Assembly: GCA_021555105.2 (NCBI GenBank)
Contig: CP134604.1
Location: 1,674,001 to 1,738,000 of the forward strand
Reading direction: 5' to 3'
Length of the DNA: 64,000 nucleotides
DNA from: Thalassospiraceae bacterium LMO-JJ14
GTDB taxonomy: Bacteria > Pseudomonadota > Alphaproteobacteria > Rhodospirillales > Casp-alpha2
Shown here: positions 1 to 64,000 of the stretch, one piece after another
How the letters are laid out: every line of letters starts with the position of its first letter
Position numbering within the stretch: position 1 is the stretch's first letter
Made by a program: the position numbers and the translations under genes
Notes under the pieces: model-generated
What the model was told of the DNA's origin: nothing
The model's input: the letters and a program-made list of their open reading frames with translations, nothing else
Database searches by the model: none

Positions 1-1522
1 TTTGTTCTTTTTCCGGCAGCGAATTGACGAAATCCTCGGCCTGGGCCAGGTGAAGGGCACGTTTGGCGGCTGCGAGGTCAATGCTTTCGCGGGGCAGTCC
101 GAGGGCGATATTGGCTGCAATCGTATCGCGCATCAGAAACGGTCCCTGTGGCACGAACCCTACCTTTGCATGCCATGAAGGCATGATGTCTTCGAGCGGG
201 TGCCCGTTGATCAGTATTTGCCCCTGTTGCGGTTTGAGGAAGCCGAGAATGATGTCGGCCAGGGTGCTTTTCCCCGCGCCCGAGGCACCGACGATCCCGA
301 TGGATTCGCCGGCATGTATGTCCAGGGATATGTGATCGAGGATCGTCTGGTTGGTTCGCGGATAGGTGTAGGAGACATCTTCGAGCCGGACCAGGGGCAT
401 GTCGGGCGTGGCCGGCTTCGGCAATGGCGGCGGCGGAACGTCTTTACCCTCCGAAGGTTTGAATATGTTGCCCAGCGAATGGGCTGCATCGTCTTCTAGG
501 TATTCCGCCTTGCCGGTGATGTCGCGGTAAACAATCTCAGCTGCCGGGCCGTTCATCCGCAGCGTTTGTAATGAGGTAAGAATGCGCCCCAGGGATGGCA
601 AAAGGCGAATCAGGACCAGCGCCATCAATCCGAAAAACGCCAAGGCCTGGGACGAGGGAACGGACAAGACGACCGTTGTCGCGATCGCCATCGCGGCCAG
701 TGAAAAAATGATTTCCAAATAGGTGCGCGGCAGCTGGTCGAAAAAAGTCCGGCGAACATTAAGCTTGCCGAGCTCACGATTGAAATGTGTGAAGCGATCG
801 GTCAATCCACTCGCACGACCAAGCACACGTACTTCCTTCAGGGCGCCGAAAATTTGATAAATGCTGGCGTTCGTTTCCCTGGAGAGTTCGATGTAACGGC
901 TTCCTAATTTTGTGACCCGGTCGCGCGCCCAATAATAGAAGGCCGCGCTGACACCGGTGAACGAAATCAATCCGATCAGCAGGATGATCGGATTGATCGC
1001 CGCGAGGCCGAACAAAATAGCCGATACGGTGAATACTTCCGAGGCGATGGTCATTGACGGGGTGATAAAGCCCCGGAATGCGGCTGAGCTGGTTCCTATT
1101 ACATTGGTGACGAGTTCGGAGACGGTTCGGATCAAAAAGAACTCGTAAGGTGCATGGATGTATTTTCTCAGCAGCTTTTCACTGACCAGAAGTTCAGCCG
1201 TAACGATGAATCGCGTCTGCCACCGGACGATAAGAACCATCGCAACATTGCGTAGGATAATCAGGCCGAAGACCAGGAATATAAGCACAAGGATGAATTG
1301 TTCGACCGAACTGACGTTGAGCAGGTTGTACAGAAAAAGAAGATACGGCGTTTCCCGAAAGGATTCCTGCTCCACCATGACGTGAACAAGCGGGAACGCC
1401 ATGGCCATGCCGGCAATTTCAATCAGGTTGGAAATGATCATCAGAACGAACGCTACGGGGATGCGGCGCCGGGTTTTGGTGTCGAGAATTTCGTATAAAT
1501 TCCGCAACCTTTTGATAATCAT
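1..1522 (-). CDS. ABC exporter, fused permease-ATPase (MsbA/PglK type), 3' end outside window
   Basis: The reading frame is open from an ATG at 1522 to the window edge, so at least 507 residues are present and the C-terminus is missing. The first ~330 residues hold hydrophobic transmembrane segments. The ATPase half begins after a proline-rich linker, and its Walker A, GASGAGKST, is encoded near 265-290. The LSGGQ signature and Walker B lie beyond the edge. This is the architecture of lipid-linked oligosaccharide flippases such as MsbA and PglK. The start codon overlaps the stop of the capsule-like gene as ATGA, so it is the last visible gene of the nonulosonate train. A role in flipping or exporting the glycan made here is inferred from context. 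Confidence 0.88.
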   Translation of the reverse strand, partial: MIIKRLRNLYEILDTKTRRRIPVAFVLMIISNLIEIAGMAMAFPLVHVMVEQESFRETPYLLFLYNLLNVSSVEQFILVLIFLVFGLIILRNVAMVLIVRWQTRFIVTAELLVSEKLLRKYIHAPYEFFLIRTVSELVTNVIGTSSAAFRGFITPSMTIASEVFTVSAILFGLAAINPIILLIGLISFTGVSAAFYYWARDRVTKLGSRYIELSRETNASIYQIFGALKEVRVLGRASGLTDRFTHFNRELGKLNVRRTFFDQLPRTYLEIIFSLAAMAIATTVVLSVPSSQALAFFGLMALVLIRLLPSLGRILTSLQTLRMNGPAAEIVYRDITGKAEYLEDDAAHSLGNIFKPSEGKDVPPPPLPKPATPDMPLVRLEDVSYTYPRTNQTILDHISLDIHAGESIGIVGASGAGKSTLADIILGFLKPQQGQILINGHPLEDIMPSWHAKVGFVPQGPFLMRDTIAANIALGLPRESIDLAAAKRALHLAQAEDFVNSLPEKEQ

Positions 1523-3006
1523 GATGCCTGGCCTGTCGTTCTGTTCTCGGATTTGGCCATGTTTGCCAGCCCTGTTTTGTCAATCAACCATTCCATTTGA
1601 TTGCGGTAGGATGAGACAATTTCCGGCGTGACGGTTCTTAGTCCGCCGAAGAAATGATGTGGCAAAACATCAAACGAAGATTCCAGAAGATTCCTTAAGT
1701 AAGCCAAAACAGCTTCATCGCTCGGACCCGGTTCGCTGGCCGCCTTGGTGATCATGGCGGCGATCTCGCCTATATCGTGGCAATGATGGCATCCGGGAAC
1801 AACGGTGCCAAGCGGGGTGGGCCCTAGGAACAGGGCCTTGCGGCCCGCCAGGACCGCCTCCATTCCCGCCGTCCCGGTTACGACCACCGTTAACTGCGCG
1901 CCGTCGATGAGGGTGTGCAGTGGGACATCCGGCGCCACCAGGCGGACCCCCGGGCAGGCGCGCAATTTTCGGTAAAAGCCGCGGGGGCGCCGGCCCAGCA
2001 TCGGTATATGCTCTTTAACGACGATCTCCCATCCGGTGGGAACTGCTTTCGCAAGCGTTCGGATAAGGGCTATCTGATCGGTGTAGTTGGGGGCTGCGAC
2101 GATCGACCCGGCTTCAGGGTCGACTTGAAGCGGAAAAAACACATAAGGCTGCGACGGGGACGGCAGCGCGTCGCACCAGAGCTGGCGCAAGCGGTAAAGT
2201 ATGTGGGCGAAGGACCACCGCCGCAGTTCCCATGTCAGACGGGCGCCAGGGTAGGGGTAGGAAGGAACATCGGGCGGGCGGCGGATGAGGGTCCACCAGG
2301 CCAGGGCTGCGAGGTCGATCAGCGGCGGCAGCGAGAAGGTCACGCGGGTATTGAATGCGGAATAGCCGGGCGGTTGCGGTTTTGCCCTATAGCTTTCAAG
2401 TACGCGGTGGGCTTCGTCGTCATTATCGCTTGCGCCGAATAATGGGCAGGCCCCGGCCGCATCGGAAAAGAACATGAAACGGTGGCCAAAACGGGCCGAG
2501 GCGAACGTCAGGAAAGGAACGGACATTTCCTCTGCCAACAACGCCGCGGCCAGGCTCGCCGCATCTTCGGGTAAGTACGTGAGCACCAGATCGGGCTTCT
2601 CACGCTCGAAAATATCACGAAGCCATTGCAACTGCTTTTGGGCAAAACCCTTTGCTGCGTCTTCCGTGCCGCAGGCCCGGCTGATAGGCGTTTCGGGAAT
2701 GACACCGCCGGTCGCGTGCCGGCTTCCCACATGGCGGTCGCCGCGTATGACACGTTCGACCATCGCTTCGGAAGGCCATTCTGCTGGGCCTGTCGATTGT
2801 GACCCGAGCCAGGCTTGTTCCTGATCCGGCAGGTATTCGATCGCCGAGTAGTGCAGTTCGTTATCGGAGCGGAGCCGGCCCATCACGGTTTGGTCGCGAA
2901 CGACGATGACGCAGACCTCCAGGTGTTCCGTCCGTTCTCCGAGCGCGGACAGAATCATGCGCGGCCATTCGCAAAACTCTACATAGAAGAGCGCCAGAAC
3001 CTTCAT
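1519..3006 (-). CDS. capsule polysaccharide synthesis-like protein (Caps_synth/KpsS-like)
   Basis: The 495-residue protein has a GT-B-like layout. Its C-terminal half carries VFFPLQVDPEA, then VVKEHIPMLGRR, then VVTGTAGMEAVLAGRKALF. This series resembles capsule-synthesis proteins of the KpsS/KpsC and nonulosonate-transferase type, where a KEHP-like segment and a TG-(S/T)-x-x-E-A segment bind the nucleotide sugar. It overlaps both neighbours by four bases (ATGA). A plausible job is transfer of the activated nonulosonic acid, or of another sugar, onto the acceptor, but the substrate cannot be read from sequence. The family assignment rests on motif resemblance only. Confidence 0.65.
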   Translation of the reverse strand: MKVLALFYVEFCEWPRMILSALGERTEHLEVCVIVVRDQTVMGRLRSDNELHYSAIEYLPDQEQAWLGSQSTGPAEWPSEAMVERVIRGDRHVGSRHATGGVIPETPISRACGTEDAAKGFAQKQLQWLRDIFEREKPDLVLTYLPEDAASLAAALLAEEMSVPFLTFASARFGHRFMFFSDAAGACPLFGASDNDDEAHRVLESYRAKPQPPGYSAFNTRVTFSLPPLIDLAALAWWTLIRRPPDVPSYPYPGARLTWELRRWSFAHILYRLRQLWCDALPSPSQPYVFFPLQVDPEAGSIVAAPNYTDQIALIRTLAKAVPTGWEIVVKEHIPMLGRRPRGFYRKLRACPGVRLVAPDVPLHTLIDGAQLTVVVTGTAGMEAVLAGRKALFLGPTPLGTVVPGCHHCHDIGEIAAMITKAASEPGPSDEAVLAYLRNLLESSFDVLPHHFFGGLRTVTPEIVSSYRNQMEWLIDKTGLANMAKSENRTTGQAS

Positions 3007-4331
3007 GCTTTGCCAACCTCATTCCACCGCGAGCGGAGGAAATTCAGGTTATCGAAAACCTTGTGAAAGGCATCCGCCACGTCGCTCAGGTCTTGCTCGG
3101 TCATGCCAGGGCGCATCCATTCATGAATGATCATACTGTTGTCCTGGATGTCCTCGGTTATCGGGCAGGTGCCGGGCGCATAGCTCGGGCGTTCCGCCTC
3201 GGGGATCGTCGTGAATGGAAATCCCGCGCCGCCGATGGCGATCTGTCGTTGGAACAAAGGCATGTAATACAGGGGCTTTATGTAACCTGCACGGATCAAT
3301 GGGCCTTCGCCTTCACGCAATTCAGTCACCGGCAATTCCGCGCGCAGGGCCGCAACCACCGCTTCGCGTGGGACGCCCGCCAGCGCTGCGTCGAACAGCA
3401 GGGCATGAAGGTAATAGGAATGCTCGGTTTCCGCTGGGCACGGCGCCGGTTTCAGGCCCGGCAGGCCTGTCAGCATGGATTCCAGCCTGGTTACGTTGTC
3501 GCGGCGTTCCGAAACCAGCCGTTCTGCCTTCGCCAGTTGCACCCGCCCCAGGGCGGCTTCAATTTCACCAAGGCGGAAATTGAATCCGACCATGTTGGAA
3601 AGGTCGGACACGCCCTTGCCTTCGACCACGGCCTCGGCGTGGTTGCGGATCAACTGCAGACGTTCGGCCAGAACGGGATCGTTGGTTACGACCACGCCGC
3701 CTTCACCCGTGTGGACGTGTTTGTGGTAATTGAGGCTGAAAACCCCGAGATGCCCCAGCGTACCGACCGGTTTGCCGTTCAGTCGTGCGAAAGGGGCCTG
3801 GGCGCAATCTTCGATGACCATCAGATTATGGCGATCGGCGATGTCCATCAGCGCATCCATGTCGGCTGGACACCCGAACAAGTGGACGACGAGGATGGCC
3901 TTGGTGCGCGAGGTGATTGCGGCTTCGACGCTGGCAGGACAGAGCGTGAATCGTTCGCGTTCGATGTCGGCGAAACGCGGTACGGCGCCATAGATCAGCG
4001 GTGCGGTGGCTGAAGCGCACATCGAATAGGGCGATACGATGATTTCGTCGCCGGGTTCGAGCCCACACGCCCCAACCGCCGCCTGTAGACCCGATGTGGC
4101 CGAATTGACAGAAACGGCGAAGCGCGCTTCGTAAGCCGTGGCCCATTCTTCTTCGAACGCCTGGACTTCAGGTCCGCCATAGAAGTCCGGGTGCCAGCTT
4201 CCAAGGAAGCGGGAAAGTATACCGCTTGTCAGCACCCGCTCGGCGGCAAGCCGTTCTTCCTCGCCATAGGTTGCATGGCGAGGGAACGGCTGAGAACGCG
4301 TTGGTGAGCCGCCGAATAGGGCCAAGGTCAT
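3003..4331 (-). CDS. DegT/DnrJ/EryC1/StrS-family sugar aminotransferase
   Basis: This 442-residue PLP-dependent enzyme has the family landmarks: a cofactor-stacking region near 75-85 (SVNSATSGLQAA), VIEDCAQA near 172-179 whose Asp binds the pyridine nitrogen, and NYHKHVHTGEGG with catalytic Lys204. Such enzymes transaminate keto-sugars bound to a nucleotide. It is distinct from pseC at 17-18 kb, so the cluster has two sugar aminotransferases. It would therefore add an amino group to a second sugar, or act as a sensory or dehydratase-like relative. It is translationally coupled on both sides. The length is slightly above the usual 370-400 residues. Confidence 0.85.
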   Translation of the reverse strand: MTLALFGGSPTRSQPFPRHATYGEEERLAAERVLTSGILSRFLGSWHPDFYGGPEVQAFEEEWATAYEARFAVSVNSATSGLQAAVGACGLEPGDEIIVSPYSMCASATAPLIYGAVPRFADIERERFTLCPASVEAAITSRTKAILVVHLFGCPADMDALMDIADRHNLMVIEDCAQAPFARLNGKPVGTLGHLGVFSLNYHKHVHTGEGGVVVTNDPVLAERLQLIRNHAEAVVEGKGVSDLSNMVGFNFRLGEIEAALGRVQLAKAERLVSERRDNVTRLESMLTGLPGLKPAPCPAETEHSYYLHALLFDAALAGVPREAVVAALRAELPVTELREGEGPLIRAGYIKPLYYMPLFQRQIAIGGAGFPFTTIPEAERPSYAPGTCPITEDIQDNSMIIHEWMRPGMTEQDLSDVADAFHKVFDNLNFLRSRWNEVGKA

Positions 4332-5647
4332 TTCTCAAACATCCACCAGGTCATGTTGCCGATTCCTGTTGCCGGCTTCCAGAAGAAGCCATAGTCGACA
4401 AGCCGTAAAGAGGGAAATTGCTCCATCCAACAGCGGCCGTAATCATTGCGAAACAACAGGCCTTCCTCGCCCTGGTAGGGAAGTTCCTCCGCTTCGGGGG
4501 CAAAATATTCACAGCAAAGAATGAAGCGTTTGGCCACGCGATGTATTTCCACCATGGCATCGTCCAGATCGGACGGTGGAACGTGAATGAGTACCCCGCA
4601 AGTGAACGCCAGATCGACGGCTTCGTCGGCGAGCGGGAGGGTTGTCGCCGAGCCGTCATGGATTTGCCCTGCCGGCAGTACGCCATCCGCGACGAGAATT
4701 TTTCTTGCCTCGGCACTGGGCTCAACCGCCGTCAGTGTCGCGGTTGTTAGCGACTTGAGAGCGCGTAAGTTCAGACCGATATTGGAACCGACTTCCAAGA
4801 TCGAGTTCAGCTCGGGCACGCAAGATAGAATCCTTTGCCACATATGTTGACGGTCCTGGATTTTTTGCGGTGTTGCCGAGTTACGTGCGATGTAATTGTT
4901 GCCAAAATTGCCACGCCAAACGTTGAGCAGATCTTGCTGCTTCTCCGCTTGGCCTTGCCGTTGGCTGAAGTAAAATTTCATCAGCTCCATGTCTTCCGGC
5001 TCGTCAAGATCGACGGCGCGTTCGGCCGGCATGTAATGACCTTTCAAGGTCGGGCCGTAGAGTGTCTGGTGAATGCGAAAGGACGGCACCCAAAGGGCGT
5101 AGCTGGTTCCGTTGCTGAACCAGAGCGGACCGATTTCCTGCGACTGGCGGCTAACTATATCCGGAAACATCGGTTCAAGGCGGCCATCCGGTGTCACTTG
5201 TAGCGCTTGATGCGCCTGACGGTCGGCCTGGGAAACGCCCATCGAGAACTCGCAGACGCCGGGCTCGATGAGTCCGACTGTTTCCTTGATATCATCGGCC
5301 GTGCGCAGTGCGGCTGTGGCATAGAGGCAGCAGAGGACTTCCCAGTCGTCTCTCCCGGCGGCCTTTTCCTGATCGAGGAAATCCAACAACATCGGCGCCG
5401 TCGCCACTTCGTCGGTGGCCATTTCAGGGCGCCGTTGCACCGGCACGGCGCCATATGCGGCGGCAATTTCCAGAATAGCCGGATCATCGGATGAAACGGC
5501 CACCCGTTCGAAGAGCCCCGAATCAAGAGCGGCCTGAATGGTGTAGGAGATAATCGGGTGACCGAAAAACTCTATCCGGTTCTTGCCTGGAAACCGCTTG
5601 GACCCTCCTCTGGCGGGAATGACCGCGACGCTTTTGAAACGTGACAT
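4328..5647 (-). CDS. pseF: fusion: pseudaminic acid cytidylyltransferase (PseF) + SAM methyltransferase
   Basis: Residues 1-228 are a CMP-sugar synthetase: VAVIPARGGSKRFPGKN is the nucleotide-binding loop, and YMPAERAVDLDEPEDM near 205-220 is typical of PseF/NeuA. It would load CTP onto the nonulosonic acid. Residues ~240-439 form a second domain with WRGNFGNNYIARN at 244-256, the entry motif of the methylase associated with pseudaminic acid loci, and ILEVGSNIGLNLRAL (283-297) as SAM motif I. The two are usually separate genes; here they are one continuous frame. It overlaps the aminotransferase by ATGA. The upstream spacer of 95 bases makes it the only loosely joined member of this half of the operon. 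Fusion of activation and methylation suggests the sugar is methylated at or near CMP activation. Confidence 0.88.
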   Translation of the reverse strand: MSRFKSVAVIPARGGSKRFPGKNRIEFFGHPIISYTIQAALDSGLFERVAVSSDDPAILEIAAAYGAVPVQRRPEMATDEVATAPMLLDFLDQEKAAGRDDWEVLCCLYATAALRTADDIKETVGLIEPGVCEFSMGVSQADRQAHQALQVTPDGRLEPMFPDIVSRQSQEIGPLWFSNGTSYALWVPSFRIHQTLYGPTLKGHYMPAERAVDLDEPEDMELMKFYFSQRQGQAEKQQDLLNVWRGNFGNNYIARNSATPQKIQDRQHMWQRILSCVPELNSILEVGSNIGLNLRALKSLTTATLTAVEPSAEARKILVADGVLPAGQIHDGSATTLPLADEAVDLAFTCGVLIHVPPSDLDDAMVEIHRVAKRFILCCEYFAPEAEELPYQGEEGLLFRNDYGRCWMEQFPSLRLVDYGFFWKPATGIGNMTWWMFEK

Positions 5648-5742
5648 CTGAGTGACCCTGTACCCTTTCGGGAATTATAGATGCACTTTTCTCTTTAGCA
5701 GTCGACCGCTCCGTGAGGCGCAGGGCCGAATAAATTGCAATT
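5648..5742 (-). promoter_or_regulatory. 95-base spacer with TATAAT, possible internal promoter
   Basis: This is one of only two spacers near 100 bases inside an otherwise overlapping gene train. On the minus strand it contains TATAAT (5674-5679) about 27 bases before the pseF-fusion start. I see no convincing -35 hexamer at 16-18 bases upstream. It might give separate transcription of the last four genes. Weak evidence. Confidence 0.2.
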
Positions 5743-6783
5743 TTAGAGAGAAAGCGCGTGGGTTAATAGTACTAACAAACGTTGCTGGCTACCGGCAACC
5801 TGCAACTCGACGTTTCGGGTTTTATTTGAACCCGGAAAACCGGCGATGGCTGCGGGGAGAGCGGCTGCATTGGTGAGCGGTTTCAGGATTTCAGCGGCCG
5901 GATTAAGAATGTAATTGCGCTCAGGCTGCAGCGCCAGGAGCGGAATGCCGGCGGCAGCGGCTTCCAGCAACAGCCCCGAGGACATACCGATCACACCGTC
6001 GGCGACAGCGAGCAAGTCGTTGGTATCGGCTTCGCTGAGCTCGACCTCCACCGGTCCATTGGCGGCGTGTTCCTTAATCCAGGCGGCCCAGGTATCGGAA
6101 GGCTCAATAGGATGACGCTTTATCACCAGGCGCTGTGGCCGGTTCAGGGAACGCAGACCGGTCAGCACCGATTCGGCCACCGAAAACTGGTCAAAGCCGA
6201 TAGGGCGATGTGGGTTGATCACTTCCCGAAATGCTTCCGATGCAAACAAAAGCATAGGCGGCGATCCGGCAGTCCTGCCTGCACGGCGGACGTGGAGCGT
6301 TTCGGCAACATTCTCCAAATGCGGCTGTCCGACGACTTCCAAGCGGGCGGAGCACCATGATTCCGTCTGGATATCGGCTCGGCTCTGTTCATCTACCAGA
6401 GCGAGGATATCGGGTTGCGCATTCAACTCCTGTCCCCGCTCAAATCGCATTTTCAAATTATACGACGCATCCAGAACCGCGACCGAAGGAATGCCCCTTT
6501 TTTTCGCGAGATTCCAAAGATCGTGTTCAAAGGTATCAAAGCGGCTGGTGCCGGTGACCAGCAGATCCGGGGCGATCGTGTCGAAAGCGCTTTCGAGGGA
6601 AGCGGTGTCCGGCTGTTGTGTCAGGCTGTCCGCGTCGGGCCAGACTTGGGTCCCGTAACCATGTGCCCATCTGGTAACCTGCCAGCCGGCTTCCATCAAC
6701 GGTGTGACCATTGCCTGCAGAACGAGGACGCCGCCAACATCATTTCCGGCCAAAAGGATTCTGTTGGCTTGGCGATGCGTCAT
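5743..6783 (-). CDS. glycosyltransferase-like (GT-B) protein of unknown specificity
   Basis: The chosen ATG at 6783 makes an ATGA overlap with the oxidoreductase upstream and gives 346 residues. A start 11 codons earlier is possible but would lie inside that gene. The N-terminal half has ILLAGNDVGGVLVL and a Rossmann-like region with DLLVTGTSRFDTFEHDLW. The C-terminal half has LVIKRHPIEPSDTWAAW and then LLAVADGVIGMSSGLLLEA. This Lys-x-His-Pro plus 'AD..I.MSSG.LLEA' arrangement is shared by surface-polysaccharide GT-B enzymes and PseG/NeuC-like folds. No signal peptide is visible. Donor and acceptor are unknown. Confidence 0.6.
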   Translation of the reverse strand: MTHRQANRILLAGNDVGGVLVLQAMVTPLMEAGWQVTRWAHGYGTQVWPDADSLTQQPDTASLESAFDTIAPDLLVTGTSRFDTFEHDLWNLAKKRGIPSVAVLDASYNLKMRFERGQELNAQPDILALVDEQSRADIQTESWCSARLEVVGQPHLENVAETLHVRRAGRTAGSPPMLLFASEAFREVINPHRPIGFDQFSVAESVLTGLRSLNRPQRLVIKRHPIEPSDTWAAWIKEHAANGPVEVELSEADTNDLLAVADGVIGMSSGLLLEAAAAGIPLLALQPERNYILNPAAEILKPLTNAAALPAAIAGFPGSNKTRNVELQVAGSQQRLLVLLTHALSL

Positions 6784-7754
6784 GTCGCTTCTGCGAGAGC
6801 GACGATTTCCTGACATAACCGGGTCGCTACCAGCGCCGTCTGGGCGGTACTCGGTAAAGGGGCCCCTTCGTCTAGGGTGCGGAAAAGGCCGTCCACGACC
6901 TGAGCCATGAAATGATCATCCTTCTCGGTGTGCCATTCGGCATTGCGAGGCGTGCGTACCAAAGGAAAGCGGGGATCATTTCCCGCCGGGCGCCAGCAGA
7001 TGCGGGTGCCAAGATCCTGGATTTCCGCAATGCCGCCTTCGAACGCAAGCGACATTTCGATGGTTACATAGTTGCGGCGATCCAGGCTCGATAAAAAGAC
7101 CATCGCGTCGCCCGCCTTGAGTACGGCATCTGCGCGCGGATCGGCGGGGTCTCCACCGGAATCGCGGATTTTTGCCCAGACCGGTTGGTAGATGCCGGGT
7201 GTCAGAAAACCCAGCAGGTCCAATAGATGGCTGCCGTTATTGAACAGGCCGCCGCCATAGCTCAGGTATGCCGATTGAAGCGCCCCTGCCTGTTCAAGAC
7301 CCTCACGCAGCCGATTGATTTCTCGACCCCACCGGCGGAAATAGTTTACCGCCAGCGGCACCCCGGCGCGCCTGCAGGCGTCCATTGCTGATTGGCCCGC
7401 GCTAAAATCTACATCAAGTGGTTTTTCAGCGAAGATCAGTCGCGGTTGCACGCTCAACAAACGCTGTATCAATTCGGCACGACCGGCAGAAGGGGTGCAT
7501 ACGCTGATGACGTCGCAGCTGGGCGAGGTCGCAAGCCAGTCCTCAACCGAAGCGAACGACGATGGAATGGACCAGCGTTCAGCGAACCGCCGGCGCACTT
7601 CTGGTTCCGGATCAATGCAGGCACTATTCCGAAAGGCCGGATGGGCATGAAAAGCACCGGCATGGGAAAGCGGGGGCTGGCAGCTCAGATCGCGATCGTC
7701 GTCATAGCCGCCGGCGATCTGTCCGCACCCAACGATTACAGTATCGTAGCTCAT
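6780..7754 (-). CDS. Gfo/Idh/MocA-family NAD(P)-dependent oxidoreductase
   Basis: The 324-residue protein starts with a Rossmann fold (VIVGCGQIAGGYDDD) and has FAEKPLDVD near residue 110, the EKP motif whose Lys is catalytic in this family. GSHLLDLLGFL near 175-185 supplies the His of the active site. Such enzymes oxidise or reduce sugar hydroxyls or C3-keto groups, often on nucleotide sugars. Start and stop overlap both neighbours as ATGA. In this cluster it probably alters the oxidation state of a sugar ring carbon or side chain, but the substrate is not predictable. Confidence 0.82.
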   Translation of the reverse strand: MSYDTVIVGCGQIAGGYDDDRDLSCQPPLSHAGAFHAHPAFRNSACIDPEPEVRRRFAERWSIPSSFASVEDWLATSPSCDVISVCTPSAGRAELIQRLLSVQPRLIFAEKPLDVDFSAGQSAMDACRRAGVPLAVNYFRRWGREINRLREGLEQAGALQSAYLSYGGGLFNNGSHLLDLLGFLTPGIYQPVWAKIRDSGGDPADPRADAVLKAGDAMVFLSSLDRRNYVTIEMSLAFEGGIAEIQDLGTRICWRPAGNDPRFPLVRTPRNAEWHTEKDDHFMAQVVDGLFRTLDEGAPLPSTAQTALVATRLCQEIVALAEAT

Positions 7755-8482
7755 GCAGGCCGATCCAGCATGGGTCGCGCCGCGGCCAGCATGCTCAGCG
7801 AGACAGGCACGATATTCGGTTCGTTTTCCGCGAGAAAGTGCCCCAGTTCCTCTGTTGTCACCATTTGCAAACGATCATATTCATGGTTGTCGCTGGCTTC
7901 GAAGGCACGGCGAACTTCCTCGCCGCTGACGTGCGTCCGCAGAAACAGGCCGATGTCGATGGCATGACTGTTGGTATCGTGGATCAGAATGAATGGGAAT
8001 GGTTCCGTAACGGCGCTAGCTGGAATGCCGAGTTCTTCACTTGCCTCTGCCAACAACTGGTCTTCGTATGCGATGACGCCTTCGCTGCGTTCGGTTTCAG
8101 TGTCGATTCCGCCCGAGGGCACCAATTCCCATAACCCCGGATGCTGGGCGGAGGATCGATTCCGCAATCCGAACACCACACCATTATCGGTCAGGACCAG
8201 ACCGCTGACGGCCAACGGGCGGATGTTCAGCACCGGGAAAAGTTCCGGTTTCTTGAGCTGGGTGTAAAAGAGCCGGTAATCGACGAATGAACCGAAGATC
8301 TCGGAATCCGACCAGCCACGCACGGTGAAAATCTTGTTGTCGAAAATGCGGTCACCCCAGCGCGCCCGTTCTTCACGCCAGATGGCATCCACCTGTGCAA
8401 GAATCTCCGCGGAAAGATGTGGAAGAGGCCGGTCTTCGACCGTTACCCGCAAAGATGCCGTGACGCTTGTGACTTCAATCAT
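7751..8482 (-). CDS. Nudix-type hydrolase family protein with a degenerate Nudix box
   Basis: The 243-residue protein has a central beta-rich Nudix region: VSGLVLTDNGVVFGLRNR, then GLWELVPSGGIDTE and LLAEASEELGI. The canonical box GX5EX7REUXEEXGU is spread out: the REU-x-EE-x-GU end appears as EASEELGI, but extra residues separate it from the glycine, and the Arg is replaced by Ala-Glu. Phosphoanhydride hydrolysis is therefore uncertain. The N-terminal ~85 residues are not part of the Nudix core. It starts eight bases before the HAD gene's stop (ATGATTGA) and ends in an ATGA overlap. A housekeeping or nucleotide-sugar-removing role is inference. Confidence 0.65.
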   Translation of the reverse strand: MIEVTSVTASLRVTVEDRPLPHLSAEILAQVDAIWREERARWGDRIFDNKIFTVRGWSDSEIFGSFVDYRLFYTQLKKPELFPVLNIRPLAVSGLVLTDNGVVFGLRNRSSAQHPGLWELVPSGGIDTETERSEGVIAYEDQLLAEASEELGIPASAVTEPFPFILIHDTNSHAIDIGLFLRTHVSGEEVRRAFEASDNHEYDRLQMVTTEELGHFLAENEPNIVPVSLSMLAAARPMLDRPA

Positions 8483-9113
8483 TTGCGATCCTCTTCAAGA
8501 CGTCGGAAAGGCTTTCCACCGGCTGCGTTCCGGGAAGGCACTCCCCTCCATAGCATGTCAGCATCAAGGTCGGAATTCCGGCCGCGAGCGCGGACGTTGC
8601 GCCTTGTGCCGAATCCTCCACTGCCAAGCTGATATCCGGTTGCGTATCGGTCAAGGCCAATGCCGCCAGATAGGGGGCACCGGACGGTTTGCCGGGGCGC
8701 CCCGCGGTATCGCCGACAACGGCATCGCACATTGTTTCGAGACAGTGCCGTGCCAGCCAGCGCCGGGCCAAGGTTTCGTCGTTCGATGTCACCACCGCAC
8801 ATCGCCAGGCGGTTTTATGGGCATGCTCGAGAAGGCGGCCTGCATCCGGTGCCGGCTCCACCTCATCATAGGCTTCGATGACGAAGCCTTTGTATTGCCG
8901 CTCAAGCTTAGCCGGATCTTCATCCAACCCGTGCGCCGCGTGCAATCGAAGGATGATCTCATTCAGGGGAGGGCCGTTAAGGGAATCAAATTCGTCGGTA
9001 GTGCCAATGCACCCATGCGAGGCAAGGAAGCGATCATATACCCCGCGCATCACGCCCAGGCTCGCGGCCAATGTTCCATCCAGATCCAGGAACAAGCCCC
9101 GCTGCGTATTCAA
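8475..9113 (-). CDS. HAD-superfamily phosphatase (phosphoglycolate phosphatase-like)
   Basis: LFLDLDGTLA at the N-terminus is HAD motif I with the nucleophile and acid/base Asp pair. VVTSNDETLARRWL is motif II, and SLAVEDSAQGATSALAAGI is the motif IV region. A cap insert lies between residues 15 and 95. The start is a TTG that overlaps the upstream stop as TTGA; no ATG lies between it and motif I, so the TTG is needed. In nonulosonate pathways the product of PseI is released without phosphate, so the substrate may instead be a sugar phosphate of a branch pathway. Length 212 residues is normal for the family. Confidence 0.8.
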   Translation of the reverse strand: MNTQRGLFLDLDGTLAASLGVMRGVYDRFLASHGCIGTTDEFDSLNGPPLNEIILRLHAAHGLDEDPAKLERQYKGFVIEAYDEVEPAPDAGRLLEHAHKTAWRCAVVTSNDETLARRWLARHCLETMCDAVVGDTAGRPGKPSGAPYLAALALTDTQPDISLAVEDSAQGATSALAAGIPTLMLTCYGGECLPGTQPVESLSDVLKRIAND

Positions 9114-9730
9114 CGATCCATTCCCTCAATCACGGCTGAAACGGCGAGGCCGGCAAGCGGTGCATAGAGCGGCAGCAATCGGTCCTTTATCACGTCGACC
9201 GATGGCGCATCCCGTGGCTCCAGGTCCAGCCATACCCTCGCCAGTTCGGGGCCGCCGTCCAGGTCCCCGGTCATACCATGCGCTGTGATGGCAATGCGTT
9301 TTTCCCCCGCCTCAATAGCGCGACGGACGGGCTCGAGCCCTGCGTAATCCGGCAGGGCACCGCGATGCAGGTTGATTCCACCGAAGCAAAACCGGCTGAG
9401 ACAGGTATCCGGGATCAGGAATTTCCAGGAAAGAACCATCATCAGATCAAGCGCCCCATCGGGCAAAAAATCTTCGGGAGTTCGTGCCTGGGGTAGATCC
9501 AGGATATGCAGCGGGATGCCCGCATGCTCACAAAGCTGGCGATAGTAGGGAACTTCCGGTCGCGGGCCACCGCCCTCTGCGCGGGTCAGGTGACCATGAG
9601 TGAAAACTGCGATGGGCTCAATCCTCGGGTCCGCAAGCAGAACATTCTCAAGAACGCTGAGCCCCGTATCGCGACCGAGAAACCCGATTGTCCGCAACCT
9701 TCGATGACTTGATTTCGTCCCTTCAGGCAT
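9110..9730 (-). CDS. formyltransferase-fold protein 1
   Basis: The 206-residue protein resembles the N-terminal catalytic domain of methionyl-tRNA and GAR formyltransferases: IGFLGRDTGLSVLENVL at the start, and FGGINLHRGALPDYAGLEPV near 115-135, equivalent to the family's N-x-H-x-S-x-L-P-x-Y-x-G loop. The Asn and His of the 10-formyl-THF active site are present. The following Asp region reads HGMTGDLDGGPE, close to the family's D-x-G. It would formylate a sugar amino group with 10-formyl-THF. It overlaps the second formyltransferase gene by eight bases. Its sequence differs clearly from the next gene, so the pair is not a recent duplication. Confidence 0.7.
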   Translation of the reverse strand: MPEGTKSSHRRLRTIGFLGRDTGLSVLENVLLADPRIEPIAVFTHGHLTRAEGGGPRPEVPYYRQLCEHAGIPLHILDLPQARTPEDFLPDGALDLMMVLSWKFLIPDTCLSRFCFGGINLHRGALPDYAGLEPVRRAIEAGEKRIAITAHGMTGDLDGGPELARVWLDLEPRDAPSVDVIKDRLLPLYAPLAGLAVSAVIEGMDR

Positions 9731-10388
9731 AAGGGTAGACTTTAGTTCTGGAAACCTTGTCTTCCGGCCAGTCTTCCCAGCGGATTTTGCCGTAGAGAGT
9801 ACGGTGCCTTATGTCCTGGCTGATGCTGGGCGCGGTGCCTGCGCAGATGTGGGGCACCATCATCCTCAGGATATCCTCTTCCAAGTCAATGGCTTCTTCG
9901 TAGAGTTCCGTGGCCGTTGCGACCGTCGGGTCCAGCCGTCCCTGTAACTGCGCGATCAGGGGACCAGTATCTATGCCGGAATCCAGCCAGAACAGGGAAA
10001 TTCCGGTAACCGGCCGGTCATGCAGAATGGCATTGGCAATGGGTACGGCGCCGGCGCCTTCGGGTAACAGTGATTCGTGAATGCCAATGACCGGGCAAAG
10101 GGACATCAGTTCCTGTCGGTACATCTGTTGCCAGCCCAACGAAAAGATAAAATCCGGGGCCAGGGCGCGCATCTCCTCGACATGATCGTTGATGTTGCCG
10201 TTGACTTCATTAACAGGGACTTGCGCGGCAAACGGATACTTGGACGTATCAACCATATCCACACCTTCCCAACCCGGAGAGCGGGGGCCACGGGTGTAGA
10301 ACATGATGATATCTTGTCCGAGATCGCTGAGAACCTGTGCATTGAGAAAGGTGCTTTCAATGCCGCCGATGATGATGATGCGTGCCAT
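9723..10388 (-). CDS. formyltransferase-fold protein 2
   Basis: The 221-residue protein has IIIIGGIESTFLNAQVL at the start and GIHESLLPEGAGAVPIANA near 102-120, where His-x-Ser-x-Leu-Pro replaces the usual N-x-H-x-S-x-LP. It then has ISLFWLDSGIDTGPLIAQ near 132-149, the conserved D-x-G-(P)-I segment of formyltransferases. The Asn before the catalytic His is replaced by Gly-Ile, so activity is likely but not certain. It lies three bases after the second PIG-L deacetylase, which is what one expects of a deacetylate-then-formylate pair. N-formyl sugars are known in bacterial surface glycans. Confidence 0.7.
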   Translation of the reverse strand: MARIIIIGGIESTFLNAQVLSDLGQDIIMFYTRGPRSPGWEGVDMVDTSKYPFAAQVPVNEVNGNINDHVEEMRALAPDFIFSLGWQQMYRQELMSLCPVIGIHESLLPEGAGAVPIANAILHDRPVTGISLFWLDSGIDTGPLIAQLQGRLDPTVATATELYEEAIDLEEDILRMMVPHICAGTAPSISQDIRHRTLYGKIRWEDWPEDKVSRTKVYPYA

Positions 10389-10391
10389 GGT

Positions 10392-11108
10392 TCAGTCGTA
10401 GATTTTACGAACAAGGGAGAACGCTTCAGCATAGGGCCGTCCCACCTCGCTGCCTCGACGTCGGGCCAGAATCTCTATGCCCTCGACCGACCGGGGATGG
10501 GGGGAGGGGCGGATTTCCGATGTATAACACCGCATGGCCTGTATCTTGGCGTCAATCGTTTCACTGACTTCCATATAGATCGTGGGCAAGAAAGCCGTTT
10601 CCGCCCGCTGCCACGCCCGCTCGGTGCTGGAGTTCGTTTCGAACGCCCAGATCTCATCCGGGTGGTCATCCGGCGGATTGGCCCGTCCTGCCATCATGAC
10701 CGCATCGTGTACCCGGCCGTGGTCCCAATTGTAGTCGCCGGCATGATGCGTCAGCAGCAGCGTCGGCCGAAACTCTTTAATGACAGTGGTAATTGCATGC
10801 GCCAGATCCATGCGCCCGACGGTGTCGAGCCTGTTGTCCGGGAAAGAAAGGGTGCTCACGTGCTGAAAGCCCAGGATCGCAGCGGCCTGGGCCGTTTCCT
10901 TGCTGAGTTGGTCTTGTGCTGCGCGCGTTGCGTCGCTCGTGATATCGTCGCCACTACAACGACCGGAGACACCGCCTGTCATCACCAGCAGGGTAGCCGC
11001 CCACCCCTGATCGACAAGTCGGCGAACGGTCGCCCCACAGCCCAGGACTTCGTCGTCCGGATGGGCTGCAACGACCAGCAACTGCTTGCGTTTGGGGTGT
11101 TCAGCCAT
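10392..11108 (-). CDS. PIG-L family N-deacetylase 2
   Basis: LLVVAAHPDDEVLGCG near residues 10-25 is the zinc-binding AHPDDE motif, with His, Asp and Asp as metal and catalytic residues. LLTHHAGDYNWDHGRVHDA near 115-133 provides the second metal His. Members remove the N-acetyl group from GlcNAc-like sugars. It is a tandem paralogue of the gene six bases upstream: both share HPDDEVLGCG, a THHxGDxNxDH block and an FETxSSTE block. The shared blocks imply an old duplication with diverged substrate use. It is cytoplasmic, as no signal peptide is present. Confidence 0.88.
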   Translation of the reverse strand: MAEHPKRKQLLVVAAHPDDEVLGCGATVRRLVDQGWAATLLVMTGGVSGRCSGDDITSDATRAAQDQLSKETAQAAAILGFQHVSTLSFPDNRLDTVGRMDLAHAITTVIKEFRPTLLLTHHAGDYNWDHGRVHDAVMMAGRANPPDDHPDEIWAFETNSSTERAWQRAETAFLPTIYMEVSETIDAKIQAMRCYTSEIRPSPHPRSVEGIEILARRRGSEVGRPYAEAFSLVRKIYD

Positions 11109-11114
11109 TGCTCT

Positions 11115-11789
11115 TTACACGATTTCGCGCTCAACGGCGAACGCTTCGGCGGCTCCTACGCCTGCGGTGGCACCGCGTAAACGCACCAACGCTGCCAAAG
11201 CTTCATGCGAGCGGATATGTGGGAATGCCTGTATTTCCTGTTTATAGGCGGAAAGCGCCCGGGTCTTGAGTTCGAGGGTGCTGGTGATATCGACAAATCG
11301 ATTGGGCCTGAATGCCGTACCGCTGGCAGGCGACGCCCATTCCGTGCTGGACAGCGTCTCGAAACCGTAAATCGCCCGCACCGGACTCCCGGGAACGGGG
11401 CGGCATGACGTAATCACGGCCTGGTGGGCGATGCGGTGGTCTATGTTTAGATCGCCGCCATGGTGCGTATAGATGATCGATGGGACGAAGCGGGAAATGA
11501 CCTCTTCGACCAGATTAACGACTTTGAGAAGCGGAAGTGAATCCATTGCATTGTCGGGCAGGCGCAGAAATTCGGGAGGACCGGCCCCCAGGATTTCGCT
11601 GGCCAGACGGGCGCAGTTTTCACGCTCCGTGCATTCGGCCTCGAAATTGTCGCCCAATCGTGAACTGACGCCGTCGGCAAGGAACAGGACATTAACTTTG
11701 TCGCCTTCCATTGCGTGGCGCGCCATTGCTCCGCCGCACCCCAATACTTCGTCATCGGGATGTGCGGCAACAACTAGAACCCTAGCCAT
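11115..11789 (-). CDS. PIG-L family N-deacetylase 1
   Basis: VLVVAAHPDDEVLGCGGAM opens the protein, and IIYTHHGGDLNIDHRIAHQ follows near residue 105, giving a complete PIG-L zinc site. I chose the ATG at 11789 (225 residues, starting MARVLV) over a TTG two codons upstream. GFETLSSTEW is shared with its tandem neighbour. It lies twelve bases after the WbqC-like gene. Together with the next gene it could remove acetyl groups from two different positions of a diacetamido sugar such as pseudaminic acid. That specificity is inference. Confidence 0.88.
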   Translation of the reverse strand: MARVLVVAAHPDDEVLGCGGAMARHAMEGDKVNVLFLADGVSSRLGDNFEAECTERENCARLASEILGAGPPEFLRLPDNAMDSLPLLKVVNLVEEVISRFVPSIIYTHHGGDLNIDHRIAHQAVITSCRPVPGSPVRAIYGFETLSSTEWASPASGTAFRPNRFVDITSTLELKTRALSAYKQEIQAFPHIRSHEALAALVRLRGATAGVGAAEAFAVEREIV

Positions 11790-11801
11790 GAACAATGCCC
11801 C

Positions 11802-12485
11802 TCAGGTGGAAGAGAGTAAGCCGAGGCTATCGGGGCCCTGCATGAATAGCAAGTCGATAATCGACATGTAAGGCTCGAACCCCGGGTAGATTTGCCCGTA
11901 TACGGGATGAGTGTAGTCATGAAATTGTACTTTTATACCAGCGGCTTGGAACGCGTTCTGATCCAGGTAATCGCGGCCGAGCGGGCCGGAGAGATAGACC
12001 GTCGCTCCAACGGATTGACACAACTCCAGGACGAGTTCGCTCTTGGTTGCGTTCGGCTTCATCTGTGAGCTATAGCGTAGCGGTGTGGTAATGCCCAAGA
12101 CCTGCATCAGCTTGGTGTTGATCGCGTCCATCATCGGGGCGAGACGCTCCCACGGGTGTTGATAGATGGGCTCAAGCCATGCCGCATGCTGATCGAAGAA
12201 AGGAGCCTTGGCGTAGGCTTGGCAGATCCCGGCCCAGTGCTTGCGCCGCCAGTTGTCGTTGGCGATCTCCAGTGAATCGATGGCCAGGGAGCCAAAGCGT
12301 CCACCTGTCCGAACAGGCACCGTCAACCATGTGGAACCTTGGGCCGTTCTGATGCGGTTGCGATTGACGAAGCTGTTTTTCTCAAACTGCACATGGTCGA
12401 GCACAACGTGCAATTCGGAGAGACGAATGCGATCAAAATAACCGAGCCATGGCAGGTATGCCGGCTGATTAATGGAAACAATCAC
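11802..12485 (-). CDS. WbqC-like family protein
   Basis: The N-terminus, IVSINQPAYLPWLGYFDRI, followed by LDHVQFEKNSFVNRNRI, is diagnostic of the WbqC family found in O-antigen and other surface polysaccharide loci. The family's biochemical role is unsettled; proposals include acyl or amino-acid transfer. The start is GTG at 12485, three bases after the radical SAM stop, and an out-of-frame ATG just before it reads directly into TGA. The 227-residue length is typical. Next to deacetylases and formyltransferases it may add or help add an N-acyl group, but this is inference. Confidence 0.82.
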   Translation of the reverse strand: MIVSINQPAYLPWLGYFDRIRLSELHVVLDHVQFEKNSFVNRNRIRTAQGSTWLTVPVRTGGRFGSLAIDSLEIANDNWRRKHWAGICQAYAKAPFFDQHAAWLEPIYQHPWERLAPMMDAINTKLMQVLGITTPLRYSSQMKPNATKSELVLELCQSVGATVYLSGPLGRDYLDQNAFQAAGIKVQFHDYTHPVYGQIYPGFEPYMSIIDLLFMQGPDSLGLLSST

Positions 12486-12488
12486 ATG

Positions 12489-13826
12489 TTAAACCCGGAC
12501 GTTCGATAGCTCGGCGGAGCTCCGATTGTGCTTCATGACCTGAGCAGAAATCAGCGCTTCGACATCGTCGGTCGGGAATTCGCTGAAATCACGGCGGCGC
12601 CATTTGTCGCGAGCCATGTTGACATACGGCTCGATCAGCGCCCAATCCTCGCCCGGGAAGTTTTTGCGCGTGTTGTCGAGACGGAAGTTCAGCCCGGCAA
12701 TCCAGTAAATCGGAGATAGCATCAGGCGCAGCTTGCCCCAACCCTCCATCGTGGTCGGCGGATTGAATGCCGGAAAACCGTCGATACCGGCAACGGCTTC
12801 ATCATACATAGGGCTGCCCGGATACGGGGCGAACTGGTAGACCGAGATGCGGGCCGCCGGATCGGTCTGCTTGATCCAATCGATCAGATCATACGTGTCC
12901 TGGCGCATTTCATCGGTTTCACGCGGCATGCCGGTGATGAAGCTGTACATCACCGAAATGCCAGACCCCGCCACGTTGCGGGCCGCCTCGCGGATGGTTT
13001 TGACGCCATGTCCCTTGCGGATGACCTTGCGCAGGAAGTAGTCATTGCCGGACTCGCAACCTATCTCAAGCGAGAAGCAGTTCGATTCCACCAAGGCATC
13101 TACCATTTCCGGGGACAGATACGGGCTGCGGATATTGCCATCCCATTGTACGTTAAGCTCGCGCATAATCCTGCCGATTTGGCGCACCCGTTCAACGCGA
13201 TCCAGGCGTTGGCTTTTTCCATTTTCGTCTTTCCAGGCCCCAAAGCCGATGTTGGGGTCGGAGAATGAAATTTCATCAAAGCCGACGTCGTTATGGATGA
13301 TCTTGAGTTCGCGGTCGAGTTCTCCAAGATCCTTGGGGGACCAAGGTGAGCTGAGCGCGCAGAACGTGCAGGGGAACGGGCAGCCACGCGAGGTAAAGTA
13401 CTGTACATCGCCACGGGCAAACATATGCTTTGTGCGTTCATTGTATGGGAAAAGGTGCTCGCCATAGACCCTGTCAGGGTAGACGCGGTCGACAAAAGGC
13501 TCTGCCAGGACCTGGTCCGGCAAGATACGGGCATGGTGCCCACCGACACCGGTGGTGACCGATGGTTTGATCCGTTTGGCCAGTTTCAGGATTTCCGCAG
13601 CGCGTCCGACCTGATAGCCGGTAAAGGCGGATACCGCCACTTCTTCGGCATCTGCGATCATTTCCTCGAGCATTTCCGGCGGGTCGAAGCGGTCATCGAA
13701 ATAACCAACCTGCAGCCCTTGGCTTTCGTACAAAGCACCAGGATAAAGGATCGAAAGCGGTGTTAGCTTCACCGGAGAATCCTGCGTAGGGCGAGGATAA
13801 ACTAGCAGTTTATCTAATTTTGCCAT
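12489..13826 (-). CDS. radical SAM protein with B12-binding-like N-terminal domain
   Basis: An ATG at 13826 with a strong GAGGAGAG Shine-Dalgarno gives 445 residues; an ATG 15 codons upstream lacks such a site. Residues ~1-130 resemble the Rossmann-like cobalamin-binding domain (VAVSAFTGYQVGRAAEIL and GVGGHHARILPDQVL), but the DxHxxG His motif is absent. The radical SAM core begins with YFTSRGCPFPCTFCALSS (CX3CX2C) binding the 4Fe-4S cluster. FSLEIGCESGNDYFLRKVIRKG and FITGMPRETDE are later core motifs. Proteins of this class often methylate unactivated carbons or rearrange sugars. Its place between pseI and the N-acyl genes suggests a glycan modification. Confidence 0.85.
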   Translation of the reverse strand: MAKLDKLLVYPRPTQDSPVKLTPLSILYPGALYESQGLQVGYFDDRFDPPEMLEEMIADAEEVAVSAFTGYQVGRAAEILKLAKRIKPSVTTGVGGHHARILPDQVLAEPFVDRVYPDRVYGEHLFPYNERTKHMFARGDVQYFTSRGCPFPCTFCALSSPWSPKDLGELDRELKIIHNDVGFDEISFSDPNIGFGAWKDENGKSQRLDRVERVRQIGRIMRELNVQWDGNIRSPYLSPEMVDALVESNCFSLEIGCESGNDYFLRKVIRKGHGVKTIREAARNVAGSGISVMYSFITGMPRETDEMRQDTYDLIDWIKQTDPAARISVYQFAPYPGSPMYDEAVAGIDGFPAFNPPTTMEGWGKLRLMLSPIYWIAGLNFRLDNTRKNFPGEDWALIEPYVNMARDKWRRRDFSEFPTDDVEALISAQVMKHNRSSAELSNVRV

Positions 13827-13933
13827 GTTTAAGTCACTCTCCTCATCATTACGTACCTTTTCATGGACCATGGTTGTGATGTCAAGTGCAAAAACCCATT
13901 AAAACAGTATGTTATTATCCAAAAGAACGGTGT

Positions 13934-14998
13934 TCATGCGCTAAAATCGGCAAGGCCGATCAAGCTGCCGGCGGCAATCGGGCGAGCGGCGACACAATCG
14001 AGTACCTGATCCAGCAGGGCTGGCGGAAGCCCGTCGCCGGGACGGCGCAGGCCGGTGTTGCTGGGCGTCAGGCGTTCTCCCTGCGCGATGTCCCGAAGGG
14101 CGACGATGCTGCGGCGGCAGATGCTGCGCATGGCAAGTTCCTTTGCCGATGCCCTAACCACCGGGCTGCCCATGATGGTTCTGGCCCGAAGAATTCCATC
14201 CACCCAACCTTTCAATTCCTCCGGATTGTCCGAGAACCAGTGGTCCGGTCCAGGCAGGTCGTGGCTGAGGGTGAAGTGCTTCTCGAACACCGAAGCGCCC
14301 ATGGAACTGGCGATGGACGACGCCAACGGTCCCTGCGTGTGGTCCGAAAAGCCGATGGGCAGCCCTGGAAAGGCGGCCTTCAAGGTCGACAGACGGGAAA
14401 GGTTCACTTCCTCCGGAGGTGTCGGGTACTGCGAAGTGCACAGAAGCAACACTGTCGGCGTTCCCTCGAACGTACCAAGGGCCTCAAGCGCATTGTGAAC
14501 ATCCGACAGATCGGCCATGCCACAGGACACGATCATCGGCAATCCAGCAGAGGCGAAGTCACGCAACTGGGGCAGGTTGGTGAAGTCGTCCGATCCGACC
14601 TTGATCGCCTGCAGACCCAACGGCAGCAGCATGTCTAGATCAGATCGGTTTTGCGGCGTCGACAGGAACATGATGTCCGTCTTCAGGCAATGTTCGCGCA
14701 GGCTTTGCCATTGCTCATACGTAAACTCATGGCGCTTGAACATTTCCAGTTGGGGCTCGGTGATCTCCTTGCCCTGGCTGGTGTATGTGTAGGTGGCTTC
14801 GGGGGAACTGACGAATTCCTCCGCCTTGAACGTCTGGAACTTGATGGCACTGACGTCGGCTTTCTTGGCCACTTCGACCATCTCGAACGCCCGGTCCAGG
14901 TCTCCGCAATGGTTGATGCCGGCCTCTGAAATGATGAATGGCGGGGAATCTGCCCCGACGCTATAGGGGCCGATGTCGAAGCGAGAGATGATACTCAT
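13934..14998 (-). CDS. pseI: pseudaminic acid synthase (PseI/NeuB family)
   Basis: The enzyme condenses a 6-carbon 2,4-diamino sugar with phosphoenolpyruvate to give the 9-carbon acid. The TIM barrel has FIISEAGINHCGDLDRA, SAIKFQTFKAEEF, FLSTPQ and GFSDHTQGPLASSIA, then FEKHFTLSHDLPGPDHWFS, all NeuB-family landmarks with metal-binding His. The last ~60 residues (SIVALRDIAQGERLTP...) are the antifreeze-like SAF domain. The ATG at 14998 is preceded by GAGGAGA at proper spacing, preferred over a TTG two codons upstream. PseI rather than NeuB/LegI is favoured by the adjacent pseBCG genes. Length 354 is typical. Confidence 0.92.
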   Translation of the reverse strand: MSIISRFDIGPYSVGADSPPFIISEAGINHCGDLDRAFEMVEVAKKADVSAIKFQTFKAEEFVSSPEATYTYTSQGKEITEPQLEMFKRHEFTYEQWQSLREHCLKTDIMFLSTPQNRSDLDMLLPLGLQAIKVGSDDFTNLPQLRDFASAGLPMIVSCGMADLSDVHNALEALGTFEGTPTVLLLCTSQYPTPPEEVNLSRLSTLKAAFPGLPIGFSDHTQGPLASSIASSMGASVFEKHFTLSHDLPGPDHWFSDNPEELKGWVDGILRARTIMGSPVVRASAKELAMRSICRRSIVALRDIAQGERLTPSNTGLRRPGDGLPPALLDQVLDCVAARPIAAGSLIGLADFSA

Positions 14999-15014
14999 GG
15001 TCAAAGTCTCCTCA

Positions 15015-15197
15015 TTAAACGCGCGTGAGTACGGGAGGAATGATGATATTACCCTGTGCCTTCAGGGTGCCGCTATGAGTTGCACCGGTCTCGACCAGCG
15101 CCTTATCGAAGTCGCGGCTGCAGCCTTTGTTCAGGAAACAGGAATTAACGACAATCGCCGCCCACGGGCAGCAATGCGGAATGATCATCTCAGGCAT
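15015..15197 (-). CDS. small ORF between pseG and pseI, unknown function
   Basis: A 60-codon frame starts at an ATG that overlaps the pseG stop by eight bases and ends 16 bases before the pseI start, filling the space between them almost exactly. The start is placed like the translationally coupled starts elsewhere in this operon. The peptide contains four Cys (two in a CC pair) and ends in a hydrophobic NIIIPPVL segment. I recognise no family. It may be a genuine small protein, a remnant of a larger gene, or chance. Codon statistics and conservation could not be tested here. Confidence 0.4.
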   Translation of the reverse strand: MPEMIIPHCCPWAAIVVNSCFLNKGCSRDFDKALVETGATHSGTLKAQGNIIIPPVLTRV

Positions 15198-16236
15198 GAT
15201 CTTGATCTTTCCACTCTGAAGAAAGCATCACGGCAGCGGTACGGCCGGCGCCGGCACCATCGCAGATTTCCGAGGCGTGCCGGGCCATATCGGCCAAAGA
15301 CGAAGGCGCGCCGCTCAAATGCACAACGGCGTCGGCAATCCGATGGTGGGTATCGGCGTTCAGAGGCGCCTCGATCCATGCCGCGCCGGCTTGGGCCAGG
15401 CCGGTTGCGATATCCACCTGATTGTCTGCTGCTACAATAAGTACCGAAGGTAACGCAAGGGTACACCGCTCCCAAGACATCGAGCCTGCAGCGCCAACGG
15501 CGAGGTCGGCCCGCACCATCAGTTCTGACATGTCCGGCGGATCGCGATGAATCACGACCGACGGTAGGATCGAAAGCCGCGCAGCAAGCTCAGTCGCTTC
15601 CGGCCAATGCGATCCGATGACCACATCAAGGGCCACATTTGGAAGGCGCTCGGCGATCGCACGTGCGGTGCGTTCGGTCATGCCATCAGGGTCGCTGCCG
15701 CCGAAACTCACCAGTATCCGCTGCAGTTCATTATGCTTCTTTACCAATGCCCGGGATCGTTTTCTTGCAAAGGCCGGGCGCAGCAGGGCGTAGGCGGTGC
15801 CGGCAAGTACCTTGCTGTCCGATGGCACCCATGGCGCATAGTCGGCGGCCTGCCTGTCGCGTGTTTGATCGAGCAGCAGGTCGCAGGCATGGGATCGGCA
15901 GGGTACGTCGTCAATGGCCATGATCCGCTTCGTCCAAGGGCGGCAGGCGTTATGGTAATCGGCCCCCAGGCCATAATGATCAACGACCAGCCAATCGATT
16001 GTCTCGCCCACGGCCTCGGCCAGGGTGGCGGGATCCTTGCCGTCGGCCAAAGGCAGAATGTCATGTTCCGATGTTGCCAGGGAAGGAACAGCGTCCAGGG
16101 CTTCGCGCGTTACCGCAAAAACGCACCGCCCCCCTCGTTCACGCAGTGCCGTTGCCAAGGCAAGGCACCTGATCACGTGCCCGCTCCCGACACCGAATGA
16201 AGCGTCAGGGCGAAAGAAGATGGAAGCGCTGGCCAC
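15190..16236 (-). CDS. pseG: UDP-2,4-diacetamido-2,4,6-trideoxy-beta-L-altropyranose hydrolase (PseG)
   Basis: PseG removes UDP from the altropyranose precursor of pseudaminic acid. The N-terminal motif FRPDASFGVGSGHVIRCL includes the catalytic His (residue 20 here). WLVVDHYGLGADYH, ILVSFGGSDPDG near 180 and GAAGSMSWERCTLALPS complete the GT-B-like fold typical of PseG. I selected the GTG at 16236, with a GAGGGG site upstream, giving 348 residues; longer frames lack support. It overlaps the preceding cytidylyltransferase gene by 32 bases. Together with PseB, PseC and PseI it defines the pseudaminic branch rather than the legionaminic branch. Confidence 0.9.
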   Translation of the reverse strand: MASASIFFRPDASFGVGSGHVIRCLALATALRERGGRCVFAVTREALDAVPSLATSEHDILPLADGKDPATLAEAVGETIDWLVVDHYGLGADYHNACRPWTKRIMAIDDVPCRSHACDLLLDQTRDRQAADYAPWVPSDSKVLAGTAYALLRPAFARKRSRALVKKHNELQRILVSFGGSDPDGMTERTARAIAERLPNVALDVVIGSHWPEATELAARLSILPSVVIHRDPPDMSELMVRADLAVGAAGSMSWERCTLALPSVLIVAADNQVDIATGLAQAGAAWIEAPLNADTHHRIADAVVHLSGAPSSLADMARHASEICDGAGAGRTAAVMLSSEWKDQDHA

Positions 16237-17014
16237 GTTCGGTATACCCCTCAATCTCTGGCTCGTTGTGTTCAAAGGCGTTGCGGACAACACGGTGCGA
16301 GTCCTGATGGGTGTTCAGGCCGCTGATATCAGTCGGCTGGCGCACAGCCTGTTCCACTGCGCGCCAGGGAAAGCCCGCGGCGCCCTCGGGAAGGCGGGTG
16401 AACAGGGTCTGAAAAAACCGCAGGTCATCTGCTGTATCCAGGGTCCATCTGTGGTCCGTTGCGTCGCCGCCCGGGCCCAGCAGATTGACCCTGGAAACCC
16501 CATCGCGGCTGCGAAGATCCAGGGTGACATGCTCACGGGTGTCTGGGTCGTGGGCGGTGCGCCAGGATTCTTCAAGATCGACCATACGCATGGCTTCCAC
16601 ATCCAGTCCGTGCGGCCAGGAGGGAGGCATGTTGTTGGTCGCATAAGCCGCGCCGGTATCCTGCAACAAGCGCAACACCGCGCCGCACACTTCGGGATCG
16701 ATTGCCGGGCAATCGGCCGTCACCCGAAGTACGATGTCGGCGGCCTGGGTACGAGCGGCGCCGACCATCCGGTCAAGCACATCGGCCTCGGAACCGCGGA
16801 AGGCGAAGGCGCCGCAATTTTCCGCTTCCGCGGCAACAAGCGCCCCGTTTTCATCATCCGTTGTGGCGCATACTACAGCCGCGATACCGGGTATCGCCAG
16901 GCAGCGCTCCAGAACCCGGCCAAGCACGCTGCGCCCGTTCAGGTCCATCAGCACCTTGCCGGGCAGACGGGTCGAGCCCAACCGCGCCTGCACAACCGCG
17001 ACGGCCCGGCTCAT
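16205..17014 (-). CDS. SpsF-like cytidylyltransferase-fold protein
   Basis: VAVVQARLGSTRLPGKVL is the nucleotide-binding loop of the CMP-KDO synthetase/SpsF fold, and VLRVTADCPAIDPEVC carries the metal-binding Asp region. At 269 residues it matches SpsF proteins of nonulosonic acid loci, which often sit between pseC and pseG as here. It is not the same as the pseF fusion at 4.3-5.6 kb, so two cytidylyltransferase-type proteins are encoded. Its true reaction is not established from sequence. It may activate a second sugar. ATGA overlap with pseC couples translation. Confidence 0.85.
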   Translation of the reverse strand: MSRAVAVVQARLGSTRLPGKVLMDLNGRSVLGRVLERCLAIPGIAAVVCATTDDENGALVAAEAENCGAFAFRGSEADVLDRMVGAARTQAADIVLRVTADCPAIDPEVCGAVLRLLQDTGAAYATNNMPPSWPHGLDVEAMRMVDLEESWRTAHDPDTREHVTLDLRSRDGVSRVNLLGPGGDATDHRWTLDTADDLRFFQTLFTRLPEGAAGFPWRAVEQAVRQPTDISGLNTHQDSHRVVRNAFEHNEPEIEGYTERGQRFHLLSP

Positions 17015-18213
17015 GATTTCAACGCGCCGATCAAGATATCGACGACCCGTTCCACGTCGCTGTCCTCGAGGTCCGAATAAAAAGGCAGACTTAGCACGCG
17101 TGCATGATAGGCATCGGCCCCCGGCAACGGGATTTCGCCGTATCGACGACGATAGTAGGGCTGACGATGAACCGGCAGATAATGAACCTGAGTGCCGATG
17201 CCCGCCTCGGCCAATTGTCGCATCAAGTCGTCACGCGAAAGGCCCAGCCGGTCGAATTCGATCAACACCGGATAGAGGTGCAGTACGGGACGACAATCTG
17301 CAACGCGGGTGACCGGACGCACCATATTGGCGTGCGGGGCAAGCAAACGGTCATACAAATCCATCAAGGCACGGCGCCGCGCGGCGAAACGTGGAAGCTT
17401 TGAAAGCTGGCTGGTGCCGAGGGCGCATTGCAGATCGCAGGCCCGATAATTGTAGCCAGGCGCTTGCATCTCGTAATACCAGGGGTGGCGTTTGCCTTCG
17501 TCGTCAAAGGCCTCGTCGGTCTGCAACAACTTGTCCGGATCGCGTTCCATGCCATGGTTGCGAAGTAAACGCAGACGTTCGCCCAGCGCCGGATCGCGGG
17601 TCGTAATTGCCCCGCCTTCACCCATGGCCACGGTCTTGACCGGATGAAACGAAAAACAAGACATACGTGCATGGTGGCACGCCCCAACCGACATGCCGTC
17701 AGCATACTCGGTGCCCAGGGAATGGCAGGCGTCTTCAATGATGTCCAGGCCATGGACTGACGCCACGGAAGATATGTCGACGGGATCGGCGCACTGCCCG
17801 TTCAGATGCACCGGCAGGGCCACACGAAGCCGCAAATCCTTGTCGGTACGGGCAATCGCCTGTTCCAACTCTTTGGCCCCCATCAGGCCTGTATTCGGGT
17901 CGACATCGGCGAACACGACTTCGGCACCGGTAAAACGAATGACATTCGCAGTGGCGAGGAAGGTCACCGCAGGCACGACAGCCGCATCCCCAGGTCCCAG
18001 ATCGAGGGCCATCGTGGCCAGGTGCAACGCGGCCGTTCCATTCGCGCAGACTATCGCTTCTGGCGCCTTTACTGCCTGCGCCAGCGCTCGTTCGAACGCC
18101 TCCACGGCTGGGCCTGTGGTTAGGAAATCCCCTTCCAGGACCTGGCGAACAGCGGCGATATCGTCCTCGTCGATGCTTTGTCGCCCATAGGGTAGGAACG
18201 GACGTTCGCCCAC
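17011..18213 (-). CDS. pseC: UDP-4-amino-4,6-dideoxy-N-acetyl-beta-L-altrosamine transaminase (PseC)
   Basis: The 400-residue PLP enzyme has YGRQSIDEDDIAAV at its start, a hallmark of PseC, then VCANGTAALHLATMAL as the phosphate-binding region, DIIEDACHSLGTEY with the pyridine-binding Asp, and SCFSFHPVKTVAMGEGG with catalytic Lys193. It converts the 4-keto product of PseB to the 4-amino sugar using glutamate. The start codon is GTG. It lies 19 bases after pseB and overlaps the next gene by ATGA. Direct adjacency to pseB supports the assignment over other DegT aminotransferases. Confidence 0.92.
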   Translation of the reverse strand: MGERPFLPYGRQSIDEDDIAAVRQVLEGDFLTTGPAVEAFERALAQAVKAPEAIVCANGTAALHLATMALDLGPGDAAVVPAVTFLATANVIRFTGAEVVFADVDPNTGLMGAKELEQAIARTDKDLRLRVALPVHLNGQCADPVDISSVASVHGLDIIEDACHSLGTEYADGMSVGACHHARMSCFSFHPVKTVAMGEGGAITTRDPALGERLRLLRNHGMERDPDKLLQTDEAFDDEGKRHPWYYEMQAPGYNYRACDLQCALGTSQLSKLPRFAARRRALMDLYDRLLAPHANMVRPVTRVADCRPVLHLYPVLIEFDRLGLSRDDLMRQLAEAGIGTQVHYLPVHRQPYYRRRYGEIPLPGADAYHARVLSLPFYSDLEDSDVERVVDILIGALKS

Positions 18214-18232
18214 GATAAACTGTTTCCCTTAA

Positions 18233-19231
18233 TCAGGAACCGGAGAGGATATTGCGGATATGATCCTCGTCCAACCATTCAGTGTTGCCGTTGCTGGTAT
18301 AATTGAATCCCTCCGGTACCGGCTGCGATCCTGGCGGGTCCTGCAAGACGTGGTCCCAGAAAGCGAAAGAGGGTTTGATGATATAGTGACTGCCGCAGTC
18401 CAGCACGTTCTTGGAGTCATCGGATGAGATCATGATCTCGTGCAGCTTTTCGCCGGGACGGATACCCACGATCTTGTGCGGCATGTCGGGTGCTACGGCA
18501 TGGGCCAGGTCGACGATGTTCATGCTTGGAATTTTCGGTACGAACACCTCGCCGCCGGTCATCTGTCCCAGCATGTCGATGACGAAATCAACGCCCTGCT
18601 GCAGAGATATCCAGAAGCGAGTCATGCGCGGGTCTGTAATTGGCAGCGCCTCAGCGCCCTCGTCAATTAGCTGTTTGAAGTAGGGAATGATGCTGCCGCG
18701 TGAGCCAATAACATTGCCATATCGTACCACGGAAAATCGGGTGCCGCGCCCACCCGCCAAATTGTTCGCCGCAGCAAACAGCTTGTCCGAGGCCAGTTTG
18801 GTGGCGCCATACAGGTTGATGGGGTTGCAAGCCTTGTCGGTAGAAAGTGCGATGACTTTTTTGACGTCGGCCGACAGGGCTGCCTGGATAACATTTTGCG
18901 CCCCTATGATATTCGTCAGGATGCATTCGCTGGGATTGTATTCCGCCGCGGGCACATGTTTAAGAGCCGCCGCGTGAATGACGTAGTCGACCTCACGCAT
19001 GGCGAAGTTCAGACGGTTGGCGTCTCGTACGTCGCCAATGAAATAACGCATCTCGGGACGGCCCCTGAATTCGATGCGGTTGGACATTTCGTATTGTTTG
19101 AGTTCATCGCGTGAAAAGACGATTAAGCGATTGACCGAATACCGCTCGAGAATCGTTTTAACAAACACTTGGCCAAACGACCCTGTCCCGCCAACAACAA
19201 GAACAGAAGAACCGTCAAAATTCACAGGCAT
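18233..19231 (-). CDS. pseB: UDP-N-acetylglucosamine 4,6-dehydratase, inverting (PseB)
   Basis: The extended SDR enzyme begins pseudaminic acid synthesis from UDP-GlcNAc, giving the 4-keto-6-deoxy L-arabino sugar. GGTGSFGQ (14-21) binds NADP, and the catalytic residues are seen as STDKACNPINLYGATK with Asp132, Lys133 and Tyr141 in the same positions as described for Helicobacter PseB/FlaA1. RPGEKLHEIMIS near the C-terminus is also typical. At 332 residues it is full length. It is the first gene of the minus-strand train, so its promoter should lie in the region beyond 19232. Confidence 0.94.
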   Translation of the reverse strand: MPVNFDGSSVLVVGGTGSFGQVFVKTILERYSVNRLIVFSRDELKQYEMSNRIEFRGRPEMRYFIGDVRDANRLNFAMREVDYVIHAAALKHVPAAEYNPSECILTNIIGAQNVIQAALSADVKKVIALSTDKACNPINLYGATKLASDKLFAAANNLAGGRGTRFSVVRYGNVIGSRGSIIPYFKQLIDEGAEALPITDPRMTRFWISLQQGVDFVIDMLGQMTGGEVFVPKIPSMNIVDLAHAVAPDMPHKIVGIRPGEKLHEIMISSDDSKNVLDCGSHYIIKPSFAFWDHVLQDPPGSQPVPEGFNYTSNGNTEWLDEDHIRNILSGS

Positions 19232-20009
19232 GTATTCATTATCCTAAGTCGCATGGCTTGAAATGGCGGTCGCCACCTCTGTGGGTTAAATGGCAATTGC
19301 TGCCTCCATGTGTTGCGACAAGATATTTAGCGCAAACAGATGCTACCAGACCTGCTAGTCACCAAGCATATGAAATTCGCAGAGCCTTGAGGCATCATAT
19401 ACCTTGCCGGCAACCACACTACCGCTCTTCCGGTTAAAGCTAAACTCCCAAAACAGTCACTTTTTGGCCCCGTGCTGTTTGGCTGTCAATGATGTAGCCC
19501 TGATTTTCTGGAAACGTTTTATCTTGATTCAAATTGCGGCTCTAACTTCACAGAAAGCAGTGTAACGTACGCGGGGGAATGCAATGCCGGGTATTGGGCA
19601 TCAATATTCTATTCAATCATTCGTTGTCTGTAGGCGTTCATTGCAGCGCTTGCCCCCCCAGATGCATTGTTGGAATGCGTGCCAGTTTTTTTTGATGGAA
19701 TGTCTCATTTATGTATGCGCGACGTGCAGGCAGGAAAGTGAGATTTAATAAATAGCCCTCGCACGTTAGAAGGAGTTTCGGTTCGGGGTTTGAGTTTTTG
19801 TCCCTTTCCGTGTAGCCTTTTGAATGCGAGGGGACAGATCATTCGCAGAGCGATTAATTTTATGGACGTAACAAAAGTCCAAAAATAGTCGCAAAACGGA
19901 TAACATCACGGCGGGACTTGAAAACATAATCTGCCCGTGATGGACTTGAGACAATTATAATGTCCGCGAAAAAGCGGCACTTCGTTTAACAGGGATGGCG
20001 CAGGGTGGT
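19232..20009. other. long intergenic region between divergent pseB and ABC importer operons
   Basis: About 780 bases, more A+T rich than the neighbours, with no convincing gene on either strand. It should hold the promoters of both divergent operons. A TATAAT is at 19956-19961 on the plus strand but without a good -35 at the right distance. I found no tRNA or insertion sequence. The length exceeds what two promoters need, so upstream regulation or a small RNA is possible, without direct evidence. Confidence 0.6.
19905..19949 (+). promoter_or_regulatory. inverted and direct repeats upstream of the ABC importer
   Basis: ATCACGG (19905-19911) and CCGTGAT (19935-19941) form a 7-base inverted repeat. 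GGACTTGA occurs twice (19914-19921 and 19942-19949), 28 bases apart, that is roughly three helical turns. The block lies about 60-105 bases before the ATPase gene and just upstream of TATAAT. Such repeats suit a regulator-binding site, but chance cannot be excluded. Confidence 0.3.
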
Positions 20010-21104
20010 ATGACGGAAAACAATGATCCGCTCGTTAGATTCGATTCAGTACAAAAAAGTTATGATGGCGAAACACTCGTCGTAAAAGACCTAAATCTTG
20101 ATGTGGCCCAAGGTGAGTTCCTCACCATGCTCGGCCCGTCCGGATCTGGGAAGACGACGTGCCTCATGATGCTTGCAGGATTCGAACCGGCGACGCATGG
20201 CGAAATATATCTGGATAATTCACCAATCAACAATGTACCGCCGCACAAACGTGGCATTGGAATGGTGTTCCAGAATTATGCACTTTTCCCTCACATGTCG
20301 GTGGCTGAAAATCTGGCGTTTCCGCTGGAAGTTCGCAAAGCCCCTAAAAGTGAAATCGAGGAGCGCGTTAAAAAGGCGCTCGATATGGTTCAGCTCGGTG
20401 CCTTTGGTAACCGGCGTCCTGCTCAGTTGTCGGGGGGGCAGCAGCAGCGTGTCGCGGTTGCGCGTGCACTGGTGTTCGATCCGGTTCTGGTGCTGATGGA
20501 TGAGCCGCTGGGCGCGCTCGACAAGCAGCTGCGTGAGCAGATGCAGTACGAGATCAAACATATTCACGAAAACCTTGGCGTGACCGTTGTCTATGTGACG
20601 CACGATCAGTCCGAAGCCTTGACGATGTCGAACCGGGTTGCTGTCTTCAATGATGGCGTTATTCAGCAACTGGCGCCGCCGGATGAATTGTATGAACGCC
20701 CCGACAACGCCTTCGTCGCGCAGTTCATCGGCGAAAACAATACGCTCGTCGGCGATATCAAGGAATTGAACGGTGATACCGTTACGGTTGATGTCAACGG
20801 CTCCATGATCAAGGCGCTGAATGTTAATACCGAAGGTGTGGGGGCCAAGACCACACTGTCGATCAGGCCGGAGCGCGTTATCGTCAATCCGTCCAACGAG
20901 GGCGATTACCCGAACGTGTTCAAGGCCAAGGTCGAAGAACTCATTTACCTCGGCGACCATATCCGCACCCGGGCTTCTGTGTGCGGTGATGATGAATTCG
21001 TCGTCAAGATCGCTAACGCGTCCGCGCTTTCGGCGATCAAGGAAGGCACCGAGGTAACATTTGGCTGGAAATCTGAGGATTGCCGGGCGCTCGATGCACA
21101 ATAG
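20010..21104 (+). CDS. ABC importer ATPase, polyamine/opine type (PotA-like)
   Basis: MLGPSGSGKTTCLMMLAG is Walker A, AQLSGGQQQRVAVARAL the signature, and VLVLMDEPLGALD Walker B, followed by the switch His in VYVTHDQSEAL. A C-terminal TOBE domain covers ~240-364 (IRPERVIV motif). This is the PotA/AfuC class that powers uptake of polyamines, opines and related cations. I prefer the ATG at 20010 (preceded by AGGG) over one five codons upstream, which has no spaced ribosome site. It leads a four-gene operon with binding protein and two permeases. Confidence 0.92.
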   Translation: MTENNDPLVRFDSVQKSYDGETLVVKDLNLDVAQGEFLTMLGPSGSGKTTCLMMLAGFEPATHGEIYLDNSPINNVPPHKRGIGMVFQNYALFPHMSVAENLAFPLEVRKAPKSEIEERVKKALDMVQLGAFGNRRPAQLSGGQQQRVAVARALVFDPVLVLMDEPLGALDKQLREQMQYEIKHIHENLGVTVVYVTHDQSEALTMSNRVAVFNDGVIQQLAPPDELYERPDNAFVAQFIGENNTLVGDIKELNGDTVTVDVNGSMIKALNVNTEGVGAKTTLSIRPERVIVNPSNEGDYPNVFKAKVEELIYLGDHIRTRASVCGDDEFVVKIANASALSAIKEGTEVTFGWKSEDCRALDAQ

Positions 21105-21220
21105 AGCTCCGCAAGATGGCACGAACCCAAGGGCGTGCCAGACCCACTTTAGGGGCACTCTGGCCGGCTGATGCTGGTCAGTGACGTTAAAATCGTTCTA
21201 AAACAGGGAGTTAATAACTC

Positions 21221-22318
21221 ATGATTACTAAACTCAAAATGACGACTTTCGTGGCCGCGGGCGCACTTGCCTTCGGTGCGATGGCGGCAGCGCCGGCAAG
21301 CGCCGAAAGCCTGACCGTCGTTTCTTGGGGTGGTGCTTACACCAAGTCCCAGGTCGAAGCTTATCACAAGCCGTTCACCAAAAAGACCGGCATCGAGATT
21401 CTTTCCGAGAACTACTCGGGCGGTCTCGCCGAAATCAAAGCGCAGGTTGAAGCCGGCAGCGTGAAATGGGACGTTGTCGACGTTGAACTGTCGGATGCAG
21501 TCCGTGGTTGCGATGAAGGCCTGCTTGAGCAGATCGACCCTTCAATCCTGCCGCCGGCACCGGACGGTACCCCGGCTGCTGATGATTTCATCGATGGTTC
21601 GATCTTCGATTGCGCCGTCGGTAGCATCGTCTGGTCGACGATCTATGCGTATGACAAGTCAAAGTTCTCCGGTGCCATGCCGACGACGATGGCTGACTTC
21701 TTCGACACCAAGAAATTCCCGGGTAAGCGCGGCATGCGTAAATCGCCGAAGGCCAACCTGGAAATGGCTTTGATTGCCGATGGCGTGCCGAACAGCAAAG
21801 TTTATGAATTGCTTGCCACCCCGGCAGGTGTTGACCGCGCCTTCAAGAAACTCGACACGATTAAGGATTCCGTCGTTTGGTGGGAAGCCGGTGCCCAGCC
21901 GCCGCAGCTTTTGGCCGATGGTGAAGTCGCGATGACGACGGCATATAACGGCCGTATCTTCAATGCGATTGCGTCAGAGAATAAGCCGTTCGATATCGTC
22001 TGGGACGGCCAGGTCTTTGATCTTGATCTGTTCGTTGTCGTCAAAGGTGCGCCGAACAAAAAGGCCGCCATGGACTTCATCGCATTCGCAACCGGCACGC
22101 AACCTCTTGCTGATCAGGCTTCCTGGATTTCCTATGGCCCGGTCCGCAAGTCCTCGACGCCGCTGATCGGCAAGCATGCCGAAGCCGGTATCGATATGGT
22201 TCCGCACATGCCGACGGCGCCTGCCAACTTCAAAACGGCTATCCAGAACGATTTCGAGTTCTGGGCTGACCGTCAGGACGAGTTGAACAACCGCTTCAAC
22301 TCCTGGCTGGCGAACTAA
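21221..22318 (+). CDS. ABC importer periplasmic solute-binding protein (PotD/PotF-like)
   Basis: A typical signal peptide (residues 1-28, ending APASA) precedes the mature start ESLTVVSWGGAYTKSQ. The VVSWGG..... opening is common to the spermidine/putrescine-binding subfamily of extracellular proteins. KWDVVDVELSD and SIVWSTIYAYDKSKF are further subfamily-like segments. At 365 residues it is the usual length. The ligand is not predictable; polyamine, opine or a betaine-like amine are possible. A hairpin follows 20 bases after its stop, before the permease genes. Confidence 0.9.
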   Translation: MITKLKMTTFVAAGALAFGAMAAAPASAESLTVVSWGGAYTKSQVEAYHKPFTKKTGIEILSENYSGGLAEIKAQVEAGSVKWDVVDVELSDAVRGCDEGLLEQIDPSILPPAPDGTPAADDFIDGSIFDCAVGSIVWSTIYAYDKSKFSGAMPTTMADFFDTKKFPGKRGMRKSPKANLEMALIADGVPNSKVYELLATPAGVDRAFKKLDTIKDSVVWWEAGAQPPQLLADGEVAMTTAYNGRIFNAIASENKPFDIVWDGQVFDLDLFVVVKGAPNKKAAMDFIAFATGTQPLADQASWISYGPVRKSSTPLIGKHAEAGIDMVPHMPTAPANFKTAIQNDFEFWADRQDELNNRFNSWLAN

Positions 22319-22338
22319 GAATAAAAAAATAATGGAAC

Positions 22339-22363
22339 CGGAGGCGGCCTGGCGCCGTTTCCG
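22339..22363 (+). terminator. intra-operon hairpin after the binding-protein gene
   Basis: CGGAGGCGGC (22339-22348) pairs with GCCGTTTCCG (22354-22363) over ten base pairs including two G-U pairs, with a five-base loop. No run of T follows. Such stem-loops after binding-protein genes usually protect the upstream message or lower read-through into the permease genes, which explains high binding-protein to permease ratios. Confidence 0.5.
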
Positions 22364-22454
22364 GAACCGTTATGCTCTTTAAAGAATTTTGCCAAAGCGG
22401 TCCGCCGGGTAACCGGGTAAAGAGACCGGGGTACAGGGAAATAAGGGTGGCGAG

Positions 22455-23696
22455 ATGAGCGAACTTCTAACGACCGTCGATGGACGACCGCTTAAGGCAG
22501 CATTAGCCAGCGCTGAGCGCACAAAGCGAATTCGGGCCGTTCTTCTGGTCATGCCGCTTTTTATATTTATCTTTTTCTCTTTCCTTTATCCGATTGCTCT
22601 TATGCTGTACCGCTCGGTGGAAAACCCGCTGATTGCCCAGCACATGCCGAATACCGTCGCCATTCTTGAAAATTGGGATGGCAAAGAAGTTCCCGGTGAA
22701 GAAGCCTTTGCCGCACTTGCCAAAGATTTAGTGACAGCTCGTGAAGCCCGGGAAATCGGCAAGGTCGCGACGCGTCTGAATTTCGAGACGCCGGGGTTGC
22801 GGAGTGTCATTACCGGTTCGGCCCGCAGTGCGGGAAAGTGGAAACCGCCTTATAAAGAAAAATTTATCGACCGGCGCAAAGAGTGGGGAGATTTGACGAC
22901 TTGGGTGACGATAAAGCGCCTGTCGCCGACAATCACCTCTGTGAATTATCTTGCTGCAATAGACCGCCAGTACAATGTGGACGGCGAGATCCAGATGATC
23001 GGTTCCGATTATCAGATTTATGTCGATCTGTTCATGCGTACGATGTGGATGAGTATCGTTGTTACCGTTTCGTGTCTGGTCCTCGGGTTCCCCATTGCAT
23101 ACATGCTGGCGAGTTTGCCGCTGAGGCATTCCAACTTATTGATGATTCTGGTTCTGCTGCCGTTCTGGACGTCATTGCTGGTGCGAACCACGTCATGGAT
23201 TGTTTTGCTGCAGACCCAGGGTGTGTTGAACGACCTCATGGTCTGGACAGGCATCATCAACGACGCACAACGTATTCAGCTGATCTTCAACGCCCAGGGG
23301 ACGGTCATCGCCATGACGCAGATTTTGCTGCCGTTTATGGTCCTGCCGCTCTATAGCGTGATGAAGACGATCCCGCCGAGTTATTTGCGCGCCGCAGAAT
23401 CGCTGGGAGCTCACCGGTTTTTGGCGTTTTGGCGTGTTTACGTGCCGAACACGTTGCCGGGTGTCGGGGCGGGCTGCTTGCTGGTCTTCATTCTAGCCAT
23501 CGGGTACTACATCACGCCGGCACTGGTCGGTGGTCAGGATGGCCAGATGATTTCCAACATGATTGCATTCCATATGCAGAAATCCCTCAACTGGGGACTT
23601 GCTGCTGCATTGGGCGGTATTCTGCTGGGGGGCGTTGTCATTCTCTACTGGCTGTATAACAAACTGGTCGGTATCGACCGTCTGAAGTTGGGGTAA
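22455..23696 (+). CDS. ABC importer permease 1 (PotB-like) with long periplasmic insert
   Basis: TM1 is near residues 27-53 (rich in FIFIFFSFLYPIAL). About 140 soluble residues (58-195) follow before the remaining TM segments, which begin near 195. This long loop is not in classical PotB (~285 residues) but is seen in a larger permease subfamily. ESLGAHRFLAFWRVYVPNTLPG near 315-335 is the EAA loop that docks on the ATPase. It partners the second permease six bases downstream. The insert may contact the binding protein, which is inference. Confidence 0.9.
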   Translation: MSELLTTVDGRPLKAALASAERTKRIRAVLLVMPLFIFIFFSFLYPIALMLYRSVENPLIAQHMPNTVAILENWDGKEVPGEEAFAALAKDLVTAREAREIGKVATRLNFETPGLRSVITGSARSAGKWKPPYKEKFIDRRKEWGDLTTWVTIKRLSPTITSVNYLAAIDRQYNVDGEIQMIGSDYQIYVDLFMRTMWMSIVVTVSCLVLGFPIAYMLASLPLRHSNLLMILVLLPFWTSLLVRTTSWIVLLQTQGVLNDLMVWTGIINDAQRIQLIFNAQGTVIAMTQILLPFMVLPLYSVMKTIPPSYLRAAESLGAHRFLAFWRVYVPNTLPGVGAGCLLVFILAIGYYITPALVGGQDGQMISNMIAFHMQKSLNWGLAAALGGILLGGVVILYWLYNKLVGIDRLKLG

Positions 23697-23702
23697 CAGA
23701 TC

Positions 23703-24575
23703 ATGAGCCAAATCTCACTTCCCGATCATGCAGGACCGGTAGAAACCATCTGGCACTGGTTGTATATCTTCATTTGCGCTTTCGTATTCTTGTTCCTGAT
23801 TGCGCCAATTCTGGTCATTGTGCCGCTCAGCTTTAATGCCGAGCCTTATTTTACCTTTACCAAAGAAATGATGTCGCTAAAGCCGGAAGCGTTTTCGATG
23901 CGCTGGTACGAAGATTTCATGGCAAAGGAAATATGGCAGCGGTCTATCGGCAACTCATTCTTTATCGCCTTCTGTTCGACGATCCTGGCGACGGTGCTTG
24001 GGACGTTGGCAGCGCTTGGACTCTCGCGCTCGGAAATGCCCTATAAAGGCCTGTTCATGGGCTTACTGATCTCGCCGATGATTGTGCCTTTGGTCATCAC
24101 GGCGGCGGGCATCTTTTTCTTCTACGCGACGGTGAATGACTACATTCCGCTAACGGGTACATACCTCGGCATTATTCTGGCGCATACAGTGCTCGGCACG
24201 CCGTTTGTTGTGATTACCGTGACGGCGACGCTCAGTGGTTTCGATCATTCGTTGACCCGTGCCGGTGCCATGCTTGGTGCCGACCCGACGACGGTGTTCT
24301 TCAAGATCATAATGCCGCTCATTCTACCGGGTGTGATCTCGGGTGCGCTGTTCGCGTTCGTGACCTCGTTCGATGAAGTGGTTGTCGTCCTGTTCGTCGC
24401 TTCTGTGGAACAGCAAACGATCCCCAGGCAGATGTGGGCAGGGATACGTGAATCCATCAGTCCAACAATCCTTGCCGTGGCAACAATTTTGATCTGCATT
24501 TCGATTGTGCTGCTGGCGACGGTCGAACTTCTGCGCCGACGTTCGGAACGGCTGCGGGGCATGAGCCCAGGCTGA
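23703..24575 (+). CDS. ABC importer permease 2 (PotC-like)
   Basis: The 290-residue protein has about six hydrophobic segments. AGAMLGADPTTVFFKIIMPLIL near 190-210 is the EAA loop. The start follows the permease 1 stop by six bases. It is of the ordinary length for PotC and has no periplasmic insert, unlike its partner. Together they make a heterodimeric membrane channel for the importer. Confidence 0.92.
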   Translation: MSQISLPDHAGPVETIWHWLYIFICAFVFLFLIAPILVIVPLSFNAEPYFTFTKEMMSLKPEAFSMRWYEDFMAKEIWQRSIGNSFFIAFCSTILATVLGTLAALGLSRSEMPYKGLFMGLLISPMIVPLVITAAGIFFFYATVNDYIPLTGTYLGIILAHTVLGTPFVVITVTATLSGFDHSLTRAGAMLGADPTTVFFKIIMPLILPGVISGALFAFVTSFDEVVVVLFVASVEQQTIPRQMWAGIRESISPTILAVATILICISIVLLATVELLRRRSERLRGMSPG

Positions 24576-24621
24576 TCGAAAAGGCCGTTTCGCCTTAACC
24601 GCCAAGGTCTTCTTGTTTTTG

Positions 24622-24655
24622 CTGTGTCATGCACTAGTTTCGGTGCATGACACAG
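24622..24655. promoter_or_regulatory. perfect 13-base inverted repeat covering a start codon
   Basis: CTGTGTCATGCAC (24622-24634) and GTGCATGACACAG (24643-24655) are exact reverse complements separated by eight bases. The right arm includes the ATG of the phosphatase gene at 24647. No T-run follows, so a simple terminator is unlikely on the plus strand. As DNA it could be an operator for a dimeric regulator. As RNA it would sequester the start codon. Confidence 0.6.
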
Positions 24656-25234
24656 TTTGCCTTATCCGACCTTACTGTTTGCGGTGTCGAGGAATTACCC
24701 AAACATAGCCGCCGTGCCGTGACGCACGTGTTGTCACTGATTGATCCCGATTGGCCTGAAATAACGGCGTTCGAGAGTTTCGATCCGCATCATCGCGCTG
24801 TCTTCAGGTTTCATGACATCATCGATCCGCTGCCGGGGCGAACGCCACCCAGCTCCGAGATCGTAGAATCGGTGCTTGAATTTGGCCGTGACGTCGCGTC
24901 GCAGGCGGGGGCAGGCAAGCCAGTCAGATTACTCATTCACTGTCATATGGGCGTCTCGCGATCGTCTGCTGCAATGCTTTCGTTTATGGCGCAGACGCAC
25001 CGGGACGAGCCGGTAAGTACACTTTATGATCGGTTGAGGTCTATCCGGCCGAAATCGTGGCCCAATTCAGTGATGGTTGGGTATATCGACGATTATTTGG
25101 GCTTTGGCGGTGAACTGGTGGAGGGGCTTCGCACCCATTACGGTCTCCGCCTGCAAGCGCACCCGGCCACAGGCGAATGGATGATGGCCAATGGCCGCGC
25201 CCGCGAAGTGGAGATGGCATTGCTGCTTGAATAG
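24647..25234 (+). CDS. cysteine-based (tyrosine/dual-specificity type) phosphatase
   Basis: LLIHCHMGVSRSSAAML near residue 100 contains the HCX5R P-loop, with nucleophile Cys99 and Arg105 of the protein phosphatase superfamily. Asp57 in FRFHDIIDPLPG is a candidate general acid. At 195 residues it is a single-domain enzyme without membrane segments. Related alphaproteobacterial proteins are annotated as tyrosine or dual-specificity phosphatases, but the substrate is unknown. Its start lies in a perfect palindrome, so it is probably regulated apart from the ABC operon. Confidence 0.75.
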   Translation: MTQFALSDLTVCGVEELPKHSRRAVTHVLSLIDPDWPEITAFESFDPHHRAVFRFHDIIDPLPGRTPPSSEIVESVLEFGRDVASQAGAGKPVRLLIHCHMGVSRSSAAMLSFMAQTHRDEPVSTLYDRLRSIRPKSWPNSVMVGYIDDYLGFGGELVEGLRTHYGLRLQAHPATGEWMMANGRAREVEMALLLE

Positions 25235-25253
25235 TGCGCAGCAACTTCGTCTG

Positions 25254-26426
25254 TCAGTTCTTGATGACGAGCCCTTGCGGGAAGTCGCAGAGTTTTTCGG
25301 CGCCGGTTTCGGTGATCAGGACGCCTTCGCTGATTTCAATCCCCCAATTGTCGAGCCAGATGCCGGGCATGACGTGAATGGTCATGCCGGCTTGCAGTTC
25401 CGTCGTGTCCCCTGGGCGGATCGAGAGTGTATGTTCGCCCCAGTCCGGCGGGTAGTTGAGGCCGATTGAATAGCCCATGCGGGAATCCTTGACGATGCCG
25501 TGACGGCTGACGACCCAGTTCCAGGCGGCGTGAACGTCCTCACAGGTGACGCCGGGGCGCATGCTTTCAACGGCGGTGTTCAGCGCTTCGACAGCGACCT
25601 CGGCAATCTCCGCCATCCGCTTGGGCGGTGGGCCTAGGTGTACCGTACGTGACATCGGACAGTGATAACGCATGCGGCAACCGGCAAGTTCCAGGATCGT
25701 TGCTTCGCCTTTTTTGAAGGGTTCAGAGTTCCATGTCAGATGCGGTGTCGTGGTGCCGACGCCGGTTGGCAGCATTGGTACGATGGATGTGTACTCACCA
25801 CCGAAATCATCCGTTCCGCGTACCTGTGCGTTGTAGATTTCAGCAACCGCGTCACATTGCCGGACACCGGGTTCGATTGCGTCGATGCCCGCTTGCATGG
25901 CCAGTTCGACCAGCCGGGCGGCATCGCGCATATAGGTAATTTCCTTGTCGCTTTTGACGATCCGTACCCAGTTCACGAGATTTCCGGAATCTGAAATGAC
26001 CGCATTCGGCATGGCCGCCGTCAGGGATGCATGCGCGCGTGCGGAATAATAATAGGCATCCATATCGATGGCGACGCGGCCTTTGCCCAAGCCACGCTCC
26101 ACTAAAAGATTGCCGATCCAGTCCATGGGGTGCTTGTCGTCGGCCTGCACATAATGGTCGGGATAACCCAGCATATTTTCTTCACTGAGATGCGTGGTAA
26201 CGAAGCCGCCCGGACGGTCGATCCCTCGGACTATGCATATGGGTTCGTTTTCATTCAGGCCAACGGCGACCATCTGCGGGGTGTAAAATGACCAGCCGTC
26301 ATAGCCGGTCAGGTAGTTCATGTTGGCTGGATTGCAGGTGATCAGTACATCGATACCTTGCTCTGCCATGCGCATGCGGACGCGATCGACGCGACCGTCA
26401 TATTCGGCTTTTTCAAAGCTGTGCAT
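25254..26426 (-). CDS. doeA: M24-family creatinase/ectoine hydrolase-like protein (DoeA-like)
   Basis: The 390-residue protein follows the pattern of ectoine hydrolase DoeA/EutD: MNYLTGYDGWSFYTPQ, YPDHYVQADDKHPMDW, PHLTWNSEPFKKGEATILE and GYSIGLNYPPDWGEHTLS. The usual M24 metal Asp residues are replaced (LELAGCRMRYHCPMSRTV instead of D-x-G...D), as in creatinases, which act without metal, while HVMPG and EISEGVLI are kept. It would open ectoine to N-acetyl-diaminobutyrate, or hydrolyse a similar C-N bond. The partner deacetylase DoeB is not nearby, so the assignment stays probable. ATG 26426 aligns with family starts better than GTG 26438. Confidence 0.75.
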   Translation of the reverse strand: MHSFEKAEYDGRVDRVRMRMAEQGIDVLITCNPANMNYLTGYDGWSFYTPQMVAVGLNENEPICIVRGIDRPGGFVTTHLSEENMLGYPDHYVQADDKHPMDWIGNLLVERGLGKGRVAIDMDAYYYSARAHASLTAAMPNAVISDSGNLVNWVRIVKSDKEITYMRDAARLVELAMQAGIDAIEPGVRQCDAVAEIYNAQVRGTDDFGGEYTSIVPMLPTGVGTTTPHLTWNSEPFKKGEATILELAGCRMRYHCPMSRTVHLGPPPKRMAEIAEVAVEALNTAVESMRPGVTCEDVHAAWNWVVSRHGIVKDSRMGYSIGLNYPPDWGEHTLSIRPGDTTELQAGMTIHVMPGIWLDNWGIEISEGVLITETGAEKLCDFPQGLVIKN

Positions 26427-26584
26427 GTACTTGAACACCCCCCTGAAACTCTTGATCAGTAATGCCTAACGCGGTTCTTGCCCGATGTCACGTTAATGTC
26501 ATTTCTGTATTTTCTCTTTTTCAAACATGCACTAGTGTCAAAAATAATAAACGGGTATTTGCTCGTTAAATAGGGAGTTCTGCC

Positions 26585-27550
26585 ATGTTTGGTGGGCTGA
26601 ATGAGGGCAAGCCGCACAAGATCGGATTTGTTCTTTTACCTGAGTTTACAATGATTGGTTTCAGTGCCGGTGTAGAACCGTTTCGCATTGCCAATCGTCT
26701 CGCGGAAACGAATCTATACGCCTGTGACGTCTATTCAGAGGACGGCGGTCCGGTTGTCGCCAGTAACGGATTGTCCGTGAATGTCGATGGTTCGATCAAC
26801 GATATTACCGGACTGGAGACGATTTTCGTTTGTGCCGGCCTGAATGTGAAATCGCACACGACAAAGGCATTGGTTCAGAAACTGCGTCGTCTGGCATCGC
26901 ACGGCACAGGTATCGGTGCCATTTGCACTGGAACAGAAATACTGGCCAAGGCAGGTTTGCTCGATGGCTACAGTTGCACCATCCATTGGGAGAACATGCC
27001 GTCCTTTATCGAGGACTATCCAGACCTTGATGTCGTCACGGAACTCTATGAAATTGACCGTAATCGATACACATGCGCCGGGGGTACGGCGGCGCTGGAT
27101 TTATCGCTCAGCCTGATTGCTGTCCATTACGATCCCGCTACGGCGGCCGCTGTCGCCGACCAGTTGATTCACCACCGGATCCGCGAAGGCGGGGAAGGGC
27201 AGCGAATGGAACTGCGTACACGGCTGGGTGTATCGCATCCGAAGCTGTTGTCGGTGATACAGCAGATGGAAGAAAGCATCGAGGAGCCGGTAAACTGTGC
27301 GCAGCTTGCGCGTGGTGTCGGCTTGTCGACCCGCCAGTTGGAACGCCTGTTCCGGAAGTATCTCGGTACGGCGCCGACCAAGTATTACCTGTCTCTCAGG
27401 CTTGGCCGTGCCCGGTTCCTGTTGCGCCAGACGAGCCTGCCGATCCTTTCGATTGCGCTGGCCTGCGGTTTCGTATCGGCATCTCATTTTTCGAAATGCT
27501 ACCGCGAGCATTTCAATCGCACGCCCAGCCTTGAGCGCCGTGTTATTTAA
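26585..27550 (+). CDS. GATase1-AraC transcription regulator (GbdR/CdhR type)
   Basis: Residues ~10-180 form a DJ-1/PfpI-like amidotransferase domain (IGFVLLPEFTMIGFSAGVEPF and IGAICTGTEILAKAGLLDG). Residues ~215-321 carry two helix-turn-helix units (AQLARGVGLSTRQLERLFRKYLG and ILSIALACGFVSASHFSKCYR) of the AraC class. The fusion is shared with GbdR, CdhR and ArgR, activators of glycine betaine, carnitine and arginine catabolism. It is divergent from the DoeA-like gene and close to the betaine genes, so regulation of one or both is inferred. The start has a GGGAG site. Confidence 0.88.
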   Translation: MFGGLNEGKPHKIGFVLLPEFTMIGFSAGVEPFRIANRLAETNLYACDVYSEDGGPVVASNGLSVNVDGSINDITGLETIFVCAGLNVKSHTTKALVQKLRRLASHGTGIGAICTGTEILAKAGLLDGYSCTIHWENMPSFIEDYPDLDVVTELYEIDRNRYTCAGGTAALDLSLSLIAVHYDPATAAAVADQLIHHRIREGGEGQRMELRTRLGVSHPKLLSVIQQMEESIEEPVNCAQLARGVGLSTRQLERLFRKYLGTAPTKYYLSLRLGRARFLLRQTSLPILSIALACGFVSASHFSKCYREHFNRTPSLERRVI

Positions 27551-27559
27551 ATAAACGCC

Positions 27560-28876
27560 TCAGATTTCCTTTTGCAGTTTCGGCAGCTTCAAGCCCAAGG
27601 TAATGGCACGTGCTGCCATCAAAACCATGAATGCGCCCCAAAGGCCATGGTTGCCGAATGCGGAGACCAGCACCAATAGGAAACCGATATACACCAGCAG
27701 CGACAATGCCATCGCATTGCGCATTTCGCGCGACCATGTGCAGCCGATAAAAATGCCGTCGAGTTGGAAGCTCCAAACAGATACCAGGGGCAGGAAAATG
27801 CTCCAGATCAAATATTCCCGGGCAACTGCGCGGACGTTTTCACTGACCGTAAGAAAGTCGATGACGTTCGGTCCGAAGATGGCGGTCAGCCCGCAGAACG
27901 TAACGGCGAACAGAAAGGCCCAGGCAACGGTGGTGCGGATCGCGGCCGTGAATCTGGTTCGCGAGCGCGCCCCTTTGGCTTCGCCGGCCAAGGCTTCGGC
28001 AGCCGTGGAAAAACCATCCATGGCATAGGCCGTGAAAACCTGAATGTGCAAAAGGATCGCGTTTGCTGCCAGCACGGCGTCGCCCATGCGCGCGCCGATT
28101 GCCGTCAGGATGACGAACACGGCCTGCAGGCACATGGAGCGGATAAAGATATCCCTGTTGACGCCAAGCATTCTTTTCAGCGCCGCCGGTTGCAGGACCG
28201 ACCTGCGATCGAACCGGCCGCCGAGCCGGTTGAGGTGACGTGCTGCCAGGGCGAGCCCCAGCAGGACGGCCGTGCTTTCGCCGATCACCGTTGCCCAGGC
28301 GACGCCGGCAACGCCCCAGCCCAGACCGATAACAAACCAGACATCGAGTATGGCATTGATGCCGTTCATATAGACCTGCGTGATCAATGCCGCGCGGGTG
28401 TTCTGGACGCCGAAAAACCAGCCGAGCAGAGCCAGGTTGGCGAGTGCCGCCGGTGCCGACCAGATACGGATGCGGAAATATTCTTCCGTCAGCGGACGGA
28501 CATTTTCACTGGGCCCGACAATGAATGTGGATATTTCGAATATCGGCCATTGCAATATCACCATGGCTGCGCCGATGAAGGCGGCTAGCAACAATGCGCG
28601 CATCATCCAGGTGCGCACTTCCCGGCCATCGCGTGCGCCGAAGGACTGTGCCGTCAGACCTGTGGTGCCCATGCGCAGGAAATTGCAGCCGTGAAAAAGC
28701 AGATTGAAAATCAGGGCACCGATGGCGACGGCACCGACGAATTCCGGGCCGGGCAGACGCCCGACCACGGCTGTGTCGACAATCCCCAATAACGGCACGG
28801 ATACATTGGTGACAATAACCGGAAGTGCGATCCGCCAGGTGCGCCGATGCCAGTATTTTCGATCTTCCTCAACCAT
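27560..28876 (-). CDS. MATE-family efflux transporter (DinF-like)
   Basis: The 438-residue protein has ~12 hydrophobic segments. LPVIVTNVSVPLLGIVDTAVVG at the start and GTTGLTAQSFGARDGRE near 80-95 are MATE signatures. These carriers export organic cations by sodium or proton exchange. It ends nine bases from the convergent regulator gene and starts about 55 bases downstream of the corrinoid activator gene, with no ribosome overlap. It may be in the same transcript. A link with betaine metabolism is only positional. Confidence 0.88.
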   Translation of the reverse strand: MVEEDRKYWHRRTWRIALPVIVTNVSVPLLGIVDTAVVGRLPGPEFVGAVAIGALIFNLLFHGCNFLRMGTTGLTAQSFGARDGREVRTWMMRALLLAAFIGAAMVILQWPIFEISTFIVGPSENVRPLTEEYFRIRIWSAPAALANLALLGWFFGVQNTRAALITQVYMNGINAILDVWFVIGLGWGVAGVAWATVIGESTAVLLGLALAARHLNRLGGRFDRRSVLQPAALKRMLGVNRDIFIRSMCLQAVFVILTAIGARMGDAVLAANAILLHIQVFTAYAMDGFSTAAEALAGEAKGARSRTRFTAAIRTTVAWAFLFAVTFCGLTAIFGPNVIDFLTVSENVRAVAREYLIWSIFLPLVSVWSFQLDGIFIGCTWSREMRNAMALSLLVYIGFLLVLVSAFGNHGLWGAFMVLMAARAITLGLKLPKLQKEI

Positions 28877-28930
28877 GCGGTTTGGTAGGGGGAATTGAGG
28901 AAAAAGACAAACCCCTAAAAATGCTTTTCC

Positions 28931-30964
28931 CTAGCGAGCACGCCGCCGCCGACGTTTGCCGTCATGATTGCTTTCAATGGAACCAGCGAGCATCCGCACG
29001 GCCGTTAACTGCGGCACTTCGGCTTCCAGTTGGGGGTAGGCGGCATCGGCATGGGGGAGCGCCATGGCCTTGACGAAATGTTCCTGAAAGCGCGGTTCAA
29101 CGGCTGTTTCGACCTTGGTGATCGACTTGACGATGCGCTGGATATCGTCCCGGCCTTGCTGGTTCAGAAGGGCGATCCGCGCGCCCGTGCCGGCAGCGTT
29201 CCCGGCGGCAAATACGCGATCAAGGCCGCAATCCGGGATCATGCCGATGATCATCGCGTACTTCGGATCGATGTGGGTGCCGAAGGCGCCTGCGAGGACG
29301 ATACGATCCACGTGATCGATATTCATTTGATCCATCAGCAAGGCGGCCCCGGCATAGAGCGCAGCCTTGGCCAGTTGAATGGCGCGAACATCATTCTGGG
29401 TCACGCTGATTTTCATATCGCCGTCATGGATCAGATAGGTAAACGTGCGTCCATCCGATTGGATGCGCGATGTGCGCCCGGCCATGCTCCCGTCAATCGT
29501 CCCGTCGGATTTCAGAAGGCCTGTAAGAAGCATCTCGCCGAGGACTTCAATAATGCCCGAGCCGCATATTCCCGTAATGCCGGCTCCCGCGGTTTCGGCT
29601 TCGAATCCCGGTTCATCCGACCATAAATCGCTGCCGATAACCTTGAAGCGGGGTTCGAGGGTTTCCGGATCGATGCGAAGTCGTTCGATCGCGCCCGGTG
29701 CGGCGCGTTGTCCGCAGGAAATCTGTGCGCCTTCGAACGCCGGGCCGGTCGGCGACGAGGCCGCGAGGAGTTTGTGGCGATTGCCGAGCACGATCTCGGC
29801 GTTGGTGCCGACATCGACGACAAGCGTCATCTCGTCCCTGAGATGCGGCTCTTCCGACAGGATCACGCCGGCGGTATCGGACCCCACATGACCGGCGATG
29901 CACGGCAGCATGTAGACCCGCGCATCTTCGTTGATGGCATCCAGCCCGACCTCGGTTGCCCACAGGGTCATCCCTGAGCTGGTCGCCAGCGCGAACGGGG
30001 CGCCGCCCAACTCGATCGGGTTTATGCCTAAAAACAGATGATGCATGATCGGGTTGCCGACGACGGTGACATTCAGCACGGCATCGGGGGTGACGCCGGC
30101 TTCGTCGATAACGGATTTCGCCAGTTCGCTGACGGCGGCACGCACGGAGACCGTCAAATCGACTTCGCCGCCAGGATTCATCATGATGTATGAAACACGG
30201 CTCATCAGATCCTCGCCAAAGCGGATCTGCGGGTTCATGACACCGCCCGAGGTCAGGACCTCGCCACTCGACAGATCGCACAGGTGTGCCGCAATGGTCG
30301 TTGAGCCGATGTCGAATGCAATGCCATAGGCCTTGTCTTTGAATCCCGGCCATACGGCCGTTATGCGAAGCCCTCTGTGCACGGCGACTGTGACTTTCCA
30401 GTCCCCCTGACGGAGTGCGCTCTGCAGATTATGCAGGACGCGAATGTCGATTTCTTCAAGGCCTTGCACGCCCCACTGATCCTCGAGCGCTTTCAGCAAG
30501 CGCTCGAAGTCCCCAAGGGGGTTGTGCATGTCCGGTTCCTCAACTTCACAAAAATGCAGCCGGATGGCCGGGTCCATCTGAATGTCGCGGACTTCGGCGC
30601 GCTTGCGCACGACCTGTTTGTGCACCTGGCTGTCGGCGGGGACATCGATGACGACGTCGCCCCACAGCAGGGCATGGCAGCTCAGGCGGCGTTCCGGAGC
30701 CAGGCCCTTGCGTGAATCGAAAAGGTTCTCCGGTTCGCCGCGCGGCGAAACATTGTCGGCTGTGCTTAGTATGCCGTGCTTGGAAAACTCGCCTTCGGCG
30801 ACGACGACCTGGCAGCGGCCACATATGCCCCGTCCGCCACAGACACTGTCGATATCGACTCCGAGTTGGCGGGCGCAATCAAGGATCGGCGTGCCGATCG
30901 GAAAGCGGCCGCGGCGACCGGACGGCATGAATGCCACGAAAGCGTTGTTTTCCTTTAGTGGCAC
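28931..30964 (-). CDS. iron-sulfur corrinoid-activating ATPase (RACo-like)
   Basis: The N-terminal ~110 residues are a 2Fe-2S ferredoxin: Cys42, Cys48 and Cys51 in VCGGRGICGRCQV and Cys96 in ERRLSCHALL. The rest is the ASKHA-fold ATPase of the RACo/DUF4445 family (GIAFDIGSTTIAAHLCDL and LVVDVGTNAEIVLGN). Such proteins re-reduce oxidised cob(II)amide in methyltransferase systems. The GTG at 30964 has AGAGGACG upstream and gives 678 residues; longer frames would run into the upstream gene. It is the last gene of a corrinoid methyl-transfer operon. The C-terminus is Arg-rich. Confidence 0.9.
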   Translation of the reverse strand: MPLKENNAFVAFMPSGRRGRFPIGTPILDCARQLGVDIDSVCGGRGICGRCQVVVAEGEFSKHGILSTADNVSPRGEPENLFDSRKGLAPERRLSCHALLWGDVVIDVPADSQVHKQVVRKRAEVRDIQMDPAIRLHFCEVEEPDMHNPLGDFERLLKALEDQWGVQGLEEIDIRVLHNLQSALRQGDWKVTVAVHRGLRITAVWPGFKDKAYGIAFDIGSTTIAAHLCDLSSGEVLTSGGVMNPQIRFGEDLMSRVSYIMMNPGGEVDLTVSVRAAVSELAKSVIDEAGVTPDAVLNVTVVGNPIMHHLFLGINPIELGGAPFALATSSGMTLWATEVGLDAINEDARVYMLPCIAGHVGSDTAGVILSEEPHLRDEMTLVVDVGTNAEIVLGNRHKLLAASSPTGPAFEGAQISCGQRAAPGAIERLRIDPETLEPRFKVIGSDLWSDEPGFEAETAGAGITGICGSGIIEVLGEMLLTGLLKSDGTIDGSMAGRTSRIQSDGRTFTYLIHDGDMKISVTQNDVRAIQLAKAALYAGAALLMDQMNIDHVDRIVLAGAFGTHIDPKYAMIIGMIPDCGLDRVFAAGNAAGTGARIALLNQQGRDDIQRIVKSITKVETAVEPRFQEHFVKAMALPHADAAYPQLEAEVPQLTAVRMLAGSIESNHDGKRRRRRAR

Positions 30965-30986
30965 TGTCGTCCTCTTTCGTGTTCTC

Positions 30987-31895
30987 TTACCCGCGCCGTC
31001 TGCGGCGTCCCTCGCGGTCGCGCCGACCGGCACCTTCTGAACCTTCAGCCGCAGGTTCACGGAATTTCCGTATCCAGCGAGCACAATTGGGATCGTTCCC
31101 CATGACGACGTTGGCGCCCATGATACCCTGCATTTCCGGATCGTGAAGCGGGTTTGTAATCGCCGATGTCATGCCGGCACCGATGGCCATGGCGAGAAAA
31201 CTGGCATTCAGGCCGTGCCGGTTCGGCAGCCCGAATGAAAAATTCGATGCCCCGCAGGTGGTGTTGACCTTGAGCTCTTCACGAAGACGGCGGATCAGGT
31301 GCAGGACATTGCGCCCGGCATCGTTCAGCGCACCCACCGGCATGACCAGCGGGTCGACGATGACGTCTTCCTTGGGGATGCCGAAGTCGGCGGCGCGTTC
31401 GACGATCTTTTTCGCGACCTCGAACCGCACGTCGGGGTCTTCTGATATGCCGGTTTCATCATTGGAAATAGCGACCACGGCGGCGCCGTATTTCTTGATC
31501 AGCGGCAGAACGACTTCAAGACGCTCTTCCTCGCCGGTGACGGAATTGACCAGGGCCTTTCCCTGATAAACGGAAAGCCCGGATTCAAGCGCTGCAACGA
31601 TGGAACTGTCGATGCTGAGCGGCGCGTCGGTCAGACCCTGAACGAGCTGCACGCATTCGGCGAGAATTCTCGGCTCATCGGCGAGCGGGATACCGGCATT
31701 GACGTCGAGCATCTGTGCGCCGGCAGCGATCTGCGCCAGGGCGTCCGCTTCGACACGCGAGTAATCCCCTTCGGCCATTTCAGCGGCGAGCAGCTTCCGG
31801 CCCGTCGGATTGATGCGCTCACCGATGATGACGAACGGCTGATCGAAGCCGATCACGACTTCTTTGGAGGCGGAGCTGACGATGGTTCTGGTCAA
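30987..31895 (-). CDS. methylcobamide/tetrahydrofolate methyltransferase (pterin-binding, MtgA/AcsE-like)
   Basis: FVIIGERINPTGRKLLAAEM at the start and AGAQMLDVNAGIP near residue 60 are the dihydropteroate-synthase-fold motifs of corrinoid:THF methyltransferases such as MtgA, AcsE and the MetH pterin domain. INSV..EEE and TCGASNFSFGLPNRHGLN (Asn positions binding the pterin) follow. It would move a methyl group from the corrinoid protein to THF. The start is TTG with GGGAG nine bases upstream. The last ~20 residues are an unusual Arg-rich tail. It lies 22 bases before the activator gene. Confidence 0.9.
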   Translation of the reverse strand: MTRTIVSSASKEVVIGFDQPFVIIGERINPTGRKLLAAEMAEGDYSRVEADALAQIAAGAQMLDVNAGIPLADEPRILAECVQLVQGLTDAPLSIDSSIVAALESGLSVYQGKALVNSVTGEEERLEVVLPLIKKYGAAVVAISNDETGISEDPDVRFEVAKKIVERAADFGIPKEDVIVDPLVMPVGALNDAGRNVLHLIRRLREELKVNTTCGASNFSFGLPNRHGLNASFLAMAIGAGMTSAITNPLHDPEMQGIMGANVVMGNDPNCARWIRKFREPAAEGSEGAGRRDREGRRRRRG

Positions 31896-31988
31896 AGCGA
31901 TAACTCCCGAAATGGCGACACAGGACAGTCCCTGATTAGCCTGTAAATAGCGATATTGTGGCCTGTAAACTGTTCAAAACGCGACTCA

Positions 31989-33035
31989 TCACGTATCAGC
32001 GGCGGCGAGCGCCTCGGCGTGCCGCTCCGCCATTTCAATCGCGGCTGCGTCACCCGGGTTCGGCTCGTGTTTCCATGGGCGGCGGTCCTTCAGGACGCCG
32101 GATTCATGTACGATGTCGGCTACGAACTCTTCCTGACGATAAGCCATGACATGAATCCCCGAAACGCCTTCGATCTCTTGAATTTGCTGCATGAGATCGA
32201 TGCATAGCTTCTTGCCTTCAAGCTTCTGGTTTTCTGCCCCTTCCAGACGCCGGATGATATCGTCGGGGATGTGGACCCCCGGTACATTGCTGCGGATCCA
32301 GCGGGCGGTCTTTGCGGAAGCGAGCGGACCGACCCCGATCAGGATGAAGCATTTTTCATCCAGGCCCATGTCGGTGACGCGTTTCATGTATTCCTTCAGC
32401 ATCGGAATGTCATAGCAGTACTGGCTCTGCACGAACTGCGCGCCCGCCTCGATCTTTTTCCTGAGACGCAACGGCCGGAATTCATAGGGCGGGGCAAACG
32501 GATTGATTGCCGCGCCCAGAAACACCTTTGGCGGTTCGGAGATTTTGCGCCCGGACAAAAATCGGCCTTCATCGCGCATGGTGCGGATCGTTTCCAGCAA
32601 CGACATACAGTCGAAGTCGAACACCGGCTTGGCGCCGGGCTGATCGCCGGCCTGCACACCGTCGCCGGTCAGGCACAGGATATTGTTCACACCCATGGCA
32701 GCAGCGCCGAGAACATCGCCCTGAATGGCGATGCGATTCCTGTCGCGGCAACTGATCTGCATGATCGGGGCATAGCCGATACGGGTTAGCAGCGCGCAGA
32801 TGCCGACACTCGACATGTGGCAATTGGCGCCCGACCCGTCGGTGGCGTTGATGCCATCGACCCAGCCGTCGAAGACGCCACCGCGCTCATAAACCTCGTT
32901 CGGGTCGGCACTATCGGGGGGATTCAACTCGGCAGTAATGGCGAACTCACCGCGCCGCAGAATACGCTCCAGCCGGCCCCGGGATGAATGGCCTTCGGGG
33001 ACAACTGTGTAATCTTCGAACATGTCCGTGCTCAT
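31989..33035 (-). CDS. metF: methylenetetrahydrofolate reductase (MetF-like)
   Basis: The 348-residue TIM-barrel flavoprotein has FAITAELNPPDSADPNEV at the start, a central ILCLTGDGVQ and GAQFVQSQYCYDIPML, typical of MetF. In this cluster it most likely runs in the oxidising direction, turning methyl-THF from betaine into methylene-THF. It begins in an ATGA overlap with the MetV-like gene, which supports the ATG at 33035. It lacks the eukaryotic regulatory domain. About 90 bases separate it from the next gene. Confidence 0.9.
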   Translation of the reverse strand: MSTDMFEDYTVVPEGHSSRGRLERILRRGEFAITAELNPPDSADPNEVYERGGVFDGWVDGINATDGSGANCHMSSVGICALLTRIGYAPIMQISCRDRNRIAIQGDVLGAAAMGVNNILCLTGDGVQAGDQPGAKPVFDFDCMSLLETIRTMRDEGRFLSGRKISEPPKVFLGAAINPFAPPYEFRPLRLRKKIEAGAQFVQSQYCYDIPMLKEYMKRVTDMGLDEKCFILIGVGPLASAKTARWIRSNVPGVHIPDDIIRRLEGAENQKLEGKKLCIDLMQQIQEIEGVSGIHVMAYRQEEFVADIVHESGVLKDRRPWKHEPNPGDAAAIEMAERHAEALAAADT

Positions 33036-33580
33036 TGCCCTGTCTCCGCTGCGGCACGCCGTTCGGCGGCTTTTTGGGCGGTGACTCTGAGCCAGGCGGA
33101 ACTGTCCCGAAGGCTCTGGTCCACCGGTTTTTGCACCTTGAAGATATTACTGCTGGCGTGCATCCGCTGACTGCCCTGCCAGGCCTGGACCCAGACGCAG
33201 GGCATGTCCGGCTCGACCTCGCAATTGCCATTGGCGCGCACCCCGCCGCACGGCCCGTTGCGAAGTTGTTTTGGGCAATTCATCGGGCAGGACATGCCGG
33301 TGTCGGACAACGCGCACTGGCCGCACATGCGGCAGTCGAAGAGAAAACTTTTCACGGCCTTTTCGACGAAGATCACGGGGCGTTCGACGCGGCTGTACCC
33401 GATCATATTCCACAGTGGATGCAGCTTCAAAAAGACATCCGCCAGCAGGTTGTAGACGACTTCGAAGGCACGGGCGCGGCGTACCGACCACAAGCGGATC
33501 GAATAACGCGCGCGCTGACGGCGAACGGTGCTGGTGCCGCTGGGCTGGTAGGCTGTGGATGGTGCCGGTTGTTTGCTCAT
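33032..33580 (-). CDS. MetV-like zinc/iron-sulfur partner of MetF (MTHFR C-terminal domain family)
   Basis: The 182-residue protein has eight Cys in a tight pattern: 83, 86, 89, 98, 102, 111, 120 and 128, in CRMCGQCALSDTGMSCPMNC, then NGPCGGVRANGNC and MPCVW. This is the MTHFR C-terminal-domain family. In acetogens the homologue MetV binds MetF and metal. The gene overlaps metF and the preceding gene by ATGA, so a MetFV-type complex is likely. Its presence in an apparently aerobic proteobacterium is notable. Confidence 0.85.
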   Translation of the reverse strand: MSKQPAPSTAYQPSGTSTVRRQRARYSIRLWSVRRARAFEVVYNLLADVFLKLHPLWNMIGYSRVERPVIFVEKAVKSFLFDCRMCGQCALSDTGMSCPMNCPKQLRNGPCGGVRANGNCEVEPDMPCVWVQAWQGSQRMHASSNIFKVQKPVDQSLRDSSAWLRVTAQKAAERRAAAETGQ

Positions 33581-33888
33581 GCCTGGTTGCCTTCGCTGTA
33601 GCCCTTCGCCTGGACGAGCTGTTTCAGACGTACATCGTCGTATTCGGCTTCGAGCTTTTCCTGCCAGGCGTCGGCTTCCGCTTCGAGATCATCGCCACAA
33701 TCGACGGGGTCGCTGCGCCGCCAGTCGGCCAGATAATCATCCGTGCCGATGGCCTTGGCGCGCATCGCCGCCATGTCGACCGCTTCCTGAAAGCGTTGGG
33801 CAAGTTCACGCCTGGCGGTTTTGCGGCCCTGTTTGACGATGACCTGCGCCGGAATGTCACGCCAGTATACGATGGTCAGCTGCGCCAT
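33577..33888 (-). CDS. 'virulence factor' family small protein
   Basis: Starting at ATG 33888, preceded by AAAGGAG at good spacing, the protein has 103 residues. MAQLTIVYWRDIPAQVIVK is characteristic of the family that databases call virulence factor, although no virulence role is known to me. Further text is acidic and Trp/Tyr rich (ADAWQEKLEAEYDDVRLKQL). The longer frame from 33939 lies further inside the upstream gene and was rejected. It overlaps DUF1638 by 32 bases and the MetV-like gene by four. Its constant place in the operon argues for a role in corrinoid methyl transfer. Confidence 0.75.
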   Translation of the reverse strand: MAQLTIVYWRDIPAQVIVKQGRKTARRELAQRFQEAVDMAAMRAKAIGTDDYLADWRRSDPVDCGDDLEAEADAWQEKLEAEYDDVRLKQLVQAKGYSEGNQA

Positions 33889-34486
33889 CGGCGGCTCCTT
33901 TCCCAGACTGCTCGACAATGAAATCGCCAAGCCCGCCATAACCGGTGAAATGATAGACGTAGTCCAGTCCGAGCGTGTCTGCGGCTTTCTTTGCCTGTTC
34001 CTGCAACGCAGGATCCTCGGTCTGCGCCAGGTATGTCAGGCGCTTGTAGTTGCCGAAATAGGCGTCGCGCAGTTCCGGTTGGCGATCCAGGCCAAGCCCC
34101 TTGATGATCAGCCTGTCGAAAAAACGGACCAGATAATCGGTCAGGTAAAAGGTGCCGATCTCGTCTTCATGCATTTTCTCGAATGTCTGCTCGCCAGCAT
34201 AAAACGCATAACAATGCGCGCCGCCGATCCGCTCCACGCCTTTTTCGGCCAGCAAGTCGTCAAGCAGTCCGCCGGTGCCGCAGTCGGCATAGAGCGCGAC
34301 GATCCGTTCGTACTTGCCCTGATTGGCGTCGATTTTGCGGCGCATTTCATCAGGGATGCGATCCGGGCGGTTATGCAGTTCCGCAGGCAGGCACGTCAGA
34401 TCGATGCCCTGCAAAGCGTTGGCATCGACAACCCAGCCGATTTCACGGGCCAGCGCGCCGCAGGCGATGATCAGCAGGGGGCGCAT
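33857..34486 (-). CDS. DUF1638 family protein
   Basis: The 209-residue soluble protein opens with LLIIACGALAREIGWVVDAN and contains YADCGTGGLLDDLLAEKGVERI and GAHCYAFYAG, conserved features of DUF1638. Conserved Cys and His residues (CGALAREI, DCGTGG, AHCY) suggest a metal or cofactor site. No function is established. It sits directly after the corrinoid protein gene and before the small 'virulence factor' gene, a setting consistent with corrinoid methyl metabolism. Confidence 0.82.
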   Translation of the reverse strand: MRPLLIIACGALAREIGWVVDANALQGIDLTCLPAELHNRPDRIPDEMRRKIDANQGKYERIVALYADCGTGGLLDDLLAEKGVERIGGAHCYAFYAGEQTFEKMHEDEIGTFYLTDYLVRFFDRLIIKGLGLDRQPELRDAYFGNYKRLTYLAQTEDPALQEQAKKAADTLGLDYVYHFTGYGGLGDFIVEQSGKGAADGAADHRILA

Positions 34487-34508
34487 TTGTACACGGCCCG
34501 CCCGGCTG

Positions 34509-35216
34509 TCAGCTCTGCGCGAGTGCCGAGCCCTGACGGCGCGACATCCAGTCCTTGGCGGTCTCGACGGCTACCGCCGCATCGCGGCAATAGGCATCGG
34601 CGCCGATGTTGTCGGCAAAGGCTTCGTTCAGGGGGGCGCCGCCGACCAGCACCACATAGTCGTTGCGGATGCCTTTTTCGATCATCGTATCGATGACGAC
34701 CTTCATGTACGGCATGGTCGTCGTCAGAAGGGCAGACATGCCGAGAATGTCCGGCTGATGCTCTTCGAGGGCCTTGAGATATTTGTCGACATCGACATTG
34801 ATGCCGAGATCGACAACCTCGAAGCCGGCACCTTCCATCATCATGCCGACGAGGTTCTTGCCGATGTCGTGAATGTCGCCCTTGACGGTGCCGATGACCA
34901 TTTTGCCCATTTTCGGCGCGCCGGTTTCAACCAGCAAAGGCCGTAGAACGCCCATGCCGGACTTCATGGCGTTGGCGGCCATCAGCACTTCGGGGACGAA
35001 CAGGATGCCGTCGCGGAAATCGATGCCGACGATACGCATGCCTTCGACGAGCGCCTTGGTCAGCGTGTCATAGGGTGACCAGCCACGTCCCAGCAGGATA
35101 TTGGTGCCTTCGACGACTTCATCGGCAAGGCCATCGTAAAGATCGTCGTGCATCTGCTGCACGAGTTCTTCGTCATTCAGTTCGGAAAGAACAATGTCAT
35201 CTTCTTGGTCGGCCAC
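34509..35216 (-). CDS. corrinoid methyl-carrier protein (MtgC/MttC-like)
   Basis: The 235-residue protein has the helical N-terminal cap (~10-95) and the cobalamin-binding domain with GTVKGDIHDIGKNLVGMM, that is Asp114, His116 and Gly119 of DxHxxG, whose His coordinates cobalt. The GTG at 35216 has GGGAGA six bases upstream and is preferred over a TTG six codons earlier. It carries a methyl group between the MttB-family enzyme (52 kb) and the pterin methyltransferase in this operon. It is the first gene of the seven-gene unit. Confidence 0.93.
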   Translation of the reverse strand: MADQEDDIVLSELNDEELVQQMHDDLYDGLADEVVEGTNILLGRGWSPYDTLTKALVEGMRIVGIDFRDGILFVPEVLMAANAMKSGMGVLRPLLVETGAPKMGKMVIGTVKGDIHDIGKNLVGMMMEGAGFEVVDLGINVDVDKYLKALEEHQPDILGMSALLTTTMPYMKVVIDTMIEKGIRNDYVVLVGGAPLNEAFADNIGADAYCRDAAVAVETAKDWMSRRQGSALAQS

Positions 35217-35410
35217 AAGTATTCTCCCAGCCAAACTCAGCCCATCAATTGGGCCGCAATTTCTCTCAATATGACCTTAGCATATCCTGTGGCTGTTCAT
35301 TTGCAGACAACATTTAGAATTGTTGCGACATGCGGGCGTGCCGGAACGTGTTTCTTGCCTTGATTCAAGAGGGTTAGACCTATTTTCGGCTGACGGGGAT
35401 GTCGCCGGCA
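35217..35410 (-). promoter_or_regulatory. upstream region of the corrinoid operon
   Basis: About 190 bases between the corrinoid gene and the BCCT terminator hold no gene and should carry the operon promoter. I saw no clear -35/-10 pair. A BCCT terminator lies just beyond, so the corrinoid operon is probably transcribed separately. Confidence 0.35.
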
Positions 35411-35446
35411 GAAAAAAAGGGAGGGCCCCGATAGAGACCCTCCCTG
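35411..35446 (-). terminator. rho-independent terminator of the BCCT gene
   Basis: Read on the minus strand, AGGGAGGG (35438-35445) pairs with CCCTCCCT (35418-35425) and is followed by a run of seven T (35412-35418). It lies about 23 bases after the transporter stop. This is a textbook terminator. Confidence 0.88.
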
Positions 35447-35468
35447 AGATGACTTGAGGATGGTTTGT

Positions 35469-37013
35469 TTATCTGTCGGCTTTCCTGAGAGCCATGAACA
35501 GGCATACGCACATGCCCAGCAGGATGATCGCGAACGGGAAGCCGGTCGCAATCGCCAACGCCTGCAGAGAGCCGAGGCCGCCTCCCAGCAGGAGCGTAAT
35601 CGCAACAAGACCTTCGAACGTGCACCAGAAGACACGCTGCGCCACCGGTGCATCGATCTTGCCGCCGGCGGTGATGGTGTCGATCACCAGCGAACCGGAA
35701 TCCGAAGATGTCACGAAGAACACGATTACCAGCACGATACCGATAAACGATGTGATACCGGAAAGCGGCAGCACTTCGAGCATCTTGAACAGCGACAGTT
35801 CCGGCGTCCATGCCTTAACCGTTTCGGCAACGCCCTGATATCCACCGACGTATTGTTCAACGGCGGTGCCGCCGAAGACGGCCATCCATGCGACGCAGGC
35901 GAGCGTCGGGATGATCAAAACGCAGGTCACGAACTCACGTACGGTGCGGCCCTTGGAGACACGGGCAATGAACATGCCGACGAACGGCGACCATGCGATC
36001 CACCAGGCCCAGTAAAAGGTGGTCCAGCCGTGCATGTAGCCGAGATCCTCGCGGCCGACCCAGTTGCTGAGGGCGGGGACATTGGTGACGTAGTTGAGGA
36101 GTCCGCTGAAAAAGCCCTGAACGATGGCGATGGTCGGACCCACGGCAATAACGAAGGCCAAAAGGATCAACGCCAACAGCATGTTGATTTCACTCAGCCG
36201 TTTGACCCCGGCATCGAGGCCGGCAAGCACCGACATCAGCGCGACGCCGGTAATGGCGATGATCAGCACGACCTTGGTGGCATCCCCGTTGGGGATGTCA
36301 AAAAGATAGTTCAGGCCGGCTGTTGCCTGCTCGGCGCCGAAGCCGAGCGAGGTCGCGAGACCGAACAGTGTCGCGAACACGGCGAGGATGTCGATGATGT
36401 GCCCCCACCAGCCCCAGACTTTCTCACCAAGCAGTGGATAGAAAGCCGAGCGGATGGTCAGCGGCAGATGCGCGTTGTAGCAGAAAAATGCCAGCGACAG
36501 GCCGACCACGGCGTAAATCGCCCACGGGTGCAGACCCCAATGGAAGATCGTCGCCGACATGCCCATGGCGCGCGCGGCTTCGATATTGCTTGGATCGACC
36601 CCAAGAGGCGGGTTAAGCGTGTGATAGACAGGCTCGAGCACGCCGAAGAACATCAGACCGATGCCCATGCCGGCGGCGAACAGCATGGCGAACCAGCCGG
36701 TATAGGAATATTCAGGCTTGGCGTCCTTGCCACCGATCCTGACCTTGCCGAGCGGCAGGACGATCAGCAACAAACAGAAGAGCACGAAGATGTTGGCGGC
36801 CCCCATGAACAGCCAGTCGAAAGTCTTGGTCAGCCAGGGCCTAAGTTCGTTGAATGCGGCGCCTGCCGATTCCTGAAACATCAAGGTGATCAGGACGAAT
36901 GCGATAATCAGAAGGCCGGAAATGGCAAAAACAGGATTATGGATATCGAGGCCGAAAATCTCGACGTTATCCTGCCCGATTTCATATTCGGTATCGATTC
37001 TGTCTGGACTCAT
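35469..37013 (-). CDS. BCCT-family betaine/choline/carnitine transporter
   Basis: The 514-residue protein has ~12 transmembrane segments. WFAMLFAAGMGIGLMFFGV near residue 110 and TTFYWAWWIAWSPFVGMF near 345-362 are BCCT signatures, the latter holding the Trp/aromatic box for quaternary amines. The GMGIGL stretch is the sodium-coupled form, while proton-coupled members differ here, so sodium coupling is likely. The ATG at 37013 has a GGAGAG site; longer frames are unsupported. It lies downstream of the dimethylglycine dehydrogenase-like gene, in the same direction, with a 272-base gap. Confidence 0.93.
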   Translation of the reverse strand: MSPDRIDTEYEIGQDNVEIFGLDIHNPVFAISGLLIIAFVLITLMFQESAGAAFNELRPWLTKTFDWLFMGAANIFVLFCLLLIVLPLGKVRIGGKDAKPEYSYTGWFAMLFAAGMGIGLMFFGVLEPVYHTLNPPLGVDPSNIEAARAMGMSATIFHWGLHPWAIYAVVGLSLAFFCYNAHLPLTIRSAFYPLLGEKVWGWWGHIIDILAVFATLFGLATSLGFGAEQATAGLNYLFDIPNGDATKVVLIIAITGVALMSVLAGLDAGVKRLSEINMLLALILLAFVIAVGPTIAIVQGFFSGLLNYVTNVPALSNWVGREDLGYMHGWTTFYWAWWIAWSPFVGMFIARVSKGRTVREFVTCVLIIPTLACVAWMAVFGGTAVEQYVGGYQGVAETVKAWTPELSLFKMLEVLPLSGITSFIGIVLVIVFFVTSSDSGSLVIDTITAGGKIDAPVAQRVFWCTFEGLVAITLLLGGGLGSLQALAIATGFPFAIILLGMCVCLFMALRKADR

Positions 37014-37239
37014 GCGTGGCTCTCCCCGTCTACATGTGTGCGCGCACCACAGGCCTAGCGGCAGGTCGATTAACGAATCTAAACCCGCCGTCAAGCCAGG
37101 GAACGCGTGTCATCTCCCCATGACTTTGAAAGCGTAGCCGAGTGAATTTGCGCGCCCTTGCGTAAATCAGCCTGATTCTTTTCTTGGAGCGACGTTATTT
37201 TGTCGAATATAGGATATTTATTGCCGCATAGATATCATT

Positions 37240-37259
37240 CACGCCGGTATTCCGGCGTG
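37240..37259 (-). terminator. perfect hairpin between DMG dehydrogenase-like and BCCT genes
   Basis: CACGCCGG and CCGGCGTG form an exact 8-base stem with a four-base loop about 27 bases after the flavoprotein stop. A T-run is absent, so termination may be weak or factor-dependent. Confidence 0.45.
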
Positions 37260-37285
37260 GGTGGACAGCGCAGATGATTTTCCGT

Positions 37286-39853
37286 CTACGATTTCGGCCG
37301 TGCATTCTCCGGGTCGTAGAGCGCCTTGTAGCCGACAGCAGCGACCTGCATCGGGAACTTCTGGTTGAAGTACTCGATCTCGAGCGCGCGGCCGACCTCG
37401 CAATAATCATGCGGCAGGTATCCGAGCGCGATGTTCTTGCCGATAGAGGGGCCGTAGGCGATGGAGGTCGTGTAGGATCGCCGACCAAGACTGTCGATCA
37501 GGACGTCGTTGCTTTTCGGGTCGATGATCGGGCAGTTACCGAGCATGAAGCGCGCCACACCGTCCTTGTCGGTGTTGTCGGTGACGACGAGCGTGCACAG
37601 CGTTGCCGGCTGGTGCGGTCGGGCGCGCTGTTCCAGGTTGGCTTGCTTGCCCCGGTAATCGGCGGCTTTGACCTTGGGTCGCGCCAGACCTGCTTCGAGC
37701 AGATTGTACTCGGTCAGCAGGTCGGCGTTCTGCAGGCGCAGGCTTTTTTCCAGTCTGCGCGTGTTGGCATAGGTTTCGACGCCAACCGGCAGGATGCCGA
37801 TTTCCCGGAACATATCCCAAAGCGCGAGGCCATAGCTGAGCGGGAAGTGCAGTTCCCAACCCTGTTCGCCGACGTATGAAATGCGGAACGCCTTGACCGG
37901 CACGCCGCGGAGCGTGATGTCGCGTGTGGCGGCAAAGGGGAAATTCTCAAGATCGAGACCGGCCGGATCATCCGCCAGCTTTTTCAGGTTCTCGCGCGCG
38001 TTCGGCCCCCACACGCCGATGCAGCCGAACTGGTCGGTACGGTCCTCGATATAGGCCGACCACTCCTTATCACGCGTCATGCGCTTAAGGTACGTCATGT
38101 CACGGTGACCGGCGTCGGCACCGTCAATAACGCGGAATCGGTCTTCGGCCAGGCGCAGGATGGTCAGGTCTGCCATAACGCCACCGGTATCGTCGAGAAA
38201 GTTGGTGTAGACACCCTTGCCGACAGGCGTATCGCCAGCGACCTTGGATGAGGACACATACTCGACCAGTTGTTCCGCATCTTGGCCGCTGACATCGTAA
38301 ATCGCGAAGTGCGACAGGTTGATCATGCCGACGTTTTCAGAAAGCTCCAGTTGCTCGGCATTGGAGACCCGCCAGAAATGCCGGTTGTCCCATTCGTTCT
38401 CGCGGACCGGCACACGGTCGCCGAATTTCTCGAACAATGGCCCTTCGTTGGAGGCATAACCGTGCGCACGTTCCCAACCGGAGAGCTCCATGAAGTAGCC
38501 GCCCAGCTCTTTTTCCCTGAGATAGCAGGGGGCCGCGCGTAAATTCCGGCCCTTGGTGTACGGTTCGCGGTTATGAACAGGTGGATTGTAAATCTTGAAC
38601 GCCGTCTCGTAGCAGCGGTCGTGGATATAGCTCTCGGACTTCTGGATCGGATAATAGCGAGCGTAATCGATGGAGTGATGATCGAGGTCCGTCCGTCCGT
38701 CCGTCATCCAGTCGGCGATGACTTTGCCGGTCCCGGGGCCGTCCTTGACCCACACAGAAACGCCATACCACAGCCCGCGGACATCCGGCGATTCACCGAT
38801 AGACGGGCCGCCGTCGGCAGTGACCTGCAAAAGACCGTTGAAGGAATGCTTCTCGTTGTAGCCCAGTTCGCCCAGGATCGGCGTCAGCTCCATGGCACGT
38901 TCCAGCGGCTCAATGATCTGTTCCATTTCCAGATCGCGCTGCGACGGCGACAGTCTCGCCTGTTCCTTTTCGAGGATATCGCGCGGATGGCACAGGCGCG
39001 GTTCTTTTTCCTCGTAATACCCCCATTCGATCTGCCCGCCCTCGGCGGTCTTCGGATCGCCGGTGTCGCGCAGATAAGCGGAGTTGCCCTGGTCGCGCAG
39101 CAGCGGATAGCCGATTTCCTTGCCGGTCCCTTCGAATTCGTTATAGGGGCCGAAAAACGTCAGCGGATGGTCGACCGGCATGACCGGCAGGTCTTCCCCC
39201 GCCATTTCCGAAATCAGGCGGCCCCAAAGACCGGCGCAAACCACGACGTAGTCGGTCTCGATATAACCACGAGACGTGTGTACGCCTTTGATCCGTCCGT
39301 TTTCGATGTCGAGACCTGTGCACGGGGTGTTGGCCATGACTTCCAGCTTCCCGGCAGCTTCGGCTTCCTGGATCATTTCGCCGGCCACAACCTGCGAGCG
39401 GGGGATGACCAGACCGGCATCCGGATCCCAAAGTGCCCCCTGGATGACATCTTCCTCGATCAGGGGCATCAGTTCCTTGGCCTTTGCCGCGGTGATCATC
39501 TCGACGCGGCTGCCGAACGCACGGCCGGAACTGACGCGGCGTTCAAGCTCGCGCATGCGTTCGTCGTCGTCCTTGCGCGCAACTTCAATGCCGCCGATGC
39601 GCGAGTACCGCCCCCGTTTTTCAAAAAAATCGATGCTGTACTTGGTCGTGAAGATCGTCATCTGATCGTGCATCGTGTTGAAGCAGAAATCGGACGCATG
39701 ACCGGTGGAGCCGATATCCGTCGGAACACCCGACTTGTCGATGCCGATGATATTGTCCCAGCCCCGTTCAATCAGGTGGTGCGCAACCGACGCACCGGTA
39801 ATTCCACCCAGGCCAATGATGACGACACTCGCCTTTTTATGAAAATCGGACAT
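37286..39853 (-). CDS. dimethylglycine dehydrogenase-like FAD/GcvT protein
   Basis: The 855-residue protein joins an N-terminal FAD oxidoreductase domain (VVIIGLGGITGASVAHHL and GSTGHASDFCFNT) to a GcvT-like folate domain (~440-850) with FLDDTGGVMADLTILRL and GEQGWELHFP. Dimethylglycine and sarcosine dehydrogenases have this layout: they oxidise an N-methyl group and pass it as formaldehyde to THF. GSTGHASD is the usual covalent-FAD His neighbourhood. I chose ATG 39853 (GGAG upstream, family-like start) over a frame 18 codons longer. In context it most likely handles dimethylglycine. Confidence 0.88.
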   Translation of the reverse strand: MSDFHKKASVVIIGLGGITGASVAHHLIERGWDNIIGIDKSGVPTDIGSTGHASDFCFNTMHDQMTIFTTKYSIDFFEKRGRYSRIGGIEVARKDDDERMRELERRVSSGRAFGSRVEMITAAKAKELMPLIEEDVIQGALWDPDAGLVIPRSQVVAGEMIQEAEAAGKLEVMANTPCTGLDIENGRIKGVHTSRGYIETDYVVVCAGLWGRLISEMAGEDLPVMPVDHPLTFFGPYNEFEGTGKEIGYPLLRDQGNSAYLRDTGDPKTAEGGQIEWGYYEEKEPRLCHPRDILEKEQARLSPSQRDLEMEQIIEPLERAMELTPILGELGYNEKHSFNGLLQVTADGGPSIGESPDVRGLWYGVSVWVKDGPGTGKVIADWMTDGRTDLDHHSIDYARYYPIQKSESYIHDRCYETAFKIYNPPVHNREPYTKGRNLRAAPCYLREKELGGYFMELSGWERAHGYASNEGPLFEKFGDRVPVRENEWDNRHFWRVSNAEQLELSENVGMINLSHFAIYDVSGQDAEQLVEYVSSSKVAGDTPVGKGVYTNFLDDTGGVMADLTILRLAEDRFRVIDGADAGHRDMTYLKRMTRDKEWSAYIEDRTDQFGCIGVWGPNARENLKKLADDPAGLDLENFPFAATRDITLRGVPVKAFRISYVGEQGWELHFPLSYGLALWDMFREIGILPVGVETYANTRRLEKSLRLQNADLLTEYNLLEAGLARPKVKAADYRGKQANLEQRARPHQPATLCTLVVTDNTDKDGVARFMLGNCPIIDPKSNDVLIDSLGRRSYTTSIAYGPSIGKNIALGYLPHDYCEVGRALEIEYFNQKFPMQVAAVGYKALYDPENARPKS

Positions 39854-40057
39854 CAAATACACACTCCATCTTGCGCCGGTCGGGTAGCCGGATACAGGTC
39901 TGCACACCCACTCGTTAAGACTTTGCGCGAACTGCCGCTTGGTGTTTCACGACAATCCCTGTCTTGATTTCGCCAACCGCAACGCGCCCGCGGCCCCCGG
40001 TGATTTTTTCACCTCATATAATTGCCGATATCGAGCCCACAGGATATAGTCCCGCCC

Positions 40058-40450
40058 GTGAAATCTGAACAACCCCGATCCGGACTGACCGGCCGGCGGC
40101 GTATCGCCGCCTGGATGGCGTTTGTCGCCTTGTCGCTGCAGGCGCTGATGCCGCTGGGCCAAGCTATCCCGTATTCGGGCGCCGGCGGGGCCAACGGCTA
40201 TCTGATTATATGTACGGCGTTTGGGATCAAACAGATCCCGAATCCCGATGCACCGCCGAAGCCCGATGAGCGCCCGACCTGCCCGGTCTGTATGTCGTTT
40301 GCGACCGGTCACAGCATGATGAGCGCGGCGAGCACGGTGATTGTGCCGCCGTCGCTTCCGGTAAGAATTGCCGCCATCCGTTCGGTCGATCAACTGCCGT
40401 CCGGGCGCGCCCACCTCGCACCCTCCAGCCGCGATCCGCCTATCGTCTGA
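40058..40450 (+). CDS. DUF2946-like small membrane/secreted protein
   Basis: The GTG at 40058 (130 residues) is preferred; a TTG twelve codons earlier is also open. A hydrophobic segment (AAWMAFVALSLQALMPLG) is followed by ERPTCPVCMSFATGHSMM, like the CPxC-containing DUF2946 family often found beside copper-handling genes. It is 79 bases upstream of the PCu(A)C gene. Metal binding by CPVC and Met residues is inferred. Confidence 0.6.
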   Translation: MKSEQPRSGLTGRRRIAAWMAFVALSLQALMPLGQAIPYSGAGGANGYLIICTAFGIKQIPNPDAPPKPDERPTCPVCMSFATGHSMMSAASTVIVPPSLPVRIAAIRSVDQLPSGRAHLAPSSRDPPIV

Positions 40451-40529
40451 CACGCTTCTTTCAATCTATGGACCCGCGCGGCAATCCCGCCGTCGTGTCC
40501 CTGCGTATGTCATTCAATAGGAGTTGATT

Positions 40530-41021
40530 ATGAATTTTCGTGCTTTCGCCGCAGCCATTGCGCTGGCGGCTACCTTCATCACGTCCCAGTCCGCCCTGGC
40601 CGGGGATATCCAGATAACACAACCCTGGGCGCGTGCGTCTGCGGGGATGGCCAAAGCCGGTGCCGCGTTCCTTGCCGTTCAGAATACCGGGGCCACCGAC
40701 GACCGGCTTGTCGCGGCGCGCGCCGACGTTTCCAAGAAAGTCGAGCTGCATACGCACATTAAGGAAGGCGATCTGATGAAGATGCGTCAGGTCATGGCCA
40801 TCGATGTGCCGGCCGGCAAGACAGTGGCGCTGCAACCCGGCGGTTTGCATGTGATGTTCATGGGGCTGAAGGCGCCGCTGAAAACCGGTGCGCATTTCCC
40901 GCTGACGCTGGTCTTCGAAAAGGCCGGTGAGATCACCGTCGACGTCGAGGTGCAGGGTGTGAGCAGCAAGATGCCGATGCAGCACCAGCATAAGAACATG
41001 CAGATGAAGAAAACGCAGTAA
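40530..41021 (+). CDS. PCu(A)C-family copper chaperone
   Basis: A signal peptide (1-24, ending SALA) precedes a 139-residue mature protein with IQITQPWARAS, VELHTHIKEGDLMKM and GGLHVMFMGL. His and Met residues of this motif bind Cu(I) to help assemble cytochrome c oxidase. A His/Met-rich tail (MPMQHQHKNMQMKK) adds more metal ligands. The ATG at 40530 has AGGAG seven bases upstream and beats a TTG two codons earlier. It pairs with the DUF2946-like gene. Confidence 0.9.
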   Translation: MNFRAFAAAIALAATFITSQSALAGDIQITQPWARASAGMAKAGAAFLAVQNTGATDDRLVAARADVSKKVELHTHIKEGDLMKMRQVMAIDVPAGKTVALQPGGLHVMFMGLKAPLKTGAHFPLTLVFEKAGEITVDVEVQGVSSKMPMQHQHKNMQMKKTQ

Positions 41022-41168
41022 GCATTTAAGGCAACTGCATTCGCAAGCGCCTGCCCCGGTGAAGGGGTAGGCGCTTTGCGCCGCATTTGATAGCTGTGAT
41101 TGTCGTCTCCCATTTGTCGTATTAGGATTCCTTATTCGCGAACAAAAACTTCAGGGGACATCTCAGGT

Positions 41169-42053
41169 ATGTTGAGCGATTGGGAACCGCCGAAATCGTT
41201 TTCGGCCTTCGAGCACATCCGGGTCAGACGTATTGCCGGCAGTCTTGGCGCGGAAATTTCAGGCGTCGATATTTCAGCGGATTTGCCGGACGAGGTGATC
41301 GCAGATATCACCGGCGCGCTGAACGAGCATCACGTTATATTTTTCAGGGACCAGAACCTTGAGCCGAAACGTCAGGCGGCCTTTGCTTCGCGGTTCGGGC
41401 CGTTGATCCCGTACCCCATGGTCAAGGGGCTGGACGGCACGGACGAGGTTGTTCCGGTTGTCAAAAATGCCGACGAACGGGTAAATTTCGGCGGCATCTG
41501 GCATGCCGACACGACGTATCTCGAAGAGCCGCCGATGGGCGCGCTGTTGTATGCCGTGGAACTGCCGCCTTATGGCGGCGATACCCTGTTCGCGAACATG
41601 CATCTGGCTTTCGAGACACTGTCACCGAGCCTGCAGGCTTATCTTGAAACCCTCACCGTGATCCAGAACTCAGCCAAGGCCGAGGTCACGCGTACCCGCG
41701 AAGACCGGGTACAGGAAGAAGCGGGCAAGCGGATGCAACTGTCCGCCGAGCACCCGGCAGTCATCACGCACCCGCGCACCGGGCGCAAGTCGCTGTTCGT
41801 GAATTCGGGTCATAGCGAACGCTTCAAGGAACTGACGCAGGAAGAAAGCGAACCGCTGTTGAATTTCCTGTTCGCCCATCTGTCGCGGCCGGAATTCACC
41901 TGCCGCTTCGTTTGGACACCCGGCGCGCTGGCGTTCTGGGACAATTATGCGACGCAGCACAATCCGATCAACGATTACCATGGCTTCAAGCGGCTGATGC
42001 ACCGGGTCACCGTCGGTGGCGGCCGTCCGGCTCAACTACGGGCGGCTGAATAG
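41169..42053 (+). CDS. TauD/TfdA-family Fe(II)/2-oxoglutarate dioxygenase
   Basis: The 294-residue enzyme has WHADTTY with His112 and Asp114, and distal His264 in WDNYATQHNP, making the 2-His-1-carboxylate iron site. Arg275 or Arg279 in FKRLMHRV would bind 2-oxoglutarate. GAEISGVDIS near 28-36 is typical. It shares its last base with the GTG of the ureohydrolase (TAGTG), so the two are coupled. The substrate is unknown; the coupling suggests a guanidino compound. Start ATG 41169 has AGGGG upstream. Confidence 0.88.
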   Translation: MLSDWEPPKSFSAFEHIRVRRIAGSLGAEISGVDISADLPDEVIADITGALNEHHVIFFRDQNLEPKRQAAFASRFGPLIPYPMVKGLDGTDEVVPVVKNADERVNFGGIWHADTTYLEEPPMGALLYAVELPPYGGDTLFANMHLAFETLSPSLQAYLETLTVIQNSAKAEVTRTREDRVQEEAGKRMQLSAEHPAVITHPRTGRKSLFVNSGHSERFKELTQEESEPLLNFLFAHLSRPEFTCRFVWTPGALAFWDNYATQHNPINDYHGFKRLMHRVTVGGGRPAQLRAAE

Positions 42054-43003
42054 TGGCGCTGACAGTACCGCCCGACCAGCGCGCGCAGAGCTTTCTCGGC
42101 TATCCGGTCGTTACCGATCTGGACAGTCTCGATGCCCACGTTGCCGTGCTCGGCATTCCCTTCGGCAAGCCTTACCGACCGGAAGGCATGGCCAACCCGC
42201 AGAGCCTGGGGCCGGCGGCTGTGCGTGCGGCATCCAGGCGTATCCAGATCGCCCCCGATCATTATGATTTCGATCTCGGCGGTCCGGCGCTCGATGGGCG
42301 CAACGTGAAAATCGTCGATTGCGGTGATGCGGCGGCCGATATGAACGATCACGACGCGCATTACCGCAACGCCGAAGCGGCGATCCGCAAGATTGTCGCC
42401 GCCGGGGCGATGCCGATCACCATCGGCGGCGATCACGGCATCCCGATCCCGGTATTTCGCGGGATTGAAAGCCTGGGGCCTGTTACGCTTGTGCATGTGG
42501 ATGCGCATCTGGATTGGCGTGACGAGGTCAATGGCGAGCCGGAAGGTTATTCAAGTCCGATCCGCCGCGCCTCCGAAATGGACCACATCGGCGAGATATT
42601 TCAGATCGGCATGCGTGCAGTCGGCAGTGCCCGGATCGAGGAAGTCGAGGCTGCAAAGGTTTACGGGGCGCATATCTACACATCCTATGACGTGCACGAC
42701 AACGGCATTGAAAGCGTGCTGGCCGACATTCCGGACGGGCAGAATTACTACCTGACCATCGATGCCGACGGTGTCGATCCTTCGGTCATGCCGGGAACGC
42801 TGGCACTGGCGCCGGGCGGGCTCGACTATCATCAGATGCGCAAGCTTATCCACGGACTGGTCGTCAAGGGCCGGGTCGTCGGCATGGATATCGTCGAAAT
42901 CGCGCCCGTCAATGACGTCAATCAACTGACCTCGATCGCCGCCGGGCGGATGATCGTCAACCTGATCGGTGCCGCGGCCCGCGCCGGATACTTCGACAAG
43001 TGA
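42053..43003 (+). CDS. ureohydrolase (agmatinase/arginase family)
   Basis: The metal ligands of the family are all visible: His128 in IGGDHGI, Asp150, His152 and Asp154 in VHVDAHLDW, and Asp237 and Asp239 in TIDADGVDPSVMPGT. Members split guanidino compounds to urea. At 316 residues it is normal. The substrate cannot be named: agmatinase, guanidinobutyrase and guanidine hydrolase share this core. The GTG start overlaps the dioxygenase stop by one base. Confidence 0.88.
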   Translation: MALTVPPDQRAQSFLGYPVVTDLDSLDAHVAVLGIPFGKPYRPEGMANPQSLGPAAVRAASRRIQIAPDHYDFDLGGPALDGRNVKIVDCGDAAADMNDHDAHYRNAEAAIRKIVAAGAMPITIGGDHGIPIPVFRGIESLGPVTLVHVDAHLDWRDEVNGEPEGYSSPIRRASEMDHIGEIFQIGMRAVGSARIEEVEAAKVYGAHIYTSYDVHDNGIESVLADIPDGQNYYLTIDADGVDPSVMPGTLALAPGGLDYHQMRKLIHGLVVKGRVVGMDIVEIAPVNDVNQLTSIAAGRMIVNLIGAAARAGYFDK

Positions 43004-43017
43004 ACCGGTTCAAGTCC

Positions 43018-43743
43018 TCATGATTTTATGACGGTAAGCCCCGGGTGTTCGAAGGGCAGGGATAATTCACGCATCACGCTTTTGCGATGGTTGCGCGCTT
43101 CAACGTCGCGGGCGGACGACAGGACGAAGCTGTCAAAGTCCAATTCAGGCGCGGATCGGACCTGGACATGGGTTTGAATATCGGTCTGGTGCAAAGCTTC
43201 CCACTGGCGGTTTTCCGCCGGAATTTCGGCAAGGGGGACGGGGGCGCCGATTGGTGTGAAAGCGCCTGCGTTCGAGCAGTAGAAAAAGACCTTGTTTAAT
43301 TCCAGGCCGAATTCCGTTTCGATTTTGATCCCGTCCAGTTCGGCATAGACATAGTTCTCGTTGCCAAGCTCGGTCGCGTGCATGCGCTCCATGTGCTCAT
43401 CGTGAAGCCAGTTGATGAACAGCGTGACCTTTGTCCCGGGCGCCGGATGCAGGCACGACGCGATGGAGCCGTATCCGGTTACATGCGCGGAATAGACGCT
43501 GTCAAAATCATGCACATGACAACGCTCACAGGGGATCGGCGGCCAGTCCCTGTCGGAAAACTTGCGGATGACTTGTTCGGGCGACTGATTCGAGCCGACG
43601 GCCAGAACCGGCGTCCGGTCTTCGCGGTAACGCGGTGCATCCGTGGCCTTCATCGGTGTGACGGTGCGCCGGTGTACGACGTAAGAGCTATCCGGGAGAG
43701 GATAAGGATATCCGAGTGCGAGGTTGAGCGTTTCTTTCGACAT
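43018..43743 (-). CDS. hypothetical protein, possible gamma-glutamylcyclotransferase-like fold
   Basis: The 241-residue soluble protein is not one I recognise. VLAVGSNQSPEQVIRKF near 47-63 resembles the YGSN phosphate-loop-like motif of gamma-glutamylcyclotransferases, and HATELGNENYVYAELDGI near 122-139 holds a Glu in a position that might be catalytic. CERCHVHDFDS carries two Cys and two His. It is convergent with the ureohydrolase gene and starts 31 bases upstream of the cbtA stop. Function remains open. Confidence 0.6.
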   Translation of the reverse strand: MSKETLNLALGYPYPLPDSSYVVHRRTVTPMKATDAPRYREDRTPVLAVGSNQSPEQVIRKFSDRDWPPIPCERCHVHDFDSVYSAHVTGYGSIASCLHPAPGTKVTLFINWLHDEHMERMHATELGNENYVYAELDGIKIETEFGLELNKVFFYCSNAGAFTPIGAPVPLAEIPAENRQWEALHQTDIQTHVQVRSAPELDFDSFVLSSARDVEARNHRKSVMRELSLPFEHPGLTVIKS

Positions 43744-43774
43744 GTCTCAGTCTGCGCCCGGAATCCTGTTCATA

Positions 43775-44476
43775 CTATCCGTCGCTTTGCAGACTGCGGC
43801 CGATGAAGTGGCCCGTTAAGGCCCCCAAAAGCAGCCAGAAGAGCCCGGCCGTTACCAGCGAGGTGGCGACAAACTGCGCGGCCAGTTCCGCCGGAACGCC
43901 GCCCCAGAATTCGTCCGGATGCGGTGCGCCGACAATATCCGGAATTGCCAACATTGCGGCACCGAGGAACCGCAACGGCCAGTTCGACCCGAAGGCAATA
44001 AGGGCCAGACCGCCGGCCGATGCAGCAGCGGTCATCACCCACCAAATCTGCCGCCCGGTCAGGTCTGCCGCCGCCATACCCGGCAGTTCAGGCGGTAAGC
44101 CAAGGGCGGGCAGGAACGAAAAGGCCAGAAAACCCGATGCCCCCCATATCAGGCCACGGCGCCAATCTGTTGTTCGCCCGCGCAAGGTCATGCCCGCTGC
44201 AATGAGCAGACCGAAACCGGCCCCCAGCACGAAGTTGGTCAGGACCGTATACATAATCCGCTCGCCGCCGTCTTCGGGCATCCAGCTTTCATGGTCGTGG
44301 CTGTGTGCCGTGGTGGCGCTAGCGGCATCGTGCGTATGGTTCTGTGCAGCAGCAGGGGCTTCATATACTTCGGCAGCGTGAATCAAGGGCACAACCTTGA
44401 CCATCTGTGCGACTGAAACGAAGGCGCCAGCGATCAGCCCAGCCGCAAGCGCGGCCAGAAAAATCCGTCCGATCAT
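43775..44476 (-). CDS. cbtA: cobalt transporter subunit CbtA
   Basis: The 233-residue membrane protein has several TM segments and a His-rich loop (HTHDAASATTAHSHDHESW) between TM1 and TM2. IPDIVGAPHPDEFWGGVP near 180 is a CbtA signature. CbtAB is predicted to import cobalt for B12 synthesis. It follows cbtB by 21 bases under one cobalamin riboswitch. Confidence 0.9.
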   Translation of the reverse strand: MIGRIFLAALAAGLIAGAFVSVAQMVKVVPLIHAAEVYEAPAAAQNHTHDAASATTAHSHDHESWMPEDGGERIMYTVLTNFVLGAGFGLLIAAGMTLRGRTTDWRRGLIWGASGFLAFSFLPALGLPPELPGMAAADLTGRQIWWVMTAAASAGGLALIAFGSNWPLRFLGAAMLAIPDIVGAPHPDEFWGGVPAELAAQFVATSLVTAGLFWLLLGALTGHFIGRSLQSDG

Positions 44477-44497
44477 AACGTTTCTCCGGTCAGGAAA

Positions 44498-44680
44498 TCA
44501 GTGGCAGGGAAAAGCGAATGCGTGCCGTCCGTCATGTGCGGCGTTATGCAGCGTAGCGGAATTTGCCAGCCCGGCGCCATACACAAGGAAACTGCCGATG
44601 AGAAGCGCCGCGAGCGTTGCGGCAATGCGTTGCTGAAAGGAAAGCGGAAGTGATACGTCGTTTTGTTTGGTCTGTTCCAT
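44498..44680 (-). CDS. cbtB: cobalt transporter subunit CbtB
   Basis: The 60-residue protein has one TM segment (IAATLAALLIGSFLVYGAGL) and the conserved C-terminal HNAAHDGRHAFAFPCH, whose His residues are proposed metal ligands. GGGAG precedes the ATG at proper distance. It is the first gene after the riboswitch. Confidence 0.92.
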   Translation of the reverse strand: MEQTKQNDVSLPLSFQQRIAATLAALLIGSFLVYGAGLANSATLHNAAHDGRHAFAFPCH

Positions 44681-44734
44681 CAGAACTCCCTCCGAGTTTG
44701 ATATGCAAATACCGAGGACGCATGTCCATCGGTG

Positions 44735-44936
44735 TAAAGGCAGGTCTCCTGGCTCGCGGTTTCTCGCCGGTTAATCGCCTTCCCGACCATCGGTCAGTGG
44801 CTTCGGATTACCAGCTCGCCGCTTACAGTTGCGGGGGCAGCCCGGGTTAAGATCCCCTGATGGGTAAATCTCTCCCATGTTCCCTATTAGTCCCCAAGAC
44901 TCTGTCGTCTCTCAGCGGGGAACCCTTACACGTTGA
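44735..44936 (-). promoter_or_regulatory. cobalamin riboswitch
   Basis: On the minus strand the B12 box AGCCAGGAGACCTGCC (44739-44754) is an exact match to the family consensus, preceded by GCCACTG (near 44795-44801). G-rich arms and CGTGTAAGGGTTCCCCGC at the 5' end complete the expected ~200-base aptamer. It sits about 55 bases before cbtB, and high cobalamin would be expected to switch cbtBA off. Confidence 0.93.
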
Positions 44937-45164
44937 AGGATGCGTTAGAGCAGGTGGAATTGTCAATGCGTATCGTAGCGGGGGCGGTCTTCTGCTTGAG
45001 CGGGAATGATTCGGTGCTGCTCATGAAGATATCTATTGCGCAATCGCAAACAGTATCACTGACGTGCACGATATTTGCAGCGTCCGCGGCAAAGGCACGG
45101 CGGTGCGTGTACGCATTCCATCGGAACGGAAAATCGAAGCCAAACATTAGAGGGAGGCGTGCGC

Positions 45165-46769
45165 TCAGTTTATGACCACGGCTTCCTGTCTTTTTATCGC
45201 TTTCTCAAGATGGTTTGTAATACTGCGCATGTCATTCAAGGCATCCAGCGCGATACCAGTGTTGCTGACGGTCAATTCACCAGTGCTTGCGGCCTTCAGA
45301 ATCGAATCTTTCAGATTTTGATAAGCGGTTTCGATGCTCAACAGGTCCGGGGCCTGTTCTTGCTGTGGACCGGCTTGCAGGTTGGTCGTATTGATTCTGT
45401 CGGCAATCAAGGAACCTACCGAGTGGAACTGCTCGAGATACTGCTCAGGAAGGCGATCAAGTTTCTCGCGACGCTCTGCTAGGTCAAAGCCGTTACGCGC
45501 GATTTCTATGTAATGCCAGATTTGACGTACAATGCTCGACAGCGACAGTGTGATTTCTTCGGTATTCCGGCCTTCGTTCAGACTCCGTATATAACCGTAT
45601 ACGGCCTCACTCAGTGCGTTGATGATGTTCACCTGATGACGCAACTGCGTGACCGACACCTTCTCGTCGACTAGCGGTGATTTTGCGATACCGAAAGCGA
45701 TAGCGGCAATGCGCTGCATTTCCAGCAAGATTGAGTTCAGGGCAATGGACGGAACCGCTAGGCTGTTGTGATCCAGATACTTCGGCTTCGCCTCGTTTTC
45801 TTCCAGTGTCAACAACCTGGCGGCCAGCCATTTTTCAAGGCGGCTACTGAGCGGCCACATCAAGAGCACGCCGAGTATGTTGAAGGTGGTATGAAAAAGC
45901 GCGAGTGTCGTCGCCGGGGCCGTTCTGCCGATAAACTTTTCCTCGATGAAGGCGACGATGAAAAGCATGATCGGAAGCAGTGCGAGGGCCGAGAGGCCGG
46001 TAAGGGCATTGAAGGCGACGTGCGACAATGCGACCCGCTTGGCGTTGGAGGTGGCGCCGAAAACGGCAATCAATGCGGTACTGGTCGTGCCGATATTCGC
46101 GCCGATGACAAGTGCCGCCCCGGATTCGATATTCAGCAAGCCCCCCAGGGCGGCGGTTATGGCGATGGCGATAACCGCGCTCGACGACTGCATCAGTGTC
46201 GTCAGGATGATGCCCGTGACGACGAATGCGGCGGTGTTGGCGATGCCCGACGATTGCAATGCGGTGACGTCGATGGCCGCGCCGATCCCCTCGAATGTGA
46301 CCTTCAATGTTGCGATGCCCAGAAAAAGCACCCCGAACCCGGCCAGCGCTTCACCCAGGGCGCCGCGGCGGGACGATGAACCGGTGAGGAACAGTACCAT
46401 GCCGATGCCAAGCAGCGGCAGGGCCAGGGCCTCGATCTTGAAATTGATGCCGATGATGACGACCAGCCAACCGGTCAGGGTTGTGCCGACATTGCTCCCG
46501 AATATAACCCACATGGCCTGTGGCAGCGTTAAAAGGCCGGCGTTAACGAAGCCGATCGCGGCAACCGTGACGGCGCTTGAGGATTGCACGAGGCCGGTGA
46601 TCAGAACGCCGGAAAAAAGTCCGCGAACCCGGGAATCCGTCCAGCGGCCCAGGACGTCCCGCAAGGCTTCGCCGGCGGCGACCTTGAGGCCTGCCGTCAT
46701 CAGATGGATGCCAAGAAGAAACAGCCCGACACCACCCAGCGCACTGCCGATGAGAGACCAACTGATCAT
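45165..46769 (-). CDS. Na/Pi-cotransporter family protein with PhoU-like tail
   Basis: The 534-residue protein has hydrophobic repeats in ~1-310. GLVQSSSAVTVAAIGFVNAG near 60-80 and TTLMQSSSAVIAIAITAALG near 190-210 are the paired QSSS motifs of NptA/PhoU-domain transporters. The C-terminal 200 residues are helical and soluble, like PhoU. It moves phosphate with sodium, or exports phosphate in some bacteria. No neighbour explains its role. The 228 bases downstream of it (45164-44937) contain no gene. Confidence 0.9.
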   Translation of the reverse strand: MISWSLIGSALGGVGLFLLGIHLMTAGLKVAAGEALRDVLGRWTDSRVRGLFSGVLITGLVQSSSAVTVAAIGFVNAGLLTLPQAMWVIFGSNVGTTLTGWLVVIIGINFKIEALALPLLGIGMVLFLTGSSSRRGALGEALAGFGVLFLGIATLKVTFEGIGAAIDVTALQSSGIANTAAFVVTGIILTTLMQSSSAVIAIAITAALGGLLNIESGAALVIGANIGTTSTALIAVFGATSNAKRVALSHVAFNALTGLSALALLPIMLFIVAFIEEKFIGRTAPATTLALFHTTFNILGVLLMWPLSSRLEKWLAARLLTLEENEAKPKYLDHNSLAVPSIALNSILLEMQRIAAIAFGIAKSPLVDEKVSVTQLRHQVNIINALSEAVYGYIRSLNEGRNTEEITLSLSSIVRQIWHYIEIARNGFDLAERREKLDRLPEQYLEQFHSVGSLIADRINTTNLQAGPQQEQAPDLLSIETAYQNLKDSILKAASTGELTVSNTGIALDALNDMRSITNHLEKAIKRQEAVVIN

Positions 46770-46880
46770 TTGGGCTTCTTATCCTGAACGACATTCAAAA
46801 AGGCATGTGGATTATATCGCGCACCCGGCCTGCGGTCGATCATGTGTCGATTGGATGCCGGTGGCGGCGTTGCAGACAAT

Positions 46881-47333
46881 TCAGGCGCTCTTCAGGGCGA
46901 GTTGAACCGTGGTTTCAAGCCGGTTCAGAAAATTCGAACGATCCGATTTGGAAAATGCAGACGGACCGCCGGTAATCTCGCCGCTTTCACGCAGCCCCTG
47001 CATCAGTTCCCGGTTGGCAAGCGCCATGCCGATCATGTTCTCCGTAAACAACGCGCCGTTGGGCTTGATGGCCAGGGCATTTTTTTCAAGGCAGCGTGCG
47101 GCAAGGGGGATGTCGTTGGTGACGCAGATATCGGCCTCGCCGATGTGCTCTGCAATCCAGTCGTCGGCGGCGTCGGCGCCCTGGGATACGATGACAAGCT
47201 CGACCATGGGATCCGTGCTTGGACGGATGCCGCCATCGCACACCATGATCGTTTTTAGTTTGTGACGGGCGGCAACGCGGAGTGTCTCGTCCTTGACCGG
47301 GCAGGCGTCTGCATCGATGTAAATCTCGACCAT
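46881..47333 (-). CDS. UPF0178 (YaiI/YqxD) family protein
   Basis: IYIDADACPVKDETLRVAAR at the N-terminus, ADDWIAEHIGEADICVTNDIPLAARCL in the middle and GGPSAFSKSDRSNFLNRLE near the C-terminus identify the family. A PIN-like nuclease fold is proposed but the role is unknown. It starts ten bases after the HD-GYP stop, so the two may share a transcript. Confidence 0.9.
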   Translation of the reverse strand: MVEIYIDADACPVKDETLRVAARHKLKTIMVCDGGIRPSTDPMVELVIVSQGADAADDWIAEHIGEADICVTNDIPLAARCLEKNALAIKPNGALFTENMIGMALANRELMQGLRESGEITGGPSAFSKSDRSNFLNRLETTVQLALKSA

Positions 47334-47343
47334 GCCGGATACC

Positions 47344-49158
47344 TTAATCGTCGCCGGCTTCGGCTTCTTCTTTGGGGAGGTACTGATTGATATCGACCTC
47401 GTCCAGTTGTTCCGGCATCAGGAACCGCTCGGCGTATTCCTTGTAAACGCCGGACGTCAGGAAAAGCTCGAAAAGTTCGTCGTCGATATGCGCGTCCTTT
47501 TTCATGAACGACATGATCTTGACGCTGTCGGACAGTTTTTTCGGTGCTTTGTAAGGCCGGTCGGCGGCTGTCAGTGCCTCGAAGATGTCGGCGATGGCCA
47601 TGATCCGTGCCGGTATCGACATATGATCCTTGTTAAGTTTCTTGGGATAGCCGGTGCCGTCCATTTTCTCGTGGTGGCCGCCGGCGAATTCCGGTACGCG
47701 GGCCAGGTGTTTCGGAAACGGCAGGGCTTCCAGCATGATGATCGTCTGTACGATGTGGTCGTTGATCTTGAAACGCTCTTCTTCGGTCAACGTCCCGCGT
47801 GCAATGCAGAGGTTGTAGACCTCCCCCATGTTGTATTTGTGTTCCGGCACATCGAGCTTGAAGCCCCACGGGTTATCTTCGACGGCGGTCTGCTCCATAC
47901 CTTCGCGATAGATGATATGGTCGTAACGATCGGCGAGGAGGTTTTCCTCGTGCGGCAGTGGCGGTTCCGGCTCGCGCTCGACGCGTTTGAGCTCCTCATA
48001 CGAAAGACCCAGACGGTCCGACAGGGTACGCGTCCATTTTATGTTGGCGATCTGCTTGACCCGCTCGACCCGTTCCAGCGCCATGAATTCACCGCCGACA
48101 TTGCTTTCGGCGATGAAGGCAAAGTCGTCATCGAGTTGCGCCAGCGTCTGCTCCAGCTCTTCGCGGAGTTTTTCCGGATCGCCGCCGTCGATGACGGCAC
48201 TCTGGTATTCGATCACCTTGTCACGCTTGACGATTTCGAAGCGGTTACGGATTTCGTGGATACGGTTGTAGATGGTTTCCAGTTTGGTCGCCTTGTCGAC
48301 CACGTATTCCGGCGTCGTGACCTTGCCGCAATCGTGCAACCACGCCGCGATGTGCAGTTCGTACCATTCCTCGTCGGTCAGGTCGAAGTCGGCGAACGGC
48401 CCTTCCTTCTGCTCGGAAGCGGCGGCGGCCAGCATTTTCGTCAGTTCCGGGACGCGCTGACAGTGGCCGCCCGTATAAGGTGACTTGGCGTCAATCGCAG
48501 ACGCGATCAGCTCGATAAAGCTGTCCAACAGCTTTTTCTGGGCTTCCAGAAGTTGCTGGTTATCGAGTGCGACAGCGGCCTGCGATGCCAGCGCTTCGAT
48601 CAGCGGCTGAATGTCGTTGCCGAATTCAATAACCTCGCCGGAGTCTTTATCAATGGCGTTCAGAAGCTGCAGAACGCCGATAATCTCGCCCTGCGAATTG
48701 CTGAGCGGCACGCACAGGAACGACTTCGAGCGATAGCCTGTGCCTTCGTCAAATTTCTTGGTGCCGGAAAAGTCGAAGGCATCGTTTTCGTAGGCATCGG
48801 GAATATTGATCGAGTTGCCGGTCAGGGCGGCTGCCGAGGCGACGTTTTTGTGGTTTTCCTCGCCGGTCTTCGGGTCGACCAGTGTCAGCGGCGGAAAATT
48901 GATGTCCTTGCCGGTGGTGCCGCCCATGGCGATTTCGAGACTGTCGGTGCGCATGATTTCAAAGCGCAAACGGTTGTCATCGGTCCGGATGTAGAGCGTT
49001 CCACCGTCGGCATTGGCGAGGCTTTTGGCCTCCAGCAGAATCGTTTCCATCAGAACGTTGGTGTCGCGTTCCGCGGAAAGGGCGATGCCGATATCTATCA
49101 GCCTTTGAAGGCTTGAGGTACTCAGCCCTTCATTCGTATCCGTCGTCCCATCGGCCAT
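47344..49158 (-). CDS. GAF-HD-GYP protein with a large inserted segment
   Basis: Residues ~20-200 are a GAF domain (SFLCVPLSNSQGEIIGVLQLL). The HD-GYP domain starts with GGHCQRVPEL (His232) and HDCGKVTTPEYV (His275, Asp276, Lys279). It resumes with NDHIVQTI (His468), AGGHHEKMDGTGYP (His495, His496, GYP 503-505) and RIMAIADIFEALTAADRPY. About 165 residues (290-455) are inserted where classical domains need ~20. It probably hydrolyses cyclic-di-GMP when GAF is engaged. I chose ATG 49158 (604 residues) because the extra 48 codons upstream are not family-like. Confidence 0.88.
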   Translation of the reverse strand: MADGTTDTNEGLSTSSLQRLIDIGIALSAERDTNVLMETILLEAKSLANADGGTLYIRTDDNRLRFEIMRTDSLEIAMGGTTGKDINFPPLTLVDPKTGEENHKNVASAAALTGNSINIPDAYENDAFDFSGTKKFDEGTGYRSKSFLCVPLSNSQGEIIGVLQLLNAIDKDSGEVIEFGNDIQPLIEALASQAAVALDNQQLLEAQKKLLDSFIELIASAIDAKSPYTGGHCQRVPELTKMLAAAASEQKEGPFADFDLTDEEWYELHIAAWLHDCGKVTTPEYVVDKATKLETIYNRIHEIRNRFEIVKRDKVIEYQSAVIDGGDPEKLREELEQTLAQLDDDFAFIAESNVGGEFMALERVERVKQIANIKWTRTLSDRLGLSYEELKRVEREPEPPLPHEENLLADRYDHIIYREGMEQTAVEDNPWGFKLDVPEHKYNMGEVYNLCIARGTLTEEERFKINDHIVQTIIMLEALPFPKHLARVPEFAGGHHEKMDGTGYPKKLNKDHMSIPARIMAIADIFEALTAADRPYKAPKKLSDSVKIMSFMKKDAHIDDELFELFLTSGVYKEYAERFLMPEQLDEVDINQYLPKEEAEAGDD

Positions 49159-49340
49159 GTCGTGTTTGCTTCCCGGTAACAAGCGCCATTCAGGCGCAAA
49201 TTCTTGAACCCTAGTAACAGACTCTAGACGTTTAAGCCATTGATTGACAATGGTCACGCCGTGAACAGGAGATTTTTGCGGCGTGCTTGACCGCAAAGCC
49301 AAGAAAGGGTCAACCTTGCGGCCATAATAGGAGGATTTTC

Positions 49341-50849
49341 ATGGCTTACAGCTCGCTCAGGGATTTTATCTCACGGCTTGAAGAAAGCGGCCGGCTGGTG
49401 CGTGTGAGCGAGCCCGTGAGCACCGTTCTGGAGATGACGGAGATCCAGACCCGCGTGCTCGCCGAAGGTGGTCCTGCGATCCTGTTCGAAAACGTCATCA
49501 AGGCCGACGGCACAGCCTCGGACATGCCGGTTCTCGTCAATCTGTTTGGTACCGTGGAGCGTGTCGCCTGGGGCATGAACCGCGAGCCGGGTGAACTACG
49601 CGATGTCGGCGAAACGCTGGCATTCCTGCGCCAACCCGAACCGCCGGGCGGCTGGCGCGAAGCGATGGAAATGCTGCCGCTCATGAAAACCGTCATGGCC
49701 ATGAAGCCGAAGGACGGCACCACCGCGTATTGCCAGGAAATCAAGCTGACCGGCGACGACATCGACCTGACGAAGCTGCCGATCCAGACCTGCTGGCCCG
49801 GCGAGCCGGCACCGCTGATCACCTGGCCTTTGGTGGTCACCAAAGGACCCGGCTCAGACAAGCGGGACGACTATAATCTGGGCATCTACCGCATGCAGGT
49901 GACGGGTAAAAACACGACCCTGATGCGCTGGCTCAAGCATCGCGGCGGTGCGCAGCATCACCAGCGCTGGAAAGCCGAAAAGCCGGAACCGCTGCCTGTA
50001 GCCGTCGTGCTCGGCGCCGATCCGGGAACGATCCTTGCCGCCGTCACGCCGGTGCCCGATACCCTGTCGGAATACCAGTTCGCCGGGCTCTTGCGGGGCA
50101 AGAAAGTGGAGTTGGTGGATTGCATCACGCAGCCCCTGAAAGTCCCCGCCGAGGCGGAAATCGTCCTCGAAGGCACGGTTTCGCTGACGGACTACGGCGA
50201 CGAGGGGCCGTACGGCGATCACACCGGCTATTACAATTCGGTCGAGCCGTTTCCGGTGTTCACGGTCACCGCGATCACCATGCGCAAGAACCCGATTTAC
50301 TTGTCGACCTATACCGGGCGGCCGCCGGACGAGCCATCGGTGCTGGGCGAGGCCTTGAACGACGTGTTCGTGCCGCTTTTGCAGCAGCAGTTCCCGGAAA
50401 TCGTCGATTTCTGGCTGCCGCCCGAAGGGTGCTCGTACCGGGTCGCCGTCGTATCTATGAAGAAGGCCTACGCCGGACATGCCAAGCGCATCATGATGGC
50501 CGTCTGGTCGTATCTGCGTCAGTTCATGTATACGAAATTCGTCATCGTCGTCGACGAAGACATCGATGCGCGCGATTGGAACGACGTGATCTGGGCGATC
50601 TCGACCAATGTCGACCCCAGCCGGGATCTCACCGTCATCGACAACACGCCGATCGATTACCTCGACTTCGCATCCCCGGAATCGGGGCTCGGCGGCAAGC
50701 TCGGCATCGACGCGACGACCAAGCTGCCACCCGAAACGCATCGCGATTGGGGCCAGAAAATCCGCATGACTGACGACGTCGTCAAAAAGGTCGATGCGAT
50801 GTGGGAAAACCTCGGCATTCCGGGCTCGGGCAAACCGATCTGGAAGTGA
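49341..50849 (+). CDS. UbiD-family prenylated-FMN decarboxylase
   Basis: The 502-residue enzyme has the UbiD order: [18 protein letters not shown] at the start, [10 protein letters not shown] near 195-205 with metal/prFMN contacts, [13 protein letters not shown] and [19 protein letters not shown] near 292-310 with catalytic Glu downstream. It may be UbiD proper, for ubiquinone (octaprenyl-hydroxybenzoate) synthesis, or a catabolic relative. A TAGGAGG site six bases before ATG 49341 settles the start. The ubiX prenyltransferase is not in the window. Confidence 0.88.
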
Positions 50850-50865
50850 CGGCTATGCAAGAGCC

Positions 50866-50962
50866 GTCATCCTGAACTTGATTCAGGATCCATGATAACT
50901 GCAGCTGATTGCCCAGATTTCATGGGCCCTGAACCGAGTTCAGGGCGACGACGAGGGATGAC
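50866..50962. repeat. palindromic intergenic repeat, family A, copy 1
   Basis: The unit begins GTCATCCTGAACTTGATTCA and ends GGGATGAC, so GTCATCC and GGATGAC are terminal inverted repeats. ATCCTGAA/TTCAGGAT forms an inner stem. The first arm shares GTCATCC and AACTTGATTCAGG with copy 2 at 60190-60270. Such elements are common between genes of many alphaproteobacteria. Confidence 0.75.
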
Positions 50963-51050
50963 GTTATAACTTTCACTGGACGCCATCTCGCATGGGCGCG
51001 ATCATTTGCGAAATTGGTGTCGTCTGGATGAGAAGAAAGAGAGATTTACG

Positions 51051-51836
51051 ATGAAAAAAGTATTTATAGGCGTCGGTGTTGTGGTCGTGCTTCTGGTTGC
51101 CGGCGGCATTTACCTTTATTCCAACCTGGGCGGGATCATTAAATCCGCGGTCGAGACATACGGTTCCGAAGCGACCAAGGCCGAGGTTACGCTGAACAGC
51201 GTCGATCTCGATGCGACATCGGGCAAGGCGGCGCTGAACAAGCTGTCGGTCGGCAACCCGAGCGGCTTCAAAACACCGAGCGCGTTCGAGCTGGGCGCCA
51301 TTGCCGTGCAGATCGACACCTCGACCCTGAATTCCGATCCCATTGTCATTAACTCGGTGCTGATCGACGGGCCGAAAATCACCTATGAACTGGCGAACGG
51401 CGGTTCCAATATCGATGCCATCAAGGCCAACGTCGACGCGTATGCGAAAAAAATCGGGGGTGGCGATTCGTCGGCCTCATCCTCGTCGGAAGGCGAAGGC
51501 CCCAAGATCATCATCGAGAAACTGACCATCACCGGCGGCGAGGTGAATGTCTCCGCCTCGTTCCTGGACGGTAAATCTCTCGGTTCCAAGCTGCCGACGC
51601 TGACGCTGACCGATATCGGCAAGGACGACGGCGGCGCATCCCCGGCGGACGTTATCAAGCAGGTCATCGACAAGATGACGGCAGGTGTCGGCTCGGCTGT
51701 GTCGGGCCTCAACCTCGACGACCTCGCCAAGGGGGCTGGCGAAGAGGCGAAAAAGCTGATGGAGGGGGCGAGTGAAGGAGCCTCGGATACCATGGGCGAA
51801 GCCGGCAAGAAGCTGAAAGGTCTGCTCGGCAACTGA
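51051..51836 (+). CDS. AsmA/DUF748-like membrane-anchored protein
   Basis: The 261-residue protein has one N-terminal TM segment (VFIGVGVVVVLLVAGGIYLY) and a periplasmic body of beta-type repeats such as ALNKLSVGNPSGF and IVINSVLIDGPKITYEL, the style of AsmA/DUF748-family proteins that act in outer-membrane lipid traffic. A Ser-rich linker and a helical C-terminal part follow. The family link is by resemblance only. It ends just before a strong terminator. Confidence 0.6.
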   Translation: MKKVFIGVGVVVVLLVAGGIYLYSNLGGIIKSAVETYGSEATKAEVTLNSVDLDATSGKAALNKLSVGNPSGFKTPSAFELGAIAVQIDTSTLNSDPIVINSVLIDGPKITYELANGGSNIDAIKANVDAYAKKIGGGDSSASSSSEGEGPKIIIEKLTITGGEVNVSASFLDGKSLGSKLPTLTLTDIGKDDGGASPADVIKQVIDKMTAGVGSAVSGLNLDDLAKGAGEEAKKLMEGASEGASDTMGEAGKKLKGLLGN

Positions 51837-51863
51837 CGCTTCTGCTTACAATTCAAACGACGG

Positions 51864-51895
51864 AAACCCCGCCACACCGGCGGGGTTTTAGTTTT
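51864..51895 (+). terminator. rho-independent terminator
   Basis: AAACCCCGCC and GGCGGGGTTT form a perfect ten-base stem around ACACC, followed by TAGTTTT. It sits 28 bases after the AsmA-like gene. Confidence 0.85.
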
Positions 51896-52057
51896 AGCGC
51901 GTTGAACACGCCGTCCGGCGCAACCAAGACGCCTTCAGACCACAAAATGACGCCGTTGGATCAGTCGAAAAAACATCACGGGTTTATCAGAATATCAGGA
52001 GTATTCTTGACCTGAACGGTTGGTCTTTAGGCCCCCGTTCCTTTTGGAGTGGACGCC

Positions 52058-53587
52058 ATGTCCGAACGTACCGCCCGCAGGGGCCGCGATGCCCGCCGTG
52101 AAGCCCGTGAAAAGTCCGGCGCTGTAACGAAACCCTACATCATCCGCAACATTCCGCTCTTGGAATTGGCATCACCGGAAGCCATCGAGATCATCGAGGC
52201 CAACGCCGATCTGATCCTGGAAGAGATCGGCATCGAATTCCGCGATGACGAAGAAGCGCTGGCAATGCTCAAGGATGCCGGGGCCGATGTGCAGGGGACG
52301 CGGGTGCATTTCCCGAAGGGGCTTTGCCGGCAACTGCTGTCGACGGCGCCTGCGCAGTACACCCAACATGCCCGCAATCCGGTACGCAGCGTTGAGATCG
52401 GCGGCAATCACACGGTGTTCGCGCCGGTCTATGGCCCGCCGTTCGTGCGCGATCTGGATAATGGACGGCGCTACGGCACGATTGAGGATTTCCGCAATTT
52501 CGTGAAGCTCGCGTACATGGCCCCGGCCATGCATCATTCCGGCGGCACCGTGTGCGAGCCGGTCGACCTGCCGGTCAACAAGCGCCACTTCGACATGCTG
52601 TACGCGCACATGAAATATTCCGACAAGCCGTTCATGGGCTCGGTAACGCATCCGGAGCGCGCGCAGGACTCGGTCGCCATGTGTGAAATCCTGTTCGGCA
52701 AGGAATACGTCGATCACAACACGGTCATGACCAGCCTGATCAACGCCAACTCGCCGATGGTCTTCGATGGCACCATGCTGGGCGCGCTGAAAGTCTATGC
52801 CCGCGCCAATCAGGCCTGCATCGTCTCGCCGTTTATTCTGGCCGGTGCCATGAGCCCGGTAACCGCACTCGGCACGCTGGCCCAGGTGCTTGCCGAGGTT
52901 CTCGCCGGTGGGGCGCTGACGCAGCTCTGCCGTCCGGGTGCACCGCTTATCTTTGGCGCCTTCGTCAGCGCCATTTCCATGCAGTCGGGCGCACCGACGT
53001 TCGGCACCCCCGAGCCGACGTTGATCATTTCCGCCGCCGCGCAACTGGCACGCCGTCTCAACCTGCCGTTCCGTTCCGGTGGGTCGTTGTGCGCTTCGAA
53101 AGTCTCCGATGCACAGGCTGCCTACGAAAGCGCCAATACCTTGAACGCCACGGTGCTGTCAGGGGTCAATTTCGCGCTCCATTCAGCGGGTTGGCTGGAA
53201 GGCGGTCTGTCGTCGGGTTACGAGAAGTTCGTCATGGACTGCGATCAGCTGGCGATGATGCAGCGGCTTTGCGAAGGCTATGACCTGACCGACAACGGGC
53301 AGGCGCTGGACGCCGTCCGCGAAGTGGGGCCGGGCTCGCATTATCTGGGGTGTGCGCATACCCAGGCGAATTTCGAAACGGCGTTCATCCGCTCGAACCT
53401 GGCCGATAACAATTCCTACGAACAGTGGGAAGCGGAAGGTGCGCAGGATATGGCGCAGCGTGCGAATACACTGTGGAAGTCGTGGTTGGCCGAGTATCAG
53501 GAACCGGCGCTGGACCCGGCGACGGACGAAGCGCTGTTGGCCTATATCAACGAACGCAAGGCAAGTTTTCCGGATTCCAACGTCTAG
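52058..53587 (+). CDS. MttB-family methyltransferase without pyrrolysine (MtgB-like)
   Basis: The 509-residue protein is of the trimethylamine methyltransferase superfamily: IEANADLILEEIGIEFRDDEE, RVHFPKGLCRQLL, HHSGGTVCEPVDLP and PFILAGAMSPVTALGTLAQ are family-like. No in-frame TAG is used, so it is a non-pyrrolysine homologue. Such homologues include glycine betaine:corrinoid methyltransferase MtgB. The corrinoid partner and activator are 17-23 kb away in the other operon. Glycine betaine is the best guess; other quaternary amines (carnitine, proline betaine) are also possible. ATG 52058 has a GGAG site. Confidence 0.9.
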   Translation: MSERTARRGRDARREAREKSGAVTKPYIIRNIPLLELASPEAIEIIEANADLILEEIGIEFRDDEEALAMLKDAGADVQGTRVHFPKGLCRQLLSTAPAQYTQHARNPVRSVEIGGNHTVFAPVYGPPFVRDLDNGRRYGTIEDFRNFVKLAYMAPAMHHSGGTVCEPVDLPVNKRHFDMLYAHMKYSDKPFMGSVTHPERAQDSVAMCEILFGKEYVDHNTVMTSLINANSPMVFDGTMLGALKVYARANQACIVSPFILAGAMSPVTALGTLAQVLAEVLAGGALTQLCRPGAPLIFGAFVSAISMQSGAPTFGTPEPTLIISAAAQLARRLNLPFRSGGSLCASKVSDAQAAYESANTLNATVLSGVNFALHSAGWLEGGLSSGYEKFVMDCDQLAMMQRLCEGYDLTDNGQALDAVREVGPGSHYLGCAHTQANFETAFIRSNLADNNSYEQWEAEGAQDMAQRANTLWKSWLAEYQEPALDPATDEALLAYINERKASFPDSNV

Positions 53588-53591
53588 GGTG

Positions 53592-53682
53592 CCATCCTTC
53601 GGGACGCACTGTGCGCTCCTCGGGATGAGGTTGAGATGTGTCTCATGCTGAGGAGGCCTGAAAGGCCATCTCGAATCATGGG
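53592..53682. repeat. intergenic repeat, family B, copy 1
   Basis: The unit starts CCATCCTTCGGGACG and contains CCTCGGGATGAGG and CTCATGCTGAGGAGG, then ends near TCTCGAATCATGG. The copy at 59203-59301 shares CCATCCTTCG.GACG, a TCATGCTGAGGAGG block and TCTCGAA.CATGG. These imperfect palindromes fold as stems in either strand. Confidence 0.7.
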
Positions 53683-53768
53683 GCGTGCCCTGCACCTTCA
53701 TACTTGATCGTTCGTGCGCGAAGGCTTACCTAACGGGTAATCCCGAGTGGAACGGTTGGAGACCCATC

Positions 53769-55529
53769 ATGCGCACGTACCTACATATCGACCTGGCAAC
53801 GCAGGATGTGAAACGCGAAACCTTGGACGGTGAACAACTGGCCCGGGCCGGCCGTTATCACATTGCCAAGACGCTGTATGAACGCGGTCTTGCCACCGTC
53901 GATCCGATGTCGCCTGAAAATCCGCTGATCTTTTCGGCCGGGCCGTTCGCGGGATCGAACATGTCGAATGCCAATCGCATCAGTGTCGGCTGCAAAAGCC
54001 CGCTGACGGGTGGCATCAAGGAAGCCAATGCCGGCGGCACGTTCGGATTCGCCATGGGCCAGAGCGAGATTTGCGGTCTGACCCTGGAAAATGCCGCCGA
54101 AGACTGGGTTGTCATCTACATCACCAAGGAAGGCGAGGTCACGTTCCATGACGCCGCCAAATACATGGGTAAAGGCGTCATCGAAACAGCGGCGCTGCTG
54201 CATGACGATTTCGGCGAAAAAGTCAGCCTCGGGATCTGCGGCCCGGTAGGTGAGTATCAGGGGCTGATGTCAGGTATCTCGTTCTCCGACCCCGAGGGAC
54301 GACCGGTGCGTATCGCCGCGCGCGGCGGTGTCGGCGCCGTCATGGGACTGAAAAAGGTCAAGGCGCTGGTTTGCGACAAACACAAGATGCCGAGCTTCCA
54401 TGACCGCAAAGGTGTCATGCAGGGCGTCAAGGAATATACCGCCAAACTCCGCGTCGATGAAAAAGTCATCTCCATGGGCGAATACGGCACGGCCCTGGTC
54501 GCCGACGTGATGAACGGCATGGGCGGCTTGCCGACACGGAATTTCTCCAGCGGACAATTGGTCGACGCCAGCAAGGAGCGGATGCGGATGGGCGGCGATT
54601 TCATTCGCGAACAGAACATGGCACGCGGCGGCGAGCCGACGCACGCCTGCATGCCGGGCTGCATGATCAAGTGCTCGAACATCTACGTCGACAAGGACGG
54701 CAATGAACTGGTCTCACCGCTGGAATACGAAACCATCGGATTGCTTGGTACGAACTGCGGTATCACCGATCCCGATGATGTGGCGCGGCTCAACATGACG
54801 GCCAACGATCTCGGCATCGACACTATTGAGCTTGGCGCGACGCTAGGCGTGCTGATGGAAGCGGGCGAGGCCGAATTCGGCGACGTGCCTTTCATGGAAG
54901 CGGCGCTTGAGGACATCCGCACCGGCACTGAGCGCGGCAAGCTTTTGGCGCTGGGTACGGCGCGGGTTGCCGAGCATTATGGCGTCAAGCGCGTGCCGGT
55001 CATCAAAAAACAGGCGATCAGCGCCTATGATCCGCGCGTCATCGAAGTCACCGGCATTTCCATGATGTCGACGGCGCAGGGCGCGGACCACACCACCGGC
55101 AACATTCCGACGCATGAATGCGATGGGCAGACCACGGAACAACTCGTCGAAGAAAGCATGAACGTGCAGATGTTGTGCGCGGCGGCGGACAGCGTCGGGC
55201 TTTGCCTGTTCGGGCGCACCGTGACCAACATCAACCTCGATCTGATCATGAGCGCGGTCAACAATGCCGCCGGGACCGAGCTGCCTGCGGATTTCTTCAA
55301 ACAACTGGGTTTAGAGACCCTGATGTTCGAGGATGCGTTCAACCGCGATGCCGGTTTCGGCGAGGAAGATGACGAACTGCCGGATTTCTTTTACGAGGAA
55401 TCCCTGGCGCCGACCAAGAAACGCGCCCGTCACCACGCTGCGGAAGTCAGGCAATATCGCGCGGCATGGCTCGACAAGGCCGGTGCCGACATGGCCGTCA
55501 ATCCGCTGCCGGCGAACGCGGTGTACTGA
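53769..55529 (+). CDS. aldehyde ferredoxin oxidoreductase family protein (tungsten/molybdopterin)
   Basis: The 586-residue protein has YLHIDLATQDVKRETLD at the start, GPFAGSNMSNANRISVGCKSP and AGGTFGFAMG in the N-terminal pterin-binding domain. The 4Fe-4S Cys are Cys294, Cys298 and Cys302 in THACMPGCMIKCSN, with a fourth probably in DSVGLCLFGR. YDPRVIEVTGISMMSTAQGADHT follows. Family members hold tungsten or molybdenum bis-pterin and oxidise aldehydes. It lies 181 bases after the MttB-family gene, in the same direction. Its aldehyde substrate and electron acceptor are unknown. Confidence 0.88.
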   Translation: MRTYLHIDLATQDVKRETLDGEQLARAGRYHIAKTLYERGLATVDPMSPENPLIFSAGPFAGSNMSNANRISVGCKSPLTGGIKEANAGGTFGFAMGQSEICGLTLENAAEDWVVIYITKEGEVTFHDAAKYMGKGVIETAALLHDDFGEKVSLGICGPVGEYQGLMSGISFSDPEGRPVRIAARGGVGAVMGLKKVKALVCDKHKMPSFHDRKGVMQGVKEYTAKLRVDEKVISMGEYGTALVADVMNGMGGLPTRNFSSGQLVDASKERMRMGGDFIREQNMARGGEPTHACMPGCMIKCSNIYVDKDGNELVSPLEYETIGLLGTNCGITDPDDVARLNMTANDLGIDTIELGATLGVLMEAGEAEFGDVPFMEAALEDIRTGTERGKLLALGTARVAEHYGVKRVPVIKKQAISAYDPRVIEVTGISMMSTAQGADHTTGNIPTHECDGQTTEQLVEESMNVQMLCAAADSVGLCLFGRTVTNINLDLIMSAVNNAAGTELPADFFKQLGLETLMFEDAFNRDAGFGEEDDELPDFFYEESLAPTKKRARHHAAEVRQYRAAWLDKAGADMAVNPLPANAVY

Positions 55530-55696
55530 CCTCAGGTTTAGTTCTTGGTTCTTCGGAACTTTTACTCAACGACCGTTTTGCCCCATTGATCGCCATTATT
55601 TCGCGCAAGTGGCCCTGTGCAGTAAGCTGTACGCGTGATCTACGTCATACGCGTGTTTCGGCATTCGTGATATCCAGCGCTGATTAAACGGGGGGC

Positions 55697-56146
55697 ATGA
55701 TGAAACTGAGAACAGGCGATCCTTGGATGCCGGCCGATCAATACGGCAAGAGCCTGAGCGGTCTGGGGGTCAATCTTCTCGTCCCCTCCATTGATGCCGA
55801 GCGCGCGTTTCAGTTGCAGGTACTGGGTGGCGAAGAAGTGTATTCGGACCCGGATTTTGCCGTGTATCGGGGCTATGGTGCCGAATGGATGCTACACGCC
55901 GATCATACCTACGCCGATCACCCGCTGCATGGCTCGTTGCGTGACGATATGCCGCGCGGCATAGGGGTGGAAATCCGGCTCTACGGCCGGGACCCGGACG
56001 TCGCCGAGGCGGCTGCGCGAGGACTTGATATGACCATTCTCGCCGGCGCCATGGACAAACCGCACGGACTTCGCGAAAGCTTTCTTATTTCACCGTCCGG
56101 GTATCTCTGGGTGCCGAGCGTTGCCCGTGCTGGAGCTGATGCATGA
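55697..56146 (+). CDS. VOC/glyoxalase-fold protein
   Basis: The 149-residue protein has LGVNLLVPSIDAERAFQLQVLGG and an AEWMLHADHTYADHPLHGSL segment whose His residues could bind metal, as in vicinal oxygen chelate proteins. A later LISPSGYLWVPS is typical of the C-terminal half. Function is not predictable. It overlaps the next gene by four bases (ATGA). Confidence 0.6.
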   Translation: MMKLRTGDPWMPADQYGKSLSGLGVNLLVPSIDAERAFQLQVLGGEEVYSDPDFAVYRGYGAEWMLHADHTYADHPLHGSLRDDMPRGIGVEIRLYGRDPDVAEAAARGLDMTILAGAMDKPHGLRESFLISPSGYLWVPSVARAGADA

Positions 56147-57096
56147 TGAAAATAATCAGCCTTATGTGTGCCGTGCTGCTGGCGGGGGTGGTCTGCATCG
56201 TAGATGTGCGTACGGTTTACGCCGAGGATCAATCCATTGCCCTGCAAATCAAACCGCTGGCGATGCCGGCAGTCACCGACAAGGGCTACAAGGGCCGAAT
56301 GACGATGACGCCTTACATGGAGGTTGTCAGCGAAGAAGCTGTTGAACGTCTGTGCGGACGGTTGCCGAGGCTGATGGATGCCATCCTTCTCGCCTTCGAA
56401 GATCAGCCCGTGCGGTTGTCCGATCCGCAAGCCGATATGAGCCAGCGCCAGGAAGCGTTGCGTATCCTTGTCGATCAGACCATCGGCACAGGCGTTTTCA
56501 AGGCTTTCTACCTTGTTCCCGGCTCCGTAAAGCGGGGCGAGGGAACGGAGATGATCGATCTTGCCGGCGCGAAACGGGAGTGCCAGCCGATCAGGGAATT
56601 GCCGTGGATCGTGACGGAGGCCGCTGAAGCTGCTGCAGTTGCAGCAATGCCTGCGCCGGCACAAATCAGACCGCCGGATTACATCGCGCCCTCACCCCTG
56701 AGTGAGGATGAGCTTTTGAAAGCCGAGGCCGAACTGATGGCCGAGGAACCGGTGCGCAGGCCGTTTCCGGGCGAGCCCGCAAAGTCCAAGCCGTTCGCAT
56801 CGTCTCAGGTCATAACGGCGGTCATTCTTATCGGGCTTGGGGGAATCATGATGGTGATCGGCAGCTACATCGGCTATCAGGTCGCCAAAATCCGCCGTGA
56901 GCGCCGCCGCGAGGAACGCCGGCAAGCGCGGAGGGATCGCCGTAGTGGGGTTGACCGGCGTAGCCGTTCCGATGGTCCGCCCGTATCCGGCGAGCGCCGT
57001 CAGAGCGAAGATCGCCGCAAGCTTCAGGACCGCCGCAAGGCTGAAGACCGGCGCACGAAAAGAGACCGCCGGGAAGAGCCTGAACCGGAAAACTGA
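56143..57096 (+). CDS. membrane protein with strongly basic repetitive cytoplasmic tail
   Basis: A signal peptide (1-27) is followed by a periplasmic part of ~190 residues, one TM segment (222-247) and a cytoplasmic tail (250-317) almost wholly made of Arg, Lys, Asp and Glu. The tail repeats DRR or DRRK about six times between 265 and 309. I recognise no family. The tail suggests binding of nucleic acid or acidic partners, or a coiled charge zipper. It is coupled to the VOC gene. Confidence 0.7.
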   Translation: MMKIISLMCAVLLAGVVCIVDVRTVYAEDQSIALQIKPLAMPAVTDKGYKGRMTMTPYMEVVSEEAVERLCGRLPRLMDAILLAFEDQPVRLSDPQADMSQRQEALRILVDQTIGTGVFKAFYLVPGSVKRGEGTEMIDLAGAKRECQPIRELPWIVTEAAEAAAVAAMPAPAQIRPPDYIAPSPLSEDELLKAEAELMAEEPVRRPFPGEPAKSKPFASSQVITAVILIGLGGIMMVIGSYIGYQVAKIRRERRREERRQARRDRRSGVDRRSRSDGPPVSGERRQSEDRRKLQDRRKAEDRRTKRDRREEPEPEN

Positions 57097-57168
57097 ACCT
57101 GGAGTCTTTCTTGTAAGACTTGGTGACGTTAGTGTTGGCGAAAGCACTTTCACTGACGGAGAGACGTC

Positions 57169-57612
57169 ATGGCGACCCAGCCGACTGCAAGAAAAGCGAT
57201 GCCGGAACACAGCTGGACCATTACCGGCGCGTCCGCGGAAACCCGTGAGAAAGTCAAAAAAGCTGCCAGCGCCGAAGGTATGACGATCCGTGCGTGGGTC
57301 GACAAGACCCTGAATGCGGCTGCCGACGGCAAGCTTCCGGCCCGGGGCGGGCGTGCGAATTCGGCGGAAACAAAGGCTTTGGCGGAGATGTCGGCCAAGC
57401 TCGACGAGCTCATGAAACGCCTGCCGGACGATGCCAAAGCCGCCGAAAAGGCCATGGTGACACGCACAAGCGCGGCCATTCTGAAGGCCGTCGCCGCCGG
57501 ATTCAACGAGATGCAGCGCGTCGCCAAGGACCAGGCGCGCATCGCCGAAGGCAAACCGGCGAAGAAGAAAGCCAAGAAAACAGCGGCCCCGACAAGCACC
57601 GGCACGGCCTGA
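57169..57612 (+). CDS. small protein, ribbon-helix-helix-like, Lys/Ala-rich tail
   Basis: The 147-residue protein starts with a region (WTITGASAETREKVKKAASAEGMTIRAWVDKTL) resembling the ribbon-helix-helix fold used by small DNA-binding proteins. A helical middle and a Lys/Ala-rich tail (KPAKKKAKKTAAP) follow. A regulator or nucleoid-type role is inferred. GGAGAG precedes the ATG. Confidence 0.55.
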   Translation: MATQPTARKAMPEHSWTITGASAETREKVKKAASAEGMTIRAWVDKTLNAAADGKLPARGGRANSAETKALAEMSAKLDELMKRLPDDAKAAEKAMVTRTSAAILKAVAAGFNEMQRVAKDQARIAEGKPAKKKAKKTAAPTSTGTA

Positions 57613-57742
57613 CGTTCCCGAATCAGTCCTGCATCAATATGCATGGACCTGTCTCGTTTCCCGTTTGAGCGACAGGAATTAACGCTTTTCGAGCAGCTTT
57701 GCTGGACAAAACCGCGATCGTCGCCATATTGAAAAATGTCTG

Positions 57743-57762
57743 CCCCCGCACGGGGGATTTTT
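57743..57762 (+). terminator. probable rho-independent terminator
   Basis: CCCCC and GGGGG flank GCAC and are followed by ATTTTT. The stem is short, but it lies between two genes of the same direction. Confidence 0.5.
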
Positions 57763-57803
57763 CACGCAGACGCCGAAAACTGAACAACGATGAAGGCATC
57801 AAT

Positions 57804-58178
57804 ATGAAAATCAAAACGATGGCGCTTGCCGCGCTGGTCTCGCTCGCCGTGAGCGCTTGTGCAACCGAACAGAAAACCGACATGGCCAATGTTCTCGACG
57901 CGAAGGGGCTGCAGGCGATCTTCAAGCAGGGCGGCGGCACGTGCACATGGAAAACCGGCTCGACCGAAGGTCAGGATTTCTACTATTCGACCGATTCCAA
58001 ATCCGGCGGCGAAGCCGATCGCAACATCGGTGCAGACACCATGCAGGGCACCTGGGCGCTGAAAGGCAATCAGTTGTGCGTGAATTTCGGCAGCGAAGAG
58101 TGCTCGACGCTCGAAAAAGCCGGCAAGAAGAAATACAAAGCCAACTTCGGCGGCAAGGCCTACGATCTGGGCTGCTGA
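57804..58178 (+). CDS. small predicted lipoprotein
   Basis: The 124-residue protein has a signal sequence ending LAVSACAT, a lipobox with Cys at residue 19, so it is lipid-anchored. The mature part is rich in Gly, Lys and Asp, with conserved-looking Cys (GTCTW, NQLCVNF, EECSTL, LGC). No family recognised. ATG 57804 has an AAGG site and beats a frame 35 codons longer that would start in the previous terminator region. Confidence 0.8.
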   Translation: MKIKTMALAALVSLAVSACATEQKTDMANVLDAKGLQAIFKQGGGTCTWKTGSTEGQDFYYSTDSKSGGEADRNIGADTMQGTWALKGNQLCVNFGSEECSTLEKAGKKKYKANFGGKAYDLGC

Positions 58179-58201
58179 TTTCGGATCGTTTCCGGCGGTA
58201 G

Positions 58202-58228
58202 GGGCGCAGTGCAAACTGCGCCCTTTTT
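58202..58228 (+). terminator. rho-independent terminator
   Basis: GGGCGCAGT and ACTGCGCCC form a perfect nine-base stem with GCAA loop, followed by TTTTT. It ends the lipoprotein gene. Confidence 0.9.
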
Positions 58229-58316
58229 CGTTGGAGGTCCAAGGCTGCGTCACTATATGATTTCAAGGGGCGCACGAAGGCACACAATCCGGGATGCCGA
58301 TAACGGGGAAACCGAT

Positions 58317-59183
58317 ATGAAACTGATGATGTTCGATGCCGGCGGCAAGGCGTGCCTTGGGGTGGTCGATGGCGATACGGTGATCGATGCCGGTGCCTGC
58401 GATGCGGCGCAGCCTGAAACGCTGCTGGATCTCATCAAGGCCGGACCGGATGCCCTGGCCGCACTTCGCGCCGCGACGGATAGCGCCCCCGACAGCGCCC
58501 GGCTCAAGCTGAACGATGTCACACCGGCGCTGCCGATTGAACATCCCGGCAAGTTCGTCTGCGTCGGCCTGAATTACGCCGCGCATGCCCGCGAGGGCGG
58601 GCACGATATTCCCGATTACCCGTCGCTGTTCCCGCGCTATGCGACCTCGCTGGTCGCCGCCGAAGCGCCGGTGATCCTGCCGAAGGTATCGGAGCAACTG
58701 GATTACGAGGTCGAGCTGACCATCGTCATCGGCCGGGGCGGGCGGGCGATATCCGAACAGGACGCGCTCGATCACGTCTTCGGCTACACCGTCTTCAACG
58801 ACGTTTCGGTGCGCGATTACCAACGCAAGACCAAGCAGTGGACGCAGGGCAAGAACTTCGACGCTACCGGACCGCTGGGTCCCGTGGTGGTGACGCCCGA
58901 AGACCTGCCGGCGGGGGCTTCGGGTCTCAGGATCACCAGCCGCGTCAACGGCGAGACGCGTCAGGATTCCAACACCGCCGACATGATTTTTTCGACCGCC
59001 AAAATCATCGCCATCCTGTCCGAGTTCATGACCCTGGAGCCGGGCGACGTGATCGCCACCGGGACCCCGTCGGGCGTCGCGCATGCGATGCAACCGCCGG
59101 GATGGATGACGCCCGGCGATATCGTCGAGGCCGAAGTCGAGGGCATCGGCATATTGCGTAATCCGATCGCCCAGGAGGCGTAG
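58317..59183 (+). CDS. fumarylacetoacetate hydrolase-family protein
   Basis: The 288-residue enzyme has KFVCVGLNYAAHAREGG, then DYEVELTIVIGRGGRAIS with a metal-binding Glu, and VFGYTVFNDVSVRDYQR and DVIATGTPSGVAHAM. Members cut C-C bonds of acylpyruvates or hydrate oxo-acids. GGGGAA precedes the ATG. Its substrate is unknown. No aromatic-degradation genes lie next to it. Confidence 0.9.
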   Translation: MKLMMFDAGGKACLGVVDGDTVIDAGACDAAQPETLLDLIKAGPDALAALRAATDSAPDSARLKLNDVTPALPIEHPGKFVCVGLNYAAHAREGGHDIPDYPSLFPRYATSLVAAEAPVILPKVSEQLDYEVELTIVIGRGGRAISEQDALDHVFGYTVFNDVSVRDYQRKTKQWTQGKNFDATGPLGPVVVTPEDLPAGASGLRITSRVNGETRQDSNTADMIFSTAKIIAILSEFMTLEPGDVIATGTPSGVAHAMQPPGWMTPGDIVEAEVEGIGILRNPIAQEA

Positions 59184-59202
59184 TAAATCTGTCCGTTCCG
59201 GG

Positions 59203-59301
59203 GCCATCCTTCGAGACGGCCTTTCAGGCCTCCTCAGGATGAGGGGGAGTAAGATTATCCTCATGCTGAGGAGGGCGTATCGCGCCCGTCTCGAAGCATG
59301 G
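59203..59301. repeat. intergenic repeat, family B, copy 2
   Basis: The second copy of the palindromic unit described at 53592-53682. The start CCATCCTTCGAGACGGCC and end TCTCGAAGCATGG are themselves complementary, giving a long imperfect hairpin. Confidence 0.75.
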
Positions 59302-59336
59302 ACTGTGTTGAAGGATTTGGGGAAGCAGAAGCCGTC

Positions 59337-60107
59337 ATGATCCTCGAAGCGCTGCAGTACCTGACGACACCGTGCCCCAGGCACCTCAGATCATTAGGGT
59401 ATCTGAAAGAGCTGATTGCGACCGAGGCCCGTTACCGTCGATGCCGCGCCGCGTGGCAGCCGCATCTCGACAAAACCCGCGCCATGATCTCAGCCGCCGC
59501 CGGAGCAGCAAGCGGCAACGAAAAGGCCGTCGTTCTCGGCGGCGGATTGTTGACGGATATCCCGCTCCGGGTGCTTGCCGCAAAATTCGCGACCGTCGTA
59601 CTGGTGGATGTCTGTTTCCTCAAGCAGACACGGCGAAACGTCTGGCGTCACCCGCACATTGAAATGCAGACCTGCGATATCACGGGCGTGGCCGAAGCGG
59701 TCCGCCGTGGCGAGATACCCGATCGCGTTGTGCCGGATATGCTGTCGCTCGAAGATGCGGATCTGGTCGTTTCCGCCAATGTGATGTCGCAACTGCCGCT
59801 GGTGCCGCTGGCGTACCTGCGAAAACGGCATGGCCTGACCGATGCCGAGACGGCGCGGACGTTTGCCGAGGGCATTTTCCGCGCGCACCTGGAGTTGTTG
59901 AAGGCATGCCGGGGGACGGTCTGTCTGATCACCGAGGTCGAACGGCAGTTTCTCGACGGCGGGGTCGTGCTCGGCAGCGAAGACCCGCTATGCGGTGTGG
60001 AGCCGGACAAGAAAGGCGCCGAGGAATGGTTCTGGGATATCGCACCCCGGCCCGAGGCCTCGCCCGACTATGACATCCGGAACCGGGTGCGGGGCGTGGT
60101 GTGGTAG
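59337..60107 (+). CDS. hypothetical protein with methyltransferase-like nucleotide-binding fold
   Basis: ATG 59337 is preferred over an ATG at 59298 that lies inside the family B repeat. The 256-residue protein has VVLGGGLLTDIPLRVLA and VVLVDVCFLKQTRRNV, which look like motif I and acidic loop of a SAM-dependent fold, then ADLVVSANVMSQLPLVPL. No family was recognised. Confidence 0.6.
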   Translation: MILEALQYLTTPCPRHLRSLGYLKELIATEARYRRCRAAWQPHLDKTRAMISAAAGAASGNEKAVVLGGGLLTDIPLRVLAAKFATVVLVDVCFLKQTRRNVWRHPHIEMQTCDITGVAEAVRRGEIPDRVVPDMLSLEDADLVVSANVMSQLPLVPLAYLRKRHGLTDAETARTFAEGIFRAHLELLKACRGTVCLITEVERQFLDGGVVLGSEDPLCGVEPDKKGAEEWFWDIAPRPEASPDYDIRNRVRGVVW

Positions 60108-60111
60108 GGGG

Positions 60112-60128
60112 CGTAGCCCCCTCTCCCG
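60112..60128 (+). terminator. small hairpin after the 59.3 kb gene
   Basis: AGGGGGC, GTA, GCCCCCT form a seven-base stem directly after the stop. No T-run follows, and it opens a further GC-rich hairpin series to 60180. Confidence 0.35.
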
Positions 60129-60189
60129 GCGCGCAATCGCGCCACCCTCTCCCCAGGGAGAGGGATATGGGGGGCGACACAAAGAAATC

Positions 60190-60270
60190 GTCATCCCCAA
60201 CTTGATTCAGGGCCCATGGGCGAAACGCACGGACGGGTTTTCATGGATGCTGAATCAAGTTCAGCATGAC
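60190..60270. repeat. palindromic intergenic repeat, family A, copy 2
   Basis: The two ends, GTCATCC.CAACTTGATTCA and TGAATCAAGTTCAGCATGAC, are complementary over nearly 20 bases. It is the second copy of the element at 50866-50962, in a convergent gap before soxG. Confidence 0.8.
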
Positions 60271-60286
60271 GGCGTGGTGAGTAGTA

Positions 60287-60919
60287 TCACCCCACCTTCA
60301 GGCCGTATTCGGCGGAAGCATCTTCGAGCCACGTCCACAGATACGTCGAGAAACTGCGGAGCGCATAAAGCTCATACGTCGGATCGCCGTTCCTGGCCGT
60401 CGCCGTCTGCGTCAGCATCACGCCGACTTTCGAGACGATGGTCTGGGCGCACTGGCCGGGGCCGAAGTGCGACGGGTGCAAATCGAGCGCGCAGCCCTTT
60501 TGCAGCACCATGCGGGCGCAGGCACCGGAAATCTCGATGCAGGTCCGGGCATGCGTGCTATCCGTGACCGAAGCATGTAGCCCGTCCGCCTTCAGGTTTT
60601 TCATCAGGGCCTTAAGCGCGCGCTCGGCGCCTTCGGGCTTGGTGATGACCAGCCATTCGTCAGGCCCGAGCCACATGATCCGTGTCGTCGACGGCTTTCC
60701 GGCGACGGTATTGGCGGCCACGGGCGGCGCCACGCGGACGGCTTTTTCGACGGCGCCGCTAAAGACCGTATCGGCCGCGTCGCCGCGAATGTTGATCAGG
60801 CCGCGATAGGGGATTTCCCGCATCACGACGCCGGTGCCGGAAACGTCGGCGTCCTCGTGCGCGCGCGCTTCCAGTCCCAGATGGGCGAGCGGGCTTCTCA
60901 GGCGATAAGGATCAACCAT
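60287..60919 (-). CDS. soxG: sarcosine oxidase gamma subunit (SoxG)
   Basis: The 210-residue protein is similar in style to SoxG: INIRGDAADTVFSGAVEKA, TRIMWLGPDEWLVIT and VLQKGCALDLHPSHFGPGQCAQT. The subunit belongs to heterotetrameric sarcosine oxidase, in which it folds like the GcvT domain. It overlaps soxA by eight bases and is the last gene of the visible unit. Confidence 0.9.
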   Translation of the reverse strand: MVDPYRLRSPLAHLGLEARAHEDADVSGTGVVMREIPYRGLINIRGDAADTVFSGAVEKAVRVAPPVAANTVAGKPSTTRIMWLGPDEWLVITKPEGAERALKALMKNLKADGLHASVTDSTHARTCIEISGACARMVLQKGCALDLHPSHFGPGQCAQTIVSKVGVMLTQTATARNGDPTYELYALRSFSTYLWTWLEDASAEYGLKVG

Positions 60920-63900
60920 TCATCCGGCTCCCTTCGGGGTCATAGAAAACGGGGGCGACGACTTCACAGGCGACGGTTTTCCCGTCGAGCGGCACATAGA
61001 CGGTGTCGCCGATGCGGTTCTTGCCGCCTTTGACCAGCGCCATGGCGATGGAATGACCGAGTGCCGCCGACCAATAGCTCGACGTCACATGGCCGATCAT
61101 GTCCATCGGCGGCTGGGGCCGGGTTTCGGCGACGATCTGACCGCCTTCGGGCAGCACTTCTTCCGGGTCCGCCGTGCGCAGGCCGACCAGTTGCTTGCGG
61201 TCGTCGCGCACCGTATCGGCGCGTGAAAGCGAGCGCTTGCCGATGAAGTCGGGTTTCTTTTGCGACACGATCCAGTCCATGCCGAGATCGAAGGGCGTTA
61301 CCGTGCCGTCGGTTTCCTGACCGACGATGATGAAGCCTTTTTCGGCGCGCAGCACGTGCATGGTTTCTGTGCCGAACGGTGTGATGCCGTATTTCTCGCC
61401 GGCGTTCATGATGTCGGTCCACAACGACAGTCCCGCCGACGCCGGGACGTTGATTTCGTACGACAGTTCGCCGGTGAAGCTGATCCGATAGACGCGCGCC
61501 GGGATGCCGCCGACGGTGCCGTCGCGCCATGACATGAACGGGAACGCGTCGTTATCAAGATCGATGTCGCTGGTGAACTCGCCGAGCAAATCACGGGCAT
61601 TGGGACCGGCAAGCTGCAACGTCGCGAACTGTTCGGTGACCGAGGTGAGGTAAACTTTCAACTCCGGCCACTCGGTCTGCAGCCATTCCTCGAGCCACGC
61701 CAGCACGCGCGCCGCGCCGCCCGACGTGGTGGTCATCAGGTAATGGTTCTCGCCCAGGCACGACGTCACGCCGTCGTCCATGATCATGCCGTCCTCGCCC
61801 AGCATGAGGCCGTAGCGGCACTTGCCCGGCGCAAGTTTGAGCCACGCATTGGTATAGACGCGGTTGAGGAATTCCGCCGCGTCGGGGCCCTGTATGTCGA
61901 TCTTGCCGAGCGTCGTCGCATCGAGCATGCCGAGCGAGCGACGCACCGCCAGGCATTCCCGCGCCACGGCGTCGTGCATGCTTTCGCCGTCCTGCGGGTA
62001 ATACCACGGACGCCGCCACTGGCCGACGTCTTCCCACAGGCAGCCCTGTTGTTCATGCCAGTCGTGCATCGGCGTGCGGCGGACGGGATCGAAGAATTCA
62101 CCGACGGCGCGGCCCGCCAGCGCACCCATGGTGACGGGCGAGTAGGGCGGGCGGAACGTGGTCGTGCCGGTTTCGGGGATTTTCTGGCCGAGCGCGGCGG
62201 ATAGGATCGCGTGGCCCGGAATATTGCCGGTCTTGCCCTGATCGGTGGCCATGCCGAGCGTGGTGTAACGTTTGGCGTGCTCGACCGAGCGATAGCCTTC
62301 GCGCGCCGCCAACTGCACATCGGCGACGGTGACGTCGTTTTGCTGGTCGAGGAAATGTTTGCCGCGCTGGCCCGCCGGTTTCGTCGTCGGTACGTACCAA
62401 AGCGTGCGCCAGGCTTCCTCGTCCACGTCGGACGTGGCGGTCGCGACAGCCGGGCGTTCCTTGGCCGTCATACCAAGCAGGGACGCCGACTCGATTCCGG
62501 CGAAATCGCCTTCGTTGAGCGCTTCCTGCAACGAGAAGTGACCGTTGGCGGCGCCGCAGCAGATCTCGGCCTGCCCGGTCTCGCCGGGGACGAACACGTC
62601 GTCGGTATCGCGCCAGGTGTTGCGACCGCCGGAATGGCTGTGCAGGTGCACGACCGGATTCCAGCCGCCGCTGGAGCCGACGGTATCGCAGGCAATGGTG
62701 CGCGACCGTCCGGTGACACCATCCGCGTCGTCGTTGAGCTTCATTACCTCGACGCCCTTGACGCGCTTGGTGCCGAGGACGGCGGTGATCGCCGAATTGT
62801 CGATGACCTCGATGCCCGCTTCGATGGCGCGGGTCACCAGCTCGCCCGCCGGGTCGGGGCGGACATCGATAATGCAGGCGACGGCACAACCCGCCGCCTT
62901 GAGGTCCAGCGCAGAGCGATAGGCATCGTCGTTGTTGGTGAAGATGACGTGACGCTTGCCGGGGCTGACGCCGTAGCGGTTCACATAGGTTCTGAGCGCG
63001 CCCGCCAGCATGCAGCCGGGCCGGTCGTTGTCGGCATAGATCAGCGGCCGTTCGATGGCCCCGGTGGCGAGGATCACACGCTTGGCACGGACGCGCCAGA
63101 CGCGCTGGCGGGTGCGGCCGTCCTGACCGTGCGCGACGTTCGTGTCGCGGTTCTGGATCAGGCCGAGGAAGTTGTGATCGTAATAGCCGAACGCCGTCGT
63201 GTGCTTGAGGATGGTGACGTCGGGATTGCGCATCAGTTCGGCTTCGACGGCGGCAACCCAGTCGCTCGCCGGCTGGCCGTCGATGACCGAGGTTTCGTTC
63301 AGCAGTTGTCCGCCCAGTTCCGGCTGTTCATCGACGAGAATCACCCTGGCACCCGTCGCGGCGGCGGTGCGTGCGGCGGAAAGTCCGGCCGGTCCGGCAC
63401 CGACGACGACGACATCGGCGTGTGCGTTCATCTTGTCATAGGTATCGGCATCCGGCACTTCCGGCGAGCGGCCGAGGCCGGCGGCGTGGCGGATGAAATG
63501 CTCGTATATCTTCCAGCCCGACACCGGCCACATGAAGGTCTTGTAGTAAAACCCGGCGGGCAGCATGCGGTGAAACAGGCTGTTGACGGCCATGACGTCG
63601 AACGACGGCGAGGGCCAGCAGTTGACGCTGGTCGCATCCAGACCGTCGTACAGCGGCACCCGCGTCGCCAGCATGTTGGAAATCGTGCTGGCGCCGCGTT
63701 CAAGCTGCACAAGCGCGTTGGGCTCTTCGGTGCCCGCCGTGACGATGCCGCGCGGACGGTGATACTTGAAGCTGCGCCCGACCAGCATGACGCCGTTGGC
63801 AAGCAATGCCGAGGCCAGCGTGTCGCCCGCGTAGCCGCTCATCAGACGGCCGTTGAAATAAAAGTCGATCTGGCGCGTGCGGTCGATGCGTCCTGCGTTG

Positions 63901-63923
63901 TGGAGACGATGGCTCTGGCTCAT
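60912..63923 (-). CDS. soxA: sarcosine oxidase alpha subunit (SoxA)
   Basis: The 1003-residue protein has the N-terminal ferredoxin-like region (DFYFNGRLMSGYAGDTLASA), a dinucleotide-binding fold (VVVVGAGPAGLSAARTAAA) and a C-terminal GcvT-type folate domain (VYRISFTGELSYEINVPAS). The enzyme oxidises sarcosine to glycine and makes methylene-THF. It starts at the soxD stop by ATGA and ends in the soxG start. Length is typical of the alpha subunit. Confidence 0.95.
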   Translation of the reverse strand: MSQSHRLHNAGRIDRTRQIDFYFNGRLMSGYAGDTLASALLANGVMLVGRSFKYHRPRGIVTAGTEEPNALVQLERGASTISNMLATRVPLYDGLDATSVNCWPSPSFDVMAVNSLFHRMLPAGFYYKTFMWPVSGWKIYEHFIRHAAGLGRSPEVPDADTYDKMNAHADVVVVGAGPAGLSAARTAAATGARVILVDEQPELGGQLLNETSVIDGQPASDWVAAVEAELMRNPDVTILKHTTAFGYYDHNFLGLIQNRDTNVAHGQDGRTRQRVWRVRAKRVILATGAIERPLIYADNDRPGCMLAGALRTYVNRYGVSPGKRHVIFTNNDDAYRSALDLKAAGCAVACIIDVRPDPAGELVTRAIEAGIEVIDNSAITAVLGTKRVKGVEVMKLNDDADGVTGRSRTIACDTVGSSGGWNPVVHLHSHSGGRNTWRDTDDVFVPGETGQAEICCGAANGHFSLQEALNEGDFAGIESASLLGMTAKERPAVATATSDVDEEAWRTLWYVPTTKPAGQRGKHFLDQQNDVTVADVQLAAREGYRSVEHAKRYTTLGMATDQGKTGNIPGHAILSAALGQKIPETGTTTFRPPYSPVTMGALAGRAVGEFFDPVRRTPMHDWHEQQGCLWEDVGQWRRPWYYPQDGESMHDAVARECLAVRRSLGMLDATTLGKIDIQGPDAAEFLNRVYTNAWLKLAPGKCRYGLMLGEDGMIMDDGVTSCLGENHYLMTTTSGGAARVLAWLEEWLQTEWPELKVYLTSVTEQFATLQLAGPNARDLLGEFTSDIDLDNDAFPFMSWRDGTVGGIPARVYRISFTGELSYEINVPASAGLSLWTDIMNAGEKYGITPFGTETMHVLRAEKGFIIVGQETDGTVTPFDLGMDWIVSQKKPDFIGKRSLSRADTVRDDRKQLVGLRTADPEEVLPEGGQIVAETRPQPPMDMIGHVTSSYWSAALGHSIAMALVKGGKNRIGDTVYVPLDGKTVACEVVAPVFYDPEGSRMNG

Positions 63924-64000
63924 GACTTTTTCGCCCCCTCGGCCCGGGTTTTGTCCATGAGGGCCTTGATCTCTTTCGGCGGCTGTTCGCCCATTTTATA
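63920..64000 (-). CDS. soxD: sarcosine oxidase delta subunit (SoxD), 3' end only
   Basis: The last 26 codons are visible, ending GAKKS and TGA, which overlaps the soxA ATG. The place directly before soxA fits the usual soxBDAG order, where SoxD binds zinc. The N-terminal zinc Cys lie outside the window. The assignment rests on order more than sequence. Confidence 0.7.
   Translation of the reverse strand, partial: YKMGEQPPKEIKALMDKTRAEGAKKS

Follow-up and report, generated by a model that had tools for sequence, protein, structure and literature searches.

The canonical PseB-C-H-G-I-F route to pseudaminic acid starts from a sugar already N-acetylated at the future C5. Since the C4 (future C7) amine is still free after PseC, the C5 acetyl alone requires a deacetylase and a 7-N-formyl group requires none. 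Structural chemistry records nonulosonates whose C5 bears formyl, lactyl, hydroxybutyryl, acetimidoyl or another group and, to our knowledge, there is no explanation of how the C5 N-acetyl is replaced in the Pse route. PseJ (PDB 6ci2/6ci4/6ci5/6edk), which judging from its PDB title we take to be a formyltransferase replacing PseH, represents a simple version of the pathway, with no counterpart of the PIG-L and WbqC proteins described here.

Halorubrum sp. PV6 has a 5-N-formyl-legionaminic acid cluster in which nonulosonate genes lie beside a candidate N-formyltransferase, and an N-formyl nonulosonate was shown; however, that pathway is legionaminic and the paper's text mentions no deacetylase or PIG-L (PMC6137143). 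Aeromonas flagellin glycosylation islands of groups IE/IF contain 'deacetylase' genes among pse genes, although the searched portion of that text gives no mechanism, formyltransferase or PIG-L (PMC7874193). Outside nonulosonates, BshB/BshC of bacillithiol and MshB/MshC of mycothiol are deacetylase/Cys-ligase successions (PMC4360819), in which a PIG-L-family deacetylase is followed by a HUP-fold ligase that acylates the freed sugar amine. The PIG-L proteins and predicted WbqC fold of the present locus resemble these, whereas the Bsh/Msh sugars are GlcN-malate or GlcN-inositol and those here would be nonulosonate-type. A literature search found no paper that connects PIG-L to pseudaminic acid, or 'PIG-L deacetylase' to the term nonulosonic.

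Operon content and pseudaminic acid genes

The window, i.e. the whole 64,000-nucleotide stretch of DNA analysed, begins with 19 close-set genes on the minus strand (2-19231, Table 1), including pseB, pseC, pseG, a NeuB/PseI-type synthase, a radical SAM gene, WbqC, two PIG-L genes and two encoding formyltransferase-fold proteins. Junctions range from -89 to +185 bp and are mostly within +/-10 bp, in keeping with the single coupled train proposed in a sequence-only reading of this DNA. Families were assigned with Pfam and NCBIfam profiles at their own cut-offs, which also bore out that reading's two PIG-L, two Formyl_trans_N, WbqC and B12-binding radical SAM proteins. The pseG reading frame overlaps the preceding gene by 89 bp, so its true start is probably further downstream. 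The locus runs on leftwards beyond the window, with a second NeuB (NeuB2) and a third formyltransferase-fold gene (FT3; L003 10759-12491), and its surroundings form a large polysaccharide cluster. None of 20 random 20-kb control loci held PIG-L, FT or WbqC, so their co-occurrence here is not due to chance.

Table 1. Genes of the operon with window coordinates and supporting evidence
Feature	Position	Strand	Evidence
pseB, UDP-GlcNAc 4,6-dehydratase (inverting)	18233..19231	-	TIGR03589 519 bits, cut-off 408
pseC, aminotransferase to UDP-4-amino-4,6-dideoxy-AltNAc (free 4-amine)	17011..18213	-	TIGR03588 475 bits, cut-off 424
SpsF/KdsB-like cytidylyltransferase (pseF of the sequence-only reading)	16205..17014	-	PF02348; PseF model 19 bits only
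pseG, UDP-sugar hydrolase	15190..16293	-	TIGR03590 264 bits, cut-off 154
NeuB1, nonulosonate synthase, subclade associated with WbqC+PIG-L	13934..15004	-	PF03102; nearest relatives p=2e-7
B12-binding radical SAM protein	12489..13871	-	PF04055+PF02310; CPFPCTFC motif
WbqC, candidate ligase for re-acylation; predicted fold HUP/class I aaRS-like and similar to BshC	11802..12485	-	PF08889 257 bits; AF2 model
PIGL1, PIG-L/LmbE-type N-deacetylase, WbqC partner	11115..11795	-	PF02585; AHPDDE + DLNIDH motifs
PIGL2, PIG-L/LmbE-type N-deacetylase, FT1 partner	10392..11108	-	PF02585; pair kept in L035, L036
FT1, formyltransferase-fold, without catalytic Asn (Gly102), PIGL2 partner	9723..10388	-	PF00551
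FT2, formyltransferase-fold, full N-x-H...D motif; PseH-substitute candidate for free amine	9110..9730	-	PF00551
HAD phosphatase	8475..9113	-	PF13419
NUDIX-like hydrolase	7751..8482	-	Variant Nudix box by eye; no Pfam match; homologue in L035
Gfo/Idh/MocA oxidoreductase	6780..7754	-	PF01408
GT-B/2-epimerase-like protein	5743..6816	-	Weak PF02350
PseF-like cytidylyltransferase fused to pseudaminic-acid-associated methylase	4328..5647	-	TIGR03584 + TIGR03587
Second DegT/PseC-like aminotransferase	3003..4331	-	PF01041; TIGR03588 208 bits, below cut-off
Capsule-synthesis-type glycosyltransferase	1519..3006	-	PF05159
ABC exporter, cut by window edge	2..1522	-	PF00005, PF00664; cluster goes on in L003

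The operon shares PseB, PseC and PseG with the canonical route, all three above their NCBIfam equivalog cut-offs, together with a NeuB-family synthase and cytidylyltransferases, but differs in having extra deacetylases, acylators and a second NeuB. The earlier labels pseB, pseC and pseG stand, and the genes labelled pseI and pseF fall below the equivalog cut-offs. NeuB1 belongs to the NeuB/PseI family below both equivalog cut-offs (NeuB_NnaB 330, PseI 225 bits), the PseI cut-off of 340 bits also being missed by NeuB2 (260 bits). The gene labelled pseF is KdsB/SpsF-like, and the better PseF candidate is the fusion gene (TIGR03584 162 bits, PseF cut-off 206; methylase TIGR03587 150 bits, cut-off 112). 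Since NeuB1 and the SpsF-like enzyme both fall below these cut-offs, the end sugar may be other than canonical pseudaminic acid. Furthermore, there is no PseH N-acetyltransferase in the genome, where the best match scores 24 bits against a cut-off of 93.

A formyltransferase-fold gene thus occurs where PseH is missing, as in the PseJ route, and FT2 is the most likely candidate to acylate the free amine in its place. FT2 retains the complete N-x-H...D triad, while FT1 has Gly for Asn and FT3 has no Asn. FT1 is only remotely similar to PseJ (E 2e-6) and FT2 has no PseJ match, unlike the true PseJ-type homologues in pse loci L060 (E 8e-51) and L080. An FT2 homologue (about 52%) adjoins NeuB/PseC in L065. 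Assignment as tRNA formyltransferases was rejected, as the proteins are shorter than fmt and far below the fmt cut-off. The predicted structure of FT1 is poor (pLDDT 58), and aligning it against the viral contigs gave no match. Searches of 385 genomes of the class for FT1 and the radical SAM protein, and of 199 genomes of the order for FT1, found no close orthologue other than the window itself, so these orthologues are rare; the FT1 matches obtained were mostly tRNA-formyltransferase-like.

Partners of the PIG-L deacetylases

Both PIG-L proteins match PF02585 (86 and 93 bits, cut-off 28), keep the metal-site and catalytic motifs (HPDDE, xDH) and give sub-cut-off matches to BshB1. PIGL1 homologues (45-52% identical) are found in pse loci L056, L068, L115 and L038, and WbqC occurs together with PIG-L in L038, L068 and L095; L038, from Mariluticola, combines PIGL, FT and WbqC, with no PseH annotated. 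Viral contigs also combine WbqC and PIG-L, several pairs being immediately adjacent, and in three of them (L171, L175, L178) the pair lacks NeuB or other nonulosonate genes, meaning that its substrate is not always a nonulosonate. PIGL2 orthologues in L035 (57%) and L036 (45%) adjoin FT1 orthologues (73% and 65%); in L035 a HAD phosphatase homologue also follows PIGL2-FT1-NeuB, and L036, a short 12.9-kb contig, has PIGL2-FT1 and no nonulosonate genes. Judged by gene neighbourhood, WbqC-PIGL1 and PIGL2-FT1 are two recurrent putative modules of deacetylase and re-acylating enzyme, with FT2 standing alone.

WbqC is a clear member of its family (PF08889 cut-off 21 bits), for whose function a literature search gave nothing usable. 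The best PDB match to its AF2 model (pLDDT 87) is BshC (4wbd; Z 14.2, 216/227 residues, rmsd 3.0), followed by class I LysRS at Z 11.7. Foldseek returned no match at E<=0.001, comparison with PDB sequences gave nothing meaningful, and hhalign of the WbqC family against BshC gave a probability of 0.1, the same as negative controls; for that comparison a short consensus served purely as bait to retrieve BshC sequences, and the matches are annotated bshC in their records. With no profile relationship between them, WbqC is not counted among the BshC proteins; no sequence similarity is detectable either, and the long coiled-coil part of BshC is missing. The likeness is at fold level, and Z 14.2 could mean 'HUP fold' alone. 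Because BshC acts after the PIG-L enzyme BshB, adding cysteine to an amino sugar, the shared predicted fold suggests that WbqC may use ATP to ligate an acyl group other than formyl onto the sugar.

Among 80 viral NeuB loci, 16 contained PIG-L and 64 lacked it, and each of the 16 also carried FT and/or WbqC (WbqC~PIGL p=1.6e-5; FT~PIGL p=1e-3). At least two acylators within 5 kb were found in 15/16 loci with PIG-L versus 1/64 without (p=4e-14) and, after 70% clustering, in 10/11 versus 1/45 (p=3e-9); this one-PIG-L/two-acylator rule withstands removal of WbqC loci and a generic hexapeptide-acyltransferase detector. Asn-less FTs adjoin PIG-L in all 7 viral cases compared to 4 of 14 Asn-bearing ones, which are mostly PseJ-type (p=0.003). 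The rule holds less strongly for the pse loci of bacteria (p=0.008), with L056 and L063 carrying PIG-L and no detected acylator. The nearest relatives of NeuB1 carry WbqC+PIGL (p=2e-7), a trend not seen for NeuB2 (p=0.41), and the NeuB-rSAM-WbqC order is retained in viral contig L188 (54% identity).

Probable tailored N-acylation and its alternatives

The operon probably makes one or two pseudaminic-acid-type nonulosonates for a surface polysaccharide and customises their N-acyl groups, the extra enzymes most likely stripping acetyl from sialic-acid-like sugars and installing other groups. PseB and PseC would yield a UDP-sugar that is N-acetylated at C2 (future C5) and whose C4 (future C7) amine is free; as PseH is absent, a formyltransferase would acylate this amine, FT2 being the likeliest. 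The C5 acetyl is not directly changeable, so it would be removed by PIG-L deacetylases and the amine re-acylated by a dedicated partner, namely WbqC after PIGL1, probably by ATP-dependent ligation of an amino acid or another carboxylate, and FT1 after PIGL2. The gene content, the lack of PseH, the conserved pairs, the two-acylator rule and the predicted fold of WbqC are computational results; we infer the substrates, acyl groups and step order. The operon's three acylators exceed the two amines of one sugar; the two PIG-L/partner pairs, two NeuB and two cytidylyltransferases point to two nonulosonates with different acyl groups as the probable products, or to one of the pairs serving a further N-acetyl sugar within the repeat unit.

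More tentatively, WbqC would be a BshC-like ligase that uses ATP to attach a carboxylic acyl group, such as an amino acid, to the sugar amine freed by its partner PIG-L. PIG-L+WbqC and PIG-L+Asn-less FT-fold pairs would be interchangeable N-acyl-exchange cassettes in the nonulosonate synthesis of bacteria and phages, each extra acylator coming with one PIG-L and the C5/C7 acyl pattern being readable from gene order. It is unlikely that the PIG-L pairs instead serve a different polysaccharide sugar (HexNAc or a 2,4-diamino sugar), leaving only FT2 to the nonulosonate, as might be read from the large polysaccharide cluster, the PIGL2-FT1 pair of L036 and the viral PIG-L-WbqC pairs without NeuB; the L036 contig is short, PIG-L presence goes along with a second acylator beside NeuB, the NeuB1 sequence itself correlates with WbqC+PIGL, and L188 keeps the NeuB-rSAM-WbqC order.

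Doubtful to a greater degree is the proposal that both PIG-Ls and both formyltransferases produce one 5,7-di-N-formyl pseudaminic acid while other tasks fall to WbqC and the radical SAM protein. PIG-L and FT genes are adjacent, 7-N-formyl and 5-N-formyl nonulosonates occur naturally (PMC3210612, PMC6137143), and the exact order NeuB-FT-PIGL-FT in viral L218, L227 and L236 would fit an exchange of both groups for formyl in systems other than this one, where formyl exchange as such is supported. However, WbqC goes with PIG-L and NeuB1 in bacteria and viruses, so one PIG-L would belong with it, the catalytic Asn is missing from FT1, and a single deacetylase would be enough given the amine left by PseC. 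The earlier match of two deacetylases and two formyltransferases to two acetyls thus falls, and neighbourhood comparison replaces it with the pairs WbqC-PIGL1 and PIGL2-FT1, while upholding the link between PIG-L and acylator and, through the comparative loci, a scheme of deacetylation followed by re-acylation that is linked to nonulosonate synthesis and includes formyl-type enzymes. Nor is the set unlike any other, since PIG-L and FT recur in pse/NeuB loci of other alphaproteobacteria and in viral contigs. Finally, that this is an ordinary mosaic of unrelated tailoring genes with no functional pairing is very improbable: surface-polysaccharide loci are gene-rich, variable mosaics, and order differs among L038, L059, L068, L073 and the window, but the empty control loci, the very low p-values of the two-acylator rule and the conservation of the pairs in both bacteria and viruses argue against it.

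If tailored N-acylation is correct, a PIG-L with a dedicated re-acylating partner explains C5 acetyl replacement, the uncharacterised WbqC family gains a function, a role is suggested for Asn-less formyltransferase-like proteins, and surface-sugar acyl patterns become predictable from genomes, phage genomes included. The sequence-only reading had passed over the PseH absence, the leftward continuation, the Asn-less FT1 and the conserved partner of each PIG-L. By analogy with Flexibacter, it was also considered that the second aminotransferase and Gfo/Idh might make an 8-amino sugar (PMC3210612).

Operon content and the acyl groups at stake

The operon comprises 19 close-set genes on the minus strand, extending from 19231 leftwards as far as the edge of the window, which covers positions 1674001-1738000 of a 3.89 Mb single-contig genome; junctions range from -89 to +185 bp and mostly lie within a few bases. 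Pfam and NCBIfam searches bore out the sequence-only reading that pseudaminic acid (pse) genes, two PIG-L deacetylases, two Formyl_trans_N proteins (FT1 and FT2), WbqC and a B12-binding radical SAM protein (rSAM) share one train: pseB, pseC and pseG score over cut-off, and the synthase NeuB1 belongs to the NeuB/PseI family, yet falls under both NCBIfam equivalog cut-offs. The gene taken for pseF is instead SpsF/KdsB-like, and a PseF-like domain lies elsewhere, as a second CMP-transferase. HAD, Gfo/Idh, glycosyltransferase-like, second aminotransferase and ABC exporter genes (Pfam) and a NUDIX-like gene (by eye) are also present.

The 2-N-acetyl of UDP-GlcNAc ends up as the C5 N-acetyl of pseudaminic acid and the C4 (later C7) amine is produced by PseC, therefore a C7 formyl requires no deacetylase; the formyltransferase PseJ acts where the N-acetyltransferase PseH otherwise would. 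Only the C5 acetyl must come off before a different acyl group goes on, so the earlier argument that two deacetylases and two formyltransferases match two N-acyl groups fails. The acyl exchange itself fared better: gene-neighbourhood comparison, proposed as a check, found PIG-L with a formyltransferase (FT) or WbqC partner recurring in bacterial pse loci and viral contigs, and N-acyl exchange on nonulosonates by deacetylase and partner modules is well supported as a predicted general mechanism.

N-formyl nonulosonates as such are already known, with a 7-formamido form in Pseudoalteromonas (PMC3210612) and 5-N-formyl-legionaminic acid in Halorubrum (PMC6137143), and an Aeromonas study notes deacetylase genes within pse islands (PMC7874193). 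What is new here, as far as the literature searched extends, is the pairing into modules, the rule linking PIG-L to acylator counts, the association of Asn-less FTs with PIG-L, and the role proposed for WbqC.

Coordinates of features in the window and comparison loci
Locus	Coordinates	Feature
Window	4328-5647	PseF-like cytidylyltransferase fused with pseudaminic-acid-associated methylase TIGR03587; beside SpsF-like gene
Window	9110-9730	FT2
Window	9723-10388	FT1
Window	10392-11108	PIGL2
Window	11115-11795	PIGL1
Window	11802-12485	WbqC (PF08889)
Window	12489-13871	rSAM
Window	13934-15004	NeuB1
Window	28900-54000	MttB-like methyltransferase, corrinoid-protein, methyltetrahydrofolate and sarcosine/betaine-type genes (by eye)
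L003	10759-12491	Second NeuB and FT3
L063	3405-5179	PseG, ATP-grasp-like gene (by eye), PIG-L
L188	7350-8681	rSAM relative (54%) between NeuB and WbqC
L171	787-2156	Stand-alone PIG-L/WbqC
L175	4980-6986	Stand-alone PIG-L/WbqC
L178	4385-5675	Stand-alone PIG-L/WbqC
L264	4324-5738	Stand-alone PIG-L/WbqC

Acylators accompanying PIG-L

Loci were surveyed with custom-built profiles, FT, GNAT, WbqC and hexapeptide acyltransferase being counted as N-acylating genes. Among viral contigs, which come from metagenomes and could contain pieces of host DNA, PIG-L occurs in 16 of 80 NeuB loci, always (16/16) accompanied by FT and/or WbqC, and two N-acylating genes lie within 5 kb of NeuB in 15/16 loci with PIG-L against 1/64 without. 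Clustering NeuB at 70% identity, the sole handling of kinship behind the p-values, gave 10/11 versus 1/45 (p=3e-9); with redundancy retained, the viral rule also held with WbqC loci taken out (p=7e-9) or a generic hexapeptide detector (p=1e-10). It is weaker in bacterial pse loci (p=0.008), probably in part because the GNAT profile misses many PseHs. The orders seen (NeuB-FT-PIGL-FT, NeuB-FT-PIGL-GNAT, GNAT-PIGL-FT, GNAT-WbqC-PIGL, FT-WbqC-PIGL) would provide one acylator for the free amine and one for the amine uncovered by PIG-L. With two PIG-L genes and three acylators (plus FT3 nearby), the operon has numbers fitting one extra acylator per PIG-L.

Three viral loci (L218, L227, L236) have the order PseB-PseC-NeuB-FT-PIGL-FT; judged by gene content, two formyltransferases and one deacetylase are exactly the predicted set for di-N-formyl pseudaminic acid. 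One PIG-L pse locus (L063) has no recognised acyltransferase, and its ATP-grasp-like gene may encode a re-acylating partner of a third type.

PseJ-type FTs retain the Asn of N-x-H...D and are found with and without PIG-L. PIG-L adjoins Asn-less FTs in 7/7 viral cases versus 4/14 for other FTs (p=0.003), and the same holds for L059 and L073, which are bacterial. FT1, paired with PIG-L, has Gly102 in place of the Asn and remotely matches PDB 6ci2/6ci4 ('formyltransferase PseJ'), which an FT of pse locus L060 matches strongly (E 8e-51). FT2 keeps the Asn, and a relative of it lies beside NeuB in L065. By Asn status and neighbours, FT2 is the best candidate PseH substitute and FT1 a candidate partner of PIGL2. 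The correlation is not absolute, since the FT3 clade, also Asn-less, occupies the PseH slot in L045 without an adjoining PIG-L. A single-protein scan of 84,980 species genomes, which picks up close relatives only, returned just two for FT1 (L035, 73%; L036, 65%), both with a PIGL2 orthologue immediately upstream; in L035, NeuB, a GNAT, and HAD and NUDIX homologues follow.

WbqC beside PIG-L

NeuB1 groups with the NeuBs of WbqC+PIG-L loci, namely pse loci L068 and L095 (in the latter both genes lay outside the first 20 kb examined and were found on extending the stretch) and a Mariluticola plasmid operon (pseB-pseC-pseF-PIGL-pseG-neuB-FT-WbqC). WbqC+PIG-L is tracked by NeuB1 sequence (p=2e-7) and not by NeuB2 (p=0.41), which suggests that it is the NeuB1 product that carries the modification by WbqC; this modification may precede the synthase or be sensed by it. 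WbqC genes on viral contigs adjoin PIG-L or lie close to it, often together with NeuB, and L188 keeps the NeuB-rSAM-WbqC order (46%, 54% and 40% identity to the window). The rSAM is otherwise rare; downstream L188 genes resemble terminase and portal by eye.

An AF2 model of WbqC (pLDDT 87) had BshC as its top match (Z 14.2; rmsd 3.0 over 216/227 residues), followed by class I LysRS (Z 11.7), GluRS and other HUP superfamily members. Foldseek alone found no significant match to the model, nor did the WbqC profile detect a relationship to three BshC sequences, so the resemblance is one of fold only and WbqC is not filed as BshC. In the bacillithiol and mycothiol pathways the PIG-L enzymes BshB and MshB precede BshC and MshC, although the in vitro activity of BshC was not yet demonstrated at the time of review (PMC4360819); here a WbqC gene is paired with a PIG-L gene, so fold and genomic pairing agree. 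Both point the same way, to WbqC as a candidate ligase: PIG-L would free a sugar amine by deacetylation, and WbqC would then ligate a carboxylate onto it.

In Vibrio phage vB_VpS_PG28 (L264), the gene right after a deacetylase annotated as BshB1-like encodes a relative of WbqC. The stand-alone viral pairs lack nonulosonate genes and neighbour replication, ParB-like or glycosyltransferase genes; perhaps they serve phage modification of a host glycan or DNA base by the same deacetylate-and-ligate chemistry.

Surroundings of the operon

Past the window, the locus continues in L003 with a second NeuB, FT3, asparagine synthases and polysaccharide genes. The second NeuB directly adjoins FT3 about 8 kb beyond the left end of the window, which suggests a second nonulosonate. 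A genome-wide profile search found no PseH, and no flagellin was seen in the stretches of locus read; the locus looks like a surface-polysaccharide locus. Relatives from FT1 and NeuB searches were mostly alphaproteobacterial. The right-hand region tabulated for the window looks like one of methylated-amine catabolism.
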